Shown: one piece after another, positions 1-64,000 of the stretch | Numbering within the stretch: the stretch's first letter is position 1 | Layout: each line of letters starts with the position of its first letter | Source of the DNA: Prevotella sp. | Lineage (GTDB): Bacteria > Bacteroidota > Bacteroidia > Bacteroidales > Bacteroidaceae | Direction: 5' to 3' | Length of the DNA stretch: 64,000 nt | Assembly (NCBI GenBank): GCA_017459445.1 | Contig: JAFUDJ010000045.1 | Location: forward strand, 1-64,000 | Translations under genes and position numbers: made by a program | The notes under the pieces: generated by a model | The model's database searches: none | What the model was told of the DNA's origin: nothing | The model's input: the letters and a program-made list of their open reading frames with translations, nothing else

Positions 1-38
1 GCAGTTCCTTCGTTGAGTGGCGACCTATCCGAAAATGG

Positions 39-80
39 GGCCGAGATTTTTCAAAATCTGAACGAGATTTTTCAAAAAGT
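39..80 (+). repeat. 21-bp intergenic repeat, locus 1 (two units)
   Basis: Two tandem units start at 39 and 60, exactly 21 bp apart. The first begins GGCCGAGATTTTTC and the second GAACGAGATTTTTC, so both the GGCC and the GAAC variants of the family occur side by side here. The array is bounded by complementary GGGGCCGA and TCGGCCCC, so a transcript could fold it into the loop of a hairpin. Confidence 0.75.
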
Positions 81-117
81 CGGCCCCGCCTGAAGGGATG
101 CCGGGAGGGCTTCCCAT

Positions 118-141
118 GGAACTGCATATTTATGCAATTCC
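118..141. other. Inverted repeat upstream of the VapE-type gene
   Basis: GGAACTGCAT and ATGCAATTCC are complementary with one mismatch around a 4-base ATTT loop. It lies about 145 bp upstream of the -7 element of the next gene. It could be an operator or a weak hairpin; nothing decides between these. Confidence 0.35.
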
Positions 142-283
142 AGGAATCCGCCTCAGGAGCTGGCCTCTGGTGCAAGTAGTGCAACATGTTTCGGGGTATC
201 GTCTAAGACACTGTGGAAATGTTAAATCCGGCCAATAAACGTTATGTTGACGTTAAAGCGTGGCGGCAATGGCGAGGCGTGGC

Positions 284-291
284 TACCTTTG
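284..291 (+). promoter_or_regulatory. Bacteroidota -7 element TACCTTTG
   Basis: TACCTTTG matches the Bacteroidota primary-sigma -7 consensus TAnnTTTG and lies 26 bp before the ATG at 318. No good -33 TTTG is visible. It argues that an in-frame ATG at 213, upstream of this element, is not the true start. Confidence 0.6.
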
Positions 292-317
292 CACGCAAGA
301 CAAAAAACTGTGATACG

Positions 318-1703
318 ATGATACAGACCGACAACACCCTGCACACCGAAGCCATCATGCTGGCCATGAAAGCCCTCGATGTGGCCTTGAAAACCCTCGA
401 CATGATCGTCGGGACGCAAGCATCCGATGAGGGCGCGGACAAGGACATGCCATCAGAAAGCAACACTAAAAATGCCGAGACTCCAGGCGGGCACGACAGC
501 TACCGTGCCGATGCCATCCGATTCAACGAGCAGTACCTGCGCGACCACTACGAGCTGCGCTATAACACGATGAAGAAGACCACCGAGTTCCGGCCCAAAG
601 TCTCCGACGCGCAAACCGTCGGCGCAGCCCCAGCCCTCCCCCTACGGGGGGTAGATGGAGGGGAGCTTTGGCGCCCCGTCACCGACCGCGACCTGAACGG
701 CATGACCGTGGGTCAGCTGATGGCGGGCGGACAGAGCTGGAGCTACGGCATGCGCCTCTGCGTCGACTCCTCGCGCGTGGAGAGTTTCAACCCCGTGGAG
801 GACTACCTCAGCCGCCTGCCCCGGTGGGACGGCCGCGACCACATCGGCGAGCTGGCTGCCCGCGTGCCCACCCGCTACGAGGCCTGGCCGCACCTCTTCC
901 GTCGCTGGCTGCTGGCCATGGTGGCGCAGGCGCGCGGCCTCAGCCCCGACCACGGCAACTCGCTGGTGCCCCTGCTCATCGGTGCACAGGGCACGGGCAA
1001 GACCACCTTCTGCAAGATGCTGCTGCCGCGGGAGCTGCGACAGTACTATATGGACGACATCAAGATGGACTCGGCCGAGCAGGTGGAGCGCGTGCTGGGG
1101 CGCATGTGGCTGGTGAACATCGACGAGTACGACGCGAAGACGCCGCGCGAGCAGGCGAAGATCAAGCGCCTGCTGACGGAGCGCGACGTGCAGGTGCGCC
1201 GTCCGCACTCAGACCAATACGTCATGACGCGGCGGCTCTGCTCGTTCATCGCCACGACGAACGACGACCGCCCGCTCTGCGACTCCACCGGCTCACGCCG
1301 CTACCTCTGCGTGGAGCTCTCGGGACAGATAGACACCGCCACGCCCCTGGACCACGACCAGCTCTTCGCGCAGGCCCTCCAGCTGCTGGCACAGGGCGAG
1401 CCTTTCTTCCTGACGCGCCAGGAGGAGGCCGCGATGGAACGGCACAACCGCCGCTACTGCCGCCAGCTGGTGCTGGCAGACGCGGTGAATGCCGTGCTGC
1501 AGCCGGCACCGGTGGGCCCCGACACGCTCATGACCGCCACCGACATCATGAACCTGCTCTGCGATGATGGCGGCATGCGGCCACAGGATCTGCCCTCGCC
1601 GAAGCAGCTTGCCGCCGCCCTGCGCTCAGCGGGCGTGCGCCAGGGCGCACAGCAGGGACGGCATGGGTGGTATGCCAAAGCATTGACGGGCCTTTGCTGC
1701 TAA
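318..1703 (+). CDS. VapE-type (virulence-associated E) P-loop NTPase
   Basis: A 461-residue protein of the VapE family, primase/helicase-like AAA+ ATPases found on phages and integrated elements of Bacteroidales. Visible: WDG motif after YLSRLPR, Walker A GAQGTGKT (222-229), Walker B VNIDEYD (266-272), a sensor-like IATTN, an arginine pair in GSRRYL, and a C-terminal region resembling DUF3874. The start at 318 follows a -7 element at 284; an in-frame ATG at 213 would add 35 residues but lies upstream of that promoter. The N-terminal primase-like region of longer relatives is missing, and the stretch around residues 100-125 contains a palindromic in-frame insertion (632-667). No integrase, phage gene or att site is visible nearby; the left neighbour is outside the window. 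Family call is firm, actual role unknown. Confidence 0.85.
   Translation: MIQTDNTLHTEAIMLAMKALDVALKTLDMIVGTQASDEGADKDMPSESNTKNAETPGGHDSYRADAIRFNEQYLRDHYELRYNTMKKTTEFRPKVSDAQTVGAAPALPLRGVDGGELWRPVTDRDLNGMTVGQLMAGGQSWSYGMRLCVDSSRVESFNPVEDYLSRLPRWDGRDHIGELAARVPTRYEAWPHLFRRWLLAMVAQARGLSPDHGNSLVPLLIGAQGTGKTTFCKMLLPRELRQYYMDDIKMDSAEQVERVLGRMWLVNIDEYDAKTPREQAKIKRLLTERDVQVRRPHSDQYVMTRRLCSFIATTNDDRPLCDSTGSRRYLCVELSGQIDTATPLDHDQLFAQALQLLAQGEPFFLTRQEEAAMERHNRRYCRQLVLADAVNAVLQPAPVGPDTLMTATDIMNLLCDDGGMRPQDLPSPKQLAAALRSAGVRQGAQQGRHGWYAKALTGLCC
632..667. repeat. G/C-rich palindromic insertion inside a coding region
   Basis: AGCCCTCCCCCTAC followed by GGGGGG, GTAGATGGAGGGG and AGCT forms nested inverted repeats (CCCCC-TAC-GGGGG inside, CTCCCC/GGAGGG outside). 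It is read in frame in the VapE-type gene as ALPLRGVDGGEL, between conserved segments ending EFRPK and beginning WRPVTDRDLN, where relatives have a short link. It looks like a small palindromic element tolerated in a linker. Confidence 0.45.
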
Positions 1704-1704
1704 G

Positions 1705-1741
1705 AAAAAAAGCCGAAAGTGCAAAGACTTCCGGCTTTTTT
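1705..1741. terminator. Bidirectional rho-independent terminator between vapE-like gene and nuoN
   Basis: AAAAAGCCGAAAGT (1707-1720) and ACTTCCGGCTTTTT (1727-1740) pair with one mismatch around a 6-base loop and are flanked by A and T runs, so the hairpin can end transcription from both converging sides. Confidence 0.85.
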
Positions 1742-1775
1742 GCGGTCCATGAAAGAACCGAGTCAGACCGCGGCT

Positions 1776-3218
1776 CTACATGCCAGCGGCGTTGGCAATC
1801 CACTCGTAGACGCAGGAGCAAACGCCAAAGAGGACGATACCCACGGTGCAGATGGCCAGGGCGGCGTTGATGGCGGTGCCGTGGCGGAAAGTGGGCAGCG
1901 GGTTCTCTTCCTTGGTGATGTACATGGCCTTAACGATGAGCAGGTAGTAGTACAGGGAGATGACCGTGTTGATGAGGGCGATGAACACCACGAAGTAGGG
2001 CCAGAAAGGAGCCTGATCCTGACCGGCCACGCCAGCCATGAACACGAAGAACTTGGAGAACATACCTGCGAACGGGGGAATACCGGCCAGCGAGAAGAGG
2101 GCGATGGTCATGATGAACGCCAGCTTCGGGTTGGTCTGGTAGAGGCCGTTGTAAGCCGACATCTTGGTGCCTGCACCGGCGCGGTGCTCGACAGCGCTGA
2201 TGACAGAGAAGACCGACATGTTGGCCACGACATAGACCAGCACGTAGAACGTGAGGGCGGTCTGCGACGTGGCGGGGTCGGCACCGATGACGGCGAGCAT
2301 GATATATCCGGCCTGAGAGATAGAGGAGAAGGCCATGAAGCGCTTCAGCTCCGTCTGGCGGATGGCCATGAGGTTGCCGATGGTGATGGTGAGCATGATG
2401 ACCACCCAGAGCATGGGCTGCCACCAGGCAATCATCGAGCCGAAGACCTTCACCAGGATGATGGCCAGCGTGAGCGTGGCAGCACCCTTGGAGACAACAG
2501 AGAGATAACCCGTGACGGGCGTAGGAGCGCCCTGATAGGTGTCAGCCGTCCAGAAGTGGAAGGGCACCAGCGAAATCTTGAAGCCCAGACCACTGAAGAA
2601 GAACACCATGCCCATGATGGCGATGGGGCTGGCCTTGATGACGGCGGCCACGTTGTCGAAGTAGAGTGAGCCAGTGGCGGCATAGATGAACGAGATGCCG
2701 AAGAGCATGACGCCGCTGGAGAATGTAGCCATGAGCACATACTTGGCAGCAGCCTCGGCAGAATCCTTCTTTTTCTTGTCGAAGGCCACGAGGCATGCCA
2801 TAGGCACGGAGGCCATCTCCAGTCCGAGGAAGAACATGAGGAACGAGCCGCTGCTGAGCATCATGTACATGCCGAGCAGTGTAGAGAGCAACAGCATGTA
2901 GTACTCGCCCTCATAGCGGCTGTTGGTCTTGAGCCATGCCTGCGACATAATGAGCACAATGGCCGTACCGACGGTGAGGATGACCTTCATCACGTTGGCG
3001 ATTTGCGAGGTGACGTAGATGCCGCCAAAGGCTTCAGCCGGCTCGCCCAAGAGTGCGATGCGCACGGGCAGGACGACCGTCAGACCCAGCGTGACAGCAA
3101 ACAGCACGTCGTGCTTCTTCTCGCTCTTGTGCATGAAGAAGTCTACCGCAAAGACTATTATCAGGATGACCACGAGATAAAACTCGGGAATCATATTCAG
3201 GAATTGTCCGTAATTCAT
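1776..3218 (-). CDS. nuoN: NADH-quinone oxidoreductase subunit N
   Basis: A 480-residue, very hydrophobic antiporter-like membrane subunit of complex I (MrpD/ND2 type), one of the proton-pumping subunits of the membrane arm. Visible are the conserved LGLEMASVPMACLVAF helix with its glutamate, the SLVPFHFWTADTYQGAPTPV segment and the later SQAGYIMLAVIG segment. Last gene of the nuoA-N run; 19 bp separate it from nuoM and a bidirectional terminator follows at 1705-1741. Length is usual for the family. Confidence 0.95.
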   Translation of the reverse strand: MNYGQFLNMIPEFYLVVILIIVFAVDFFMHKSEKKHDVLFAVTLGLTVVLPVRIALLGEPAEAFGGIYVTSQIANVMKVILTVGTAIVLIMSQAWLKTNSRYEGEYYMLLLSTLLGMYMMLSSGSFLMFFLGLEMASVPMACLVAFDKKKKDSAEAAAKYVLMATFSSGVMLFGISFIYAATGSLYFDNVAAVIKASPIAIMGMVFFFSGLGFKISLVPFHFWTADTYQGAPTPVTGYLSVVSKGAATLTLAIILVKVFGSMIAWWQPMLWVVIMLTITIGNLMAIRQTELKRFMAFSSISQAGYIMLAVIGADPATSQTALTFYVLVYVVANMSVFSVISAVEHRAGAGTKMSAYNGLYQTNPKLAFIMTIALFSLAGIPPFAGMFSKFFVFMAGVAGQDQAPFWPYFVVFIALINTVISLYYYLLIVKAMYITKEENPLPTFRHGTAINAALAICTVGIVLFGVCSCVYEWIANAAGM

Positions 3219-3237
3219 ATTTTATGTCCTCCTTTCT

Positions 3238-4761
3238 TTACATGACACCAATTGACTGAAGGATATTGCCTGCAGAGGGCGAGATGACGTTAGACACCCA
3301 GAAGGGGAACGTGCCCAGGCCTGCCACACAGAAGATGAGGCAGATGACGGCGACGCGCTCGTCCCAAGTGGCATCGGTCAGCTCCAGGAAGTGCTTGTTC
3401 TCCACCTCGCCATAGAGAATCTTACCGACAACACGCAGGATGTAGACTGCGGTGACGACGATTGACATACAGGCGATGATGGTGGCCACCATGCGGAACG
3501 AGGTGTTGGGGTCGCCACTGACGGGGTCGGCACCAAACGAGCCCACGAAGATGGTCATCTCAGCAATGAAACCCGAGAAGCCCGGCAAACCGAGGTTGGC
3601 CAGACCGGCGATGACATAGCCCACGGCCAGGAACGGCATAATCTTCATCAGGCCGGCCAGCTCGCGGATGTCGCGGGTGTGGGTGCGGCCATAGATCATA
3701 CCGATGAGGGCGAAGAAGAGGGCCGTCATCAAGCCGTGAGAGAGCATCTGCAGGATGGCACCCGTGCAGGCCGTCTGATTCATCATCAGGATGGCGAAGA
3801 GCACCAGACCGCAGTGGCTCACCGACGAGTAGGCATTGATGTACTTCAGGTCGGTCTGCACGCAAGCCGACAGCGCGCCGTAGACCACGGAGATGGTGGT
3901 CAGGATGATGAAGATCCACGACAGTTCCTGAGCAGCCTCAGGCAGCAGGTACATGGCCACGCGGAAGCAGCCATAGCCTCCCAGCTTCATCAGCACACCA
4001 GCATGGAGCATCGACACAGCGGTCGGGGCCGATGCATGACCGTCGGGCGACCATGTGTGGAACGGGAACAGGGCTCCCAGCACACCGAAGCCGATGAAGA
4101 TGAAGGGGAAGAAGGCATTCTGGATGGCCACCGGAATGGCGTGCGACGTCTGGGCAATGGCATTGACGTTCATGGTGAACGTGCCGCTATAGACACCGTT
4201 GAAATAGTAGATGCCGAGGATGCCGAGGATGAGCAGGGCCGAGCCGCCCATCAGCATCAGGGTGAGCTTCATGGCCGAATACTCCTTGCGGCCCGAGCCC
4301 CACACGCCAATGAGCAGGTACATGGGGATGAGGGCTACCTCGTAGAACATAAACATGGTGAACATGTCGGTGCAGATGAAGAAGCCGAACACACCCGTCG
4401 ACAGCAGGGTGAACCAGAGGAAGTACTCCTTGGTGAGGGGCTTCAGCTGCCAGGAGGCGAAGGTGCCCGTGAAGACGATGATGCTCGACAGGAGCAGCAT
4501 GACCACGGAGATGCCGTCGACGCCCACAGCATACTGGATGTTGAGCGGCTTGAACCAGTCGACAGCAGCGGTGAGCAGCATCTCGGCGTTGTTGCCGGCA
4601 GCGCGCTCCTGAATGAAGTAGACGGTCAGCCAGATGGAGAGTGCCAACAGACAGCTGGCTCCCGTGACCATCACGCCACGCACCTGATTGAGATTCTTGG
4701 CAAGCCAAAGACCGAGCAACATAAGTGCTGGTATAAGCACAAATAAGCTAAGTATATTCAT
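3238..4761 (-). CDS. nuoM: NADH-quinone oxidoreductase subunit M
   Basis: A 507-residue antiporter-like membrane subunit (ND4 type) of complex I. The conserved FYEVALIPMYLLIGVWG helix with the essential glutamate, the FPFHTWSPDGHASAPTAVSM segment and the SVSHCGLVLFA segment are all present. It lies 6 bp after nuoL and 19 bp before nuoN in the same orientation. No truncation or frameshift. Confidence 0.96.
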   Translation of the reverse strand: MNILSLFVLIPALMLLGLWLAKNLNQVRGVMVTGASCLLALSIWLTVYFIQERAAGNNAEMLLTAAVDWFKPLNIQYAVGVDGISVVMLLLSSIIVFTGTFASWQLKPLTKEYFLWFTLLSTGVFGFFICTDMFTMFMFYEVALIPMYLLIGVWGSGRKEYSAMKLTLMLMGGSALLILGILGIYYFNGVYSGTFTMNVNAIAQTSHAIPVAIQNAFFPFIFIGFGVLGALFPFHTWSPDGHASAPTAVSMLHAGVLMKLGGYGCFRVAMYLLPEAAQELSWIFIILTTISVVYGALSACVQTDLKYINAYSSVSHCGLVLFAILMMNQTACTGAILQMLSHGLMTALFFALIGMIYGRTHTRDIRELAGLMKIMPFLAVGYVIAGLANLGLPGFSGFIAEMTIFVGSFGADPVSGDPNTSFRMVATIIACMSIVVTAVYILRVVGKILYGEVENKHFLELTDATWDERVAVICLIFCVAGLGTFPFWVSNVISPSAGNILQSIGVM

Positions 4762-4767
4762 AGTCGT

Positions 4768-6756
4768 TTAGATGCATAAGAGGATTAATGTTAAAGCTAC
4801 TGCTCCCGTGATGAACCAGATGGCGTACTTGCGCACATCGCCACTCTGCCAGCTGCGGATGCTCTCGCCCGTCTCGTTGGCACCCCAAGCCAGGAAGTTG
4901 AACGTGCCGTCAACGACGTGGCGGTCGAACCAAGCAATGGGCGTGGAGACACAACGGAAGATGATGCGATGGGTGACGTACTGCCAGATCTCATCCTGAT
5001 AGAATCGCTTATAGGCGGCGCGGTGCAGCTTCGGGAACGTCTTGTAAAGGCGGTCGGCGATGGGCTGGCTCTCACCTTTATATATATAGGTGGCGAGACA
5101 GATGCTCAGGATGGCGATGATGGTCGAGGTGAGGGCAATCTGCGTGTCGAAGTGGATGGTGTAGTCCTGACCGCTGGCCGACACGAACGAGCCAAACGAA
5201 CCGCCCCAGCCGAGGAAACCGGCCAGCGTGGAATAGATACCCACGCCGAGGGTGATCACGGTGAGCACGATGAGGGGAATGGTCATCGTCAGCGGAGCCT
5301 CGTGCGGGGTGTGGTGCTCGTGAGCCTCCACGTTCTCCGTGCCCCAGAAGATGCCGTAGTACAGACGGAACATGTAGAAGGCGGTCATGGCGGCGATGCC
5401 GGTCATGATCCATCCCACCACAGGGCTGTAGGCGAAGCAGGCGGTGATGATCTCATCCTTCGAGCTGAAGCCCGAGAAGAACGGGATGCCTGCAATGGCA
5501 AAGCAGGAGATGAGGAACGTGATGTTGGTGATGGGCATGTACTTGCGCAGGCCACCCATCAGCGCCATCTCGTTCGAGTGGACGGCATGGATGATGCAGC
5601 CGGCTCCGAGGAACAGACAAGCCTTGAACATGGCGTGGGTGAACAGATGGAACATACCGGCCATGTAGCCCAGCTGGGCGTGGTTGTCGAGGACGGCACC
5701 ATGATGACCAGGCAGGCTGACGCCGAGAGCCACCATCATGAAGGCAATCTGCGAGATGGTGGAGAAGGCCAGCACACGCTTGATGTCGCTCTGGGCGCAA
5801 GCCACGGCAGCGGCATAGAAGGCGGTGATGACACCCACCACGACGACCACCGTCATGGCCTCAGGAGCGTACTGAATCCACAGGGGGAACATGCGGGCAA
5901 TCTGGAACACACCGGCGACCACCATCGTGGCAGCATGGATGAGGGCCGACACAGGCGTGGGGCCTTCCATGGCATCGGGCAGCCAGATGTGCAGGGGGAA
6001 CATGGCGCTCTTACCTGCACCACCGATGAACATCAGCACCAAGGCCGTGGGGATGATGCAGGCGCCGGCCGTCATGGCCTTGGCCACATTACCCTCGATG
6101 AAGGGCGTCGTGCCCTGCCCCATCACGATGTCGCCAGCAAACGAGAAGCTGAACGAATCGGTGAAGTAGCCGAAGGTCAGGATACCGATGAGGAAGAACA
6201 TATCGGCAAAACGCGTCACGATGAATGCCTTCTTAGAGGCGGCGATGGCGGGCTTCAGCGGATAGTAGAATCCGATGAGCAGGTAGCTGCTCACGCCCAC
6301 GAGCTCCCAGAACATGTACATCTGGAAGATGTTCGTGGCCAGCACCAGGCCCAGCATCGACATGGTGAAGAGCGAGAGGAAAGCATAGTAGCGCTGGAAG
6401 CCCTTCTCGCCGTGCATATAGCCGAAAGAGTAGATGTGCACCATGAGGCTGACCGTGGAGATGACAATGAGCATCATCACCGAGATGGGATCGAGCAGGA
6501 TGCCCATGTCGAAATGCAGGTTGCCCAGGGGCAGCCAGGTGAAGTTGTAGGGGACGAACGTCTGGAAGATGCCGTTCACACGGTCAGCCGTGAAGTACTG
6601 GAAGGCCGTGAGATACGACAGGATGGTGACGAGTCCGAGCGAGCTGGTGCCGATAAGTCCGGCAACCTTATGCTTCATCTTCATGCCGCAGAGACCGAGC
6701 ACAAGGAACGACAGCAGCGGCAGGAGAAGAATCCAAATAGTATATCCGTATTGCAT
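4768..6756 (-). CDS. nuoL: NADH-quinone oxidoreductase subunit L
   Basis: A 662-residue ND5-type membrane subunit, with N-terminal hydrophobic helices, the FWELVGVSSYLLIGFYY helix, the MFPLHIWLPDAMEGPTPVSA segment, and a C-terminal extension that in other NuoL proteins forms the long lateral helix running along NuoM and NuoN. It translocates protons at the distal end of the membrane arm. Nine bp follow nuoK and six precede nuoM. Length matches the family. Confidence 0.96.
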   Translation of the reverse strand: MQYGYTIWILLLPLLSFLVLGLCGMKMKHKVAGLIGTSSLGLVTILSYLTAFQYFTADRVNGIFQTFVPYNFTWLPLGNLHFDMGILLDPISVMMLIVISTVSLMVHIYSFGYMHGEKGFQRYYAFLSLFTMSMLGLVLATNIFQMYMFWELVGVSSYLLIGFYYPLKPAIAASKKAFIVTRFADMFFLIGILTFGYFTDSFSFSFAGDIVMGQGTTPFIEGNVAKAMTAGACIIPTALVLMFIGGAGKSAMFPLHIWLPDAMEGPTPVSALIHAATMVVAGVFQIARMFPLWIQYAPEAMTVVVVVGVITAFYAAAVACAQSDIKRVLAFSTISQIAFMMVALGVSLPGHHGAVLDNHAQLGYMAGMFHLFTHAMFKACLFLGAGCIIHAVHSNEMALMGGLRKYMPITNITFLISCFAIAGIPFFSGFSSKDEIITACFAYSPVVGWIMTGIAAMTAFYMFRLYYGIFWGTENVEAHEHHTPHEAPLTMTIPLIVLTVITLGVGIYSTLAGFLGWGGSFGSFVSASGQDYTIHFDTQIALTSTIIAILSICLATYIYKGESQPIADRLYKTFPKLHRAAYKRFYQDEIWQYVTHRIIFRCVSTPIAWFDRHVVDGTFNFLAWGANETGESIRSWQSGDVRKYAIWFITGAVALTLILLCI

Positions 6757-6765
6757 AATCTTCTA

Positions 6766-7074
6766 CTAGTTCTTGAGGTTAGTAATACTGTCTACGCTGT
6801 CGCTACGGAATTTGCGGTAAACATTGATAATGATGGCAATGGCGACGGCCGACTCGGCGGCAGCAACGCCAATGACAAAGAGCGTCATGAACATGCCCTC
6901 CATGCCGTTGGGATAGAGCAGGCGGTTGATGGCTGCGAAGTTGATGTCGACAGCATTCAAGATGAGCTCCACCGAGATGAGCATGGCGATGAGGTTGCGG
7001 CGGGTGACAAAGCCGAAGACGCCAATGAAGAACAGCAGTGCGCTAAGCACGAAATAACATTCTACTGGTATCAT
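6766..7074 (-). CDS. nuoK: NADH-quinone oxidoreductase subunit K
   Basis: A 102-residue protein with three membrane helices, the ND4L subunit. The conserved helix ISVELILNAVDINFAAI contains the glutamate needed for proton transfer, and the later VIGVAAAESAVAIAI helix holds the second one. Three bp after nuoJ, 9 bp before nuoL. The length is that of a complete NuoK. Confidence 0.95.
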   Translation of the reverse strand: MIPVECYFVLSALLFFIGVFGFVTRRNLIAMLISVELILNAVDINFAAINRLLYPNGMEGMFMTLFVIGVAAAESAVAIAIIINVYRKFRSDSVDSITNLKN

Positions 7075-7077
7075 AGC

Positions 7078-7593
7078 TTAATCCTCCTCCTTTCTTGCAA
7101 CAACTAGTCCACCAATGATACATGCCAACAGGAACAACGAGATGAACTCGAAGGGCAGCACGTACTGATACTTCTCACTTCCCACGAGGGCGGTACCAAT
7201 CTCGCTCATGGGCACTTCCACGTCGGCCACGCTCTCGTTGACGATGAAGCCGGCCTTCACCAGAATCAGACTGACAAGCACCAGCCCGGCAAGAGCGGCC
7301 AGTCCGCCAGCGATGAGGCGGCTGCCTTTCACGTGCTCTACAAGACCTTGTAGCGTGCGCTTGCTCACCAGCTGGATGGCGAAGACGTAGATCATCGTCA
7401 CGCCACCAGCATAGATGGCAATCTGAGCAGCTCCGAGGAAGGTGTAGTCGAGCAGGAAGTAGATGCCTGCCACACCGAAGAGCACAAACAACATATATGT
7501 TGCGGCTCGCATGATTCGCGTTGTCGTCACACACAGCAGGGCTGAGCCTACGATGACAACGGCGAAGATGATAAACATTACTATATTACCCAT
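7078..7593 (-). CDS. nuoJ: NADH-quinone oxidoreductase subunit J
   Basis: A 171-residue ND6-type subunit with five hydrophobic segments, including the conserved AAQIAIYAGGVTMIYVFAI stretch (helix 3, whose pi-bulge transmits conformational change in known complexes I). It ends in a short charged tail, ARKEED. Seven bp after nuoI and three before nuoK, so probably translationally coupled. Confidence 0.94.
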   Translation of the reverse strand: MGNIVMFIIFAVVIVGSALLCVTTTRIMRAATYMLFVLFGVAGIYFLLDYTFLGAAQIAIYAGGVTMIYVFAIQLVSKRTLQGLVEHVKGSRLIAGGLAALAGLVLVSLILVKAGFIVNESVADVEVPMSEIGTALVGSEKYQYVLPFEFISLFLLACIIGGLVVARKEED

Positions 7594-7600
7594 AGCTCAG

Positions 7601-8146
7601 TTACTTCGTTTTAGTGTTAAACGTTGCGGGCTGCCACTCAGCTCCACCATTGATCAGGTTGGGCAGTGAGCCTCCCTGATAGACCTCCTTGTCAAGGTGC
7701 AGCACCAGCTTGTTGCGGTCGAAGACGGCGTTCTCGAAATCGTTGGTGAACTCGATGGCGTCGAAGTTGCAGGCATTGGTGCAGAGCTGACAGAACATGC
7801 AGTCGCCCAGGTCGTACTGGTAGTCGTCGAGCACCTTCTTCTTCTTGCCCGTCTCAGGGTCTTCAGCCATGTGGGCGGTAATCTTGATGGTGCTGTTGGG
7901 GCAGGCCTTCTCGCACAGCGTGCAGGCGGTGCACTTGTAGGCGCCGTTCTCGTCGCGCTTGAAGACCAGGCGTCCGCGGTGGCGCTGGGCCACGTGCAGC
8001 GTGGTCTTGCGGTTCTCAGGGTACTGCTCCGTCGACTTGTTGGTGAAGAAGTCCTTGAAGTATTCCTTCCAGGTCGTCTTCATGCCAGTAGCCAGCGTCT
8101 TGATGCCGTGCCCTATTTCTCCGAAATATGATTGTTCTTTTTCCAT
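7601..8146 (-). CDS. nuoI: NADH-quinone oxidoreductase subunit I, 2x[4Fe-4S] ferredoxin-like
   Basis: A 181-residue peripheral-arm subunit that carries clusters N6a and N6b to the quinone site. Two four-cysteine motifs are seen: C72, C75, C78, C82 (followed by P) and C116, C119, C122, C126. In the second the usual proline after the last cysteine is asparagine (ACNFDA), a small departure from the CxxCxxCxxxCP pattern. The gap to nuoH is 40 bp, the widest in the operon. Confidence 0.95.
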   Translation of the reverse strand: MEKEQSYFGEIGHGIKTLATGMKTTWKEYFKDFFTNKSTEQYPENRKTTLHVAQRHRGRLVFKRDENGAYKCTACTLCEKACPNSTIKITAHMAEDPETGKKKKVLDDYQYDLGDCMFCQLCTNACNFDAIEFTNDFENAVFDRNKLVLHLDKEVYQGGSLPNLINGGAEWQPATFNTKTK

Positions 8147-8186
8147 TTTCTTTTTAATGTTTAATGGGTTGATGGGCCGAATGGGC

Positions 8187-9272
8187 TTAGAGGTACAATC
8201 CCAGCGCCACGCAGACGGTCATCAGCACGAGGTTGATGAGGCTGAGGGGCATCAGGTACTTCCATTCAAGCTTCAGAATCTGGTCGATGCGCAGACGGGG
8301 GAACGTCCACTTGATCCACATGAGCAGCCACACCACGCCAAGCGTCTTTCCGAAGAACCAGACGATGCCGGGGATGTAGTTCATCACCGTGTCGAAGGCG
8401 TCGACACCTATATTAATAGGAGCCCAGCCACCGAGGAACACCATCGTGGCAATGCCGGCGATGATGAACAGGTTGAGGAACTCAGCCAGGTAGAAGAAGC
8501 CAAAGCCCATGCCGCTGTACTCCGTGTGGTGACCGGCGGTCAGCTCGCTCTCGGCCTCGGCCATGTCGAACGGGCCACGGTTGGCCTCGGCATTACCGGC
8601 GATAAGGAACGTCACGAAGGCGATGATGGCAGGGATGTGACCCTTCACGATGAGCCAGTTCCAGGGGCCCGTCTGATACTCCACGATGCCGCTCACCTGC
8701 ATGGTGCCGGTGAGGACGACAGCGGTGATGAGGCAGAGGCAGAGCGACATCTCATAAGAAATCATCTGCACGGCGCCACGCATGGCCGAAACCACCGAGT
8801 ACTTGTTGTTGGAAGCCCAACCAGCCAGGAAGATGCCCACCACGCCAATCGACGAGATGGCGGTGATGAGGAACAGGCCCACGTTGAAGTCGAGAATTCC
8901 CATGCCGTTGTTCCAGGGCAGGAAGCAGAACGTACCCACCGAAGCCACAATCACGAGGACAGGAGCCACGGCATAGAGCAGTTTGTCGGCTTTGTCAACA
9001 AAGAAGATCTCCTTGATGAGCATTTTCAGCACGTCAGCAAAAATCTGCAGCAGGCCCCAGTAGCCTACGCGCATCGGGCCCAGGCGGCACTGGAAGTAGG
9101 CGCAGACCTTACGTTCCATGAAAATCATCAAGCAGGCAATCAGCGCGTAGGCCGTCAGCACAACGACGCCGACAATCACGCACTCTATCAATATCGCCAA
9201 CCAGTCGGGGCAACCTACCGTCACCCGCAGCAGTTGGTCAAACCAGTTTGTTACTATACTAAAATCAAACAT
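8187..9272 (-). CDS. nuoH: NADH-quinone oxidoreductase subunit H
   Basis: A 361-residue membrane subunit (ND1 type) that forms the quinone chamber with NuoB and NuoD. Conserved segments seen: AYFQCRLGPMRVGYWGLLQ early, PFDMAEAESELTAGHHTEYS in the middle (the acidic loop lining the quinone channel), and eight or so hydrophobic helices. The gene follows nuoCD by 5 bp. Complete. Confidence 0.96.
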   Translation of the reverse strand: MFDFSIVTNWFDQLLRVTVGCPDWLAILIECVIVGVVVLTAYALIACLMIFMERKVCAYFQCRLGPMRVGYWGLLQIFADVLKMLIKEIFFVDKADKLLYAVAPVLVIVASVGTFCFLPWNNGMGILDFNVGLFLITAISSIGVVGIFLAGWASNNKYSVVSAMRGAVQMISYEMSLCLCLITAVVLTGTMQVSGIVEYQTGPWNWLIVKGHIPAIIAFVTFLIAGNAEANRGPFDMAEAESELTAGHHTEYSGMGFGFFYLAEFLNLFIIAGIATMVFLGGWAPINIGVDAFDTVMNYIPGIVWFFGKTLGVVWLLMWIKWTFPRLRIDQILKLEWKYLMPLSLINLVLMTVCVALGLYL

Positions 9273-9277
9273 AATAA

Positions 9278-10891
9278 TTATCTGTCTATATCCGGTATTA
9301 CAACGTCAATAGCGGCACAAGTAGCAATGAGGTCGGCAATCTTCTGGCCGCGCAGCATCGGGTCGAAGGCTCCGACGAGCGAGAGGCCCATGGGTCGCAT
9401 CTTCATGCGGTAGGGACTCTTGTCGCCACGGGAGTCCAGATAGACGCCGAACTCGCCGGCCACACCCTCGACTGAGAAGTACCACTGTCCCTCGGGCACC
9501 TTGATGATGGGCTTCTGCTTCACATAGAAGTCGCCCTCGGGGATGTTGTCGATGAGCTGCTCGATGATGTTCAGGCTCTGGTACATCTCATTGATGTGCA
9601 CGAGATAGCGGCCCATGGAGTCGCAGGTGTCCAGCGTGCACTGCTCCCACTCCACCTTGTCATAGAGGTCGTAGGGGTGGTTCTTGCGCACGTCGTTCTT
9701 CCAGCCCGAAGCACGTCCGGCAGGGCCGGTGACGGCATAGCTGATGCAGTCGTCGAGGTTCATCGGGCCGCAATTCTCCAGACGGTTGTGAGTGATGACG
9801 TTGTCGCCAAAGACATCCATGTACTCCTGAATCATCGGACGCAGGTACTTCACCAGAGCCTTCACGTTCTTCACGAAGTTGGGATCGATGTCGTCCTGCA
9901 AGCCGCCGATGCGGTAGTAGTTCTGAATGAGGCGTCCGCCTGTGGTCTCCTCCATCACGTTCAGCACGTGCTCACGGTCGCGCATGCCATAGAGGAATGC
10001 GGTGAGCGCACCGAGGTCCTGAGCCACGCACGAGGTGAAAAGCAGGTGAGAGTCGAGACGTTGCAGCTCGTCCATGATGGTACGGACGTACTTGATACGG
10101 TCGGTCAGCTCCACGCCCATAGCCTCCTCGATGACGCCTACGAGCGCATGGCGGTGTTGCATGGCACCCAGATAGTTAAGACGATCGGTTAAAGCAAGGG
10201 TTTGCGGGTATGTCATGCCTTCCCACATCTTCTCGATGCCGCGGTGGATGTATCCGAAATGCGGATAAATCTTCTTCACCACCTCGCCCTCAAGGACGGT
10301 CTGCAAGCGCAGCACGCCGTGGGTGGCAGGGTGTTGCGGGCCGATGTTGATGACATAGTCGTCGCTGGTGAAGAGTTTGTTCTGCTTCGACTGCAAGTTG
10401 CCGTCCTTGTCAAGGAAGTACTCCAGACCGTAGTCGGGCTCGTTGTCGTCTTCCAGCGTGTACTCGTCGTTGAACTTCCAGTCCTTGCGGAAGGGATAGC
10501 CCTTGAAGTCTGTGCGCAGGAAGAGACGGCGCATGTCAGGATGGCCCAGGAAGACAATGCCGTAGAAGTCGTAGACCTCACGCTCCAGCAGGTCGGCTAC
10601 GCGCCAGATGTTCGACACGGTGGGGATGTAGGCAATGAGCTGGCCGTCGGTTTCGCCGGTGCCGTTGCTCGACATACCATCGCCGCACACCTGCGTCTTG
10701 GCCAGCATCTTTACGCTGCAACGCTCGTGGGTCTTCGTGTTCTCCAGAATATATACGCAGCCAAGGCCCTCTTCTGCTCCGAAGTCCTCGCCCACGATGG
10801 TGACAAGATAGTCGAAACCTTTCTTGTCCTTCAAGTTCTGCATTTCCTTAGCGAACTTGTCAAACTCAAATGATAAGAACTCTAATTTCAT
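9278..10891 (-). CDS. nuoCD: Fused NADH-quinone oxidoreductase subunits C and D
   Basis: A 537-residue fusion. Residues 1-145 are the 30-kDa NuoC domain ([28 protein letters not shown]). Residues about 178-537 are the 49-kDa NuoD domain starting [11 protein letters not shown], with [13 protein letters not shown] and the C-terminal [28 protein letters not shown]. NuoD holds the quinone-binding pocket together with NuoB. C-D fusion is also known from E. coli. Its start overlaps the end of nuoB by 4 bp (ATGA), a sign of coupled translation. Confidence 0.95.
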
Positions 10892-11601
10892 GCCTTTTCC
10901 TCCTCTTTCTTTAATTCGTTAACGAACTCCTCGGGGACATCGGTTACCACGATAGGTTCACGCCTATGGTCGCCCAACTTCGCACGGAACGTCAGTTCCT
11001 CGTTCGAGACGCCCAGCTCGCGCTCCTCGGCGGTCTGCTTGTGGTTGGCACCACCGAAGAATTTCTCAATCTTCACCTTGCGCTGCAGCTGCATCATGCC
11101 GTACATGATGGCCTCTGGACGCGGGGGGCAACCAGGGATGAACACATCGACAGGCACAATCTCCTCAATGCCCTTTACCACATGGTAGCTCGACTTGAAA
11201 GGTCCGCCGCTGATGGCGCAACCGCCCACGGCGACGACATACTTCGGCTCGGCCATCTGGTCGTAGAGACGCTTCAGGGCCGGAGCCATCTTGTGGGTAA
11301 TCGTACCGGCACACATGATGAGGTCGGCCTGACGGGGAGAGTTACGCGTCACCTCGAAGCCAAAGCGAGCGAAATCGTAACGCGAGCAGCCACAGGCCAT
11401 AAACTCGATGCCACAGCAAGAAGTGGCAAACGTGAGCGACCAAAGCGAGTTGGCACGGCCCCAGTTGATGAGGCGATCCAGGGAGCCAGTGATGACGTTG
11501 ACGCCTCCCTCATGGAGTTCCTCAACAATCTTCTCAAGCGACTCGTTGTCGTTCCACTCTTCGTAGGGAACAGACTTGATGTAAGGCTTCTTTACTTCCA
11601 T
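10888..11601 (-). CDS. nuoB: NADH-quinone oxidoreductase subunit B, N2 cluster subunit
   Basis: A 237-residue subunit binding the terminal [4Fe-4S] cluster N2, which reduces quinone. The ligands are visible as adjacent C62-C63, then C128 (VGGC) and C158 (PGCPPRPEA). The start at 11601 (MEVKKPYIK) gives the normal N-terminus; an in-frame ATG at 11712 would read 37 residues out of the nuoA coding region and is rejected. The start overlaps the nuoA stop by 10 bp. The C-terminal 60 residues, charged and ending in EEEEKA, extend beyond shorter NuoB proteins. Confidence 0.94.
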
Positions 11602-11942
11602 TCCAACGCTCCTTTCCGCCAGGCGTAGGCCAGGCCAAATACTAAGACAACCAAGAAGAAGCCGATGCTGAGCAAGGCTGCCGCACCGAACTGCTTCACT
11701 ACCACTGCCCATGGATACAGAAACACCGTTTCCACATCGAACATGAGGAACAGGATGGCGAACAGGTAGTAACCCACATGAATAGGTATCCAGCTGGAGC
11801 CGCGCGTCGGAATACCGCTCTCATACGGCTCGCCTTTCACCTTTGCATACGAGCGCGGACCAATGAGCTTAGCAATGATGTAAGCTGCCGCCACCAGTGT
11901 AATTCCCGTCGCAATGACGGTAACTAACAAAGTGAAATTCAT
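11592..11942 (-). CDS. nuoA: NADH-quinone oxidoreductase subunit A
   Basis: A 116-residue ND3-type subunit with three hydrophobic helices. The loop [40 protein letters not shown] is the conserved quinone-channel loop, though the usual cysteine (ECG) is replaced by serine (YESG). First gene of the operon; the ATG lies 47 bp downstream of a -7 element at 11989-11996. Confidence 0.95.
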
Positions 11943-11988
11943 AAAAGTTTTATAATGTTATAACAAATTTGTTTTCTGAATTCGTCTG

Positions 11989-11996
11989 CAAAGGTA
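11989..11996 (-). promoter_or_regulatory. -7 element of the nuo operon promoter
   Basis: On the minus strand this reads TACCTTTG, the Bacteroidota -7 consensus, followed by GCAG. A TTTG lies upstream at 12013-12016 but with a 16-bp spacer, shorter than the usual 19-21. It is the only promoter-like element seen for nuoA-N. Confidence 0.65.
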
Positions 11997-12055
11997 CAAA
12001 AATATTTGCAAACAAACGACATATATATCCACAAAATTTATTCTATTTTGTGCGG

Positions 12056-12080
12056 GGCCGAGATTTTTTTGTGCGGGGCA
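12056..12080 (+). repeat. 21-bp intergenic repeat, locus 2 (one unit plus start of a second)
   Basis: GGCCGAGATTTTTTT at 12056, preceded by TGCGG; exactly 21 bp later, at 12077, the next GTGCGG-GGC begins but diverges into the ompA terminator. Lies between the ompA-like 3' end and the nuo promoter, with the motif antisense to both genes. Confidence 0.6.
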
Positions 12081-12081
12081 C

Positions 12082-12124
12082 AAAAAATCCCTCCCAAGGG
12101 ACGCGCTGCCTTTGGGAGGGATTT
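12082..12124 (-). terminator. Terminator of the OmpA-family gene
   Basis: AAATCCCTCCCAAGG and CCTTTGGGAGGGATTT pair almost perfectly around a short G/C-rich loop. On the minus strand the stem is followed by TTTTTT. The hairpin lies 35 bp after the stop of the OmpA-like gene and insulates the nuo promoter from it. Confidence 0.8.
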
Positions 12125-12158
12125 GGGAGGGGGAAGAAGCTTCCCCGTGCTGAAAGAA

Positions 12159-12866
12159 TTAGTTCAGGTTGCCTGCGTCGGCATTCTGAATCATGTTCTC
12201 AGAAGCGTACATGTAGATTTCGACGCGACGGTTCTGTGCCTGGCCTGCCTTGGTGTCGTTGCTGGCCACGGGATTGGTCTGTCCCTGACCGTCGACAGTC
12301 TTCAGCTGCTTAGCCTGCACACCCTGAGCCAGCAGATAGTTCTGCACGCTCTGTGCACGCTGACGCGACAGGTTCATGTTCAGATCAGCGCTCTGCTCTG
12401 CGGTCTTGCCCTTGAAGCCGGTGTTATCGGTGTGACCATAGATAGCGATGTCGCAGTCGGTGTTGTTCTTCAGCAGCGTGGCGCACTGGTTCAGAGCCGA
12501 CTTCGAGGAAGCGGTGAGGTCTGCCTTGCCGGAAGCAAAGAGGATGCCCGAGTCGAAGGTGAGCTTCACAGCGTCGAATCCATTAGCGTCCTGCACGGTC
12601 TGCACCTGAGCATTGGCCACAGCCTCGGCCTGCTTCTTCACCTTATCCATGTGGTGACCGATGGCAGCACCCACGCCGGCACCCACAGCCGTACCCACGG
12701 CAGCGCCGATGGCCGTGCTGTTCTTGCCACCGATGATCTTACCGGCCACAGCGCCCAGAATGGCGCCGCCGCCAGCACCGATAGCAGTTCCCTTACCCAG
12801 GTTGTTACAACCCGAAACAACGATTCCTGCGCAAAGAGCCAGGATCAAAGTTCTCATTTTTTTCAT
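12159..12866 (-). CDS. OmpA-family lipoprotein with glycine zipper
   Basis: A 235-residue outer-membrane lipoprotein that likely anchors the envelope to peptidoglycan. Signal peptide with lipobox VSGC (lipidated Cys 20); residues about 25-75 are a glycine-zipper stretch ([33 protein letters not shown]); residues about 110-225 are an OmpA C-terminal domain with [23 protein letters not shown] and NRRVEIYMY, the peptidoglycan-binding residues. The architecture matches YiaD/Pal-like proteins. It has its own -7 element (12909-12916) and terminator, so it is probably monocistronic. Confidence 0.93.
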
Positions 12867-12908
12867 TCTAATTTAATTATTAATGTGTTAAACAATAATT
12901 TCGCGCTG

Positions 12909-12916
12909 CAAAGATA
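12909..12916 (-). promoter_or_regulatory. -7 element of the OmpA-family gene
   Basis: Minus strand TATCTTTG followed by GCAG, 42 bp upstream of the ATG at 12866. The upstream side is an AT-rich heptamer repeat with no clear TTTG. Confidence 0.65.
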
Positions 12917-12927
12917 CAAATAATTTC

Positions 12928-12950
12928 ATAATTCATAATTCATAATTCAT
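12928..12950. repeat. Heptamer tandem repeat between divergent promoters
   Basis: ATAATTC repeated just over three times without interruption, between the divergent -7 elements of the OmpA-like gene and proS. It covers the place where both -33 elements would lie. Confidence 0.8.
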
Positions 12951-12960
12951 ATTTTTTTTC

Positions 12961-12968
12961 TACCTTTG
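12961..12968 (+). promoter_or_regulatory. -7 element of proS
   Basis: TACCTTTG followed by GCAC, 30 bp upstream of the proS ATG. No -33 TTTG is visible in the AT-rich upstream sequence. Confidence 0.65.
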
Positions 12969-12998
12969 CACCAAAATTTTCAAATTATTGCATAAAAA

Positions 12999-14474
12999 AT
13001 GGCTAAAGAATTAAAAGATCTGACAAAACGGGCTGACAATTACAGCCAGTGGTACAACGATTTGGTGGTGAAAGCCGACCTGGCCGAACAGTCGGCTGTA
13101 CGCGGCTGTATGGTCATCAAGCCTTACGGCTATGCCATCTGGGAGAAGATGCAGCACATACTCGACGGGATGTTCAAAGAGACGGGCGCTCAGAACGCCT
13201 ATTTCCCCCTGCTCATTCCGAAGTCGTTCCTCTCGCGCGAGGCCGAGCATGTGGAGGGCTTCGCCAAGGAGGCTGCTGTGGTGACCCACTACCGCCTGAA
13301 GGCTCAGGACGGAGGCGTTGTGGTAGACCCCGCCGCCAAGCTAGAAGAGGAGCTAATCATCCGCCCCACCTCAGAAACCATCATCTGGAACACCTATAAG
13401 AACTGGATCCACTCGTGGCGCGACCTGCCCCTGATGTGCAATCAGTGGTGCAACGTCATGCGCTGGGAGATGCGCACCCGCCCCTTCCTGCGCACCTCAG
13501 AGTTCCTCTGGCAAGAGGGCCACACCGCCCACGCCACCCGCGAGGAGGCCGAACAGGAGGCTCAGAAGATGCTGAAGGTATATGCCAAGTTTGCCGAAGA
13601 ATGGATGGCCGTACCCGTCATTCAGGGCGTGAAGAGCGAGACCGAGCGCTTCGCCGGTGCACTGGACACCTACACCATTGAGGCCATGATGCAGGATGGC
13701 AAGGCCCTGCAGAGCGGCACCAGCCACTTCCTGGGACAGAACTTCGCCAAGGCTTTCGACGTCACCTATCTTAATAAAGAGAACAAGCCTGAATATGTAT
13801 GGGCAACCTCGTGGGGCGTTTCAACCCGTCTCATCGGTGCCCTCATCATGACGCACAGCGATGATAACGGTCTCGTACTGCCTCCGCGCCTAGCACCCAT
13901 CCAGGTAGTCATCATCCCCATTGCCACCAAGCCTGAGCAGATGGAGATTGTAAACAAGGAAGTGCTACCTATCATCGAGGGGCTGCGCAAGAAGGGCATC
14001 TCGGTGAAGTTCGACGATGCCGACAACAAGCGTCCCGGCTTCAAGTTCGCCGACTACGAGTTGAAGGGTGTTCCCGTGCGTCTGGTGCTCGGCGCCCGCG
14101 ACCTGGAGAACGGCACCATCGAACTGATGCGCCGCGACACGCTGGAGAAGGAGACCCTGCCGCTGGAAGGCATCGTAGACCACGTGGAGCAGCTGCTGGA
14201 GGACATCCAGAAGAACATCTTCGAGAAAGCCAAGGCCTACCGCGATGCCCACATCTACGAGTGCGACAACTACGAGGAGTTCAAGGAACGTGTGAAGGAC
14301 GGCGGCTTCTTCCTCTGCCACTGGGACGGAACGGCCGAGACCGAGGCACAGATTAAGGAAGAGACGCAGGCCACCATCCGATGCGTACCCTTCGGCGTGG
14401 AACAGACACCTGGCACGGACATGGTGAGCGGCAAGCCCTCGAAAGCCCGCGTCATCATCGCCCGCAGCTACTAA
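12999..14474 (+). CDS. proS: Proline--tRNA ligase, short archaeal/eukaryal type
   Basis: A 491-residue class II aminoacyl-tRNA synthetase that charges tRNA-Pro. Class II motif 2 is seen in [28 protein letters not shown], motif 1 region around FPLLIPKSF, and RPTSETIIW; motif 3 is in the [13 protein letters not shown] segment. There is no editing insertion between motifs 2 and 3, and a C-terminal zinc-like domain is present, ending in the conserved tyrosine (ARSY). This is the archaeal/eukaryal form common in Bacteroidota. Monocistronic by its own promoter, with a possible weak hairpin after it. Confidence 0.97.
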
Positions 14475-14504
14475 GCCAAGCTCCGTCAAAACGGCAAAAC
14501 AATC

Positions 14505-14550
14505 ATGTGGGAAGAGTGAAGGCGAACTCGTCAGCACCTCCTTCCCACAT
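14505..14550 (+). terminator. Possible terminator hairpin after proS
   Basis: ATGTGGGAAG (14505-14514) pairs perfectly with CTTCCCACAT (14541-14550), followed by TATTTATATT. The loop of 26 bases is long, so this is only a possible terminator. Confidence 0.45.
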
Positions 14551-14579
14551 TATTTATATTACACTTCACGTATCAGTCT

Positions 14580-15305
14580 ATGGCCAACGACTATTTCAGC
14601 TTCCGACAGTTCACTATCCGCCAGGAGCGGTGCGCCATGAAGGTGGGCACCGACGGAACCTTGCTGGGGGCCTGGGCTGAGCTACCCAAGAACCTTCCTC
14701 AACGCCCACCGCGTATCCTGGATATTGGCACGGGGACGGGACTCATTGCACTGATGATGGCCCAGCGCTTCCCGACAGCCCATATCGTAGGCATCGACAT
14801 TGACGAAGATGCCGTCAGGCAAGCACAAGAAAACGTGGCTGACTCGCCTTTCGCTGACCGCATTGACATCCGGCTCCAAAGCCTGGCCGACATGAAGGCG
14901 CAACAAACCGACGGCAAAGCAGAAGACGCCGAGACATTCGACGCCATCGTGAGCAACCCGCCCTACTTCACCGATGCCCTCCGCTGCCCCGACGCACAGC
15001 GGTCCATGGCACGCCATACAGACACACTCAGCTACCGCACACTGATGGACTGTGCATGGTGTCTGCTCAACGATGATGGCGAGCTGTCGGTTGTGGTGCC
15101 AGCTGACTGCGTGTCGCAGATGGAGAGCGAGGCTATACTGGCAGGATTCTTCAAACGACGCGACTGTGCCGTGAAGACAACCCTTCGCAAAGCCCCGAAG
15201 CGCCACCTTCTGTCCTTCGCCAAGCACGCCTGTCCCCTCGAACGCACAGAGGGATTGCTGACTTCCGACTGGCACGACAAACTGATGAAAGACTTTTACC
15301 TATGA
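14580..15305 (+). CDS. trmN6: tRNA1(Val) (adenine(37)-N6)-methyltransferase-like
   Basis: A 241-residue Rossmann-fold SAM methyltransferase of the TrmN6/YfiC group, which methylates N6 of A37 in tRNA1-Val in E. coli. The SAM motif ILDIGTGTGLIAL covers residues 46-58, the acidic motif GIDIDEDA follows, and the catalytic NPPYF is at 126-130. The N-terminal start FSFRQFTIRQERCAMKVGTDGTLLGAW is typical of the family. Its stop overlaps the start of the next gene (ATGA), so the two are translated together. Confidence 0.9.
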   Translation: MANDYFSFRQFTIRQERCAMKVGTDGTLLGAWAELPKNLPQRPPRILDIGTGTGLIALMMAQRFPTAHIVGIDIDEDAVRQAQENVADSPFADRIDIRLQSLADMKAQQTDGKAEDAETFDAIVSNPPYFTDALRCPDAQRSMARHTDTLSYRTLMDCAWCLLNDDGELSVVVPADCVSQMESEAILAGFFKRRDCAVKTTLRKAPKRHLLSFAKHACPLERTEGLLTSDWHDKLMKDFYL

Positions 15306-16060
15306 AGATAGCACTCTTACAGACGGACATCGTCTGGGCAACGCCCTCAGCGAACATCAGAAGGGCTGAAGACATGATGGTCCAAGCCCCTGGAGCCGAC
15401 CTCTATGTGCTGCCGGAAATGTGGGCCACAGGATTTGCAACACGTCCGGAAGGTATCGCCGAAGAAGAAGCCACGTCGGCAGCCCTGGCATGGATGAAGC
15501 GGACGGCACTTCAGCACAACTGTGCCATCAGCGGCAGTCTGGCTGTTCGCATAGAAGACGGCTCCTATCGCAATCGACACTTTTTTGTGACCCCCGAAGA
15601 CGTTGTCTTCTACGATAAGCGCCACCTGTTCACCCACGGACACGAGGACAAGCACTACACGGCGGGCAACGAGGCCATCATTGTCAGCTGGCAGGGATGG
15701 CGCCTGCTGCTTCAGACGTGCTACGACCTGCGCTTTCCGGTCTTTTCCCGGTATGGTCGCGCAGGTGAGTACGATGCCATCGTCTACGTGGCCAACTGGC
15801 CAGAAAAGCGCCAGTTGGCATGGCAGACGCTGATTCGCGCCCGTGCCATCGAGAATCAGTGCTACGTACTGGCTGTGAATCGCACGGGCGACGACAAGAT
15901 CTGCCACTATGCCGGCGGCTCGGCCGTCATAGACCCTATAGGACGCCTTGTGGCCGAATGTTCTTCAGCAGAACGCCCGGTCGTCACGGAAATATCTATC
16001 GACAAGCTGAAAGAGATGCGCAGCCACTTCCGTGTGCTTGAAGACCGCGACAACCTCTAG
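15302..16060 (+). CDS. Nitrilase-family omega-amidase
   Basis: A 252-residue carbon-nitrogen hydrolase. The catalytic triad is visible as E39 (LPEMWATGF), K106 (YDKRHLF) and C140 (LLQTCYDLRFP). It resembles YafV/Nit2 omega-amidases, which hydrolyse alpha-ketoglutaramate and similar deaminated amides as metabolite repair; the exact substrate cannot be read from sequence. It overlaps the trmN6-like gene by 4 bp and is followed by a hairpin at 16070-16091. Confidence 0.9.
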   Translation: MKIALLQTDIVWATPSANIRRAEDMMVQAPGADLYVLPEMWATGFATRPEGIAEEEATSAALAWMKRTALQHNCAISGSLAVRIEDGSYRNRHFFVTPEDVVFYDKRHLFTHGHEDKHYTAGNEAIIVSWQGWRLLLQTCYDLRFPVFSRYGRAGEYDAIVYVANWPEKRQLAWQTLIRARAIENQCYVLAVNRTGDDKICHYAGGSAVIDPIGRLVAECSSAERPVVTEISIDKLKEMRSHFRVLEDRDNL

Positions 16061-16069
16061 AAACAATAA

Positions 16070-16091
16070 AAGGAGATGTTACCATCTCCTT
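16070..16091. terminator. Hairpin between amidase gene and convergent tRNA cluster
   Basis: AAGGAGATG, loop TTAC, CATCTCCTT: a perfect 9-bp stem. On the minus strand it is followed by TTATTGTTT, so it probably ends the tRNA transcript; on the plus strand the T run is missing. Confidence 0.65.
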
Positions 16092-16100
16092 AACCTCCAG

Positions 16101-16173
<73 letters not shown>

Positions 16174-16182
16174 CTTCTGAAG

Positions 16183-16255
16183 TACACCCGCAGGGGCTCG
16201 AACCCTGGACACCCTGATTAAGAGTCAGGTGCTCTACCAACTGAGCTACGGGTGC
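16183..16255 (-). tRNA. tRNA-Lys (CTT), copy 2
   Basis: Cloverleaf on the minus strand: acceptor GCACCCG/CGGGTGT (first pair G-T), anticodon loop CTCTTAA with anticodon CTT (codon AAG), T-loop TTCGAGC, discriminator A. CCA is not encoded. Identical in sequence to the copy at 16286-16358. Confidence 0.93.
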
Positions 16256-16285
16256 ATCCAATTTATTCACCATTTTAACCCTTTG

Positions 16286-16358
16286 TACACCCGCAGGGGC
16301 TCGAACCCTGGACACCCTGATTAAGAGTCAGGTGCTCTACCAACTGAGCTACGGGTGC
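16286..16358 (-). tRNA. tRNA-Lys (CTT), copy 1
   Basis: Same 73-base sequence as the copy at 16183-16255, the two separated by 30 bp. It is promoter-proximal in the three-tRNA minus-strand transcript. A recent tandem duplication is the simplest reading. Confidence 0.93.
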
Positions 16359-16380
16359 ATCCTTTTCGGATTTGCGGGTG

Positions 16381-16411
16381 CAAAGGTACGCACATTTTTT
16401 GAATTGGCAAA
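16381..16411 (-). promoter_or_regulatory. Promoter of the tRNA cluster
   Basis: On the minus strand, -33 TTTG (16408-16411), a spacer of 19 bp and -7 TACCTTTG (16381-16388): a complete Bacteroidota primary-sigma promoter, 22 bp upstream of the first tRNA-Lys. Confidence 0.8.
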
Positions 16412-16463
16412 ACTTTTCGGCTACTTTTTTCCTTAAACCGACAAAATATTTGCCTATTTGCGG

Positions 16464-18254
16464 TCATTGACCACCGGAAAGCTGTGTACTGGTGTCGCCA
16501 AAGATACCTATAAGCGACGACTGATAGTTTTGAACAGCAGCTGAGAGCGCGCTGATGACTGCTGAATTACGGTCCTCAGTGACGTTGTTGAAGGTCCACT
16601 GGAAGTCGCCATGCCCCATACGCCCCGCCCCAAGCCAGCCCGTAACAACGGCAGGCACATTAGAGGTATCGTCAGGGGAATAGGCATACATGACTTGAGG
16701 GTCGGTATCGAAGTTGTTATAAGTGTTTCCGCCCGACTTTGAAACAACAGTGGCAGGGACAGTCTCCGTGGGATCAGCCACCTCGTAGGCATCGAACTCA
16801 ACAGGATTCTGCTGGTAGGTGGCATAGCGGAAATTGGCTGACTGCTCAGCAAAAATGTTGCCATAGGACTTGATGCTGCCACCTGCCTCACCTGAGAAAG
16901 TGGGGGCATCCTTCAGGTCAGTGCCCATCTTGGTGTCGGAACCTTGCAGCGAAATCATCATGGGTTTGTCAGTGTTGCGAAAATAGTTGCGATCCATGAA
17001 AATACTACTGCCTGTCGTAGCTCCAGCGCCATACTTTGCCACACCGTCGTAGTAGTTATTGTAAACATGGACGGTCATGGTACGAACACGGGGATGGCGG
17101 GAGTCGCTGTGGTCGAACCAGTTGTGGTGGTAGGTGATATAGTTCGGTCCCGTCTCACTTTTCATGCCGCAGAGCGATGACTTGCCGCTGTCCCAGAAAT
17201 GGCAATAGCTGAACGTCATATAGCGGGAGTTACCCTTCACATCGAGCGAGCCGTCGCCCTTGGCCTGGTCACCGCCTTTGTTGCGCCCATAGAAAAAGTC
17301 AATGTGATGCGCCCAGCAGTGGAAGTTGTTGGTGTCGAAGGAGAGACCGTCGTCCATGCAATAGAGGATTCCCAGATTACGCAGTTCCACGCTCTGGGCA
17401 TTGCGCACCAAGAAACCCATATTCTTGATAGTGGCGTCGTTGCCAATACCTTCAAAGGTGATGTTCAGGGGCTTCTCGTTGTTCTTTCCCTTAATCTGGA
17501 TGCCCTCAGACGAGCTGCCCAGGGCGTCCATGTCCTCTGCTGAGACACAGCCAATGATGCGGACGGCAAGCGGATTGGTGACATTTCCCTTCTGATAAGC
17601 CGTGAGAATGGCCTGCAAACCTGTAAACTTACCACTGGAAAGGGGCGCCTGAACGGTCTTTGCCGTTGAAGCCGTGACATAGACGACAACAGTGCCGGGC
17701 TTCAACGTTCCGTCGTTCTGATAGGCCCCCACCCCATCCGGATAGTTGAGATGGGCAAAGCCGTCGCGATTGTAAGCCTGCACGTTGAGAAGAGCCGTCT
17801 CGGTGGCAGCGGAAGTAATCTCACGGTCGTCAACATCCGTGGGAACGACACGGAACTGGTAATCGTCGGCAGGCAGGAGCCCCACGGCGTCGGCACGGCC
17901 ATAGGTGCCATAATTGCGCACCAACGGAGCATCGAGACGCGCATAGCTGTCACCATACTGACCACCTTTCACATAAACGTGATAGCTCTTTGCCGTAGGA
18001 TAAGGAGAAAACGTGACATAGGCAGACTCCAGCCAGCCACGGGCTTCGGTGACAACTACCTGACCGAAAGCCACCATCAGGTCAGACTTTGCAGCCTGCT
18101 GAATACCAGCAGTGAAGGTGAGGCTGACGCTATCAGTACCGAGGCCTATCTCCGTCAGTTTCTGGTCAATCACCTTTCCCTTCACAAAGGGAATCTGCGC
18201 CTGCGCCGTCAGCAGCAGAGCAAAAGCAGCCACAAACAACTTTCCTCTCATCAT
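16464..18254 (-). CDS. Secreted PL1-family pectate lyase with N-terminal beta-sandwich domain
   Basis: A 596-residue exported enzyme that cleaves polygalacturonate by beta-elimination. Signal peptide LFVAAFALLLTAQAQ at the N-terminus; residues about 50-170 look like a fibronectin-III-type domain; residues about 180-500 form a right-handed beta-helix with the PL1 signatures DDGLSFDTNNFHCWAHHIDF, GDGSLDVKGNSRYMTFSYCHF and YHHNWFDHSDSRHPRVRTM followed by HVYNNYYD. The catalytic arginine and calcium-binding aspartates are in these blocks. It follows the DUF5687 gene by 9 bp, so it may be transcribed with ftsK-lolA, an odd partner set. No SusC/SusD pair is near. The second Met (18251) is an equally possible start. 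Confidence 0.92.
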   Translation of the reverse strand: MMRGKLFVAAFALLLTAQAQIPFVKGKVIDQKLTEIGLGTDSVSLTFTAGIQQAAKSDLMVAFGQVVVTEARGWLESAYVTFSPYPTAKSYHVYVKGGQYGDSYARLDAPLVRNYGTYGRADAVGLLPADDYQFRVVPTDVDDREITSAATETALLNVQAYNRDGFAHLNYPDGVGAYQNDGTLKPGTVVVYVTASTAKTVQAPLSSGKFTGLQAILTAYQKGNVTNPLAVRIIGCVSAEDMDALGSSSEGIQIKGKNNEKPLNITFEGIGNDATIKNMGFLVRNAQSVELRNLGILYCMDDGLSFDTNNFHCWAHHIDFFYGRNKGGDQAKGDGSLDVKGNSRYMTFSYCHFWDSGKSSLCGMKSETGPNYITYHHNWFDHSDSRHPRVRTMTVHVYNNYYDGVAKYGAGATTGSSIFMDRNYFRNTDKPMMISLQGSDTKMGTDLKDAPTFSGEAGGSIKSYGNIFAEQSANFRYATYQQNPVEFDAYEVADPTETVPATVVSKSGGNTYNNFDTDPQVMYAYSPDDTSNVPAVVTGWLGAGRMGHGDFQWTFNNVTEDRNSAVISALSAAVQNYQSSLIGIFGDTSTQLSGGQ

Positions 18255-18263
18255 CTTTGAGCT

Positions 18264-19757
18264 TTATCGGCTGGCATGGAAGCCTTCAAGATTCTCGTAT
18301 TTACGCCGCATCATGCGCTCATAGATATTGCGCAGCCAATAGGGATGCAACACGGTGAGCACCAGACCTAGCAATGCCATGATGGCGTAGGCGGTGTCCT
18401 CGTCGGTGAAAACAAGCGTACCACCAACCAACAGCAGCGGCGCAAACATTCCGATCATCTCTATGAGCAACTGCAAGCCGCTCTCCACGCCGTTCTTGCC
18501 AACAATCTTCGTATTGAGCGGCAGCGTCTGTTTGTTGTAGACAGCCAACTGGAACATGATGAGATAGCCCAGACCACTGGTCAGCAGCAGGTAGGCCAGC
18601 ATCATCATAACGGTGAACTTGCCGGCAATGACGGCAGGCAGCATGATGAGCAGCGGCACCAGCAGGATGGCCACATGAAAGTAGTATTTGGCACGGAGCA
18701 ACATTAGGATGTTCTCACGCTGCGTCATCAGCAGGTCGATGTAATTGCCCTCGGGACCCATCACCTTGGTCAGCGCCGTCATGCCATAGATGCCGAAGCA
18801 GTAGTAGCACCAGAAGTTGAGCAGCATCTTACCGTCGTAAACGTCAGTATAACTGATGAGTGCAGAGAGCATGACGATGAGTCCGAGACTCATGAAGACA
18901 CGGGAGCGAATGGCCTTGTTGCGCATGATGCTCTTCAGTTCCAGCTTCAAGTACTCGCCCGACTGGCCGAAATGCTCCAGGAAAGTGAACTGCCACACAC
19001 GCTTCATGGCTGCAGGCTTCTTCTCCTCACGTGAGAGCTCCTGCATGATGAAACGCTGTTGTGTCTTCAGGTTAATGACAAAAAGTACAGCGAGCACCAA
19101 CAAGGCCAACAAGGTAATTCCCCAGAGGGCAGGAGTACTCTCCTGCACATCCTCAAAGGCATATTTGAGTGTTTCGCTCTGATCTACCAGAAAAAAGAGG
19201 CCAATACAAGCTCCTGCAACGCCAATGGGCAACAGCCACCAAAGGAGCGACCGTCCGATGAGCGTGCGCACCAGCAGATACCACTGGCTATTAGCCATCA
19301 CCATCAACAGACCTCCCACCACCACGGCCAATACGGCCCAAAAAGACTGACCCGCAACCAGGTTGATGTAGGCAAAGGGCAGCAGCATGGCCAGCCAAAG
19401 GAGGTTGTAACCGCTCGTAACCATATTGAGCAAGTAGGCCTCCACCACATACTGCTTCTTCATGGGCATGAGCAGATAGGGTTTGACAAAGACCGTAGGC
19501 GTCTGCTGGGCCATGAAGCGGAGCAGGAAGTCCAGGACGAGGAAAACAGGCAGAATGAAAAACAGGATTCCAGGAATGTCTTCTTCTGCGGCCAGCTTGC
19601 CAAAGACACTTCCGAACACAATGAGATATATAATCATAAAGCCCGCACCAATGTACATCATGACCTTGGCCACGGTGTTCTGCTCCAAGGCGGGGCTGCG
19701 CTCCTCGCTCAAGTTGACGTTCTTGCGCAGCAGACGATAAATCTGTAATCGGTTCAT
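18264..19757 (-). CDS. DUF5687-family polytopic membrane protein
   Basis: A 497-residue membrane protein with about a dozen hydrophobic helices, resembling DUF5687, a Bacteroidota family related to ABC-2 exporter permeases. Such proteins usually sit beside an ABC ATPase; none is found in this window. Its ATG overlaps the lolA stop by one base (TGATG), so it is co-translated with lolA. A role in lipid or lipoprotein traffic with LolA would fit the position but is inference. Confidence 0.75.
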   Translation of the reverse strand: MNRLQIYRLLRKNVNLSEERSPALEQNTVAKVMMYIGAGFMIIYLIVFGSVFGKLAAEEDIPGILFFILPVFLVLDFLLRFMAQQTPTVFVKPYLLMPMKKQYVVEAYLLNMVTSGYNLLWLAMLLPFAYINLVAGQSFWAVLAVVVGGLLMVMANSQWYLLVRTLIGRSLLWWLLPIGVAGACIGLFFLVDQSETLKYAFEDVQESTPALWGITLLALLVLAVLFVINLKTQQRFIMQELSREEKKPAAMKRVWQFTFLEHFGQSGEYLKLELKSIMRNKAIRSRVFMSLGLIVMLSALISYTDVYDGKMLLNFWCYYCFGIYGMTALTKVMGPEGNYIDLLMTQRENILMLLRAKYYFHVAILLVPLLIMLPAVIAGKFTVMMMLAYLLLTSGLGYLIMFQLAVYNKQTLPLNTKIVGKNGVESGLQLLIEMIGMFAPLLLVGGTLVFTDEDTAYAIMALLGLVLTVLHPYWLRNIYERMMRRKYENLEGFHASR

Positions 19758-20365
19758 CAGCGCAAATCAATTATCTCAGCGTCTGGATAGTCCTTGCTGT
19801 CGAAGCGGAACATAGCGTCATTCAATTGCTCGGTCTTCAGTCCGGAGATGGTGAAGATGGTCCATTTATTTCCCATGAGTGTCTTGATTTCTTTGGGCAC
19901 ATAGGATGATTTGTCCACAAGCAGAAAAGCTTCCTTAATCTTGTGCTGCTCCTTCGTCGAGGTCAGGTGGAGCTGATAGTCTGATCCCGCTGTTGTCAGA
20001 CTGGATGAATAGCCCGACTTATAGAGGTTAATAAAGTTGTAGGGATTAAGTGTCTGCAACTGCTGTGCCGTTGGGGTCGAGATGTTCACCTCATCGTTGC
20101 TGGCCATGTAAGTCCACAAGGTCTTACCGTCGAACCACATTGTCGTGGTGCTTGTATGCATGTAGAACTTCTGCCCCTTGATGGAAATAGTACCAGAAGC
20201 ATTACCATATTGCGCACTGTTCATCGTAAAATTGGCCGTCACACCTGAACTGACACTGACCGTGGCAGCACACTTGTCGAGCACCTGCTGTGCTGTCTGA
20301 GCCCAAGACGCTACGCCCACGAGAATAAGCGCCGTCATCACTAAAACAATCTTTTTCATATACAT
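19757..20365 (-). CDS. lolA: LolA-like outer-membrane lipoprotein carrier
   Basis: A 202-residue periplasmic protein with signal peptide (KKIVLVMTALILVGVASWAQ) and the LolA half-barrel pattern: an initial AQQVLDKCAATV helix, then alternating strands FTMNSAQYGNASGTISIKGQKFYM, MWFDGKTLWTYM and later KEIKTLMGNKWTIFTISG. LolA carries lipoproteins from the inner to the outer membrane. It lies 6 bp after ftsK, an adjacency common in Bacteroidota. Start may be at 20365 or at the second Met (20359). Confidence 0.85.
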   Translation of the reverse strand: MYMKKIVLVMTALILVGVASWAQTAQQVLDKCAATVSVSSGVTANFTMNSAQYGNASGTISIKGQKFYMHTSTTTMWFDGKTLWTYMASNDEVNISTPTAQQLQTLNPYNFINLYKSGYSSSLTTAGSDYQLHLTSTKEQHKIKEAFLLVDKSSYVPKEIKTLMGNKWTIFTISGLKTEQLNDAMFRFDSKDYPDAEIIDLR

Positions 20366-20371
20366 ATTATT

Positions 20372-22846
20372 TTATTTTCTTAAGTTTGCCAAAAGTTGCT
20401 CCAGGCTCAGTTCATCTTGAATGAGCACTTCACGGGGCTTGGAGCCGTGAGCCTGACCTACGACGCCTGCTTTTTCCAGCATATCCATCAGTCGGCCAGC
20501 ACGGTTGTAGCCTATGGAGAATTTGCGCTGGATGAGGCTAGTAGAGCCGCTGCCACTGCTGACAATGAGGCGGGCGGCATCGTCGAACATCGGGTCGAGA
20601 TGGTTCAGATCCACGTCGTCAGCACCGCTCTCGCCACCTTCTCCACCCTCCACGACGGGTTCAGGCAACTCAAAGGGTTCGAGATAGCCCTGCTGGTCGT
20701 GGATAAACCGGTTGATGTCCACTACTTCGGGCGTATCGACAAAGGCACACTGCACACGGATGGGGTCGTTGCCTTGCAGATAGAGCATGTCGCCACGTCC
20801 GATAAGCTGCTGTGCACCCATACGGTCAAGAATGGTCTTCGAGTCGATGCCTTGGCTTACCTTGAAGGCAATGCGAGCGGGGAAGTTGGCCTTGATGGTA
20901 CCCGTGATGATGTTCGTAGTGGGTCGCTGCGTAGCGATAATCATGTGGATACCCACGGCACGGGCTTTCTGGGCGATACGGGCGATGGGCAGCTCAATTT
21001 CCTTGCCAGCCGTCATGATAAGGTCGCCGTACTCATCGATGACCACCACGATGTAGGGCATGAACTTATGGCCGTGCTCCGGGTTCAGCTGGCGGGCAAT
21101 GAACTTCTTGTTGTAGTCCTTGATATTGCGCTCGCCGGCCTTCATCAGCAGCTCATAGCGGGCGTCCATCTCCACGCAGAGGCTTTGCAAAGTACGGATG
21201 ACCTTCGACGTGTCGGTGATGATAGGTGTCTCAGCCTCCTCGGGCAGGGCGGCCAGGAAGTGCTTATCAATCGTCTTATAGATGGAGAACTCCACCATTT
21301 TCGGGTCTACCAGCACAATCTTCAACTCTGCTGGATGCTTCTTATATAATAAAGAAGTGAGAATGGCGTTCAAGCCGACCGACTTACCCTGACCCGTAGC
21401 ACCAGCCACGAGCAGATGGGGCGACTTGGCCAGGTCGAACATAAACACCTCATTGGTGATGGTCTTACCCATAGCACAGGGCAGCTCCATCGTGGTCTCC
21501 TGGAATTTCTTAGAGTTCAGAATCGACTCCATCGAGACGATGTTTGCCTTTGCGTTAGGCACCTCAACGCCGATGGTTCCCTTGCCGGGAATGGGCGCAA
21601 TAATACGGATGCCCAATGCCTTCAGGCTCAGGGCGATATCATCCTCCAGTCCGCGAATCTTAGAGATGCGCACGCCGGGGGCCGGTGTAATCTCGTAAAG
21701 TGTGATGGTGGGTCCTACGGTGGCCTTAATACTGCTGATTTCGATACCGAAGGTACGCAACACCTCCACAATACGGTTCTTGTTGGCCGTCTGCTCAGCC
21801 ATGTCAATATAGGGCTTACCGTCCTCCTCGTAGTGCTTCAGCAGGTCGAGCGTGGGATAGTGGTAGTTCTCCAGGTCACGCTTGGGGTCATAGGGCTCCA
21901 GCATCTGCTCGCCCACCTGAACCAAATCTTTGCCATCAGCCTTCTCCTCGGCCTCAGCCACTTCCACCGCCATATCCATGTCACCCTCCTTCTTGCGACG
22001 AACGGGCTTCACCAGTTCCTGCTTCTGTCTTGTTTCCGGCACGTTCAACTCCTCACCCTTGAACTCAATGGTTTCTGTGGACGGGTCGTCAAACACCGTG
22101 GGGTCTTCAACTATATCCTGTTTGCCCACTTCGTCGTCGCCAGTCTGTCCCTCATTTTCGCCTGAAGGAGCCACAACTGTAAACTTCACCTTCTCGAAGA
22201 ACTTCTTCGGATTCAGGATCTTACGCACCCACTCGTAGGTCTCAGCACTGATGTACGAGAGGAACAGCACGGCAATGATAATAAGAGCAGCCGCCAGACC
22301 TGGCATACCCACGAAGCCTTCAATCCAGCGGCCCACCTGCAAGCCGTGATCTCCACCCAAGCAGAAGTGAACGTCGCTAAAGAGGGGAGAGACAAACTTG
22401 GCCAGAGCTATCGACGTCCATATCATGATGAGCGTCAGGCACATGAACCACTTCAACAGATGGGGCTTGAAAGCTTTCATCAGCCGCAGCGACAGCAAGA
22501 AGATGAAAACGGGGATGAGGAATGCCGGCACACCGAAGCACTGCTTCATGAAGAAGTAGGCCGTATAGGCTCCTACAGAGCCACAAGCATTTTTGAATTC
22601 GCCGTTCTGATTGGCCATCTCGCCCTGCCGCAGGTTCTCAATGATACTCATATCGGCCTGCCCCGTCGTAAAGAACGAGATAAACGACAGCACCATGCAG
22701 CACGACACAGCGAAAAGTAGCATACCCATGAAGAAGCGCAGGCGCTCGTTGATAAATATCTGAGTGAAACGCTGTAAGCCCAGCGCCTCCATCATCGAAG
22801 TGCGCGGTTCGTCGTTTCTAGTGGTTTTCTTTTTCTTCTTACCCAT
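20372..22846 (-). CDS. ftsK: DNA translocase FtsK
   Basis: An 824-residue septal DNA pump that clears chromosome dimers at division. N-terminal lysine-rich stretch, four or five membrane helices within about residues 25-215, an acidic linker (about 220-300), then the motor with Walker A GATGQGKS, Walker B VVVIDEYGDL, RPTTNIITG, and a C-terminal winged-helix gamma domain (IQRKFSIGYNRAGRLMDMLE) that reads polar KOPS sites. The linker is short next to that of E. coli. First gene of ftsK-lolA-DUF5687-pectate lyase; -7 element at 22877-22884. Confidence 0.97.
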   Translation of the reverse strand: MGKKKKKTTRNDEPRTSMMEALGLQRFTQIFINERLRFFMGMLLFAVSCCMVLSFISFFTTGQADMSIIENLRQGEMANQNGEFKNACGSVGAYTAYFFMKQCFGVPAFLIPVFIFLLSLRLMKAFKPHLLKWFMCLTLIMIWTSIALAKFVSPLFSDVHFCLGGDHGLQVGRWIEGFVGMPGLAAALIIIAVLFLSYISAETYEWVRKILNPKKFFEKVKFTVVAPSGENEGQTGDDEVGKQDIVEDPTVFDDPSTETIEFKGEELNVPETRQKQELVKPVRRKKEGDMDMAVEVAEAEEKADGKDLVQVGEQMLEPYDPKRDLENYHYPTLDLLKHYEEDGKPYIDMAEQTANKNRIVEVLRTFGIEISSIKATVGPTITLYEITPAPGVRISKIRGLEDDIALSLKALGIRIIAPIPGKGTIGVEVPNAKANIVSMESILNSKKFQETTMELPCAMGKTITNEVFMFDLAKSPHLLVAGATGQGKSVGLNAILTSLLYKKHPAELKIVLVDPKMVEFSIYKTIDKHFLAALPEEAETPIITDTSKVIRTLQSLCVEMDARYELLMKAGERNIKDYNKKFIARQLNPEHGHKFMPYIVVVIDEYGDLIMTAGKEIELPIARIAQKARAVGIHMIIATQRPTTNIITGTIKANFPARIAFKVSQGIDSKTILDRMGAQQLIGRGDMLYLQGNDPIRVQCAFVDTPEVVDINRFIHDQQGYLEPFELPEPVVEGGEGGESGADDVDLNHLDPMFDDAARLIVSSGSGSTSLIQRKFSIGYNRAGRLMDMLEKAGVVGQAHGSKPREVLIQDELSLEQLLANLRK

Positions 22847-22876
22847 TAATCTTACCTTGTTTCGTTAATTCTTGTG

Positions 22877-22884
22877 CAAAATTA
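22877..22884 (-). promoter_or_regulatory. -7 element of ftsK
   Basis: Minus strand TAATTTTG followed by CAC, 30 bp before the ftsK ATG. A TTTG at 22907-22910 is 22 bp upstream, a little wide for -33. It is back to back with the promoter of the exonuclease gene. Confidence 0.55.
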
Positions 22885-22927
22885 GCGCAAAAAATTCAGA
22901 TAGCATCAAAAAATCACTTTTTTTTTG

Positions 22928-22935
22928 TATTTTTG
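22928..22935 (+). promoter_or_regulatory. -7 element of the exonuclease-rlmI-tilS-HD run
   Basis: TATTTTTG followed by CAC, 20 bp before the ATG at 22956. It is the only promoter-like signal before the four overlapping genes. Confidence 0.55.
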
Positions 22936-22955
22936 CACGTCGAAAATAGAAAACG

Positions 22956-23606
22956 ATGTCAAAAATCATCTACAACAAGTACGAAAAGCAGCTCATCGCC
23001 AACCTTCCCGTCGCCCAGTTTGAGGGACGAATCGTTGTCATCCTCAACGAAAGAGAAGCAGAACGAGCCGTCGACTTTCTTCTCTCCTGCCCCATCATGG
23101 GCCTCGACACCGAGACTCGGCCATCCTTCAAACGCGGTTTTCAGCACAAAGTTGCACTACTGCAAGCTGCCACTGAAGACATCTGCTTCCTCTTCCGTCT
23201 GAACTATCTCGGACTCACGCCCGCTGTTATCCGCCTACTGGAAGACACCACCGTGCAGAAGATTGGCTTGTCGTGGCACGACGACCTGAACTCCCTCCAC
23301 AAACTTGGAACATTCAAAACTGGCGATTTCATCGATATCCAAGACCACATCCGAGAGCTGGGCATCGAGGACTTGAGCCTACAGAAAATCTATGCAAATC
23401 TTTTCGGACAGAAGATCAGCAAGCGCCAGCAGCTCTCCAACTGGGAAGCTGACATACTGACCGACAAACAAAAGCTCTATGCCGCTACCGACGCCTGGGC
23501 ATGCATCAAGATTTACGAAGAGATTATAACTCTCAAGCAACAAGGTAATTACAAACTTATCATCAAAGAAGAACCTCATGAAGCAGATTCATCTGAAAAG
23601 GGGTAA
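22956..23606 (+). CDS. DEDDy 3'-5' exonuclease, RNase D/WRN type
   Basis: A 216-residue nuclease with the DEDDy residues in GLDTETRP (exo I), IGLSWHDDLNSL (exo II) and YAATDAWACIKIY (exo III, Tyr and Asp). There is no HRDC domain, so it is a stand-alone exonuclease domain like those linked with RNA processing or DNA repair; substrate unknown. It overlaps rlmI by 29 bp, first gene of a tight run of RNA-modification and maintenance genes. Confidence 0.88.
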   Translation: MSKIIYNKYEKQLIANLPVAQFEGRIVVILNEREAERAVDFLLSCPIMGLDTETRPSFKRGFQHKVALLQAATEDICFLFRLNYLGLTPAVIRLLEDTTVQKIGLSWHDDLNSLHKLGTFKTGDFIDIQDHIRELGIEDLSLQKIYANLFGQKISKRQQLSNWEADILTDKQKLYAATDAWACIKIYEEIITLKQQGNYKLIIKEEPHEADSSEKG

Positions 23607-24765
23607 GGAAGAGAGCCTTTTGCGCTTTCATCCCTGGGTATTTTCCGGCGCCATCCACCATACCGACGCCGACATTAGCGAAGGCGATACTGTACGCGTA
23701 CTCTCAGCCAGCGGCGAATTTATCGCCGTGGGGCACTATCAGCAAGGCTCAATTGCCGTACGTGTACTCAGCTTCGAGGACACCGCCATCAACGACGCAT
23801 TATGGCACGACCGCCTAGGCCAGGCGCTACAGACCCGCAAGGCCATCGGGCTCGTTGACAGCCCGCAGACCACAGCCTACCGATTAGTGCACGGAGAAGG
23901 CGACATGCTGCCCGGTCTCATCATCGATATTTACGGACAGACAGCCGTGATGCAGGCCCATAGCATCGGGATGCACCGTCAGCGCCAGCAGATTGCCCAG
24001 CAGCTGATGGAGGTGATGGACGGTCGCATCACACATATATATTATAAGAGCGAGACCACCCTACCCTTTATGGAGCCCGAGAACGGATTCATCATCGGCG
24101 GCAGCGACGAGAACACGGCGCTGGAGAATGGTCTGCGCTTCTACGTCGACTGGCAACGCGGCCAGAAGACGGGTTTCTTTGTAGACCAGCGCGACAACCG
24201 CTCGCTGCTAGAGCACTATGCCCACGGACGCCGCGTGTTGAACATGTTCTGCTACACAGGCGGTTTTTCCTTCTATGCCATGCGCGGCGGCGCTGAGCTG
24301 GTGCACTCCGTCGACAGCTCGGCCAAAGCTATCGAACTGACTCGCCGCAACGTGGAGCTGAACTTCCCCGGTGACCCGCGACACGAAGCATTCTGCGAGG
24401 ATGCCTTCAAATTTCTGGATATAGCTCAGAACTCAGAACCCGGAACTAAACCTTACGACCTCATCATCCTCGACCCGCCCGCCTTTGCCAAGCACCGTGC
24501 AGCGCTGCACAATGCACTGAAGGGTTACACCCGCCTCAATGCCAAGGCCTTTGAACGGATTGCCCCAGGCGGCATCCTGTTCACCTTCAGCTGCTCGCAG
24601 GTGGTGACGAAGGAGCACTTCCGCAACGCCGTCTTCACTGCCGCCGCGCAGGCCCGCCGCTCCGTGCGCATTCTCCACCAGCTGCACCAGCCCGCCGACC
24701 ACCCCATCAACATCTATCACCCTGAAGGCGAGTACCTCAAAGGACTCGTGCTCTACGTGGAATGA
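23578..24765 (+). CDS. rlmI: 23S rRNA m5C methyltransferase, RlmI family
   Basis: A 395-residue class I rRNA cytosine-C5 methyltransferase; E. coli RlmI modifies C1962. An N-terminal PUA domain (residues 1-70, LKRGKEESLLRFHPWVFSGAI), a linker domain, then the SAM fold with KTGFFVDQRDNR, VLNMFCYTGGFSFYA, LIILDPPAFAKHR and the catalytic cysteine in FTFSCSQ. It overlaps the exonuclease gene by 29 bp and tilS by 4 bp. Confidence 0.92.
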   Translation: MKQIHLKRGKEESLLRFHPWVFSGAIHHTDADISEGDTVRVLSASGEFIAVGHYQQGSIAVRVLSFEDTAINDALWHDRLGQALQTRKAIGLVDSPQTTAYRLVHGEGDMLPGLIIDIYGQTAVMQAHSIGMHRQRQQIAQQLMEVMDGRITHIYYKSETTLPFMEPENGFIIGGSDENTALENGLRFYVDWQRGQKTGFFVDQRDNRSLLEHYAHGRRVLNMFCYTGGFSFYAMRGGAELVHSVDSSAKAIELTRRNVELNFPGDPRHEAFCEDAFKFLDIAQNSEPGTKPYDLIILDPPAFAKHRAALHNALKGYTRLNAKAFERIAPGGILFTFSCSQVVTKEHFRNAVFTAAAQARRSVRILHQLHQPADHPINIYHPEGEYLKGLVLYVE

Positions 24766-26078
24766 TTAAGACCGTCAGGACTTTCATTGAGAAGCAACAA
24801 CTGCTGACGCCCGACGCAGGCCCTGTCCTTGTAGGACTTAGCGGCGGAGCTGACAGCGTCTGCTTGCTCCTGATACTGCACCAGCTAGGCTACCCCGTGG
24901 AGGCCGTGCACTGCAACTTCAAGTTGCGCGGCGAAGAAAGCGACCGCGACGAGCAATTTGTCATCGGCCTGTGCGAAAAGAGCAACATTCAGCTCCACCT
25001 AATCCATTTTGACACAAAAACTTACGCTGCGCTGCACAAAATAAGCATTGAGATGGCGGCCCGCGAGTTGCGTTACAACTATTTTGAGCAGCTGCGCCGC
25101 GACCTCAAGGCCCAAGCCATCTGCGTGGCTCACCATCAGGACGACTCTGTAGAGACCATTCTCATGAACCTGCTGCGCGGCACGGGACTGCGCGGTCTCA
25201 CGGGCATCAAGCCCCGCAACGGCTACATCGTCCGTCCCCTACTGTGCGTCAGCCGACAACAGATTGAGCAGTGGCTGGAAGCGCAGGGCCAGCTCTACAT
25301 CACCGACAGCACCAATCTGGTGGCCGACGTTGTACGCAACAAACTCCGGCTGAACGTCATCCCGCAGCTCCAGACCATTACACCCGCCGCCACTGAGAAC
25401 ATTCTGACAACCGCCCGCCGCCTGGCCGAGGCCGAGCATGTCTACAACCATGCCATCGATACATCCCTACAGCGGCTGATCACTGCCGATGCCATCAGCA
25501 TCAGCCAATTGCTCAGCGAGCCCTCCCCAGAAAGTATTCTGTTTGAATGGCTCTCGCCGAAGGGCTTTTCACCTGCTGCCATTGAGGACCTCTACCTGCG
25601 CCTGCCGCAGGTGCAGAGCGGTCGCCAGTGGCAGTCGGAAAGCCATGTGCTCACCGTGCACCAGGGCCGATTGATGCTGAGCGCCATCGAGGCCGACCGC
25701 CCCACCCTGCGCATTCCTGATACCGGTCTGTATGCCAACGACGACGGCGAGTACTTCCGCCTCACAGAGCAGGCAGGACGCCTCATTAAGCGCGAGCCGT
25801 ACCAGGCCTGTCTCGACGCTGCACTGGTCTGCTTCCCCCTGACGCTCCGGCCTGTGAAGACGGGCGACCGCTTCCAGCCCTACGGCATGCAGGGCACACG
25901 CCTGGTGAGCGACTACCTGACCGACCGCAAGCTCTCCGTAGTGGAAAAGCGCCGACAACTGGTGCTCACCGACGCCAAGGGGCAAATCCTCTGGCTCGTG
26001 GACCACCGCCCCGACGGCCGCTTCTGCGTAGGCCCCCAAACCCAGCAAACTCTTATCATCAGCCATGAACGACGTTAA
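24762..26078 (+). CDS. tilS: tRNA(Ile)-lysidine synthase
   Basis: A 438-residue enzyme that converts C34 of tRNA-Ile(CAU) to lysidine, essential for reading AUA. The PP-loop ATP motif is VGLSGGADS (24-32); the N-terminal catalytic domain continues to HHQDDSVETILMNLLRGTGLRGLTGI; the C-terminal half holds the TilS substrate-binding domains, with the DRFQPYGMQGTRLVSDYLTD segment near residues 365-385. ATGA overlap with rlmI; overlaps the HD gene by 14 bp. Confidence 0.95.
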   Translation: MIKTVRTFIEKQQLLTPDAGPVLVGLSGGADSVCLLLILHQLGYPVEAVHCNFKLRGEESDRDEQFVIGLCEKSNIQLHLIHFDTKTYAALHKISIEMAARELRYNYFEQLRRDLKAQAICVAHHQDDSVETILMNLLRGTGLRGLTGIKPRNGYIVRPLLCVSRQQIEQWLEAQGQLYITDSTNLVADVVRNKLRLNVIPQLQTITPAATENILTTARRLAEAEHVYNHAIDTSLQRLITADAISISQLLSEPSPESILFEWLSPKGFSPAAIEDLYLRLPQVQSGRQWQSESHVLTVHQGRLMLSAIEADRPTLRIPDTGLYANDDGEYFRLTEQAGRLIKREPYQACLDAALVCFPLTLRPVKTGDRFQPYGMQGTRLVSDYLTDRKLSVVEKRRQLVLTDAKGQILWLVDHRPDGRFCVGPQTQQTLIISHERR

Positions 26079-27288
26079 GATAATCAACGATCCCGTCTTC
26101 GGATTCATCCGCATTCCCCGCGGTCTGCTCTACGACATTGTGCGCCATCGGCTGTTCCAGCGCCTCACCCGCATCAACCAGCTGGGGCTGGCATCCGTGG
26201 TCTACCCCGGTGCCCGCCACACCCGCTTCCAGCACTCGCTGGGCGCCTTCCACCTGATGAGCGAGACCATCCTTTCGCTGCAACAGAAGGGGCAGTTTAT
26301 CTTCGACAGCGAGGCTGAGGCCGTGCAGGCGGCCATCCTGATGCACGACATCGGCCATGGCCCTTTCTCGCACGTGCTGGAGAACACCCTCATCCATGGT
26401 ATTTCTCACGAGGAGATTTCGCTACTGATGATGGAGCAGATGAACCACGACCTGAAGGGTCAGCTGAGCTTGGCCATCGCCATCTTCAAGGACGAATATC
26501 CCAAACGCTTCCTCCACCAGCTCATTTCCAGCCAGCTCGACATGGATCGCTTGGACTACCTGCGCCGCGACTCCTTTTTCACGGGCGTCACCGAGGGCAA
26601 CATCGGCTCAGCCCGCATCATCAAGATGCTCAACGTGGTGGACGACCGCCTGGTGGTGGAGCAGAAGGGCATTTACTCGCTGGAGAATTACCTCACCACC
26701 CGCCGTCTGATGTACTGGCAGGTGTATCTGCACAAGACGGCCGTGGCCTACGAAAAGGTGCTGGTGAACATGCTGCGCCGTGCCAAGTTCCTGGCCCAAC
26801 ACGAGGATGCCAGCCTCTTCGCCTCGCCAGCCCTCGGCTATTTCCTGAAAAACGACGTTGACGCCAGCTGGTTTAGCGAGCACGACGAGGCCCTGCACAT
26901 GTACGAAGAACTGGACGACAGCGACATCTGGAGTGCGATGAAGGCCTGGAAGCACCATCCGGACAAGATTCTCTCCACCCTGGCCACCGACATGCTGGAC
27001 CGCCACATCTTCTGCGTCGAAGTGCACGAGGAGCCCATTGCCCAGGAGCGCATCGACGAGCTGCAACAGGAGATAGCACAGAAAATGGGCATCCCCCAAG
27101 AGGACGCCCACTACCTGATGAGTGTGGTCACACTAAGCAAAGACATGTATTCGCCCGACGAGGACTCCATCGACATCCTCTACAAGGACGGCACCATCCG
27201 CGACATCACCGAAGCCTCAGAATTGCTCAATGTGGAGCTGCTGTCGCGCAAGGTGCGCAAGCACTACCTCTGCTACCAGCGCTTCTAA
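26065..27288 (+). CDS. HD-domain phosphohydrolase, dNTPase/YdhJ-like
   Basis: A 407-residue HD-superfamily protein. Metal ligands are seen at H57 (TRFQHSLG), H94-D95 (LMHDIGHGPFSH) and an aspartate in SSQLDMDRLDYLRRDS, the pattern of SAMHD1-like and dGTPase-like enzymes. The reaction (dNTP or another nucleotide hydrolysis) is inferred. Last gene of the overlapping run; its TAA overlaps the stop of the convergent sigma factor gene. Confidence 0.85.
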   Translation: MNDVKIINDPVFGFIRIPRGLLYDIVRHRLFQRLTRINQLGLASVVYPGARHTRFQHSLGAFHLMSETILSLQQKGQFIFDSEAEAVQAAILMHDIGHGPFSHVLENTLIHGISHEEISLLMMEQMNHDLKGQLSLAIAIFKDEYPKRFLHQLISSQLDMDRLDYLRRDSFFTGVTEGNIGSARIIKMLNVVDDRLVVEQKGIYSLENYLTTRRLMYWQVYLHKTAVAYEKVLVNMLRRAKFLAQHEDASLFASPALGYFLKNDVDASWFSEHDEALHMYEELDDSDIWSAMKAWKHHPDKILSTLATDMLDRHIFCVEVHEEPIAQERIDELQQEIAQKMGIPQEDAHYLMSVVTLSKDMYSPDEDSIDILYKDGTIRDITEASELLNVELLSRKVRKHYLCYQRF

Positions 27289-27959
27289 CTGCGGTTGCGC
27301 CACACCTTTCGCATGCGGCGCACGGCACGGTCGCGTATCTGACGCACGCGCTCCCGCTTCAGCCCCATGTCGGCGGCGATCTCGGCCATAGTCAGGTGTT
27401 CCTGACCTATTCCGAAGTAAGCCATCACCACCTGAGTTTCCCTTTCGTTCAGGCTACGCAGAGCCCGCTCCGCCTGCTCCTCCAAAGCTGTGCTGTAGGC
27501 CCGTCCGTCGGCCAGCGGGGAGTTGCCGTCAGCCAGCACCGACAGCAAACTGATGTTCGGTTTTGCGCCTAGCGGAGCATCGAGTGAACGTTTCTGCCCG
27601 TTAGCACGGCTCTCCAGCATTTTCTCTGAACTTTCGCGCTGTAAGGCTTTCTCAATGGCGCGACGAATGTACACCACAGCATAGCCTGCAAAGCGCAGGC
27701 CGCGCGTGGCGTCGTACTTTGTGGCCGCTTTTACCAGTCCCATGTTGCCTTCGCTGATAAGGTCATCCATGGCCAGCCCCTGACGCTGATACTCACGGGC
27801 CACGTGTGCCACCAGCCGCAGGTTGGCCTCCACCAAACGGTTCACGGCGCGCTCGTCACCCCTCAATGCACGTGCCGAGAGCTGACGCTCCTGATCCTCG
27901 CTGAGTAGCGCATGGCTGCCCATCTCCTCAAAGTATTGTTGCAGTCTGTTATCTTCCAT
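27285..27959 (-). CDS. Short RpoD-like sigma-70 factor lacking region 3.1
   Basis: A 224-residue sigma factor. Region 1.2 is at about 3-33, region 2 at 40-108 (DDLISEGNMGLVKAATKYD, then GLRFAGYAVVYIRRAIEKAL) and region 4 at 163-219 (LTMAEIAADMGLKRERVRQIRDRAVRRMR). Between SSEKMLESRANGQK and SLDAPLG, where primary sigmas carry regions 3.0 and 3.1, roughly 50 residues are absent; the 3.2 finger (SLDAPLG...LLSVLAD) remains. The two tryptophans that open the -10 DNA in RpoD (WW before IRQ) are V and Y here. So it is a divergent paralogue, not the housekeeping sigma. Monocistronic, with its own -7 element; its stop overlaps the convergent HD gene. Confidence 0.85.
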   Translation of the reverse strand: MEDNRLQQYFEEMGSHALLSEDQERQLSARALRGDERAVNRLVEANLRLVAHVAREYQRQGLAMDDLISEGNMGLVKAATKYDATRGLRFAGYAVVYIRRAIEKALQRESSEKMLESRANGQKRSLDAPLGAKPNISLLSVLADGNSPLADGRAYSTALEEQAERALRSLNERETQVVMAYFGIGQEHLTMAEIAADMGLKRERVRQIRDRAVRRMRKVWRNRS

Positions 27960-27998
27960 ATAGCTCAGAAAAACAATTTCTCATTTATTTTCAAGGCA

Positions 27999-28006
27999 CA
28001 AAGATA
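27999..28006 (-). promoter_or_regulatory. -7 element of the sigma factor gene
   Basis: Minus strand TATCTTTG followed by TGCC, 39 bp upstream of the ATG at 27959. No TTTG at the usual -33 distance. Confidence 0.55.
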
Positions 28007-28066
28007 CAAATAAAAATCCAAACCAACGAGTTTTCACCAAATTCTCTAACAAATTTAACGATGTGG

Positions 28067-28169
28067 AGCCAAGTTTTTTCTGTGGGGCCGAGATTTTTTT
28101 CTGTGGGGCCGAGATTTTTCAAAAAACGGCCGAGATTTTTTTAAAAACGGCCGAGATTTTTCACTGCGC
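28067..28169 (+). repeat. 21-bp intergenic repeat, locus 3 (four units plus one degenerate)
   Basis: GGCCGAGATTTTT units begin at 28086, 28107, 28128 and 28149, each exactly 21 bp apart though the T run varies from 5 to 7 and the linker compensates. A degenerate unit (AGCCAAGTTTTTTC) precedes at 28067 with a 19-bp step. The array fills the space between the divergent sigma factor and clpC promoters and ends 14 bp before a sigma-54 promoter. Confidence 0.9.
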
Positions 28170-28182
28170 AGGCCAACGCCGA

Positions 28183-28199
28183 TTGGCACGGCTTTTGCT
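28183..28199 (+). promoter_or_regulatory. Sigma-54 (RpoN) type promoter before clpC
   Basis: TTGGCACGGCTTTTGCT fits the -24/-12 consensus TTGGCACGnnnnTTGCW exactly, with the required 10 bp between GG and GC. The predicted start would be near 28210, giving a leader of about 45 bases to the clpC ATG at 28256. No TAnnTTTG element is present in the same interval, which supports this as the real promoter. A small inverted repeat, GCCAA/TTGGC (28172-28187), overlaps the -24 box. Confidence 0.6.
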
Positions 28200-28255
28200 G
28201 TATAGACAATGAGCCATAAATTATTAAGGTAAAAAGTTAGTAAAAGAAAAGACAG

Positions 28256-30799
28256 ATGACAAGTCAGTTTTCCCCGAAAGTGTCTGAAGTATTGTCCTTC
28301 TCGCGTGAGGAGGCAGCACGCCTGGCCTCAAGCTCCGTTGGGCCAGAGCACCTGCTGCTGGGACTGCTCAGGATGCAGGATGGCCCCGTCATTGATGTGT
28401 TCCACCGCCTCAGGCTGAACATTCCACAGCTGAAGTACGACTTGGAGGCAAAGGTGCGACAGGATGACATCACCCAGCCCATCAACACCCGCGAGCTGGT
28501 GCTCAACGAGCGGGCATCGAACATTCTGAAACTGGCTGTACTCGAAGCCCGCATACAGCGGCAACAACGCGTAGACGAACAGCACCTGCTGCTGGCCATC
28601 CTACACGACCAAGTGAACAACGGAGCCAAACAAATATTGGAACAAAACGACATGAATTACGACGACGTACTCAGCCTGCTCAAGGCTCAGCAATCGCCCA
28701 TTAGCGGCATCAGCTTACCCGACGAAGACGAGGAAGAATACGAAGACACCACCTCGCAAAATGCTTCGGGGAACAGCTCGTCCACTTCCAAAACACAAAC
28801 TGCTCAGAAACAGAAGAGTAAGACCCCTGTGCTCGACAATTTCTCGACCGACCTCACCATGGCTGCCACCGAGGGCAAGCTAGACCCCATTGTGGGTCGT
28901 GAACGCGAGATTCAGCGAGTGCTGGAAATCCTGGGACGACGCAAGAAGAACAACCCCATCCTTATCGGCGAGCCCGGCGTGGGCAAAAGCGCCATCGTGG
29001 AGGGGCTGGCACAGCTCATCAGCCAGCGAAAATGTTCGCCCATGTTCTTCGGCAAGCGCATTGTCAGTCTCGACATGACGGGAATCGTGGCCGGAACGAA
29101 GTACCGCGGACAGTTCGAAGAGCGCATCAAGGCTCTATTGAAGGAATTGGAGCAAAATGCTGATATTATAGTATTTATAGACGAAATCCACACCATCATC
29201 GGTGCAGGAGGCTCAGCTGGTGCCATGGACGCAGCCAACATCATGAAGCCAGCCCTGGCCCGCGGCACCATCCAGTGCATCGGAGCCACCACGCTCGACG
29301 AATATCGCAACTCCATCGAGAAGGACGGAGCACTGGAACGCCGTTTCCAGAAGGTCATTGTCGAGCCCACCACCGCCGACGAGACACTCACCATCCTGCA
29401 CAACATCAAAGACCGCTATGAGCGCCACCACCACGTGGAATTCACCGACGACGCCATCTTGGCATGTGTCAAATTGACAGAACGCTACATCGCCGACCGT
29501 GCCTTCCCCGACAAGGCCATCGACGCCATGGACGAGACAGGCTCGCGCGTACATTTAAAAAATGGTACCATTCCACCCGAAATCACGGAAAAAGAAAAGG
29601 AGTTGGACCGCGTGAAAGACCGTAAGCAGAGCGCCGTGCGCGGACAAAACTTTGAGCTGGCAGCCAGCTACCGTGACCGCCAGACCGAGCTGGAGGCCGA
29701 GCTGGCCGCACTGACCGAGCAGTGGCAGAGTGGCACGTCGGACGACCGCCAGACCGTTACGGAGGAAGAAGTGGCCAGCGTAGTGTCGATGATGACAGGC
29801 GTGCCCGTGCAGCGAATGGCTGAGAGCGAAGGTATCCGTCTAAAGGGCATGGCCAGCGAGCTCAAGGCTGCCGTCATCGCCCAGGACAAGGCCATCGACA
29901 AGATGGTGCGCGCCATTCAGCGCAACCGTGTCGGACTGAAAGACCCCAACCACCCCATCGGCGCCTTTATGTTCCTCGGCCCCACGGGCGTAGGCAAGAC
30001 CTATCTGGCCAAGAAACTGGCCGAGTTCATGTTCGGTTCGCCCGATGCGCTCATTCGCGTCGACATGTCGGAATACACAGAGTCGTTCAACGTCAGCCGT
30101 CTCATCGGAGCTCCTCCGGGCTACGTCGGCTACGAGGAAGGCGGACAACTGACGGAGCGCGTGCGCCGCAAGCCCTACTCCATTGTGCTGCTCGATGAGA
30201 TTGAGAAGGCTCACGGCAACGTCTTCAACCTGCTGCTGCAAGTGCTGGACGAGGGCCGGCTGACCGACGGCAACGGACGATTTGTTGACTTCCGCAATAC
30301 GGTTATCATCATGACCTCCAACGCCGGAACCCGCCAGTTGAAGGACTTTGGTCGCGGTGTAGGCTTCACAGCAAGCAGCATCGGCATGGCCATGAACGAG
30401 CAAGACCGTGAGCATGCCCGCAGCATCGTGCAGAAGGCCCTCAGCAAGCAGTTCTCGCCCGAATTCCTCAACCGCCTCGACGAAATCATCACCTTCGACC
30501 AACTCGACCTCGATGCCATCAAGAAGATTGTCAACGTCGAGCTGAAGCCCCTGCTGAAGCGCATCAGCGACTTGGGCTACCAAGTGGAGCTGACCGACGC
30601 CGCCAAGGAGTTTGTGGCCACCAAGGGATACGACGTGCAGTTCGGCGCCCGTCCTCTGAAGCGCGCCCTGCAAAACTACGTCGAGGATGGCATCTGCGAG
30701 CTCATCATCAACGGCGAGCTTCCCACCGGCAGCACCATACGTGCCGACAAAAACACTGAAAAGGACGAACTAACCTTCGAAGTGGTTAAAGATTCTTAA
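28256..30799 (+). CDS. clpC: ATP-dependent Clp protease ATPase subunit ClpC
   Basis: An 847-residue Hsp100 unfoldase that feeds proteins to ClpP. N-domain repeats (1-145), an acidic/Ser-Thr linker (155-185), first AAA+ module with Walker A GEPGVGKS (238-245), a UVR-type coiled stretch (KDRKQSAVRGQNFELAASYRDRQ) typical of ClpC rather than ClpB, second AAA+ module with GPTGVGKT (575-582), and GVGF in the ClpP-binding loop position. Upstream lie a sigma-54-type promoter and 21-bp repeats; downstream an inverted repeat shared with the rpsA promoter. Confidence 0.95.
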   Translation: MTSQFSPKVSEVLSFSREEAARLASSSVGPEHLLLGLLRMQDGPVIDVFHRLRLNIPQLKYDLEAKVRQDDITQPINTRELVLNERASNILKLAVLEARIQRQQRVDEQHLLLAILHDQVNNGAKQILEQNDMNYDDVLSLLKAQQSPISGISLPDEDEEEYEDTTSQNASGNSSSTSKTQTAQKQKSKTPVLDNFSTDLTMAATEGKLDPIVGREREIQRVLEILGRRKKNNPILIGEPGVGKSAIVEGLAQLISQRKCSPMFFGKRIVSLDMTGIVAGTKYRGQFEERIKALLKELEQNADIIVFIDEIHTIIGAGGSAGAMDAANIMKPALARGTIQCIGATTLDEYRNSIEKDGALERRFQKVIVEPTTADETLTILHNIKDRYERHHHVEFTDDAILACVKLTERYIADRAFPDKAIDAMDETGSRVHLKNGTIPPEITEKEKELDRVKDRKQSAVRGQNFELAASYRDRQTELEAELAALTEQWQSGTSDDRQTVTEEEVASVVSMMTGVPVQRMAESEGIRLKGMASELKAAVIAQDKAIDKMVRAIQRNRVGLKDPNHPIGAFMFLGPTGVGKTYLAKKLAEFMFGSPDALIRVDMSEYTESFNVSRLIGAPPGYVGYEEGGQLTERVRRKPYSIVLLDEIEKAHGNVFNLLLQVLDEGRLTDGNGRFVDFRNTVIIMTSNAGTRQLKDFGRGVGFTASSIGMAMNEQDREHARSIVQKALSKQFSPEFLNRLDEIITFDQLDLDAIKKIVNVELKPLLKRISDLGYQVELTDAAKEFVATKGYDVQFGARPLKRALQNYVEDGICELIINGELPTGSTIRADKNTEKDELTFEVVKDS

Positions 30800-30815
30800 A
30801 TAAACAACCTTACAA

Positions 30816-30863
30816 CGGGTGCAAAGGGCTCATTCCCAAAGATTTTGAGTACCTTTGCACCCG
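30816..30863. terminator. Inverted repeat after clpC overlapping the rpsA -7 element
   Basis: CGGGTGCAAAGG (30816-30827) and CCTTTGCACCCG (30852-30863) are perfectly complementary over 12 bp with 24 bases between. As RNA it would form a hairpin after the clpC stop, but only a weak T-run (CTTTATG) follows. The right arm contains most of the rpsA -7 element, so it may act as terminator, operator, or both. Confidence 0.55.
30850..30857 (+). promoter_or_regulatory. -7 element of rpsA
   Basis: TACCTTTG followed by GCAC. No TTTG at -33. It lies in the right arm of the inverted repeat 30816-30863. Confidence 0.65.
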
Positions 30864-30988
30864 CTTTATGCCCTATACGGGGCGATGGGAGCCGGAACAG
30901 GCGCTGGCACCCACTATTATTAACCATTTAAAACATGGTCTGCGGAACGCCTGACCAGACCAAATCCCCTGAGACAGGGGCGAAAGAA
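30864..30988 (+). promoter_or_regulatory. Structured 5' leader of rpsA
   Basis: About 125 bases of leader. Hairpins that can be drawn by eye: GGGAGCC with GGCACCC (one mismatch) before 30915, TGGTC with GACCA around 30936-30960, and CCCCTG-AGA-CAGGGG (30966-30980) eight bases before the rpsA ATG. Ribosomal-protein leaders often bind their own product, and S1 does so in E. coli; that role here is inference. Confidence 0.4.
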
Positions 30989-32776
30989 ATGTCAGAATTA
31001 ACAAAGAACGTTCAGCCGTTGCAGGATTTCAACTGGGACGAGTTTGAAAACGGCACCGTGGCCAATGTGAGCAAAGAAGAGCTTGACAAGGCTTACGATG
31101 AGACCCTGAACAAGGTGGCCGACCACCAGGTAGTGGAAGGTAAGGTCATCTCTGTCGACAAGAAGGAAGTGGTGGTGAACATCGGCTACAAGAGCGATGG
31201 CATCATCCCCGCCACCGAGTTCCGCTACAACCCCGAGCTGAAAGAGGGTGACGTGGTGGAAGTCTACGTGGAGAGCGTCGAGGACAAGAGCGGCAAGCTG
31301 CTGTTGAGCCACAAGAAGGCCCGCCTGAGCAAGGCTTGGGACCGTGTCAACGCCGCACTGGACAATGAGGAGATTGTGCAGGGCTTCATCAAGTGCCGCA
31401 CGAAGGGTGGCATGATTGTCGACGTCTTCGGCATCGAGGCCTTCCTGCCCGGCTCGCAGATTGACGTTCACCCCATACGCGACTACGACCAGTTTGTGGG
31501 CAAGACCATGGAGTTCAAGGTGGTGAAGATCAACCAGGAGTTCCGCAACGTGGTCGTCAGCCACAAAGCCCTTATCGAGCAGGAGCTCGAAGCTCAGAAG
31601 CAGGAGATTATCTCCAAGCTGGAGAAGGGTCAGATTCTGGAAGGTACTGTCAAGAACATCACCAGCTACGGCGTCTTCGTCGATCTGGGCGGTGTGGACG
31701 GACTCATCCACATCACCGATCTCTCTTGGGGCCGCGTCGACGATCCGAAGAAGGTTGTCGAGCTCGACCAGAAGATCAACGTGGTCATTCTCGACTTCGA
31801 CGAGGAGAAGAAGCGCATCGCCCTCGGTCTGAAGCAGCTCACCCCGCATCCCTGGGATGCTCTGGACGCTGACCTCAAGGTGGGCGACCACATCAAGGGT
31901 AAGGTTGTCGTCATCGCCGACTACGGTGCATTCGTTGAGGTGCAGCCCGGCGTTGAGGGCCTGATTCACGTCAGCGAGATGTCGTGGAGCCAGCACCTGC
32001 GCAGCGCTCAGGAGTTTCTGAAGGTTGGCGACGAGGTGGAGGCAGTCATCCTGACCCTCGACCGCGACGAGCGCAAGATGTCGCTGGGCATCAAGCAGCT
32101 GAAGGAAGATCCGTGGGAGACCATCGACGTGAAGTATCCCGTTGGTTCGAAGCACAACGCCAAGGTGCGCAACTTCACCAACTTCGGCGTGTTCGTCGAG
32201 CTGGAAGAGGGTGTCGACGGTCTGATTCACATCAGCGACCTGAGCTGGACGAAGAAGGTGAAGCACCCCTCAGAGTTCACGAAGGTGGGCGAGCCTATCG
32301 ACGTGGTGGTGCTCGACATCGACAAGGAGAACCGTCGTCTCAGCCTCGGCCACAAGCAGCTGGAGGACAATCCTTGGGACGCCTTTGAAGGTAAGTATGC
32401 CGTTGGCAGCATCCACGAGGGTAAGATTACGGAAGTCTTGGAGAAGGGTGCCGTGGTTCAGCTCGAAGAGAACGTGGAAGGCTTTGCTACTCCGAAGCAC
32501 CTGCAGAAGGAAGACGGCACTCAGGCCCAGCAGGGTGAGGTACTGCCCTTCAAGGTCATCGAGTTCAACAAGGACAGCAAGCGCATCATCCTCAGCCACA
32601 GCCGCACCTTTGAGGACGAAAAGCGTAAGGAAGAGCGTGCCGCCCGCAAGGCTGCTGCTCCCCGCGCCGCCAAGAAAGACGAAGCTCCGAAGATTGAGAA
32701 TGTCGCTGCATCGACCTCTCTGGGAGACCTCGACGTGCTCGCTCAGCTGAAGGCTCAGATGGAGAAAGGCGAGTAA
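30989..32776 (+). CDS. rpsA: 30S ribosomal protein S1
   Basis: A 595-residue RNA-binding ribosomal protein with six S1/OB repeats, readable by their GxVVNIGYKSDGIIP, MIVDVFGIEAFLPGSQ, GVFVDLGGVDGLIHITDLSWG, GAFVEVQPGVEGLIHVSEMSW, GVFVELEEGVDGLIHISDLSW and GAVVQLEENVEGFATPKHL cores, and a basic Ala-rich tail. The start at 30989 (MSELTKNVQ) is preferred; an in-frame ATG at 30935 would add 18 residues made from leader hairpin sequence. Monocistronic, with terminator at 32845-32881. Confidence 0.95.
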   Translation: MSELTKNVQPLQDFNWDEFENGTVANVSKEELDKAYDETLNKVADHQVVEGKVISVDKKEVVVNIGYKSDGIIPATEFRYNPELKEGDVVEVYVESVEDKSGKLLLSHKKARLSKAWDRVNAALDNEEIVQGFIKCRTKGGMIVDVFGIEAFLPGSQIDVHPIRDYDQFVGKTMEFKVVKINQEFRNVVVSHKALIEQELEAQKQEIISKLEKGQILEGTVKNITSYGVFVDLGGVDGLIHITDLSWGRVDDPKKVVELDQKINVVILDFDEEKKRIALGLKQLTPHPWDALDADLKVGDHIKGKVVVIADYGAFVEVQPGVEGLIHVSEMSWSQHLRSAQEFLKVGDEVEAVILTLDRDERKMSLGIKQLKEDPWETIDVKYPVGSKHNAKVRNFTNFGVFVELEEGVDGLIHISDLSWTKKVKHPSEFTKVGEPIDVVVLDIDKENRRLSLGHKQLEDNPWDAFEGKYAVGSIHEGKITEVLEKGAVVQLEENVEGFATPKHLQKEDGTQAQQGEVLPFKVIEFNKDSKRIILSHSRTFEDEKRKEERAARKAAAPRAAKKDEAPKIENVAASTSLGDLDVLAQLKAQMEKGE

Positions 32777-32844
32777 TCCTGTCTTGAGGCAATCGCCCAT
32801 AAGACCAGATTACAGACTATAGATTCTAGAATCAAAACTATATT

Positions 32845-32881
32845 AAAGCTGCATACCCTTTGTACGGTATGCAGCTTTTTG
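32845..32881. terminator. Terminator between rpsA and malQ
   Basis: AAAGCTGCATACC (32845-32857) pairs perfectly with GGTATGCAGCTTT (32866-32878), followed by TTT. It ends rpsA and can also act on the convergent malQ transcript. Confidence 0.9.
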
Positions 32882-32939
32882 TTTACAGCGTAGGATGCAA
32901 AGCCCACGTCTATAGGCGTCTTAAAACCTATTATTGAAA

Positions 32940-35459
32940 CTAGCGCTTACTGCGAACAATCATGGTGCGCATCTTCTGGTTATATCGGTCGGCCTGCAGC
33001 AGCTGACCGATGGTGAGGTGCATGCGCCACTGCCAACGGTTAAAAGGATTGCTAGGGGTGTTGATTCGCTCGCTACGGGGATTCTTTGAGCGCAGCTCTT
33101 GATCCATGGCCAACCAGTCTTGGAGTGAGAGAATGCAAAGCATGGAGGGCGAGTAGACATGCCGGGCGATAACCTCCTCGGCCAAATGAGCGGGAAGTTG
33201 TTCAGGGGCACGTCCCTGCTTTTGCAGCATAGTGGTGAAAAAGCGCTGTGCCCGTTCCGGCTGTTCCTGCCACCAAAGGCGCAACGGAGCCATATCGTGT
33301 GTGCTGATGGTACAGACACTGCGAACCGGATTTCCATCAAGATGAGTAAATTCCACCCCCGCCTGCTTGGGCATCTGCTGAATCTCCAATGTCAAAATGC
33401 GAAGGCTGTCAAGCACAGGTTCCACACAATCGGGCAACATGCCCAAATCCTCAGCACACAGCAACATACGAGTAGCACGCTGCAAACTGCCGAGGCGATC
33501 ATAGCCCATGCGTCCCCAGAACATGGAATGGCGCTGATAGAAGAAATTATTATAGATACGCATGTAGGCATCCTTTTCCTCGTTCGACAGCACCTCGAAC
33601 ACGGGTTCCTGCCAGGCTTGAATGCGTGGATGGTACATCTCCGGCTGTCGCGGATCTTCCAGGAAGAGCACATTCTCTACCAAACGATAGAGGCCGTCAC
33701 GAATCCACATGCTATTCTCGTCGCCGCGTCCGTCAAAGCTTTGTCGCACACGGCGTTGAGTGCTGACTTCATCCTTTAGGTCGTAGAGTCCATAGGCCTT
33801 TTTCACGAGGAATGTATCGCGGACATACTGAGCATGGATGCCAAAGATACGGTCGATGATACGGTCGTTAATAAAGGGACGCGTAAGGAAGTCACGACGG
33901 AAAGGCAATCCAAAGTATTCTATCTCCCCTGTAGTCAAAGGCAATGCCGGCGAGAAATGGCCCATCGTACCAAATAGCTGTTCCTCTGGAATCTCCCAGA
34001 TACGAAAGAATCCTAGTACATGGTCGATACGTACTGCATCGAAATACTGCTCCATCCACTTCATACGCTTGGCCATCCACGCCTCCAACCCCTCGGATTC
34101 CCAGTTGTAGGTCGGGAATCCCCAGTTCTGTCCTTTCTGTGAGAAAGCATCGGGCGGTGCTCCCGTCTGGCTGTCTAGGTTGAAGTAGTCAGGATGCTCC
34201 TTAACCTCCCTGCTGTCACGGCTGACGCCAATGGGCAAGTCTCCCATCAAGAAGATGCCCAGCGAGCGGGCATGGTCGGCAGCACGTTTCAGTTGAAGGT
34301 GCAAATGATGCTGGACGTAAGCAACAAACGTCATATCACCTTTTAGGTTCTTCTTTTCCTGTTCGTAGAGCGCTTTCAGATATTCCATCTTCACACGGTC
34401 CACAGCCTCATAGTCACTATAACTTAGAGCATTGAGCTCTCGCTGCTGCCGACGGAAGGCTGTCATCTGCTGTCGGTCCTTCAGTGGTGGCAACTGATTC
34501 AAATCGATATAATGCGGATGCAGGTCGAAGGCCGACATGATGTTGTAAGGATAAGAATCGCCCCACTGATGGCTGTTCGTCGTGTCGTTCACAGGCAGCA
34601 GCTGAATCACCTTCATACCCACCTCAGCAGCCCAGTCGATGAAGCGATAGAGGTCGCCAAAGTCCCCTACTCCACAGCTTTGCTCACTCCGAAGCGAAAA
34701 AACAGGCACACTGACGCCCGCTGCCCTCCAAGGATTTTCCTGTAGTCGCAACGCATCGCCCGTCAGCACACGTACCTCGCCATCAACGATGGAACCGTCA
34801 ACAATTCGGTTGTCCCCCTCCTCCCATTGCAGCAACTGGTGTGTCTCAGCATCGACCACAACGTATTTATACTCAAGCGGCAACAGCAGTGCATCAGCAT
34901 TCAACGTGAGCATCCACTCATGACACCCGGCAGGGTGCATCATCTGATAGCGTGCAGGATTCCAAGAGCCCAGAACAGGATGGCTGCCAATGACAGCCAG
35001 CTGCTGTCCTTGTTGCAGTTGTGGTGCAGAGACACGGAAAAGCAACGTCTTGCGGAACAAGGGCAACTCATTCTCAATATCATCCTTTGCCGAGCCCATA
35101 CGTGATGTCACCTCATAAGCACTGGTATAAAGGTGTGCCGGCAAGGGGAGATCACGCCACTGGTCATTCAACGTGTAAATCTTCGTGGAATCAAAACCAA
35201 AGGTACGTGGCAGCTGGTCCCACTCACACCGAAGGACGTGTCCATCGGCATCTTCCACTGTGTATAGGTATGTAAAGGAAAGAATGGGACTGCGCCGCGA
35301 GTCGACAACGGCCGTTTCCGCCTGCCACAGTTCGCCATCCTGCGTCAGCATGGGTATGCGCATCTTGCGTTCCGCCCCATCCTGCTGCCGATGGCTGAGC
35401 AACACCACCAGTTGCTGTCCCCACTCTGTTCGATAGTGTATCGTAAATCTGAGTTTCAT
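32940..35459 (-). CDS. malQ: 4-alpha-glucanotransferase (GH77) with two N-terminal starch-binding domains
   Basis: An 839-residue amylomaltase of the DPE2-like long type. Two CBM20-like domains occupy about residues 1-95 and 120-225 (LAVIGSHPVLGSWNPARYQMM). The GH77 barrel follows, with the nucleophile aspartate at about 479 (VRIDHVLGFFRIWEIP), CAEDLGMLP for the acid/base region and STHDMAPLRLWW near the C-terminus. It transfers maltodextrin segments in glycogen or maltose metabolism. Monocistronic, with a complete promoter at 35482-35512. No other glycogen gene is near. Confidence 0.95.
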   Translation of the reverse strand: MKLRFTIHYRTEWGQQLVVLLSHRQQDGAERKMRIPMLTQDGELWQAETAVVDSRRSPILSFTYLYTVEDADGHVLRCEWDQLPRTFGFDSTKIYTLNDQWRDLPLPAHLYTSAYEVTSRMGSAKDDIENELPLFRKTLLFRVSAPQLQQGQQLAVIGSHPVLGSWNPARYQMMHPAGCHEWMLTLNADALLLPLEYKYVVVDAETHQLLQWEEGDNRIVDGSIVDGEVRVLTGDALRLQENPWRAAGVSVPVFSLRSEQSCGVGDFGDLYRFIDWAAEVGMKVIQLLPVNDTTNSHQWGDSYPYNIMSAFDLHPHYIDLNQLPPLKDRQQMTAFRRQQRELNALSYSDYEAVDRVKMEYLKALYEQEKKNLKGDMTFVAYVQHHLHLQLKRAADHARSLGIFLMGDLPIGVSRDSREVKEHPDYFNLDSQTGAPPDAFSQKGQNWGFPTYNWESEGLEAWMAKRMKWMEQYFDAVRIDHVLGFFRIWEIPEEQLFGTMGHFSPALPLTTGEIEYFGLPFRRDFLTRPFINDRIIDRIFGIHAQYVRDTFLVKKAYGLYDLKDEVSTQRRVRQSFDGRGDENSMWIRDGLYRLVENVLFLEDPRQPEMYHPRIQAWQEPVFEVLSNEEKDAYMRIYNNFFYQRHSMFWGRMGYDRLGSLQRATRMLLCAEDLGMLPDCVEPVLDSLRILTLEIQQMPKQAGVEFTHLDGNPVRSVCTISTHDMAPLRLWWQEQPERAQRFFTTMLQKQGRAPEQLPAHLAEEVIARHVYSPSMLCILSLQDWLAMDQELRSKNPRSERINTPSNPFNRWQWRMHLTIGQLLQADRYNQKMRTMIVRSKR

Positions 35460-35481
35460 CTGTCTGTTATCATTTCAACCG

Positions 35482-35512
35482 CAAAGTTACAAAAAAAAGA
35501 GTGAAATGCAAA
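35482..35512 (-). promoter_or_regulatory. Promoter of malQ
   Basis: Minus strand -33 TTTG (35509-35512), 19-bp spacer, -7 TAACTTTG (35482-35489), 22 bp before the ATG. Confidence 0.8.
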
Positions 35513-35616
35513 AGGAAAACTTGTTTTTCTTTTCATTTCTGAGTGCTCGTTACTTCGGTGAAGCCAAAGACACGAAAATAAATCGAAAATAAAGGCGGTA
35601 AATGATTTTTTTTTTG

Positions 35617-35624
35617 TAATTTTG
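35617..35624 (+). promoter_or_regulatory. -7 element of yidC
   Basis: TAATTTTG followed by CACG, 54 bp before the yidC ATG. It may also serve the polysaccharide cluster, since no promoter is seen between yidC and the Wzz-like gene. Confidence 0.55.
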
Positions 35625-35678
35625 CACGCTGATTTACTTTGCACATACATTTAATAGGATATAACGGAATAAAAGAAA

Positions 35679-37556
35679 ATGAACAAGAACACCCTTACAG
35701 GATTCGTACTCATAGCGCTGGTGCTCATCGGCTTTAGCTGGTGGAGTCAGAAAGAAGCCGTCAAACAGCAGGAAGCCGCCATGGCCGAACAGGCCAGGCT
35801 GGACTCTATTGCGAAAGCCAATCCCAAGCAAGAGGAACCCGTCAATGATAGCATTCAGGCTCTGGCAAAACTTCAGGCTGACAGTGCCCGAGTCTTCTTC
35901 GCCGCTATGGCAGCAGAGCAGGAGGGGCAGTCCGTCGTGCTGAAGAACGGCAAGGTGGAGCTGACCCTCGACACCAAGGGCGGCGTAGTCAAGAAAGCTA
36001 AAGTACTGGGATACAAGGACTATAAGGGCAATGCCGATGTGACCCTCTTCGACAAGAAGGACCAGGACCTGACGTTCATCCTGCCCGCCAAGAAAGAGAA
36101 CATCAGCACTGCAGAGTTGAACTTCACTCCGACGGAAGTGACCGACTGCTCCGCCACTCTGACGGCTGAAGGTGCCGACGGGGCACGAATCGTGATGAAG
36201 TATTCGCTGGGCGATAGCTATCTGTTGCATTTCAGCATCAGCACCGAGGGCATGAGCGGACTGTTCGAGCCGGGCCGTCAGCTGATGAGTGTGGAGTGGA
36301 AAGACTCATGCCGCCAGCAAGAAAAGGGCTACACCTTCGAAAACCGCTACACGTCGCTTACCTACAAAGACCAAGGCGGAGGCACTGACCACCTGAGCGA
36401 AGGCAAGAGCGACTCAGAGACGCCCGAGGAGGCTCTCGACTGGGTTGCCTTCAAAAGCCAGTTCTTCGCCACGGTGCTTATTCCTAAGACACAGTTTGAA
36501 AAGGGTGCCTATCTCAACAGCACGATGCACACCAAGGAGTCACACTATCTTAAATCCTACATCGCACAGCTGAAAACGCCGTTCTCCCCCACTGAGAACA
36601 CAGAGTTTGAGATGTACTTCGGTCCCAACGACTTCCAAGTACTGAAAAGCATCGACAAGGAGAGTCAATTTGGCCGCGACCTTGACCTGGAAGACCTCGT
36701 CTACCTGGGGTGGTGGCTCGTCCGCTGGATTAACCGCTGGTTCACCCTCTATGTCTTCGACGGCCTTACCTCCCTTGGCTTGAGCATGGGCATCGTGCTC
36801 ATCCTGATCACACTGCTGCTCAAGGGTCTCACCTTCCCCATGGTCAGGAAAAGCTATATGTCAAGCGCCAAAATGCGCGTACTGAAACCCAAGCTCGAAG
36901 AGGCCACGAAGCAATACGACAAGCCCGAGGACCAGATGCAGAAGCAGCAAGCCATGATGCAGCTTTATTCACAGTACGGCGTTAGCCCGCTTGGTGGCTG
37001 CCTTCCCATGCTCATTCAGATGCCTATCTGGATAGCCATGTTCTTCTTCGTCCCCAACGCCATCCAACTGCGTGGCGAGAGCTTCCTCTGGATGCAGGAT
37101 CTGTCAACCTACGACCCCATCTTTGAGTGGTCGAAGCCCATTTGGGGCATCGGCGACCACCTTTCGCTCACCTGCATTTTGTTCTGCGTGAGCAACATTC
37201 TCTATAGCTACATGACCATGCGCCAGCAGCGCGACCAGATGATCGGCCAGCAGGCTGACCAGATGAAGATGATGCAATGGATGATGTACCTCATGCCGTT
37301 AATGTTCTTCTTCATCTTCAACGACTACTCCAGCGGTCTGAACTTCTACTATTTCGTTTCGCTTTTCTTCTCGGCAGCCATCATGTGGACACTGCGCAAG
37401 ACCACCAACGACGAGAAACTGCTGGCCACACTGGAAGCCAACTACAAAGAGAACAAGAACAATCCCAAAAAGCAGAGTGGCCTGGCCGCCCGTCTGGAAG
37501 CCATGCAGAAGCAGCAGGCAGAGATGCAGCGCATGCGCCAGCAGATGAAGAGATAG
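35679..37556 (+). CDS. yidC: Membrane protein insertase YidC
   Basis: A 625-residue insertase for inner-membrane proteins. One N-terminal membrane helix (TGFVLIALVLIGFSWW), a large periplasmic beta domain to about residue 335, then the conserved Oxa1 core (from about 340) with five helices, including TFPMVRKSYMSSAKM, the QYGVSPLGGCLPMLIQMPIWIAMF segment and a late MYLMPLMFFFIFNDYSSGLN. A basic, glutamine-rich coiled tail closes it. Normal length for Bacteroidota. Confidence 0.96.
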   Translation: MNKNTLTGFVLIALVLIGFSWWSQKEAVKQQEAAMAEQARLDSIAKANPKQEEPVNDSIQALAKLQADSARVFFAAMAAEQEGQSVVLKNGKVELTLDTKGGVVKKAKVLGYKDYKGNADVTLFDKKDQDLTFILPAKKENISTAELNFTPTEVTDCSATLTAEGADGARIVMKYSLGDSYLLHFSISTEGMSGLFEPGRQLMSVEWKDSCRQQEKGYTFENRYTSLTYKDQGGGTDHLSEGKSDSETPEEALDWVAFKSQFFATVLIPKTQFEKGAYLNSTMHTKESHYLKSYIAQLKTPFSPTENTEFEMYFGPNDFQVLKSIDKESQFGRDLDLEDLVYLGWWLVRWINRWFTLYVFDGLTSLGLSMGIVLILITLLLKGLTFPMVRKSYMSSAKMRVLKPKLEEATKQYDKPEDQMQKQQAMMQLYSQYGVSPLGGCLPMLIQMPIWIAMFFFVPNAIQLRGESFLWMQDLSTYDPIFEWSKPIWGIGDHLSLTCILFCVSNILYSYMTMRQQRDQMIGQQADQMKMMQWMMYLMPLMFFFIFNDYSSGLNFYYFVSLFFSAAIMWTLRKTTNDEKLLATLEANYKENKNNPKKQSGLAARLEAMQKQQAEMQRMRQQMKR

Positions 37557-37592
37557 ATTAAATAACAATCGACAGGAAACATTTGTATTACA

Positions 37593-38633
37593 ATGGAAGA
37601 AAAAAACAATAACGAGATTATCGATTTGCACCTAGTCACACGCAAGATTTGGGATAAGCGGCAAGCATTTTACAAGGTGCTCCCTATTGTGTTTGTGCTT
37701 TCTTGTATCTACATCTTTAGTCTGCCCCGTTATTACAAGTCGGAAATTAAGCTGGCGCCCGAGATAGACAACTCTATATCCGAAGGTGCCCTTGGCAGCA
37801 TAGCCTCGTCCTTTGGTTTTGACATTGGAAGTATGGCTACTACAGATGCTATCTCGCCAGAACTCTATCCCGAACTATTGGAGACGAATGACTTTATCAC
37901 CTTGTTGTTTCCAATGGAAGTGGAAGATTATGACCATACGTTGCACACTACCTATTTCGACTATCTGAAAAAACACCAAAAGACGCCATGGTGGTCATTT
38001 GTTAGCAAAGCTATCCGTTCTATTCTCCCGAAGGAAAAGGAACAGCAAGTAGGCAGCTCAGCTGAATTCAATCCACTGAATTTAACTAAGAAACAAGACG
38101 TTATTGCTTCCATTATCAAGGGGAACATCAGTTGTTCCATTGATCGTAAGACCAGCATGATTACTATCACTGTGACAGATCAAGACCGCCGTATCTGTGC
38201 TACCATTGCCGATTCCATACGTTTGAAGCTTCAAGAGTTTATTACTGACTATCGCACAAAGAAAGCGCGCATTGACGTGGAATATTTTCGCAACCTCGTT
38301 AATGAATCTAGGAACGAGTATGACGAAGCCCGCCACCGCTATGCAAACTATACTGACTCACACCGCAATATTAAACTTGAAAATTTCATCTCTATACAGA
38401 ATGATTTAGAGAACGATATGGAGGTGAAATTCAACAACTACACAGCTTACAACACGCAGTTGCAAGCAGCTATTGCCAAATTACAACAGAGAACGCCCGC
38501 ATTCACTCTGCTGCAGGGAGCATCGATACCAGTAAAACCTGCAGGGCCAAAACGCATAATCTTCATATTTGTTATGTTGATACTCTCTAGTATGATCATT
38601 GCTGCCCGAATCTTGTTGAAATCCAAGAACTAG
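37593..38633 (+). CDS. Wzz-family polysaccharide chain-length determinant
   Basis: A 346-residue inner-membrane protein with a cytoplasmic start (DLHLVTRKIWDKR), a first helix at about 29-46 (LPIVFVLSCIYIFSL), a long periplasmic helical region and a second helix near the end (RIIFIFVMLILSSMIIAARIL). The PxxPxxPK-like motif before the second helix is visible as GASIPVKPAGPKR. No kinase domain, so it sets chain length in a Wzy-dependent pathway. First gene of an AT-richer polysaccharide cluster, 36 bp after yidC. Confidence 0.85.
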   Translation: MEEKNNNEIIDLHLVTRKIWDKRQAFYKVLPIVFVLSCIYIFSLPRYYKSEIKLAPEIDNSISEGALGSIASSFGFDIGSMATTDAISPELYPELLETNDFITLLFPMEVEDYDHTLHTTYFDYLKKHQKTPWWSFVSKAIRSILPKEKEQQVGSSAEFNPLNLTKKQDVIASIIKGNISCSIDRKTSMITITVTDQDRRICATIADSIRLKLQEFITDYRTKKARIDVEYFRNLVNESRNEYDEARHRYANYTDSHRNIKLENFISIQNDLENDMEVKFNNYTAYNTQLQAAIAKLQQRTPAFTLLQGASIPVKPAGPKRIIFIFVMLILSSMIIAARILLKSKN

Positions 38634-38636
38634 ACA

Positions 38637-39803
38637 ATGAGAATCTCCGTCAACTTGTTCGTCCGAATTGTCTTTATCTGCACGCTGCTTGCATTGGTAT
38701 TGGCTGCGTGTTTCGACATGAGTATGATGGAAGGTGGAGATGTAAACGGAGGTACTGGACGTTACGTCACTGCATTAGCCTATATGGCATGGCTGGCCAC
38801 TATTTCCCAAATACTCATTCCTGGCTATACAACCTACAAACCAGCTATTCCTATTCTATTATATGCACTATTTTTCCTTTGGGCCACATTCCCAACCATG
38901 ATGTCTGGCCAGAAGGGCATGGCCTATAATTTGATATTTATCACTTTCCCTCTTTTAGTGCTTTTATCTACCTACAACACGGTGCGCTTCACGGGGAGCC
39001 ATAAATGGTATATAGCCACATTTTGCTGTATGCTTGGCATTTTAACCATTCAATACGCTAGGGTGTTCAGTTTTATCAACCTCTTAAGCGACAACAGCCA
39101 CTTAGCGTCATCATACTATACTCTCTACATGCTACCTTTGGTGTTTTTATGCAAATCGAACAAAGTTAAAGTGTTTGCTGTTCTCGTTGTCACCATAGCC
39201 ATCCTTATTTCACTAAAACGCTCAGGAGTCATGGCACTGGTTCTGGCTGTGGTAACCTACGTATTTGTAAACCAATACGTAGCGATGAGATTAAAGCCCA
39301 CTACCATTCTTGGAAGCCTCACGGCACTAGTACTATTTAGTTTTGTATTTATTCTCGTTGCAAACAGCGGAGAGGAGAACATCTTCGAGCGTTTTGAAAA
39401 TATTGGTAATGACAATGGAAGTGGCCGTCTCGCAGTTTGGGAGGTCACTATAAAAATGATATCACGTCTTGACGTTAGTAGCCTGCTTGTTGGACAGGGA
39501 TATAATACCGTCGTGGCTAATTCGCCTTTCAATCTCTCTGCCCATAATGATTTCCTTGAAATTATCTACGACTATGGTCTAGTGGGATTTTCTCTATACA
39601 CATGTGCCATTCTATCTCTTATTTACTACAATATTAAGATGATTGCAGAAAAGTCGCTATACGCTCCAGCCCTTTCCTTTCTTATGGTGGTCTATCTCAT
39701 CCAGTCTATGATTTCTCATATCATCATCTATTTCTGGGCCTGCCTCTTCATGCTCTCCTTCAGCTATATCTTAGCAAGCTACCACCGAGATGCAAGCAAC
39801 TAA
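38637..39803 (+). CDS. O-antigen polymerase/ligase (Wzy/WaaL-like)
   Basis: A 388-residue protein with ten or more membrane helices and the large periplasmic loop of the O-antigen ligase/polymerase family (SGRLAVWEVTIKMI ... LLVGQGYNTV ... AHNDFLEIIYDYGLVG). By its place next to Wzz and the flippase, a Wzy polymerase is more likely than WaaL. It begins 3 bp after the Wzz-like gene and overlaps the flippase by 14 bp. Confidence 0.82.
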   Translation: MRISVNLFVRIVFICTLLALVLAACFDMSMMEGGDVNGGTGRYVTALAYMAWLATISQILIPGYTTYKPAIPILLYALFFLWATFPTMMSGQKGMAYNLIFITFPLLVLLSTYNTVRFTGSHKWYIATFCCMLGILTIQYARVFSFINLLSDNSHLASSYYTLYMLPLVFLCKSNKVKVFAVLVVTIAILISLKRSGVMALVLAVVTYVFVNQYVAMRLKPTTILGSLTALVLFSFVFILVANSGEENIFERFENIGNDNGSGRLAVWEVTIKMISRLDVSSLLVGQGYNTVVANSPFNLSAHNDFLEIIYDYGLVGFSLYTCAILSLIYYNIKMIAEKSLYAPALSFLMVVYLIQSMISHIIIYFWACLFMLSFSYILASYHRDASN

Positions 39804-41331
39804 TAGAATTGTATTCAACACCGTAGTGCTCTATGCCAAGATAGCCATCAGCATGGTTATCTCGCTCTATACTGTTCCGTTGGTACTACATGCCTTAGGC
39901 GAAAGCGATTATGGGCTCTTCAACCTTATCTCAGGGCTCATTGCCATGCTGGCATTTATGAATGGAGCCATGACTCTTTCTACACAACGCTATTTGTCGG
40001 TGACCATTGGAGAACTCAACACAGACAAACTGCTTCAGGTCTACAACTTGAGTTTGTTGCTCCACTTCGTATTAGGCTTTGTTGTGGTAATAGCAATGGA
40101 ACTTTTGGCTCCATATTTGCTAGAGCATGTGTTAAACATCTTACCTGGGCAAAAGGACGTAGCTTATCTGTTGTTCCACTGCATGGCCGCCAGCATGTTC
40201 TTCACCATCGTCAGTGTACCGTTTGATGCCATAATCAACGCCTATGAGAATATGCTTTTTTTCTCCATCGTCGGTATCCTTGAGGCTGTGCTACGACTGG
40301 CTCTGGCGCTATCGCTCGCATGTCTAACCTCACAGCGTCTTGCAGTCTACGGTCTATGCCTGGCCTGTATTTCACTTTTCATTCTTATTGTCAAGTACAT
40401 ATACTGCCATAGGAAATACCACCACCTATATCTCTCGACAAGATATTGGAAAAACCATCGTTTAATGTCAGAAATGTTTATTTATGCAGGATGGAACACA
40501 CTTTCTGCACTTGCTGTCGTTGGCCGCGTCCAAGGGTTGGCTATCATTCTGAATCATTTTTTCAGCACCATACTCAACGCTGCTTATGGAATTGCCAATC
40601 AAGTTAATGGCGTGTTGAGCTACTTCTCGGCCACCATTCAAAAAAGCATTAATCCGCAGCTGATGGAAAATGAAGGACGACATAACGCCGACCGTCAGAC
40701 CACACTGGCTTATGCATTGACGAAGTATTCACTTCTCGTTCTGGGATTTCTCGCATTACCCTTGGCTATAGAATTACCTTATATCTATAAAATATGGTTA
40801 GGGTCCGTTCCCGCTAACAGCATAGCATTTACTCGCGCTATTATTACGCTTTCACTCATTTCACAGACTTCTGCCGGATTAATGTCTGCCATACAATCAT
40901 CAGGCCATATAAAATGGTACACTATCAGTATTTGCGCAACACTGCTCAGTACTCTTCCTATAGCTTATATCTTCCTCAACCAAGGTTTAACCCCAGTGTG
41001 GGCATTGTGGTTAGCGTGCCTCACCGAAGTAGGAGCTGTTGTTATCAGGCTAATATTTGCCAACAGACTGAAGTCAATACATATAGGAGACTATCTGCTC
41101 AAAGCCGTACTACCCAATTTGCTACTAATTATATTTGTTGGGGCGGTGCTCTATATGCTCACCCAAATCATTCCAACCTCAATGGCACGATTAATAATTG
41201 TGATTTTTACTGATGCTCTACTTTTTCTAGTACTGGCTTATCATATCATACTAACCCCATCAGAACGCATTTATATACGTTCCCTTATTTACAAAATCCG
41301 ACGAAGACATGAAAAAATGGCTAAAGAATAA
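39790..41331 (+). CDS. Wzx-like polysaccharide flippase
   Basis: A 513-residue membrane protein of the MVF/MATE-type flippase superfamily with about 12-14 helices. The start NRIVFNTVVLYAKIAISMVISLYTVPLVLHALGESDYGLFNLISG is characteristic. It moves undecaprenyl-linked repeat units across the inner membrane. Overlaps the polymerase gene by 14 bp and the acyltransferase by 23 bp. Confidence 0.9.
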   Translation: MQATNRIVFNTVVLYAKIAISMVISLYTVPLVLHALGESDYGLFNLISGLIAMLAFMNGAMTLSTQRYLSVTIGELNTDKLLQVYNLSLLLHFVLGFVVVIAMELLAPYLLEHVLNILPGQKDVAYLLFHCMAASMFFTIVSVPFDAIINAYENMLFFSIVGILEAVLRLALALSLACLTSQRLAVYGLCLACISLFILIVKYIYCHRKYHHLYLSTRYWKNHRLMSEMFIYAGWNTLSALAVVGRVQGLAIILNHFFSTILNAAYGIANQVNGVLSYFSATIQKSINPQLMENEGRHNADRQTTLAYALTKYSLLVLGFLALPLAIELPYIYKIWLGSVPANSIAFTRAIITLSLISQTSAGLMSAIQSSGHIKWYTISICATLLSTLPIAYIFLNQGLTPVWALWLACLTEVGAVVIRLIFANRLKSIHIGDYLLKAVLPNLLLIIFVGAVLYMLTQIIPTSMARLIIVIFTDALLFLVLAYHIILTPSERIYIRSLIYKIRRRHEKMAKE

Positions 41332-41863
41332 TTATCTCTCATGGAAGTTATCCTTTGGGTATCTTTCTGTGGCACTCATACGACATATCCCATCGCAGAC
41401 ACTCCGCCGAGAGTGCTATCGTTTTATGGGAGCAAAGATAGGGAATCATGTGACTATGTTCGCATCTGTCGATATTAGGCAGCCCAACGGACTAAAAATC
41501 GGTAAAGGCTGTAGCATTGGGCCATATGTTTTGCTTGATGCCCGCAAGGGATTGGAAATCAAAGACAACGTTACTATCGCCTATGGTGCAATAATATGGA
41601 CGCTCCACCACGAAATGAACTCTAAAGATTTTCATGGGAAAGGGGCTCCCATTGTTATCCATGACTACGCATGGATTTGCTCCCGTTCTATCGTGCTACC
41701 TGGCGTCACAATAGGACGCGGAGCTGTCGTTGCCTCCGGATCGGTAGTTACTAAAGATGTTGAACCTTATGCCGTTGTGGGCGGAATACCAGCAAGAAAA
41801 ATAGGAGAACGTACTGAGCACGAATTTACATACACACCATTCACCCGTTTGCACATAGTGTAA
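41309..41863 (+). CDS. Left-handed beta-helix acyltransferase (hexapeptide repeat)
   Basis: A 184-residue acetyltransferase of the maltose/serine acetyltransferase-like group. Hexapeptide repeats run from IGNHVTMFASVDI to VVASGSVVTKDVEPYAVVGGIPARKIG; the catalytic His is likely in WTLHHEMNSKDFHGKGAPIVIHDYAWI. It probably O-acetylates a sugar of the polymer; acceptor unknown. Overlaps the flippase gene by 23 bp. Confidence 0.88.
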   Translation: MKKWLKNNYLSWKLSFGYLSVALIRHIPSQTLRRECYRFMGAKIGNHVTMFASVDIRQPNGLKIGKGCSIGPYVLLDARKGLEIKDNVTIAYGAIIWTLHHEMNSKDFHGKGAPIVIHDYAWICSRSIVLPGVTIGRGAVVASGSVVTKDVEPYAVVGGIPARKIGERTEHEFTYTPFTRLHIV

Positions 41864-41906
41864 ATGTAATGTATTTTATTGAATAACAAGAACAATCTCT
41901 CAGGCA

Positions 41907-43469
41907 ATGCCAAAGCATGCATATAAATATCTAATAATATGGGGGCTACTGGTTTCATGTGCCAGTGACGGCTTCAACATGGCACTTAATGAAGACACAT
42001 TGGAACCTTGGACGGAGACAGTCGTAAAGGACATTCCAGGAAAGCGATATGGCGTGCGTTGGTTAGCAAACGATGATAGCGACCTAGGGGAACGATGCTT
42101 CGATGCTATTGGACTGCGGGCACGCTTTGGGGTAGGGAATACTTATGGAGCATCTGATTTCGACCATGTCTATCCTTGGAACCAAATCAGGCGCTGCAAT
42201 ATTCGTTGTGAAGCAGGTGTCACCATCATCACCTATGACGACGACCCTGCATTCAAACTTGATGGCTCTAATGGAGACGTATTCGTACGCATTCCAAAGT
42301 GTTATGTTGAGAAATACCGAGAGGGAGACTACGAATATCGTGTGGTATCAGCTATAGGCAGAAAACCCCACCCCGCATTTATTGAAAACGGCCTAGAGCT
42401 AGATGCCATCTATGTATCAGCCTTTGAAGGATGGATGAGTAGCGATAGCCTACTGCACTCAGTGGCAGATGTAATCCCTACATCGAATATCACAGCACAA
42501 CAATTTTTAGATGCGGCCCAACGGCGGGGCCCCCAATACTCCCTCTACGATATGCGCACCATAGATTTACTCTACACACTCATCGCCGTAGAGTTCGGCT
42601 GTCGTAACACTGGCATTATTTTCGGCCATGGCATTGCCGATTATTGCCAGCCACAGGAGAAGCAATTGAATACAGAACGTAACTACTATTCCCTTAAGAT
42701 GCAGCAACAGACCAACAGCATCACCTGTCAGCGCCAATGGAAAAACCTCATTACGGTGGGGTCAGCCGTCTGTATCTGTCAGGGCAACCAGAATGACATC
42801 CTCACCTTTGCACGAGTCACCAATATATCTACATATAAAGGACTAACAACTTACACTTTCGACGGACCTCCAATCGATATTACTCCTTATTGCTTCATAG
42901 GCAATTGTGGACAAGTGACAAACTGGACAGAGACCTGCTCCGCACCACATTCAAGTTACATGGGGCGTGCCAATATTATGGAAAATGGATTCTTACCACG
43001 CGAGCGCAATCCCATGCGTTATCGCTGGATGGAGAACCTTGTGGGCAATCTTTGGCACTTCATTCCCGACGTAACCCTTTTTAATCAACAACTCTATGTA
43101 TGCGACAACATGGCCCACTATCAGTTTGGATGCTTTGACGGAGCCTATACGCCCTTCGGTCCTTCACTACCATTAAACACCGACAACAGTTCACTAATTG
43201 ACAAAAGGGGAATAAACTATTGGATTAGCGCCCTGGTTGATGACTCTGAAGGGAAAGGAATTTCCATGGGAGTTGATTATAACCGCACTATGCTTAGCAC
43301 AGAAGGCTTTGGCGCATATTATTACGTAGGGACTGGACTTTGCATATTAGTTAACGGCGGCGGATTTGATCACAGATTCCGATGCAACATGCTTACCACA
43401 CGTGCATGGGATAGTCCAAACCGCCGATGGCACCTTTATGGTGCCCGCTTGATATTTAAAGAGATTTGA
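41907..43469 (+). CDS. Lipoprotein with phage-receptor-like C-type-lectin-fold region, function unknown
   Basis: A 520-residue predicted lipoprotein (lipobox LLVSC, Cys 18). The body follows a pattern I know from phage tail-tip and diversity-generating-retroelement target proteins: a block with GLRARFGVGNTYGASDFDHV followed by YPWNQIRRCN, the DGSNGDVFVRIPKCYV segment, HPAFIENGLELDAIYVSAFEG, then MRTIDLLYTLIAVEFGCRNT, and a C-terminal FGE/CLec-like stretch (LVNGGGFDHRFRCNMLTTRAW). It lies inside the polysaccharide cluster between an acyltransferase and a pyruvyl-transferase-like gene, in the same AT-rich composition. No reverse transcriptase or template repeat is seen. A surface binding protein is the best guess; I cannot name its ligand. 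Confidence 0.6.
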   Translation: MPKHAYKYLIIWGLLVSCASDGFNMALNEDTLEPWTETVVKDIPGKRYGVRWLANDDSDLGERCFDAIGLRARFGVGNTYGASDFDHVYPWNQIRRCNIRCEAGVTIITYDDDPAFKLDGSNGDVFVRIPKCYVEKYREGDYEYRVVSAIGRKPHPAFIENGLELDAIYVSAFEGWMSSDSLLHSVADVIPTSNITAQQFLDAAQRRGPQYSLYDMRTIDLLYTLIAVEFGCRNTGIIFGHGIADYCQPQEKQLNTERNYYSLKMQQQTNSITCQRQWKNLITVGSAVCICQGNQNDILTFARVTNISTYKGLTTYTFDGPPIDITPYCFIGNCGQVTNWTETCSAPHSSYMGRANIMENGFLPRERNPMRYRWMENLVGNLWHFIPDVTLFNQQLYVCDNMAHYQFGCFDGAYTPFGPSLPLNTDNSSLIDKRGINYWISALVDDSEGKGISMGVDYNRTMLSTEGFGAYYYVGTGLCILVNGGGFDHRFRCNMLTTRAWDSPNRRWHLYGARLIFKEI

Positions 43470-43505
43470 GAGCAATAAACAGCTGGTACCCTCCGTTATT
43501 AATAT

Positions 43506-44735
43506 ATGAAAATCGGATTATTAGCTTATCACGCGGCATGCAACTTTGGAGCCACTTTGCAGTTGCTGTCTACATATATGTTTCTTAAAAAAAACGGCCA
43601 TCAGCCAATAATATTGAACTGGGTCGCTAAAGATTTAGAGGAGCTTTATAAGAATAGCGTTCCAAAAGCGCAATATGCATGTCAGAAAAAGGTACGCCAA
43701 TCAATTTGGCATGAGACAGAACTTGTTCACAACAACGAAGAAATAGTCCGTATCATCAAGGAAGAAGAACTTGAAGCTGTCATCATTGGTAGCGATGCCG
43801 TAGCCCAGCACCATCCCTTTCTTGAACGCCTTACCTTTCCATGTCGCACTATTGTGGGAGTACAAGGGACTACTTCCGACACACAATATCCCAACCCATT
43901 TTGGGCCACATGGCTATCCGACCTAAGCCAACCTATTCCTGTAGCTCTTATATCTGTATCCAATCAAGATTCTGCATTCCGCCTAATTCCCAGAGCCACC
44001 CGAAAGGCCATGGATAAAAGTATTGCATGTTATTCATATGTATCTGTACGAGATTCATGGACTCAGCAAATGTTCGCCTATCTTACTGGTGGTAAATGCA
44101 TTCCCCCTATCACACCAGACCCTGTATTTGCATTTAATCAGAATGCAGCCTCACTGCTACCAGAAAAAAGCGAACTCACTAAACGTTATCAACTACCTGA
44201 GAAATACATTTTACTCAGTTTCTTGCCTACGGCTCATCCCTCTGTTTCACAAGATTGGATTGATGAATTTTCTGTTATTGCAAAAACTAACGGAATAGAA
44301 TGCTTTCTGCTACCATTTTCTCACAATGCCAGCTTCGGTAGACAGCCCCACACAATCAATCTTCCATTAAGCCCACTTGAATGGTATGCCCTCATTAAAT
44401 ACTCTCAGGGTTATGTTGGCAACAATATGCATCCTATTGTTGTATCGCTACACAACAATATTCCCTTCTTTAGTTTCGATAACTATGGAACTCCCCACCT
44501 GAATGGTTTATATGTGAATGAAGCTTCAAGCAAGATTAAACATATTCTTGAGGCTGGTGGATTTACCGAGCAGCGAACAGGCCTAACCTCCAGATGGTCT
44601 AAAGCTCCACATCCCAAAGAAGTATTCCGCAAACTACAGATGTTTGACCACGCCAAGTGCCTCTCATTTGCAGACAGCCAACTAAACTGCTATAACCGTA
44701 TGATGACCGACGTGATGAAACACATAGCCCCATGA
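43506..44735 (+). CDS. Polysaccharide pyruvyl transferase-family protein
   Basis: A 409-residue protein of the CsaB/WcaK family, GT-B-like enzymes that add pyruvate ketals to sugars. Visible: start MKIGLLAYHAACNFGATLQ, IIGSDAVAQHH, SVRDSWTQQM, TPDPVFAF and GYVGNNMHPIVVSLHNNIPFFSFDNYG, the last being the ligand-binding block. It could place a negative charge on the repeat unit. Overlaps the next gene by 4 bp. Confidence 0.85.
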   Translation: MKIGLLAYHAACNFGATLQLLSTYMFLKKNGHQPIILNWVAKDLEELYKNSVPKAQYACQKKVRQSIWHETELVHNNEEIVRIIKEEELEAVIIGSDAVAQHHPFLERLTFPCRTIVGVQGTTSDTQYPNPFWATWLSDLSQPIPVALISVSNQDSAFRLIPRATRKAMDKSIACYSYVSVRDSWTQQMFAYLTGGKCIPPITPDPVFAFNQNAASLLPEKSELTKRYQLPEKYILLSFLPTAHPSVSQDWIDEFSVIAKTNGIECFLLPFSHNASFGRQPHTINLPLSPLEWYALIKYSQGYVGNNMHPIVVSLHNNIPFFSFDNYGTPHLNGLYVNEASSKIKHILEAGGFTEQRTGLTSRWSKAPHPKEVFRKLQMFDHAKCLSFADSQLNCYNRMMTDVMKHIAP

Positions 44736-45886
44736 AAAGAATTGCCTATTTGTCAACAGCTCACTTTGCCGACTGCGACCTGCCCTTACTCCACGAGCTC
44801 ATGCGCAAAGAGCAAGAACTCATTTATATCTTGCAATTGACCGAAAAAGACAAGAGCCGCACCCTCATAAATGTACAACAGCTGAAGAAACGGGGTAATG
44901 TTTTCCCAGCCACTGACTATCCCGAATTGCTAGGATTATCACGATATATAGACCTAAACCGAATGTTTGTTCTCAACATGCCTGGTCGCCATGACTGGTC
45001 ATTAGCAAATCTGATGGCAGTTTTCCGACTGGTCAGATTCTTGCAACACAAGAGCATCGATATAATTCATCTCACCTGGCCCCCCCGCTATGGGGTCTTT
45101 TGGCTCTATCGCCTACACCGCAGAATGATACTTACCATGCACGATCCCCTTCCCCACTCCAGCCAGACTGGCCATCTGAATTTACTACACCGCTGGATGG
45201 CCATAAAACTTATCCCTCGCTTCATTCTGCTCAATGAAGTACAACGGAATGAGTTCATCTCGCGCTACAGACTTCAGCCCAGTCAGGTCCTGTCATCCCA
45301 TCTAAGTATCTATACCCATCTGATAGACACTCCCACAGTTCTCCCCAAAGCCAAGGACTATGTGCTTTTCATAGGCAGCATAAACACACACAAGGGGGTT
45401 GATGTGCTTTGCCAAGCCATGCAACAAGTACACAACACCTATCCACAACTGAAATTAGTTGTAGCTGGCAGTGGCCGGATATACTTCGACATACAGCCGT
45501 ATATTAATGCTGGTTTTTTGGAACTACACAACCGTTACCTTAACGACAGCGAACTAAAAGGCTTCATAGAACAATCACTTTTCGTGGTGTGCCCATACAT
45601 TGATGCTACACAGAGTGGAGTTGTTATGTCGGCATTTGCACTGGCCAAACCTGTCATCGTAACATGCGTCGGAGGCTTGCCAGAAATGGTGGAAGAAGGG
45701 CGACATGGGCTCCTTGTTCCACCCAAAGACCCAGAAGCGCTAGCGAAAGCCATCATAATTCTGACTGACAAAAGAAAGGCTGAGGCCATGCAGCATTATA
45801 TACGCGCAGATTTTCATTCAGGGGAACGCTCTTGGGAAAGCATCGCAGAAGGAATCATTGCTATCTATCATGAACAAACGTCATGA
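44732..45886 (+). CDS. Glycosyltransferase, GT4 family
   Basis: A 384-residue GT-B enzyme. The C-terminal nucleotide-sugar half shows VLFIGSINTHKGVDVLCQAM, LVVAGSG and the EX7E-like block VVMSAFALAKPVIVTCVGGLPEMVEEGRHGLLVPPKDPEALAKAI. Donor and acceptor unknown. ATGA overlap with the pyruvyl-transferase-like gene. Confidence 0.9.
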   Translation: MKRIAYLSTAHFADCDLPLLHELMRKEQELIYILQLTEKDKSRTLINVQQLKKRGNVFPATDYPELLGLSRYIDLNRMFVLNMPGRHDWSLANLMAVFRLVRFLQHKSIDIIHLTWPPRYGVFWLYRLHRRMILTMHDPLPHSSQTGHLNLLHRWMAIKLIPRFILLNEVQRNEFISRYRLQPSQVLSSHLSIYTHLIDTPTVLPKAKDYVLFIGSINTHKGVDVLCQAMQQVHNTYPQLKLVVAGSGRIYFDIQPYINAGFLELHNRYLNDSELKGFIEQSLFVVCPYIDATQSGVVMSAFALAKPVIVTCVGGLPEMVEEGRHGLLVPPKDPEALAKAIIILTDKRKAEAMQHYIRADFHSGERSWESIAEGIIAIYHEQTS

Positions 45887-45955
45887 AGCAAATTATGTCT
45901 CACTCTTGGTTGTTTATGCTAAAAAACAACAACCTTTGCACACTATTCTGAAAAT

Positions 45956-46840
45956 ATGAAACGACTGAGCATCATCATTGTGACATACAAGTCGGAGAAT
46001 GACATTTACGACTGTCTATCCTCCGTCTGGGAAAACTGTGATTTAAAACATGAGGAGCTAGAGATTATAGTAGTAGACAATAGTCCTGATAGCACTCTTA
46101 TGTTCAGTCAATTGAGAGAACGATATGGGCGAAATGTGATGCTTATCAAGAACACCCATAACGGTGGTTACGGACAGGGCAACAACGTGGGCATCCGTCA
46201 GGCTACGGCCCCCGTCATTATGATAATGAATCCCGACGTACGGCTGATGGAACCCATACTGAAGACTGTTGTACAAGCCTTTGAACAGGACGACTCTTTA
46301 TGTATGTACGGCATCAAGCAAATGCTGTCTGCACACAAGAAAAGTCCATTATCTTACGATTGCAGCTATTGTATGAATGGCTATTTAGCATCCCTACTTA
46401 CTCCTATCTGCAACAGGATAAACTTTTTCATTCCTAAATACATGTACTTTTCTGGTTCTTGCTTCTTTATTAGCAAGAATAAATTTGAGCAAGTGGGACT
46501 GTTCGACGAAAGCATATTCATGTATGGAGAGGAAGATGACATCCACTGGAGAATGAAGCAACATTATGGTCCCCAATTTGTATTTAACTCAAAGCTGCAC
46601 TATATTCATTTAGCTAAAGGCCATGCCCCATCACTACAGACAGAGAAAGCAATGCTGAAGTCCATTGTCTCCGTAAACAAAAAAAAAGGAATTCCGGTTG
46701 AGAAAACCATTCATAACAGACTGCGTAGTATTCGTGTGAGGAATGCTTGGCTATCCATACGCGGCTGGTTGGGGCGAAAAGATCAAGAACAACAGGTTAC
46801 TCTAATCGAACTGATGAATTACATGAAACATAAGATTTAA
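45956..46840 (+). CDS. Glycosyltransferase, GT2 family (rhamnosyltransferase-like)
   Basis: A 294-residue GT-A enzyme with [20 protein letters not shown] at the start, VVDNSPDS, the [15 protein letters not shown] block and the DxD-like MNPDVRL. The [11 protein letters not shown] segment is the acceptor-side block. Related proteins transfer rhamnose or similar sugars. A near-consensus -7 (AACCTTTG, 45931-45938) precedes it, so a secondary promoter inside the cluster is possible. Confidence 0.88.
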
Positions 46841-46842
46841 CC

Positions 46843-48003
46843 ATGAGAAAAATACTACTTGTTTTTGGTACTCGACCCGAGGCTATTAAGATGGCTCCTC
46901 TGGTCAAAGAGCTGCAAAAGGCCCACGAGCAGTTCCAGACATTGGTCTGCGTCACGGGGCAACACCGTGAAATGCTGGATCAAGTACTACGAATCTTCGA
47001 GATTACTCCCGACTATGACCTCAACATCATGAAACCTGGTCAGGACCTATACGATGTCACTGCCCGCGTGTTAATAGGCATGCGCGACATCCTCAAATCC
47101 TGCTCGCCTGACGTCGTCCTGGTACATGGTGACACCACGACATCCACGGCAGCTGCACTGGCGGCATTCTACCAGCAGATACCAGTGGGACACGTAGAGG
47201 CTGGACTGCGCACCAACAATATCTATAGCCCATGGCCTGAGGAGATGAACCGGCAGATTACTTCGCGCATAGCAGCCTTGCACTTTGCCCCCACCCCACT
47301 AAGCCGCGAGAACCTATTGCATGAAAGCATCGACGACAGCAAAATCGTTGTAACTGGCAACACCGTGATTGACGCTCTTTATTGGGTGGTGGAGAAGATT
47401 AAGAATGACCAAACGTTAGCTGCAACGCTGAACAAGACTTTGCATGATGCCGGCTATGACACCGACCGTCTACACCAAGGCAGAAGGCTAATACTTATCA
47501 CTGGACATCGACGCGAGAATTTTGGCCAGGGATTTATCAATATCTGCACAGCTATCAGAGACCTGGCCAGCCAATTTCCTAACGATGACTTCGTATACCC
47601 CATGCACTTGAATCCTAACGTTCGTAAACCCATACGTGAAGTGTTTGGCGATGACATGAAATTGCAAGACAACGTCTTCTTTATCGAACCACTTGAATAT
47701 CTGAGTTTTGTCTTCCTCATGGAAAAGTCCCACTTGATACTCACCGACTCTGGCGGCATTCAGGAAGAGGCTCCAGGACTTGGCAAACCAGTATTGGTCA
47801 TGCGAGAAACGACAGAACGCCCGGAAGCCGTCACTGCTGGCACAGTGAAACTAGTAGGGACCTCGTATGACGCCATTTTTCAGGCTACTTCAGAATTGCT
47901 GACCGACCCTGCAGCCTACCACCACATGAGTCACGCCGTCAACCCATACGGCGACGGAAAGGCATGTGAAAGAATTATCGAGACGCTAATAGAAAAATTA
48001 TGA
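46843..48003 (+). CDS. wecB: UDP-N-acetylglucosamine 2-epimerase (non-hydrolysing)
   Basis: A 386-residue enzyme that interconverts UDP-GlcNAc and UDP-ManNAc. Family signatures: [15 protein letters not shown] at the start, [37 protein letters not shown] and [27 protein letters not shown]. It implies ManNAc or a derivative in the polymer. The usual partner WecC (dehydrogenase to ManNAcA) is not in the window. Two bp after the GT2 gene; overlaps the next gene by 4 bp. Confidence 0.95.
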
Positions 48004-49082
48004 AAATAGGAGTCTTATTGCCTACAAACGTCTACTTTGCTCCCTATTCACGAATCTATACTGACATTTTCGATGAGATTGGAGTAAAATACGACATTAT
48101 CTATTTCGACAAGCGCAATCTAGATGAACCTGCAGCCTACAGATTCACCCAACAGCTCAACTCAACCGACGGGTCTCTGAAGCGATTGTTAGGATATTAT
48201 CGCTATTCGCGCTTCCTTATAAAGACAATTAAGAAAGAGAAGTATGACAGACTTGTTGTCTGTGGTCCACAGATAGCCATTTTCATCTCTCGGTTTCTCA
48301 TCAGGCACTATCGAGGAAGGTACATTCTTGACTATCGTGACCTGTCAATAGAACAGCGTTTCATGTCACGCTACAGGAAGCTGTTACGCCATAGCGCCTA
48401 CAACATGATTTCTTCCCCAGGTTTTAAACGTTGTCTGCCTCAAGAAGCTTCTTATATGATGAGTCACAATATTAGCATTGCACTCTTAAGAGAAGCCGTC
48501 TCCGAGTCGAGCGAGACTCCACCACCAGCCAAGCTGTTCATGCCTGAAGGAAAAATGACAGTCCTGACTATTGGAGGCATCCGTGACTACGACCAGAACG
48601 CTGCAGTCATGCAGGCTTTGGCCAACCAGCGGGACTTCAGCACATCTTTTATAGGACGGGGTGAAGAGGGCGCTGACGTCAAACTTCGGGAATTAGCACA
48701 AAAAGAGCATATCGAGAATGTATTTTTTGCAGGTTTTTACAAAAAAGAGGAAGAGCCCCGACTCATCCAGCAATCCACATTCTTAAATATATTCTATCCC
48801 CGCAAGCTCTCCCACGACACCGCCTTGTCCAATCGTTTCTATAGTTCGCTTCTGTTCCGTAAGCCCATGATAACCACGGCCGATACCATTCAAGGAGATT
48901 ATGCCCAGCAATACGGGATAGGCGTTGCCATCGACACCGCTGACGGTCTCTCTGACAAGCTAAAGGCTTTTGCAGATCATTTTGACAGTAGTGTCTATGA
49001 AGCAAAACGCAAAGAGCTTTTGATGTCTTTTCTTGATGACTATACTCAATTTCGACAGGCTGTTGAAACTTTTTCCCGATGA
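48000..49082 (+). CDS. Glycosyltransferase, GT-B fold
   Basis: A 360-residue protein with the two-domain GT-B look: N-terminal [28 protein letters not shown], then a C-terminal half with [33 protein letters not shown] and an [18 protein letters not shown] block instead of the classical GT4 EX7E motif. It is therefore a distant GT4-like enzyme; donor unknown. Overlaps wecB by 4 bp. Confidence 0.75.
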
Positions 49083-49109
49083 AATAGCGTTTTTATCATG
49101 AAAAATTAG

Positions 49110-49117
49110 TACCTTTG
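49110..49117 (+). promoter_or_regulatory. -7 element before the GT2/sugar-transferase end of the cluster
   Basis: TACCTTTG followed by GCAG, 24 bp before the ATG at 49142. It separates the last two genes from the rest of the cluster. Confidence 0.6.
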
Positions 49118-49141
49118 CAGCCTAATTCAGAAAAGGGCTTT

Positions 49142-49894
49142 ATGAAGGTTACAATTGTCACCGTAGTCTACAACAGCGCGTCAACCATAGCCGACGCAAT
49201 GGAATCAGTTCTGCGGCAGACATATAAAGATATTGAATATATTATTGTCGACGGCCAGTCAAACGATGGTTCCGTCGACATTATCCGGCAATACGAAAGT
49301 CGTTTCCAGGGACGTCTTCGCTGGATTTCAGAGCCAGACAAAGGAATCTACGACGCCATGAACAAGGGCGTACACATGGCAACGGGCGACGTTGTCGGCA
49401 TTCTTAATTCCGACGATTTCTTCACCGCAGACAATGTAATTGAAAAGATGGTCGACCATTTCACCGCCGACGTTGACGCGGTATATGGCGATGTATGTTT
49501 TGTGAAGGCGAAGAACCCCAAAAAACGTGTACGCTACTATTCAGGACGCATTTTCAGGCCCTGGCAGCTCCACTTCGGCTTCTTGCCGCCCCACCCTTCG
49601 CTCTATGTCAGACGTTTCCTTTTCGACAAATGTGGATATTACGACACTTCCTATCGCATATCAGCTGACTTCGAGTTTATCATACGTCTGTGCCAGCATC
49701 ACAAGCGCTTGAAGTATCTCCACATGAACTTCGTGACCATGCGCATTGGAGGAGCCAGCACACGCGACTGGGAAAGCAGGTTTGTAGGCGCCAAAGAGAA
49801 TCTGCGTGCCTGTAAGCAGAATCACCTGTTTAGCAACAGGGGGCTCATCTGCCTGAAGTATCCGCTGAAAGTGATTGCTTTCCTTCCATGGTGA
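49142..49894 (+). CDS. Glycosyltransferase, GT2 family (WcaA/colanic-type)
   Basis: A 250-residue GT-A enzyme: MKVTIVTVVYNSASTIADAMESV at the start, YIIVDGQSNDGSVDII, SEPDKGIYDAMNKGVHMATGDVVGILNSDDFF with the DxD-type aspartates, and HPSLYVRRFLFDKCGYYDTSYRISADFEF. The start at 49142 follows the -7 element; an ATG at 49115 inside that element is rejected. It returns to higher GC than the preceding cluster genes. Confidence 0.9.
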   Translation: MKVTIVTVVYNSASTIADAMESVLRQTYKDIEYIIVDGQSNDGSVDIIRQYESRFQGRLRWISEPDKGIYDAMNKGVHMATGDVVGILNSDDFFTADNVIEKMVDHFTADVDAVYGDVCFVKAKNPKKRVRYYSGRIFRPWQLHFGFLPPHPSLYVRRFLFDKCGYYDTSYRISADFEFIIRLCQHHKRLKYLHMNFVTMRIGGASTRDWESRFVGAKENLRACKQNHLFSNRGLICLKYPLKVIAFLPW

Positions 49895-50033
49895 CAAAAG
49901 TCCGGGCTTCTTAAGGCGAAGCCACCGGTGACTGCGGATTTATGAATAAAATATTCATTTGGTATAATATTCTTTAAAATCTGGCGTTACTATGATATAA
50001 CAGTTGATTCTCTGTGTGAAGAAAAAGTAAAGT

Positions 50034-50663
50034 ATGACAAAATTAGAAAACGGATACGTACTCGATGGCATGACCGAACTGGAACGCTATATCAAGCGCA
50101 TGTTTGATTTCATCATTGCTCTGGCCTGCCTCATCATATTCTCCCCTCTATTTCTCGTCTGCTACATTCTGGTCCGTCGTGAAGACGGCGGTCCTGCCAT
50201 CTTCAAGCAAGAACGCATTGGCCGCTTCGGGCGCCCTTTCAACATTTATAAATTCCGCTCCATGCGTGTCGACGCCGAGAAAGACGGCCCGGCCCTTTAC
50301 CAACACGAGAACGAGACCCGCATGACCAAAATCGGCAAATTCCTGCGTGAGCACCATCTTGACGAGCTTCCCCAGCTTTGGAATGTTGTCAAGGGCGACA
50401 TGGCTTTCATCGGCCCGCGGCCAGAGCGCAAATACTACATCGACCAGATCATGGAGCGCGACCCTCGCTATCAGTACCTCTACCAGATTCGCCCGGGCGT
50501 CACCTCTTATGCCACGCTCTACAACGGCTATACCGACACCATGGAGAAGATGCTTCGCCGGCTGGAGCTGGACCTTTACTATCTGGAGCACCGTTCCTGG
50601 TGGTTCGACATCAAGATTATCGTCAAGACCTTCCTGAACATCGTCTTGGGCAAGAAGTTCTGA
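50034..50663 (+). CDS. Undecaprenyl-phosphate sugar phosphotransferase (initiating)
   Basis: A 209-residue polyprenyl-phosphate hexose-1-phosphate transferase of the short PglC/WcaJ-C type. One membrane helix (FDFIIALACLIIFSPLFLVCYIL), then KQERIGRFGRPFNIYKFRSMR, HHLDELPQLWNVVKGDMAFIGPRPE and PGVTSYATLYNGYT, the conserved catalytic and phosphate-binding blocks. It loads the first sugar on undecaprenyl phosphate. The 139 bp before it hold only a weak GGCTTC/GAAGCC hairpin (49905-49923). Last gene of the polysaccharide cluster. Confidence 0.93.
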   Translation: MTKLENGYVLDGMTELERYIKRMFDFIIALACLIIFSPLFLVCYILVRREDGGPAIFKQERIGRFGRPFNIYKFRSMRVDAEKDGPALYQHENETRMTKIGKFLREHHLDELPQLWNVVKGDMAFIGPRPERKYYIDQIMERDPRYQYLYQIRPGVTSYATLYNGYTDTMEKMLRRLELDLYYLEHRSWWFDIKIIVKTFLNIVLGKKF

Positions 50664-50693
50664 AACCATAGAATACGTTTTCTGCATCTATAG

Positions 50694-50724
50694 GGATTTT
50701 CCCCCTCCAAATTAGGGAAAATCC
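50694..50724. terminator. Perfect inverted repeat abutting a -33 element
   Basis: GGATTTTCCC (50694-50703) and GGGAAAATCC (50715-50724) pair perfectly with an 11-base loop, ending directly at the -33 TTTG of the next gene. It can serve as terminator of the polysaccharide cluster (no T run) or as an operator. Confidence 0.5.
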
Positions 50725-50756
50725 TTTGCTGGAGTGCTGAAAATGTTGTTACTTTG
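50725..50756 (+). promoter_or_regulatory. Promoter of the exported repeat protein
   Basis: -33 TTTG (50725-50728), 20-bp spacer, TTACTTTG (50749-50756; one mismatch to TAnnTTTG) followed by GCAG. The ATG at 50806 lies 49 bp downstream. Confidence 0.6.
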
Positions 50757-50805
50757 CAGCAGAAAACAAAGAAACAACATGTCAAACCCTTTAAAGCATA
50801 CAATT

Positions 50806-51735
50806 ATGAAGAAGATGATGTTTACCCTGATTGCCATGCTGACGATAGCAGTACAGGCAAATGCAATGTCCTACGAACAGGCACGCAATGAGGCCCTCTT
50901 CCTCACCGACAAGATGGCCTATGAGCTCAACCTGAGCGACGCTCAGTACGAGGCCGCCTACGAAATCAACCTCGACTACCTGATGGGTGTCACCAGCCAG
51001 TATGACGTGTTCGGCCCTTACTGGGAGCGCCGTAACCTGGATCTGAGCTACATCCTCTTCCCGTGGCAGTGGGATGTGTTCTATGCCGCAGCCTACTTCT
51101 ATCGTCCCCTCGTCTGGGACGCCGGCTACTGGCACTTCAGCATCTATGCCCGCTATCCCCACCGCGACTACTTCTACTTCGGCCGTCCCCACTTCTATGC
51201 CACCTACCGTGGTGCCCACAGCTGGCACATGAACCACGGCCGCAGCTACTATGAGCACCACCGCGACCACTACCGTCCGGGCAATCCTCCGCGCGAGCAG
51301 CACGTTGGCATGCGCAGCAGATGGGACCGTGGCGACTATCACCACGGCGGTCAGCCCGGCGGACAGCGCCGCAGCTCTACCTCTGTCACCGCCGGCGGTG
51401 GCCACGACAATGGCAATGCCCGTCCCGACAACGGCGGCAACCGTCGCGACAACGGAAACGCTCGTCCCAACAACAGTGGTAGCCGTCGCGACAACAGCAG
51501 CGCCCGTCCTGCCAACACCGGCAGTCGCCGCGACAACAGCAGCGCCCGTCCCGCCAACGCAGGTACTCGCAGCAATGGCAGTGCCGCTCGTCAGCAGGCC
51601 CCTCGCAGTCAGGCCCAGCAGCGCCCTGCCGCTCCTGCCCGTCGGGAGTCAGCAGGTAGCGCCCCGGCCCGCAGCCAGCGCTCAGGCGGTGCAGCCGCAG
51701 GCCGCGGAAGTTCCAACAGCGGTAGCCGCAGATAA
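50806..51735 (+). CDS. Exported protein with aromatic/His-rich middle and basic 14-residue repeats
   Basis: A 309-residue protein I do not recognise. Signal peptide (KKMMFTLIAMLTIAVQANA); residues about 22-60 resemble helices of periplasmic stress sensors (YELNLSDAQYEAAYEINLDYL); residues 65-165 are very rich in Tyr, His, Trp, Phe and Arg; the C-terminal 130 residues are low-complexity Arg, Asn, Ser, Gly and Ala. Within it a 14-residue unit, roughly RRDNSSARPANTGS, is repeated four times (199-254; 42 bp in DNA at 51400-51567). The start at 50806 fits the signal peptide; an in-frame ATG at 50734 lies upstream of the -7 element and is rejected. A cationic, polymer- or nucleic-acid-binding envelope protein is possible but unproven. 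Confidence 0.7.
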   Translation: MKKMMFTLIAMLTIAVQANAMSYEQARNEALFLTDKMAYELNLSDAQYEAAYEINLDYLMGVTSQYDVFGPYWERRNLDLSYILFPWQWDVFYAAAYFYRPLVWDAGYWHFSIYARYPHRDYFYFGRPHFYATYRGAHSWHMNHGRSYYEHHRDHYRPGNPPREQHVGMRSRWDRGDYHHGGQPGGQRRSSTSVTAGGGHDNGNARPDNGGNRRDNGNARPNNSGSRRDNSSARPANTGSRRDNSSARPANAGTRSNGSAARQQAPRSQAQQRPAAPARRESAGSAPARSQRSGGAAAGRGSSNSGSRR

Positions 51736-51759
51736 GATACCGTTTTTTCTCTAAGCAAA

Positions 51760-51804
51760 GGCCCCGCATGCTCAAGTCTCTATTGGATTTGGACATGCGA
51801 GGCC
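51760..51804. terminator. Hairpin joining the repeat array
   Basis: GGCCCCGCATG (51760-51770) pairs with CATGCGAGGCC (51794-51804) with one mismatch. The right arm contains the first GGCC of the 21-bp repeat array, whose T run then follows the stem, so the array start doubles as the terminator of the exported-protein gene. Confidence 0.55.
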
Positions 51805-51926
51805 GAGATTTTTTCATGCGGGGCCGAGATTTTTTCATGGGAGGCCGAGATTTTTTCATGGGAGGCCGAGATTTTTTCAAAAACGGCCGAGATTTTTTCA
51901 CGCGGGGCCGAGATTTTTTCGAGTGG
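51801..51926 (+). repeat. 21-bp intergenic repeat, locus 4 (six units)
   Basis: GGCCGAGATTTTTTC begins at 51801, 51822, 51843, 51864, 51885 and 51906: six units at exactly 21 bp. The 15-bp core is identical in all six; the six following bases vary (ATGCGG, ATGGGA twice, AAAAAC, ACGCGG, GAGTGG). The array lies between the exported-protein gene and the TonB-type receptor gene. Confidence 0.97.
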
Positions 51927-51948
51927 CGAACAGATTGAAAAAAATATC

Positions 51949-51989
51949 ATCCAAACGCTTTGCCGTTTGGATTATTTTAAGTATCTTTG
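51949..51989 (+). promoter_or_regulatory. Promoter of the TonB-type receptor with an inverted repeat on the -33
   Basis: -33 TTTG (51959-51962), 19-bp spacer, -7 TATCTTTG (51982-51989) followed by GCAG. A perfect 9-bp inverted repeat, ATCCAAACG (51949-51957) and CGTTTGGAT (51964-51972), encloses the -33 element in its 6-base centre. A dimeric repressor or activator binding here would control the promoter directly. Confidence 0.7.
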
Positions 51990-52026
51990 CAGCAAATAAA
52001 ATATTAATCAACCTAAAACCATTCTT

Positions 52027-54567
52027 ATGAGTAAAAAGCCGATACTACTCGCGGTGATTGCCATATGCGTTGCCCCTGACCTGCGGGCCCAGGAAGTAGA
52101 CTCCCTGGCCGTAGACGTGCAGACGGAGCAGGCGTTTACCTTCACCGAGGCGCAGTTGGGCGAGGACGACGATGTTGCTCAGAACGTCACCGTTATCTCC
52201 TCCAACCGCAACGTGTACGCCAGTGAAGTGGGCTACCGCTTCTCGCCCGCCAGGTTCAAATACCGTGCCTTCGGGTCGAAGTACAACGACATCTACATCA
52301 ACGGCAACCCCGTGAACGATGCTGAGCGCGGCGAGTTCCGCTACTCCTTCGTGGGCGGACTGAACAACCAGACGCGATCGCAGGAGGCCGCACTGCCCTT
52401 CGAGGACAACAACTTCTCGATGAGCGGCATGGGCGGAGCCAACAACTACAATTTCCGGCCCTCCAGCTTTGCCACGGGACAGCGCGCTTCCATAGCCGGA
52501 GCCAACCGCAACTACAACACCCGCCTCATGTACACTTATAATACGGGCGTGCGCGAGGACGGATGGGCTTTCACCGGCAGCCTCACCTACCGCTGGGGCC
52601 AGGGCATCGGCTTCGTCGACGGAACCAGCTACAACTCTCTCTCCTACTTCCTCGGAGCCGAGAAGATTCTTGGCGACGGCCACAACCTGTCGCTCGTCAC
52701 CTGGGGCAACCCCACGGAACGCGGCACGCAGGCCGCCTCGACCGACGAGATGTACTGGATAGCCAACGACCGCCTCTACAACTCGGCCTGGGGCTATCAG
52801 GACGGCAAGAAGCGCAACTCGCGTATCGTGCGCGACTTTGCCCCCGCAGCCATGCTCACCTGGGACTGGAAAATCGACCACCAGACCAAGCTGACCACCT
52901 CACTGCTGGGCAAGTACTCCATGTACAGCAGCAGCCGCCTGAACTACAACAACAGCACCAACCCCGCACCCGACTATTACTCGACCATGCCGAGCTACTT
53001 CTTCAACGTGTGGGATTCTGAGGCTACCTCCGACCGCGGCAACGAGGCTTTGGCCAACTGGCAGACGGCCTACGACTACCTGTCGGCATGCAAGGAGAAC
53101 CGCCAGGTGCAGTGGGACCGCATTTACTATGCCAACAAGATGGCCTCGCAGCAAGGCGCTGACGCCATGTACTACTTGCAGCGCTACCACGATAACCAGC
53201 TGTCGCTCTCGCTGGCCACCTATCTGGACAAGCAGCTCACCAAGAGCTCGCAGCTCCACGCCGGCTTGCAACTCTCCACGAACAAGGGCATGCACTACCA
53301 GACCATGGACGACCTGCTGGGCGCCACCTCGTTCCACAATACCAACACCTACGTCATCAAGAACTACGGTGAAAACAGCTATCAGGCCCAGTACGACCTG
53401 AACCATCCCAACCAGGAGATTCACGAAGGCGACCGCTTCGGCTACGACTACAACATCTACGTGAACAAGGCCCAACTGTGGGCCGGCTATACCACCGACA
53501 TCAAGTTTGCCCACATCTTTATTAATGGGCGCGTGGCCGGCACCACCATGCAGCGTCAGGGCAACATGTGGAACGGACTGGCCTATGCCAACTCCTTCGG
53601 CAAGAGCGGCACAGCCCGCTTCCTCGACGGTGGCGGCAAGCTGGGTGCACACTTCAACCTGGGCCAGGGCCACGCCATCATGGTGGGTGCCGGCTACGAG
53701 CTGAAGACGCCCGCCGCCCGCACTGCCTTCCAGGCCGCCCAGGTGAACAACGACTTCGTGCGCGACCTGAAGAACGAGAAAGTGCTCTCGGCCGAGGTGG
53801 GCTACCAGCTGAAGTCGACGTGGGTAAAGGCCAACCTGAATGCCTACTACAGCAAGCTGAAGGACGTCACTGAGCAGTCAATGTACTACATGGACGACCG
53901 CCGCTCGTTCACCTACGTCTCGCTCACCGGCATCGAGAAAGAATACTACGGCGTGGAGCTGGGCCTGAACTTCAAACTCACCGACTGGCTCAACCTGAAA
54001 GCCCTGGGCACCGTCAGCGAAGCCAAGTATGCCAACGACGCCGACGTGAGCTACATGCTCTCTGAGGACGGTCTCACCTACTACGACAAGGTGCACAGCA
54101 AGGACATGCGTGAGGGCTGCACGCCGCTCACCGCTGCCAGCCTCGACTTCAGCTACCACGCCAACGGCTGGTACATCGACCTCATTGGCAACTACTACGA
54201 CCGCATCTACCTCTACTACACGCCCGTCACCCGCTACGACAACCACCTCAGCAGCCAGCCCAACGCCTACAACGACGACGGCGAGCTGACCAACATTCCC
54301 CCGCAGGCCAAGGGTCACGGCGGATTCATGCTCGACGCTTCCATCGGCCGCCAGTTCTACCTCAAGCACGGGCGCCGCTTAGGCTTCAACCTGATGCTCA
54401 CCAACATCCTGAACAACATGAACATCGTCACCGGCGGTCGAGAGCAGAGCCGTACTGACGTGGACGAATCGGGTGAGAGCATCCGCACCTACTCCTTCCA
54501 GAACAGTCCCTACAAGTTCTATGCCAACGGCACCAACGGCATGCTGATGGTCAACTATTACTTCTAA
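52027..54567 (+). CDS. TonB-dependent receptor-type outer membrane protein
   Basis: An 846-residue outer-membrane barrel. Signal peptide (PILLAVIAICVAPDLRAQ), then a plug-like segment (VTVISSNRNVYASEVGYRFSPARFKYRAF, YNDIYINGNPVNDAERGEF), then strands with alternating aromatic residues to the terminal NYYF. The usual Bacteroidota N-terminal carboxypeptidase-like domain is absent and the plug is reduced, so it is an atypical family member. Two OB-fold lipoproteins follow at 12 and 18 bp gaps in one transcript, as in other Bacteroidota loci with DUF5689. Substrate unknown. Confidence 0.8.
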   Translation: MSKKPILLAVIAICVAPDLRAQEVDSLAVDVQTEQAFTFTEAQLGEDDDVAQNVTVISSNRNVYASEVGYRFSPARFKYRAFGSKYNDIYINGNPVNDAERGEFRYSFVGGLNNQTRSQEAALPFEDNNFSMSGMGGANNYNFRPSSFATGQRASIAGANRNYNTRLMYTYNTGVREDGWAFTGSLTYRWGQGIGFVDGTSYNSLSYFLGAEKILGDGHNLSLVTWGNPTERGTQAASTDEMYWIANDRLYNSAWGYQDGKKRNSRIVRDFAPAAMLTWDWKIDHQTKLTTSLLGKYSMYSSSRLNYNNSTNPAPDYYSTMPSYFFNVWDSEATSDRGNEALANWQTAYDYLSACKENRQVQWDRIYYANKMASQQGADAMYYLQRYHDNQLSLSLATYLDKQLTKSSQLHAGLQLSTNKGMHYQTMDDLLGATSFHNTNTYVIKNYGENSYQAQYDLNHPNQEIHEGDRFGYDYNIYVNKAQLWAGYTTDIKFAHIFINGRVAGTTMQRQGNMWNGLAYANSFGKSGTARFLDGGGKLGAHFNLGQGHAIMVGAGYELKTPAARTAFQAAQVNNDFVRDLKNEKVLSAEVGYQLKSTWVKANLNAYYSKLKDVTEQSMYYMDDRRSFTYVSLTGIEKEYYGVELGLNFKLTDWLNLKALGTVSEAKYANDADVSYMLSEDGLTYYDKVHSKDMREGCTPLTAASLDFSYHANGWYIDLIGNYYDRIYLYYTPVTRYDNHLSSQPNAYNDDGELTNIPPQAKGHGGFMLDASIGRQFYLKHGRRLGFNLMLTNILNNMNIVTGGREQSRTDVDESGESIRTYSFQNSPYKFYANGTNGMLMVNYYF

Positions 54568-54579
54568 ACGCGACAGATT

Positions 54580-55458
54580 ATGAAAACAATAAAGTATCTT
54601 TCCCTACTTTTACTGGGTCTCGCCATGGCAGCCTGCCAGGGCGACTGGGACGAGCCATCATACGACGGAGGTACGCCCTATGGCGATAACAGCATCGTGG
54701 AGCACAACGTCATCACGCTGGCCGATCTGAAAGCGAAGTACGCCAACAAGATTGAGTCAAACGGCTACATGTACGAAGAGATTACCGACGACGTCCAGCT
54801 GAAAGTTGTCGTCACCGGCAACGACCTGGGAGGCAACTTCTACAAGCAGGTCTGCGTGCAGGACGAGACGGGTGGCATCATTATCGCCATCAACCAAGGC
54901 GGTCTCAGCGGCAGCCTGGCGCTGGGCCAGGAGTTGCTCATCAACCTGAAAGGCCTCTACTACGGCGCCTACGGCTCACAGCCGCAGATTGGCATGCTCT
55001 ACAACAACAGCGGACGCTTGCAGATAGGCCAGATTAACAAATACGTCTGGGAGAAGCACTACAGGCTGCTCCAGCGCAAAGACCCGCTGCAGCCCGTCGA
55101 CTTTGCGTCCATCTACAGCAACGTGAAGAACAACTGCGGACAGCTGGCCACCATCAAGGACCTGACCCTGCGGCAGAGCTCTGAGAATCTGTTGTTTGCC
55201 CCGGCCTATTCTGACGATATCGCGGCATTCTACACTTGGATTGGCTCGAACAAGAACTACGTGCACCACACTGTCAACATCAACGGCACGTCCACCAAAG
55301 TCATTATCCGAACGAGCACCTATGCCCGGTTCGCTGCCATGCCGCTGCCCAAGCGGTGTAACCTGACCGGCATCTTCACGCGATACAAGGACAGCAGCGG
55401 CGACAACTGGCAGCTGCTCATCCGCTCGTCTGACGACATTGAAGTATTAGAACAATAA
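54580..55458 (+). CDS. DUF5689-type OB-fold surface lipoprotein
   Basis: A 292-residue lipoprotein (lipobox AAC, Cys 19). Residues about 45-150 match the DUF5689 pattern, an OB-fold: LADLKAKYANKI, VQLKVVVTGNDLGGNFYKQVCVQDETGGIIIAINQGGL, GQELLINLKGLYYGAYGSQPQIGML. The C-terminal part (TSTKVIIRTSTYARFAAMPLPKRCNLTGIFTRY) is a second small beta domain. Likely the outer-leaflet partner of the barrel encoded 12 bp upstream. Function not known; OB-folds often bind nucleic acid or sugars. Confidence 0.8.
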   Translation: MKTIKYLSLLLLGLAMAACQGDWDEPSYDGGTPYGDNSIVEHNVITLADLKAKYANKIESNGYMYEEITDDVQLKVVVTGNDLGGNFYKQVCVQDETGGIIIAINQGGLSGSLALGQELLINLKGLYYGAYGSQPQIGMLYNNSGRLQIGQINKYVWEKHYRLLQRKDPLQPVDFASIYSNVKNNCGQLATIKDLTLRQSSENLLFAPAYSDDIAAFYTWIGSNKNYVHHTVNINGTSTKVIIRTSTYARFAAMPLPKRCNLTGIFTRYKDSSGDNWQLLIRSSDDIEVLEQ

Positions 55459-55476
55459 CAAATTAATTATATTGAC

Positions 55477-57129
55477 ATGAAGAAATTATTCAGTACATTC
55501 ATGCTCGTGGCCATGGCGGCCATGACATTCGTAGCCTGCGAAGACGTACCCGAGCCCTACGCCCTGCCCGGTACAGGAGATAACGAGCCTACGGTCTATG
55601 AATCGGAAGGGGCTGGCACGCTTGAAGAGCCCTTCAATGCCACGGCGGCACTGGAATTCGGCCGCAATCTGGCTGTCGGCGAAGAATCGGCCAACTATAT
55701 GTATATCAAGGGCAAGATTGTAGCCATCACCGAGGAGTTTACAACACAGTACGGCAACGCCCGCTTCACCATCAGCGACGATGGTAAGGCCAACAACACG
55801 TTCCTGGCCTATCGCGTACTCTATCTGGGCAACAAGAAGTTTGCTGCCGACGACACGCAGATAAAGATTGGCGACGACGTCGTCATCTGCGCCATCATCA
55901 CCAACTACAACGGCACCATCGAGACCGCCCAAAACAAGGGTTTCCTCTATTCGCTCAACGGCGTGAACCGCGGCGGCGAGCCCCAGCAGGGCGGCACTCC
56001 CAGCGAGGCTAGCGGCGACGGAACGCTACAGAACCCCTACAACGCAGCTGGCGCCATCGCACTTGCCCAGAAGACTGGCGAGGCAGAGTCGGCCAACGTC
56101 TACATCAAGGGTAAGGTAGCCACCATCACCGAGCAGTACGGCACGCAGTATGGCAACGCCACCTTCACCGTCAGCGACGACGGAACGACAGGAACGACGA
56201 CGTTCACCATCTACCGTGCACTCTATCTGGGCAACAAGAAATACACCAGCGGCGACCTGCTGAAGGAGGGCGACGACGTCATCATCTATGGCAGCGTGAC
56301 CAACTTCCACGGCAACACTCCTGAGACTGTCACTGGCAAGGCTTATCTCTACTCGCTCAACGGAAAGACCGAGGGCAGCAGCGAGGAGACTAAGCCCAAC
56401 ACAGATGGAAAAGGAACTGCTGCAACGCCCTACACGGTGACTGAAGCCATCGCTGCCGGTTCTGGTACAGGCGTCTACGTCAAGGCATTCATCGTGGGCA
56501 ACGTCACTGGCCAGGTCCTCGCCGAGGGAGCCGTCTTCTCCACCGATGGCGACGCCAAGACCAACCTGCTCATTGCTGCCTCTCCCGACGAGACCGACGT
56601 CAACAAGTGCATGCCGGTTCAGCTGCCTAGTGGCGATGTACGCAACGCGTTGAACCTTGTCGACAATAAGGGAAACTACAAGAAGGAAGTCACGCTCTAT
56701 GGCAACATTGAGAAGTATTTCGGTGCAACTGGCCTCAAGAGTGTCACCTTTGCCATCCTCGATGGTAAGGAGATAGGCAAGAACCCTGGCGGCGAGAATG
56801 ACACGCCCGCTGATGAGGTCAAGCCCGTCACTATCGCAGAGTTCAATGCGGCAGCAGTGAACGAAAACGTGTGGTATCAGCTCACCGGAACGGTGAAGAA
56901 TCTGAAAGACAATGACCAGTACGGAAATTTCGACCTGGAAGACAGCACCGGCTCAGTCTATGTCTACGGCCTGCTCTCTGAAAAGGGAGGTGCCAAGAAG
57001 TTGTTCCAAGATTTGGTAGCTGCAAAAGGCATCAAAAACGGCAGCACGCTGACGCTTATCGGCACTCGTGGAGATTATAACGGCAAGATAGAAGTGATGA
57101 ATGCATACTTTGTTGACGTCAAGAATTAA
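55477..57129 (+). CDS. Multi-OB-fold lipoprotein (DUF6359-like repeats)
   Basis: A 550-residue lipoprotein (lipobox VAC, Cys 21) built of four OB-like modules. Modules 1 (about 47-162) and 2 (about 182-300) are clear duplicates: both have GTL-x-PFNA/PYNA, an ANxYIKGK strand, TQYGNA, SDDG, LYLGNKK and YSLNG. Module 3 (about 314-435) is DUF6359-like (ATPYTVTEAIAAGSGTGVYVKAFIVG). Module 4 (450-550) is a plain OB strand set (VWYQLTGTVKNLKD, GNFDLEDSTGSVYVYGL). Linkers are Gly/Pro/Asn-rich. Third gene of the receptor operon. Confidence 0.78.
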   Translation: MKKLFSTFMLVAMAAMTFVACEDVPEPYALPGTGDNEPTVYESEGAGTLEEPFNATAALEFGRNLAVGEESANYMYIKGKIVAITEEFTTQYGNARFTISDDGKANNTFLAYRVLYLGNKKFAADDTQIKIGDDVVICAIITNYNGTIETAQNKGFLYSLNGVNRGGEPQQGGTPSEASGDGTLQNPYNAAGAIALAQKTGEAESANVYIKGKVATITEQYGTQYGNATFTVSDDGTTGTTTFTIYRALYLGNKKYTSGDLLKEGDDVIIYGSVTNFHGNTPETVTGKAYLYSLNGKTEGSSEETKPNTDGKGTAATPYTVTEAIAAGSGTGVYVKAFIVGNVTGQVLAEGAVFSTDGDAKTNLLIAASPDETDVNKCMPVQLPSGDVRNALNLVDNKGNYKKEVTLYGNIEKYFGATGLKSVTFAILDGKEIGKNPGGENDTPADEVKPVTIAEFNAAAVNENVWYQLTGTVKNLKDNDQYGNFDLEDSTGSVYVYGLLSEKGGAKKLFQDLVAAKGIKNGSTLTLIGTRGDYNGKIEVMNAYFVDVKN

Positions 57130-57145
57130 AAAACACCGCCAAAAG

Positions 57146-57177
57146 TTTGCGCAATCGGGAAAAAGTTCGTACCTTTG
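57146..57177 (+). promoter_or_regulatory. Promoter of rpmE2
   Basis: -33 TTTG (57146-57149), 20-bp spacer, -7 TACCTTTG (57170-57177) followed by GCAG; 39 bp to the ATG at 57217. Confidence 0.8.
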
Positions 57178-57216
57178 CAGCTCGAAATAGTATTTATCAA
57201 CAATTTAACAACAGAA

Positions 57217-57471
57217 ATGAAAAAAGGAATTCATCCCGAAAACTATCGCCCCGTCGTGTTCCGTGACATGTCCAACGGCGATATGTTCCTTACGAAGTCT
57301 ACCGCAAAGACAACAGAGACCGTAGAGTTCGAAGGCGAAACTTACCCGGTGGTAAAAGTCGAAATCTCCAGTACCTCTCACCCGTTCTATACCGGTAAGA
57401 GCAAGCTCGTCGACACGGCTGGTCGCGTCGATAAGTTCATGAGCCGCTATGGTAAGGCTTCGAAGAAGTAA
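57217..57471 (+). CDS. rpmE2: 50S ribosomal protein L31, type B
   Basis: An 84-residue L31 without the zinc-binding cysteines, i.e. the type B (C-minus) form. [29 protein letters not shown] at the start and [30 protein letters not shown] at the end are diagnostic. The start at 57217 is chosen over an in-frame ATG at 57175, which lies inside the -7 element. Own promoter and terminator; it interrupts the outer-membrane gene set. Confidence 0.96.
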
Positions 57472-57499
57472 GATATTTACACACACGAAATGACTTCAT

Positions 57500-57546
57500 A
57501 AAGGTGCGTCCAGGGTAGTTGCATATGCCTTGTGCGCACCTTTTTC
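57500..57546 (+). terminator. Terminator of rpmE2
   Basis: AAAGGTGCG (57500-57508) pairs perfectly with CGCACCTTT (57535-57543), followed by TTT then CC. The loop is 26 bases. It lies only 22 bp before the endonuclease ATG, so either there is read-through or a promoter not recognised here. Confidence 0.7.
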
Positions 57547-57567
57547 CTCTCCTCTGACCACAAAAAC

Positions 57568-58467
57568 ATGAAACGACTAAAAACCCTTCTAACGTTGCCC
57601 GTTGTATTGCTGGGCCTGGCGGTTTCTGCTTGTCACGACGATGATGACGACAATTCCACTGCCAGCTCTGTCAATGTCAACCGCAACGACTCCAGTCAGG
57701 AGCCAACCCTACAGCGACTGGAGATTCCCCATGTGAAGGGCGGCAACAGCACAATTCTTATTCACACTACCGGCAGCGACCCCATGGGCGTCAACTATGT
57801 CGTGGAATGGGACATCGACAAGAAAGCCCAGCGATGGACGGCCTATCAAATGACCAGTAGTTACAGCGGCGGTGCCGGCTATGACGGACAGTTTGAAGAA
57901 GACCCCAGCCTCAATCCAGCCTTTCGCGTGAGTGACAGCCGCTATTTCTACAGCGGCTCGGGCTTTACGCGCGGCCACATCTGCCCATCAGCTGATCGCC
58001 AATACTCCAAGGCCGCTAACCACCAGACTTTCTACTATACCAATATGCAGCCGCAATACTACAACTTCAATGCGGGAGAAAACTACACCAGCCCCTGGGT
58101 CAGGCTGGAGAACCAGGTACGTTCTTGGGCCAACAACGCCACCTTCGACACGCTTTACGTGGTGAAAGGCGGCACCATCGAGGACGACCAACTGCTGATG
58201 AAAATTCGCAACGAACTGCGTGTTCCCAAATACTTCTTCGTGGCACTACTAGGAAAGACGAGCACAGGCTACCGGGCCGTCGGCTTCTGGCTGGAGCACG
58301 ACAATCAGCCTCATACGGGCACCGAAAGCCTGGGCAGCTACGCCATGAACATCCGCGAACTTGAAGAACTGACGGGTATTGACTTCTTCTGCAATCTGCC
58401 CGACGAGACTGAGAACCACGTGGAGACGCTGCCCACAGAGAATGTCCGCAGGGCCTGGGGCATCTAA
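57568..58467 (+). CDS. DNA/RNA non-specific endonuclease, lipoprotein (NUC family)
   Basis: A 299-residue secreted nuclease of the beta-beta-alpha-metal type. Lipobox VSAC (Cys 22) followed by an aspartate run that should keep it at the outer membrane. The catalytic motif is TRGHICPSADR with His 137; TNMQPQYYNFNAG supplies the metal-binding Asn, and W-x-RLENQVR (Glu near 181) completes the pattern. It hydrolyses DNA and RNA outside the cell or in the periplasm. The start at 57568 gives a correct signal peptide; the ATG at 57532 lies in the rpmE2 terminator. Its neighbours upstream suggest a link to the OB-fold lipoproteins. Confidence 0.93.
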   Translation: MKRLKTLLTLPVVLLGLAVSACHDDDDDNSTASSVNVNRNDSSQEPTLQRLEIPHVKGGNSTILIHTTGSDPMGVNYVVEWDIDKKAQRWTAYQMTSSYSGGAGYDGQFEEDPSLNPAFRVSDSRYFYSGSGFTRGHICPSADRQYSKAANHQTFYYTNMQPQYYNFNAGENYTSPWVRLENQVRSWANNATFDTLYVVKGGTIEDDQLLMKIRNELRVPKYFFVALLGKTSTGYRAVGFWLEHDNQPHTGTESLGSYAMNIRELEELTGIDFFCNLPDETENHVETLPTENVRRAWGI

Positions 58468-58511
58468 TCATATTTGAGAAAAACAATATTCATTAATAAA
58501 TAGCTAGAACA

Positions 58512-59063
58512 ATGAGAACAGTTTATGATTTCACTGTCAAGGACAGAAAAGGTAAGGATGTGTCGCTCAAGGAGTATGCCAACGAAGTGCTGCTCATCGT
58601 GAACACTGCAACCAAGTGCGGCTTCACTCCGCAATACGACGAGTTGGAAAAGCTCTACGAGAAATACCACTCACAAGGCTTTGTCATCCTCGACTTCCCC
58701 TGCAACCAGTTCGGCCAGCAGGCTCCCGGCACCGACGAGAGCATTCACGAGTTCTGCAAGCTGAACTTCGGAACGGAGTTTCCCCGCTTCAAGAAGGTGA
58801 AGGTGAACGGCCCTGACGCCGACCCGCTGTTCAAGTACCTCCAGGAGCAGAAAGGCTTTGCCGGTTGGGACATGGAGCACCCCATTGCCCATATTCTCGA
58901 CGATATGCTCTCGAAGGAAGACCCCGACTACAAAGAGAAAGCCGACATCAAGTGGAACTTCACCAAATTCCTCATTGACAAGAAAGGCCTTGTCATGGCT
59001 CGTTTCGAGCCCACGGAGAAGATGGAGAACATAGAGAAAAAGATTGAGGAACTATTAAAATAA
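58512..59063 (+). CDS. Glutathione peroxidase-family (thioredoxin-dependent) peroxidase
   Basis: A 183-residue Cys-type peroxidase. Catalytic residues: C36 (TATKCGFT), Q70 (FPCNQFGQQ), W148 and N149 (KWNFTKFLI). The resolving-type FPCNQFG Cys is also present. Bacterial enzymes of this sort mostly use thioredoxin, which fits trxB 38 bp downstream in the same direction. It removes organic hydroperoxides in the cytoplasm. Confidence 0.93.
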   Translation: MRTVYDFTVKDRKGKDVSLKEYANEVLLIVNTATKCGFTPQYDELEKLYEKYHSQGFVILDFPCNQFGQQAPGTDESIHEFCKLNFGTEFPRFKKVKVNGPDADPLFKYLQEQKGFAGWDMEHPIAHILDDMLSKEDPDYKEKADIKWNFTKFLIDKKGLVMARFEPTEKMENIEKKIEELLK

Positions 59064-59101
59064 AAAGACAACTGTTGTCTTTGTTGTCTTCATCCAAAAA
59101 C

Positions 59102-60031
59102 ATGAAAACCAAATGTCTGATTATCGGCAGTGGCCCCGCAGGCTACACTGCCGCCATCTATGCCAGCCGCGCCAACCTGAGTCCGATTGAATACTGCGGA
59201 CTGCAGCCCGGCGGACAGCTGACGCAGACCACCGAGGTGGAGAACTTCCCCGGCTACCCCGAGGGCGTGGACGGCAACCAGATGATGATGGACCTGCGCC
59301 AACAGGCCGAGCGTTTCGGTACCGACATCCGCGACGGCGAGATTGTGGAGGTGGACTTCTCTGCCCGCCCCTATCACCTGAAGGATGATGCTGGCAACGA
59401 GCTGGAAGCCGACACAGTCATCATCGCCACGGGAGCCTCAGCCAAGTACCTGGGTCTGCCTGACGAGCAGAAATATATGGGACAGGGCGTCTCGGCCTGC
59501 GCCACCTGCGACGGTTTCTTCTACCGCAAGAAGACCGTGGCCGTGGTGGGCGGCGGCGATACGGCCTGCGAGGATGCCCTCTACCTGAGTGGACTCTGCA
59601 AGAAGGTCTACCTCATCGTGCGCAAGCCTTTCCTGCGTGCATCGAAGGTGATGCAGCAACGCGTCATGGATCGCGAAAACATCGAGATTCTGTTCGAGCA
59701 CAACACCCTCGGTCTCTTTGGTGGAGAGGGCGTGGAAGGTGCTCATCTGGTGAAACGGAAGGGCGAACCCGACGAGGAGCAGGTCGACATCGCCATTGAC
59801 GGGTTCTTCCTCGCCATCGGCCACAAGCCTAACACCGACATCTTCCGCCAGTGGCTCGACACCGACGAGGTGGGCTATCTGAAAAAAATTGACGGTACCC
59901 CTCGCACCAAGCTGCCCGGTGTCTTCGTGGCCGGCGACTGTGCCGACCCTGTCTACCGCCAGGCCATCAGCGCTGCCGGAACAGGCTGCCAAGCCGCCAT
60001 AGAGGCCGAGCGTTTCCTGCTGGGACAATAA
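59102..60031 (+). CDS. trxB: Thioredoxin-disulfide reductase
   Basis: A 309-residue FAD/NADPH flavoprotein. FAD-binding GSGPAG (9-14), redox pair C133-C136 (SACATCDGFFYR), NADPH-binding GGGDTACEDA, and the C-terminal FVAGDCADPVYRQ-x-ISAAGTGCQAAI. It keeps thioredoxin reduced and so supports the peroxidase encoded before it. The start at 59102 gives the standard N-terminus; an ATG at 59075 is out of keeping with the family. Followed by a strong terminator built from the 21-bp repeat. Confidence 0.97.
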   Translation: MKTKCLIIGSGPAGYTAAIYASRANLSPIEYCGLQPGGQLTQTTEVENFPGYPEGVDGNQMMMDLRQQAERFGTDIRDGEIVEVDFSARPYHLKDDAGNELEADTVIIATGASAKYLGLPDEQKYMGQGVSACATCDGFFYRKKTVAVVGGGDTACEDALYLSGLCKKVYLIVRKPFLRASKVMQQRVMDRENIEILFEHNTLGLFGGEGVEGAHLVKRKGEPDEEQVDIAIDGFFLAIGHKPNTDIFRQWLDTDEVGYLKKIDGTPRTKLPGVFVAGDCADPVYRQAISAAGTGCQAAIEAERFLLGQ

Positions 60032-60042
60032 GCGTGAAAAAC

Positions 60043-60098
60043 GAACGAGATTTTTTAAAAAGTGAACGAGATTTTCAAAAATCTCGTTCACTTTTTTT
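60043..60098. terminator. 21-bp repeat locus 5 acting as a bidirectional terminator
   Basis: Two GAACGAGATTTT units begin at 60043 and 60064, exactly 21 bp apart. The second is followed directly by its own reverse complement (AAAATCTCGTTCACT, 60078-60092), making a stem of up to 19 bp (AAAAAGTGAACGAGATT on the left) with a T7 run. It sits between convergent trxB and nadC and can stop both. Confidence 0.9.
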
Positions 60099-60109
60099 CG
60101 TGTGCGGCC

Positions 60110-60958
60110 TTAACAAGCCTTAAAACTCATGTCAAGACCTTTGACACTGTGCGTCAAGGCACCAACGGAGATGAAGTCTACCCCCTGTTCGGCGTAGTCG
60201 CGAATGGTATCGAAAGTGATGCCACCGCTAGACTCCGTTTCGTAGCGATGAGCAATGAGGTCAACGGCCTTCTTCGTGTCGGGAACAGAGAAGTTGTCGA
60301 GCATGATGCGGTCTACGCCGCCATGTTCCAGCACCTGCTGCAACTCGTCGAAGTTTCGCACCTCAATCTCAATCTTCAAGTCCAGCCCCTTCTCCTTCAG
60401 ATACTGATGGCAACGGTCTATGGCGTTGGTAATGCCGCCAGAGAAGTCTACATGATTATCCTTAAGCAGAATCATGTCGAAGAGACCAATGCGGTGGTTA
60501 CAGCCGCCACCAATCTTCACAGCCTGCTTCTCCAGCATGCGCATGCCGGGTGTCGTCTTGCGGGTGTCGAGCACACGGGTGCCAGTGCCTTCAAGGCGCT
60601 GTACGTAGCGGTCAGTCATCGTAGCGATACCGCTCATGCGCTGCATAATATTCAGCATCAGGCGCTCCGTCTGCAACAGCGAGCGCACCTTGCCAGAGAC
60701 AATCATGGCGATGTCACCTTTCTTCACGCGGCTGCCGTCACCCATCAGCACCTCCACCTGCATCTCAGGGTCGAAACGGTGAAACACTTCCTTGGCCACC
60801 TCAACACCAGCCAAGATACCGTCTTCCTTGATGAGCAGATGGCTCTTGCCCATGGCATCCTCGGGAATACAACAGAGCGTAGTATGGTCTCCGTCGCCTA
60901 TATCCTCAGCGAATGACAGGTCGATAAGTCTGTCGACGAGTTCTTCTGTACTCAGCAT
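60110..60958 (-). CDS. nadC: Nicotinate-nucleotide pyrophosphorylase (carboxylating)
   Basis: A 282-residue quinolinate phosphoribosyltransferase of NAD synthesis. Conserved blocks: EDIGDGDHTTLCCIPED, LMLNIMQRMSGIATMTDRYV, VLDTRKTTPGMRMLEKQAVKIGGGCNHRIGLFDMILLKDNH and ESSGGITFDTIRDYAEQGVDFISVGALTHS. No nadA or nadB is near. It follows the small barrel gene by 8 bp, last of the minus-strand set cstA - barrel - nadC. Confidence 0.96.
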   Translation of the reverse strand: MLSTEELVDRLIDLSFAEDIGDGDHTTLCCIPEDAMGKSHLLIKEDGILAGVEVAKEVFHRFDPEMQVEVLMGDGSRVKKGDIAMIVSGKVRSLLQTERLMLNIMQRMSGIATMTDRYVQRLEGTGTRVLDTRKTTPGMRMLEKQAVKIGGGCNHRIGLFDMILLKDNHVDFSGGITNAIDRCHQYLKEKGLDLKIEIEVRNFDELQQVLEHGGVDRIMLDNFSVPDTKKAVDLIAHRYETESSGGITFDTIRDYAEQGVDFISVGALTHSVKGLDMSFKAC

Positions 60959-60966
60959 AAGCGCAA

Positions 60967-61470
60967 TTATTCAAAGTAAATACCAAAGCCAATGCGGAAG
61001 CCAAAGCCAGAGTAGTCGCTGTGGTTCTTCGTGCTCTGATTGTAGTAAAGCTCAGGCTCGATGGTCACAGTGCGGTTAAGGAAGAACGAATAGCCCACAT
61101 GAGCCGTAGGCATAAAGTCGTCGTAAGTATGATTCTGGTGCAGATAGTTGAGTCCCAGTCCCAAGTAAAGGCCGTTCTGCTCAATATAATAGCGCAGACC
61201 AGCACCAGCGACAAACGTATTAGGAGCATACTTCCGATAATCGTACTCCAACTGTCCGGTCACCATCCAGTTATCCTCAAAGAGATAACCAGCCCTGGCG
61301 TTGAGGTCGAGTTTCCATTTCTCCGAGCTGTTAAAATTAAGGTCGAGACCGGAAAGCCCTGTCGACACGTAGAATTTGCCCACGCCAAAGGGCGGACGGT
61401 CCTGAATCTGGGCACTGCCTGCCAGCGTAAAGGCCAAAGCGCAGAGCAGCATCATGAATTTCTTTTTCAT
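60967..61470 (-). CDS. Small outer-membrane beta-barrel protein
   Basis: A 167-residue protein with signal peptide (KKFMMLLCALAFTLAGSAQ) and about eight amphipathic strands with aromatic girdles (VTGQLEYDYRKY, AGAGLRYYIEQNGLYLGLGLNYLHQ, GYSFFLNRTVTIEPELYYNQS), ending in the aromatic-containing GFGIYFE. It fits the OMP_b-brl/OmpX-like class; function unknown. Twelve bp follow cstA and 8 bp precede nadC. Confidence 0.8.
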   Translation of the reverse strand: MKKKFMMLLCALAFTLAGSAQIQDRPPFGVGKFYVSTGLSGLDLNFNSSEKWKLDLNARAGYLFEDNWMVTGQLEYDYRKYAPNTFVAGAGLRYYIEQNGLYLGLGLNYLHQNHTYDDFMPTAHVGYSFFLNRTVTIEPELYYNQSTKNHSDYSGFGFRIGFGIYFE

Positions 61471-61482
61471 AGCGTTCTGTAA

Positions 61483-62946
61483 TTATTTAGATTGAGTGTA
61501 TTTCCTGTACCAGAGTGTAAACCACACTGCCGAAATGAGCAGAGATGCGCCTGCGATAATCCATGTCCACTGCCGATCAAGGCTGAACAGCTGCTCAGTG
61601 ATGAGATAGGTGGTGCAGACCACCGTCATGAAGAATGCGGGAACGAGCGTGATGACGAAAGGCTTGCGCTGCTGCACCAGATAGACGGTGATGGCCCAGA
61701 GCATGAACACGGCCAGTGTCTGGTTGCTCCATCCAAACCAGCTCCAAATCATGTTGAAGCCATTGGCGTCTGACATCTGCCACACCAGCAAGGCTATGAC
61801 AGCGGCAAACAAAGGTATGCACACGTAGAGACGCTTACGGATGGAACGCTGCTCCAGATGGATGAAGTCGGCGATGATGAGACGGGCCGAGCGCAGCGCC
61901 GTGTCTCCACTGGTGATGGGAGCTGCCACCACACCCAGCAGGGCGAGAATGCTTCCAACGGTCAGCAGCCAGTCCCGGCTAATGATGGTTACGATGGAGG
62001 GAGCGTCGTTCAGTGCTGCGGCTCCGCCTGCTATCTGCTCATAACCCGGCGTAGGCTGGTCGTAGAAGAAGAACATGGCCACCGTAGCCCAGATGAGCGC
62101 CACAATGCCCTCAGTGATCATAGCACCGTAGAAGATGGGGCGTCCCTGACGCTCACTCTTCACACAGCGAGCCATGAGGGGGCTCTGCGTGGCATGGAAG
62201 CCACTGATGGCACCACAGGCAATGGTGATGAAGAGGCAGGGGAACACGGACTTGGGCGTGAGTGCCTCGCCAGGCAGTCCCTCCCACAATTCAGGAATGG
62301 AGGGCCACTTCACGAAAAGCATCACCAACAGGGCACCGGCCATGAACAGCAGGGAGAAAGCGAAGAGCGGATAGACCTTACCGATGATCTTGTCAATGGG
62401 CATCATCGTGGCGATGAGATAGTAGATGAAGATGACCACAATCCAGAATGTGTACTGTCCCAGCTGCTCACTCACGGCTGACGGCTCCCACATGTCGCCC
62501 AGAATCTTGGCCGGACTGAACACGAAGACGGCACCCACCATCATCAGCAGGAAAACCGAGAAGACCAGCATCACCTGCTTCGTCGTCTTGCCCAGATAGT
62601 GTCCTATCAACTCGGGCTGGTTGGCACCGCCATGACGAATGGAGAGCATGCCGCTCAGATAGTCGTGCGTAGCACCGGCAAAGATGCAGCCTAGCACAAT
62701 CCAAAGGTAGGCAGCCGGTCCGAACTTGGCACCCATGATGGCGCCGAAGATGGGACCCGTTCCTGCAATGTTGAGAAACTGAATCATGAAAATCTTCCAG
62801 CTGGGAAGCACCATGAAGTCCACGCCATCAGCCTTTGCGACGGCTGGCGTTGGTCTGTCGTCAGGGCCGAACACCCGCTCCACAAAGCGGCCGTAGAAGA
62901 AATAGCCCAAGACCAGAGCCAAGAGGCTCACAATAAAAGTAATCAT
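61483..62946 (-). CDS. cstA: Carbon starvation protein CstA family transporter
   Basis: A 487-residue membrane protein with about 12-13 helices. Blocks of the CstA family: YFFYGRFVERVFGPDDRPTPA, FLNIAGTGPIFGAIMGAKFGPAAYLWIVLG, AGATHDYLSGMLSIRHGG, ATQSPLMARCVKSERQGR, and APITSGDTALRSARLIIADF. The E. coli homologues (CstA, BtsT) take up peptides or pyruvate; this protein is shorter and lacks their C-terminal part. First gene of the set with the small barrel and nadC. Confidence 0.92.
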   Translation of the reverse strand: MITFIVSLLALVLGYFFYGRFVERVFGPDDRPTPAVAKADGVDFMVLPSWKIFMIQFLNIAGTGPIFGAIMGAKFGPAAYLWIVLGCIFAGATHDYLSGMLSIRHGGANQPELIGHYLGKTTKQVMLVFSVFLLMMVGAVFVFSPAKILGDMWEPSAVSEQLGQYTFWIVVIFIYYLIATMMPIDKIIGKVYPLFAFSLLFMAGALLVMLFVKWPSIPELWEGLPGEALTPKSVFPCLFITIACGAISGFHATQSPLMARCVKSERQGRPIFYGAMITEGIVALIWATVAMFFFYDQPTPGYEQIAGGAAALNDAPSIVTIISRDWLLTVGSILALLGVVAAPITSGDTALRSARLIIADFIHLEQRSIRKRLYVCIPLFAAVIALLVWQMSDANGFNMIWSWFGWSNQTLAVFMLWAITVYLVQQRKPFVITLVPAFFMTVVCTTYLITEQLFSLDRQWTWIIAGASLLISAVWFTLWYRKYTQSK

Positions 62947-62974
62947 CTATTTAACTGTTTACAGAATTTTGTTG

Positions 62975-62982
62975 CAAAGGTA
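62975..62982 (-). promoter_or_regulatory. -7 element of cstA
   Basis: Minus strand TACCTTTG followed by CAAC, 29 bp before the ATG. A TTTG at 63005-63008 gives a 22-bp spacer, slightly long. It is divergent from the hydrolase promoter at 63027. Confidence 0.6.
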
Positions 62983-63026
62983 AAAAAATAATATGAATAA
63001 TGGCCAAAGATTGCCAAATTATTTCG

Positions 63027-63034
63027 TAACTTTG
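63027..63034 (+). promoter_or_regulatory. -7 element of the GHL10 hydrolase gene
   Basis: TAACTTTG followed by GCAG, 19 bp before the ATG at 63054. No -33 TTTG at the right distance. Confidence 0.55.
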
Positions 63035-63053
63035 CAGCCAAAATTGACAATTC

Positions 63054-64000
63054 ATGAGAAATTTCTGCCTTTCAGCCCTGATAACATTCTTCACCTTGCA
63101 CCTGAAGGCGCAAACTCCTTCTGCCTTGCCCTGGGGCGAAGCCACTTCTCCCAAATACGAGGTGCGCGCTGTCTGGCTGACCGTCATCAACGGTCTGGAC
63201 TGGCCCTCGAGCAGCAACCAGGATGCCCAGAAGCGGGAACTGACACAGATTCTTGACAAATATCAGCAGGCCGGCATCAACACGGTGCTATTGCAGAGCC
63301 GCGTACGTGCTACCACCATCTATCCATCGGCCTATGAGCCTTGGGAAGGCGGTTTCTCGGGCACACCCGGCAAGGCTCCAGCCTACGACCCACTGCAATT
63401 CTGCATCGACGAGTGCCACCGGCGCGGTATGGAGTGCCACGCCTGGGTGGTCACCATCCCTATTGGCAAATGGGACAAGATTGGCGCCCAACAACTGCGC
63501 AAGAAGCAACCTAAGCTGGTAAAGCGCATCGGCGAGGACGCCTTCCTCGACCCTGAGAACCCACTGACGGCCACTTATCTGGCCAATATCTGCCGCGAAA
63601 TCACCAGAAACTACGACATCGACGGCATCCATCTGGACTATATCCGCTATCCTGAACAATGGAGAATTAAGGTTTCGCGCGCGAAGGGGCGCGAGAACAT
63701 CACTGCAATCGTCCGTGCCATCCGTGCAGCCGTCAAGAGCGAGAAGCCCTGGGTAAAACTTTCCTGTTCGCCCATTGGCAAGCATGACGACCTAACCCGC
63801 TATCGTGCCGGCGGATGGAATGCCCGCACCGCCGTCTGCCAGGACGCGCAAGAGTGGCTCCGCCTAGGGCTGATGGATCAGCTCTACCCCATGATGTACT
63901 TCCAAGGCGACAATTTCTATCCCTTCGCCATCGACTGGCAGGAGAAAAGCTACGGGCGCACCGTCGTGCCCGGCCTGGGCATCTACTTCCTCGACCCGCG
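63054..64000 (+). CDS. GHL10 (DUF187) glycoside hydrolase-like protein, 3' end outside the window
   Basis: The first 315 codons of an exported protein cut by the window edge. Signal peptide NFCLSALITFFTLHLKAQ, then the GHL10 TIM-barrel pattern: YEVRAVWLTVINGLDWPSS, GINTVLLQSRVRATTIYPSAYEPW, DECHRRGMECHAWV, YDIDGIHLDYIRYP (the core acidic residues) and LMDQLYPMMYFQGDNFYPF. Relatives (YngK-type) are lipoproteins or exported enzymes thought to act on cell-wall or other glycans. The substrate is not known. Confidence 0.9.
   Translation, partial: MRNFCLSALITFFTLHLKAQTPSALPWGEATSPKYEVRAVWLTVINGLDWPSSSNQDAQKRELTQILDKYQQAGINTVLLQSRVRATTIYPSAYEPWEGGFSGTPGKAPAYDPLQFCIDECHRRGMECHAWVVTIPIGKWDKIGAQQLRKKQPKLVKRIGEDAFLDPENPLTATYLANICREITRNYDIDGIHLDYIRYPEQWRIKVSRAKGRENITAIVRAIRAAVKSEKPWVKLSCSPIGKHDDLTRYRAGGWNARTAVCQDAQEWLRLGLMDQLYPMMYFQGDNFYPFAIDWQEKSYGRTVVPGLGIYFLDP

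What the first reader, a model, noticed from the sequence alone, without database searches (positions are those of the whole stretch)
39..60098. A dispersed intergenic repeat with an exact 21-bp period
GGCCGAGATTTTTTC (or GAACGAGATTTTT) plus about six free bases occurs at five intergenic places (39, 12056, 28067, 51801, 60043), in one to six units, and the step is 21 bp at every junction between well-preserved units even where the T run is 5, 6 or 7 long. Keeping the step while the linker changes suggests that helical phase is selected. A T-tract every two helical turns should bend DNA in one direction. No coding frame and no known element (IS, REP, CRISPR) explains it. Roles to consider: nucleoid-protein binding, a chromosome-organising site, supercoiling buffer, or a source of terminators.
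Basis: partly seen in the sequence, partly recalled or inferred. Interest (0 to 1): 0.85.

Follow-up and report, generated by a model that had tools for sequence, protein, structure and literature searches.

The report
Intergenic repeats with fixed two-turn step
Between its genes this bacterium carries short repeated DNA blocks spaced exactly 21 letters apart, two turns of the double helix, and related bacteria show the same or nearly the same spacing (21 or 22) with quite different letters, so the spacing rather than the sequence seems to be what is kept.

Summary
Observation confirmed. All 15 CGAGATTTTT sites of the window are intergenic, and all 10 junctions between neighbouring good units are exactly 21 bp. 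The contig is probably mis-binned: its composition fits other Prevotella MAGs better, and the rest of the bin has a different, 22-bp family. In eight genomes, seven of them picked through a 21-bp pair, 41 of 42 pairs step by 21 although 11-40 was allowed. In unselected 20-kb pieces of 20 Prevotella genomes, 26 intergenic arrays have period 22, none 20, 21 or 23; shuffles give none. Unit sequences differ between species, even at one gene boundary. Arrays of period 21 and 22 carry fewer indels per substitution than other tandem repeats, also after selected cases are removed. Not supported as general roles: curvature, oriented terminators, RAYT-borne REPs. Best reading: a REP-like repeat class spread within lineages, its two-turn register held at the DNA level, most likely by a protein on one face; no protein is known. 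Closest in print: BrickBuilt (23 nt, P. gingivalis) and PINSR (P. intermedia).

The parts
37..87 (+). Array 1: two units (from 39 and 60: GGCCGAGATTTTTCAAAATCT, GAACGAGATTTTTCAAAAAGT) enclosed by an outer inverted repeat GGGGCCGA...TCGGCCCC
   Evidence: RNA fold of 20-110 z -2.07
12056..12073 (+). Single unit beside the terminator-like hairpin of the OmpA-family gene 12159-12866; left edge of a 16-kb block that is absent between the same genes in relatives
   Evidence: + strand fold of 12040-12105 z -1.10, - strand fold of 12040-12140 z -3.40, the latter mostly the neighbouring hairpin; synteny
28067..28165 (+). Array 2: one degenerate and four good 21-bp units in the divergent spacer between a sigma-70 gene (-) and a ClpC/ClpB-like gene (+); right edge of the same block
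   Evidence: no RNA structure beyond shuffles, z +0.38/-0.32
51760..51770 (+). Inverted partner GGCCCCGCATG of array 3 (reverse complement of CATGCGGGGCC at 51815-51825)
   Evidence: fold of 51755-51880 z -2.58
51794..51921 (+). Array 3: six 21-bp units GGCCGAGATTTTTTC+6, downstream of gene 50779-51735 and upstream of gene 52027-54567
   Evidence: TRF period 21 x 6.0; steps 21; no RNA structure beyond shuffles, z +1.98/+0.82
60043..60099 (+). Array 4: two units plus an inverted copy, forming a two-way terminator-like hairpin (60057-60098) between convergent genes (pyridine-nucleotide reductase-like and quinolinate phosphoribosyltransferase-like)
   Evidence: fold z -3.89 (+) and -4.43 (-)

Best explanation
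The arrays are one group's version of a class of dispersed, non-coding intergenic repeats found across Prevotella. Genomes differ in unit sequence (CGAGATTTTT-type in the window's contig and several rumen MAGs), but units are mostly laid head to tail at two helical turns: 21 bp in this group, 22 bp in most of the genus sample. SHOWN here: the step, its conservation with replaced unit sequences, reduced indels, intergenic position, partial dyad symmetry of units on average, near-identical units shared at non-orthologous places between species, presence or absence at orthologous gene boundaries, and position at two edges of a rearranged block and at both contig ends. INFERRED: (1) the elements spread and are homogenised within a genome by recombination or by an unknown mobilising activity, as REP/BIME-like repeats do; (2) the register is held because the working form is double-stranded DNA with equivalent sites on one face of the helix, most likely bound side by side by a small dimeric protein (nucleoid-type or regulator) that tolerates substitutions better than a shift of register. 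Copies that carry an inverted unit may also serve as local two-way terminators; that is a side effect, not the rule.
For: Step exact in the window. 41 of 42 pairs at 21, one at 22, in 8 genomes with steps 11-40 allowed (seven of the eight were reached through loci that hold a 21-bp pair, so only the near-absence of other steps counts). TTTTCATGAA family, chosen from 22-bp arrays: 122 rows, 106 at 22, 6 at 21, 10 at 43, steps 13-43 allowed; 4 of 8 genomes have it. AAAAGTCCGC family of the bin's other contigs: 12 of 12 G000 pairs at 22, and the one G269 pair too. Unselected sample: 26 arrays at 22, none at 20, 21 or 23; 5 shuffles of the same spacers give none. Indels per substitution 4/217 (period 21) and 16/351 (period 22) against 47/468 for other periods up to 40; 4/180 for 21-bp arrays without the exact search pair, and 8/307 against 25/282 within the unselected pieces. 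Unit symmetry: longer symmetric stems than shuffled units on average (4.65-5.27 against 3.7-3.8) and lower variation at paired than unpaired sites in three sets; 45 control arrays of period 14-19 show neither. Mixed orientation to genes argues for a double-strand role. G423 element: of 18 exact terminal palindromes in the sampled pieces, 17 have the left modules in the same register and one is off by one base. Orthologous spacer of array 3: different 21- or 22-bp units in G269, G121 and G174, plain terminators in G425 and G248 (read by eye).
Against: No protein is identified. One genome can hold several unrelated unit families (for example the G334 and G156 pieces), which is hard for one sequence-specific protein. 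Steps near 31-33 bp (three turns), which plain same-face selection should allow, are rare: 2 of 91 at 32. 22 bp is not exactly two turns of relaxed B-DNA. Only a minority of arrays beat their own shuffled unit by two or more pairs (9 of 26, 2 of 17, 6 of 34), and double compensating changes are nearly absent (2, against 107 single changes). Tract phasing for bending is not conserved. 42-44-bp arrays have near-ordinary indel rates (21/266), and 22-bp arrays inside the 21-bp group have many (8/44).
Confidence: 0.4

Rival explanations
1. Mutational ruler: an unknown cutting, copying or repair activity makes tandem duplications of fixed length (22 bp in most sampled Prevotella, 21 bp in the window's group). 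The arrays themselves have no function.
For: Step is fixed whatever the unit sequence; 22-bp arrays without clear hairpins exist; several families per genome; three-turn steps are rare.
Against: Diverged arrays keep register: period-21 arrays above 15% divergence have 1 indel per 119 substitutions and period-22 ones 10 per 293, whereas a pure ruler predicts ordinary indel decay. Stems vary less than spacers. No such enzyme is known to me.
Confidence: 0.25
2. Plain mobile element: REP- or MITE-like non-autonomous elements moved by a transposase, with the 21-bp step only an inherited feature of the founder.
For: 18 near-identical copies with a sharp right border in the G423 pieces; same units at unrelated loci of C31, G422, G425, G428; presence or absence at orthologous spacers.
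Against: Y1/RAYT transposase (PF01797) found in only 3 of 8 genomes (G422, G423 weakly, G426) and not in G000, G424, G425, G428, G429 (incomplete MAGs). No BrickBuilt-type IS5 end at the window arrays. One founder cannot explain 21/22 steps in many unrelated unit families. No target-site duplication was shown.
Confidence: 0.2
3. Transcription terminators or 3'-end RNA elements amplified in tandem.
For: Array 4 and the G121, G174 and G269 versions of the array-3 spacer look like hairpin plus T run (relatives by eye). In same-direction spacers arrays lean to the 3' side in three of four sets (mean position 0.43, 0.27, 0.39; 0.59 in the bin's pieces, n=4), and convergent spacers hold somewhat more than their share in two sets (14 of 55 against 19% of bases; 4 of 15 against 17%).
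Against: The direct arrays at 28067 and 51801 fold no better than shuffles; orientation to genes is mixed; arrays also sit between divergent genes (7 of 12 in the bin's own pieces); RNA needs no two-turn step.
Confidence: 0.1
4. Phased T tracts that bend DNA in one direction.
For: Tract phasing at 10.5 bp is 0.79 in array 3, 0.75 in a G425 array, 0.75 and 0.63 in two 22-bp arrays (any exact repeat with one tract per unit tends to score well).
Against: 0.46 in array 2, 0.17 and 0.22 in arrays 1 and 4, 0.26-0.28 in the G423 and G424 elements; most of the genus sample uses 22 bp.
Confidence: 0.05

Closest known systems
BrickBuilt MITE of Porphyromonas gingivalis (PMC4596501; outline, sections 5 and 8, part 1 of section 7, and passages seen)
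   Same: Intergenic tandem direct repeats in a related organism, 19 places in one strain, imperfect units with few indels, predicted stem-loops
   Different: 23-nt unit, long leader and tail with IS5-type terminal repeats, P. gingivalis and P. gulae only in that account; no such ends at the window arrays; the window step is 21
PINSR, 188-bp repeat of Prevotella intermedia/nigrescens (PMC4755523; sections 9, 14 and passages seen)
   Same: Intergenic, judged non-coding, clade-specific, 177-184 copies, no terminal inverted repeats, linked by its authors to rearrangement
   Different: Described as one 188-bp unit; its letters are not in the text seen, so any inner 21/22-bp step was not tested
REP/BIME palindromic repeats, GTAG- and CGTC-tagged (PMC3733652; search listing and one passage seen; BIME recalled)
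   Same: Short, extragenic, high copy, dyad symmetric
   Different: No GTAG in the five window arrays and one CGTC, in the 12040-12110 stretch; no RAYT found in several carrier genomes; head-to-tail fixed step
41-, 23- and 22-nt tandem repeats of P. gingivalis W83 (mentioned in PMC4596501 section 7)
   Same: Unit lengths near one or two times 21-22 bp in a Bacteroidales genome
   Different: That account says their exact locations were not identified in the original report; no fixed-step rule is stated in the parts seen
Borg tandem repeats (PMC9879509; search listing and passages seen)
   Same: Rapidly evolving, locus-specific tandem units, some of 20-21 nt, partly intergenic
   Different: Units described as perfectly repeated, of variable length, also in genes, A-biased; archaeal extrachromosomal elements
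Plasmid iterons and MuA/TnsB end sites of about 22 bp (recalled, from no call)
   Same: Two-turn direct repeats bound by a protein on one face
   Different: One locus per replicon or element, not dispersed intergenic arrays; no initiator or transposase link found here

Membership tests
BrickBuilt MITE | 23-nt tandem unit | tested here: not met
   All 10 window junctions are 21
BrickBuilt MITE | IS5-type terminal repeat (GAGACCTTTGCA-like) at element ends | tested here: not met
   Two matches with up to 2 mismatches in the window against 6.1 expected, at 282 and 30820, neither at an array
REP elements with RAYT | GTAG or CGTC tag at the palindrome | tested here: not met
   0 GTAG in five arrays; 1 CGTC, in the 12040-12110 stretch
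REP elements with RAYT | Y1/RAYT transposase in the carrier genome | tested here: inconclusive
   3 of 8 genomes match PF01797; not found in G424 (88 sites of CGAGATTTTT) or G425 (27), but the genomes are incomplete MAGs
Described RNA family | Rfam match at the arrays | tested here: not met
   Only three tRNAs in the window at gathering cut-offs
PINSR | Match to the 188-bp consensus | not testable with these tools
   Consensus shown only in a figure of PMC4755523
Fixed-step Prevotella intergenic arrays (proposed here) | Intergenic tandem units at 21 or 22 bp | tested here: met
Fixed-step Prevotella intergenic arrays (proposed here) | Partial dyad symmetry of the unit | tested here: inconclusive
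   True on average but in a minority of single arrays; the window's direct arrays do not fold beyond shuffles
Protein-bound operator or nucleoid array | A protein binds the units on one face | not testable with these tools
   Needs biochemistry

The most novel reading that the evidence does not exclude
Across a large bacterial genus, intergenic tandem arrays obey a group-specific length rule (22 bp, or 21 bp in one group of rumen genomes) that is independent of sequence: unit sequences are replaced between species at the same gene boundary while the two-turn register stays. This points to an undescribed DNA-level system, either a filament-forming protein that reads spacing and symmetry rather than sequence, or an enzyme with a 21/22-bp ruler that writes such arrays.
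Probability: 0.35. Interest if true: 0.85.

Novelty: new variant of a known kind. Interest (0 to 1): 0.6.

Why it matters
Repeats are usually recognised by sequence, so a class defined by step length is easily missed. If the rule holds, it gives a direct handle on how chromosomes of a major gut and rumen genus are organised or rearranged, a test of what reads spacing in bacterial DNA, and a practical marker for binning and for explaining assembly breaks (the window's contig ends in arrays on both sides).

Tried and rejected
Coding tandem repeat: rejected, 0 of 15 sites in called genes.

RAYT-mobilised REP: not supported as the general explanation. IS5-type MITE like BrickBuilt: no ends found. 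Known RNA family: none.

Terminators as the main role: not supported on orientation and folding, kept for single copies. Curvature as the common function: not supported.

Origin-linked position: tried. In four genomes of two contigs each, the TTTTCATGAA arrays lie mainly on the contig without dnaA (84 of 90 loci, rows within 300 bp merged). Along it, Rayleigh tests give p 0.006, 0.001 and 0.003 in three genomes, treated as circles; the largest-gap test agrees in two (p 0.004, 0.003) but not in G334 (p 0.68). PMC4755523 section 9 says that oriC commonly lies far from dnaA in Bacteroidetes, and four ORFs at the start of G170:C1 show no initiator, so no origin claim is made.

Viral spread: one IMG/VR contig held GGCCGAGATTTTTTCA, a single unit in GC-rich sequence, taken as chance.

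Compensating base changes as proof of hairpin selection: not found.

Selection artefact in the indel test: some regions had been chosen through an exact 21-bp pair. Repeated without such arrays and on unselected pieces alone; the effect remains.
Full report
WHAT WAS CHECKED. CGAGATTTTT is strongly over-represented in the window (17 matches with up to one mismatch against 3.5 expected; 0 of 100 shuffles). None of the 15 exact sites lies in a called gene (genes were called with my own simple codon-usage script, first used). The units sit at the five stated places. All ten neighbouring distances are 21 and longer distances within an array are multiples of 21, with T runs of 4 to 7. Tandem Repeats Finder gives period 21 at 28062-28163 (three overlapping rows) and 51794-51920.

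THE CONTIG. The window is the start of contig C31 (69,177 bases) of a 1.97-Mb, 55% complete bin. 21 of the 25 CGAGATTTTT sites in the bin are on this contig, including a further array at its right end (69052-69166); the left end begins 38 bases before the first unit. In tetranucleotide use 17 of 19 sampled pieces of the bin resemble each other at 0.84-0.92 (two, L137 and L142, at 0.78 and 0.72), while all 19 resemble C31 at only 0.62-0.80; L137 is the one piece slightly closer to C31. Five of six C31 pieces resemble G422, G423, G424 and G425 better than the bin; the sixth is mixed. The rest of the bin has its own family, AAAAGTCCGC, with 12 of 12 pairs at step 22 on seven contigs and none on C31. 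I conclude that C31 is probably mis-binned. Among the 355 genus genomes scored (43 more could not be scored), the nearest match of its Clp-like gene is G275 at 87% identity.

THE STEP IN OTHER GENOMES. A scan of genome contigs for two cores exactly 21 bp apart gave 29 loci: 19 titled Prevotella or Prevotellaceae (several from rumen), 2 Bacteroidales and 8 other taxa. CGAGATTTTT itself is abundant in RGIG8062 (G423, 227 sites, reversed-pattern control 2), SRR1206671_bin.47 (G424, 88, control 1) and RGIG1450 (G425, 27, control 1). In the genus sample, 94 of 398 genomes had at least one GRMCGAGATTTTT, nearly all with one or two as in the control; only G000, G153 and G248 had five or more. With the gap free from 1 to 30 bases, 42 pairs were listed in eight genomes: 41 at step 21 and one at 22. 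Seven of these eight genomes were reached through, so the presence of 21 is partly by choice; the near-absence of any other step is not. De novo TRF on the sampled spacers agrees: periods 20/21/22 are 3/16/4 in G423, 1/12/0 in G424, 1/3/1 plus 19 of 43 in G425. Those pieces were chosen because they hold the 10-mer, some of them because they hold a 21-bp pair.

A GENERAL RULE. I took 20-kb pieces at one fixed position from 20 genomes of the genus with few contigs, not chosen for repeats. In 192 spacers (59.8 kb), TRF found 26 arrays of period 22, none of 20, 21 or 23, one of 24, and five of 41-44; five shuffles of the same spacers gave nothing above period 18. 11 of the 20 pieces have a 22-bp array. 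Pooled with pieces near the C31 relatives and with the bin's other contigs, 43 of 91 arrays of period 16 or more are 22 and 7 are 21 (four of the pooled bin pieces were chosen around single CGAGATTTTT sites). Seven pieces of other genera of the family gave three 22-bp arrays among seven arrays, in two of the pieces. Pieces from other families of the order (20 fetched, several short, two under 3 kb skipped) gave no 21 or 22, one of 20 and two of 23, both in one genome; one of the shuffled sets there gave a 21. Two more pieces of that genome gave no further array. 200 kb of E. coli K-12 gave one array, of period 20. In coding DNA of the genus sample, periods 21 (4) and 22 (2) are not dominant. 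A second family checked genome-wide, TTTTCATGAA, gave 122 rows in 4 of 8 genomes: 106 at 22, 6 at 21, 10 at 43, about two steps; some palindromic sites appear on both strands, so rows exceed loci.

SEQUENCE CHANGES, STEP STAYS. The spacer that holds array 3 in the window can be read in relatives (the units below were read by eye). G269 has other 21-bp units followed by a terminator-like hairpin. G121 has three 22-bp palindromic units ending in a T run (only the downstream gene was anchored there). G174 has 22-bp units. G275 has a hairpin with a T run. G425 and G248 have a plain terminator-like hairpin and no array. G338, G083 and G197 were anchored on the downstream gene only and are not used. 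Yet G425 carries 59 bp at 98% identity to array 3 at another place, although its two flanking genes are 81.5% and 84.0% identical to the window's. So units are shared between species at non-orthologous places and replaced at orthologous ones.

REGISTER IS HELD. In self-alignments of arrays, indels per substitution are 4/217 for period 21 and 16/351 for period 22, but 18/174, 13/132 and 16/162 for the other groups up to 40 (Fisher p 0.0001 and 0.008). Because some regions were chosen through exact 21-bp pairs, I repeated the count: 21-bp arrays without such a pair 4/180 (31 arrays, p 0.001 against 47/468), and within unselected pieces 22-bp arrays 8/307 against 25/282 for other periods (p 0.002). 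Against this: 42-44-bp arrays are near ordinary (21/266), 22-bp arrays inside the 21-bp group have 8/44, and the seven unselected 21-bp arrays have 2/33. The G423 element consists of 21-bp modules ending in AAAAATCTCGTACGAGATTTTTT. The palindrome was the search key, so its invariance is by construction; the register to its left is not. Of 18 exact palindromes in the sampled pieces, 17 have their left modules at the same distance and one is off by one. Conservation drops at once outside the right end, stays high for two modules to the left (1.50, 1.58 bits) and then falls (0.69, 0.19).

STRUCTURE. Units of 21- and 22-bp arrays have longer symmetric stems than shuffled units on average, and paired sites vary less than unpaired ones (22-bp: 0.063 against 0.124 and, in a second set, 0.083 against 0.109; 21-bp: 0.062 against 0.092); control arrays of period 14-19 show neither (2.84 against 2.72; 0.088 against 0.085). 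Only 17 of 77 arrays beat their own shuffles by two or more pairs, and compensating double changes are almost absent (2 against 107 single), so this is no proof of hairpin selection. In the window, the direct arrays fold no better than shuffles, but copies with an inverted unit do (60030-60110 z -3.9 and -4.4; 51755-51880 z -2.6; 20-110 z -2.1). T tracts are phased for bending in array 3 and in a G425 array but not in the G423 or G424 elements.

SETTING. Arrays lie in all kinds of spacer, with a lean to the 3' side in three of four sets and to convergent spacers in two (in the bin's own pieces 7 of 12 are in divergent spacers, against the trend). Orientation to genes is mixed: 3 sense, 4 antisense, 4 convergent, 3 divergent and 2 at an edge, the double entry of the 60043 site removed. 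Genes 1776-12036 are followed by the Clp-like gene (window 28256) after a spacer of about 0.6 kb in G275 and 82 bp in G338, while in the window a 16-kb block lies between, bounded by the single unit at 12056 and array 2. G174 and G197 have 7.5 and 6.7 kb of other DNA there. In G338 part of the block lies further along the same contig. Which order is ancestral was not tested. Arrays thus mark rearrangement edges, which can mean that they recombine, or only that spacers tolerate breaks.

COMPARISON. The nearest published items found are BrickBuilt of P. gingivalis (23-nt units inside a MITE with IS5-type ends; PMC4596501) and PINSR of P. intermedia (PMC4755523). In the parts I saw, neither states a fixed step across species. 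The search for Prevotella with 22-bp, tandem repeats and intergenic returned 0 papers; the listings showed no description of such a rule, but the library holds open-licence papers only.

VERDICT. The helical-register idea gains support; bending and terminators do not explain the whole. The mechanism is open; a protein-bound two-turn array is my first choice at 0.4, a fixed-length duplicating activity the main rival.

Noticed in passing
window 1-64000 (G000:C31): The contig is probably mis-binned: composition and repeat family differ from the rest of the bin.
   Followed up: yes
window 12056-28161: A 16-kb block (ompA-like gene, three tRNAs, sigma-70 gene) sits between genes that are separated by 82 bp in G338 and about 0.6 kb in G275; both edges carry the repeat.
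   Followed up: partly
G334:C1, G170:C1, G156:C1, G372:C2: The TTTTCATGAA 22-bp family is mainly on the contig without dnaA (84 of 90 loci) and uneven along it in three genomes tested by Rayleigh, though not by largest gap in G334; reason unknown.
   Followed up: partly
L148-L162 (G425): A 43-bp alternating repeat of two palindromic cores (CTCACGTGAG and GGGAGGCCTCCC types): 19 of 48 tandem arrays in the sampled spacers have period 43, one of them with a different unit (pieces chosen around CGAGATTTTT sites).
   Followed up: partly
window 51405-51562: Coding tandem repeat of period 21 (score 99) and 42 (score 175) in the gene just upstream of array 3; same step, but in frame, so perhaps coincidence.
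   Followed up: no
window 279-1703: VapE-like gene beside array 1 at the contig start, suggesting a mobile element near the break.
   Followed up: no
L254 (G053): Two 23-bp arrays of nearly the same unit in another family of the order; two further 20-kb pieces showed none.
   Followed up: partly
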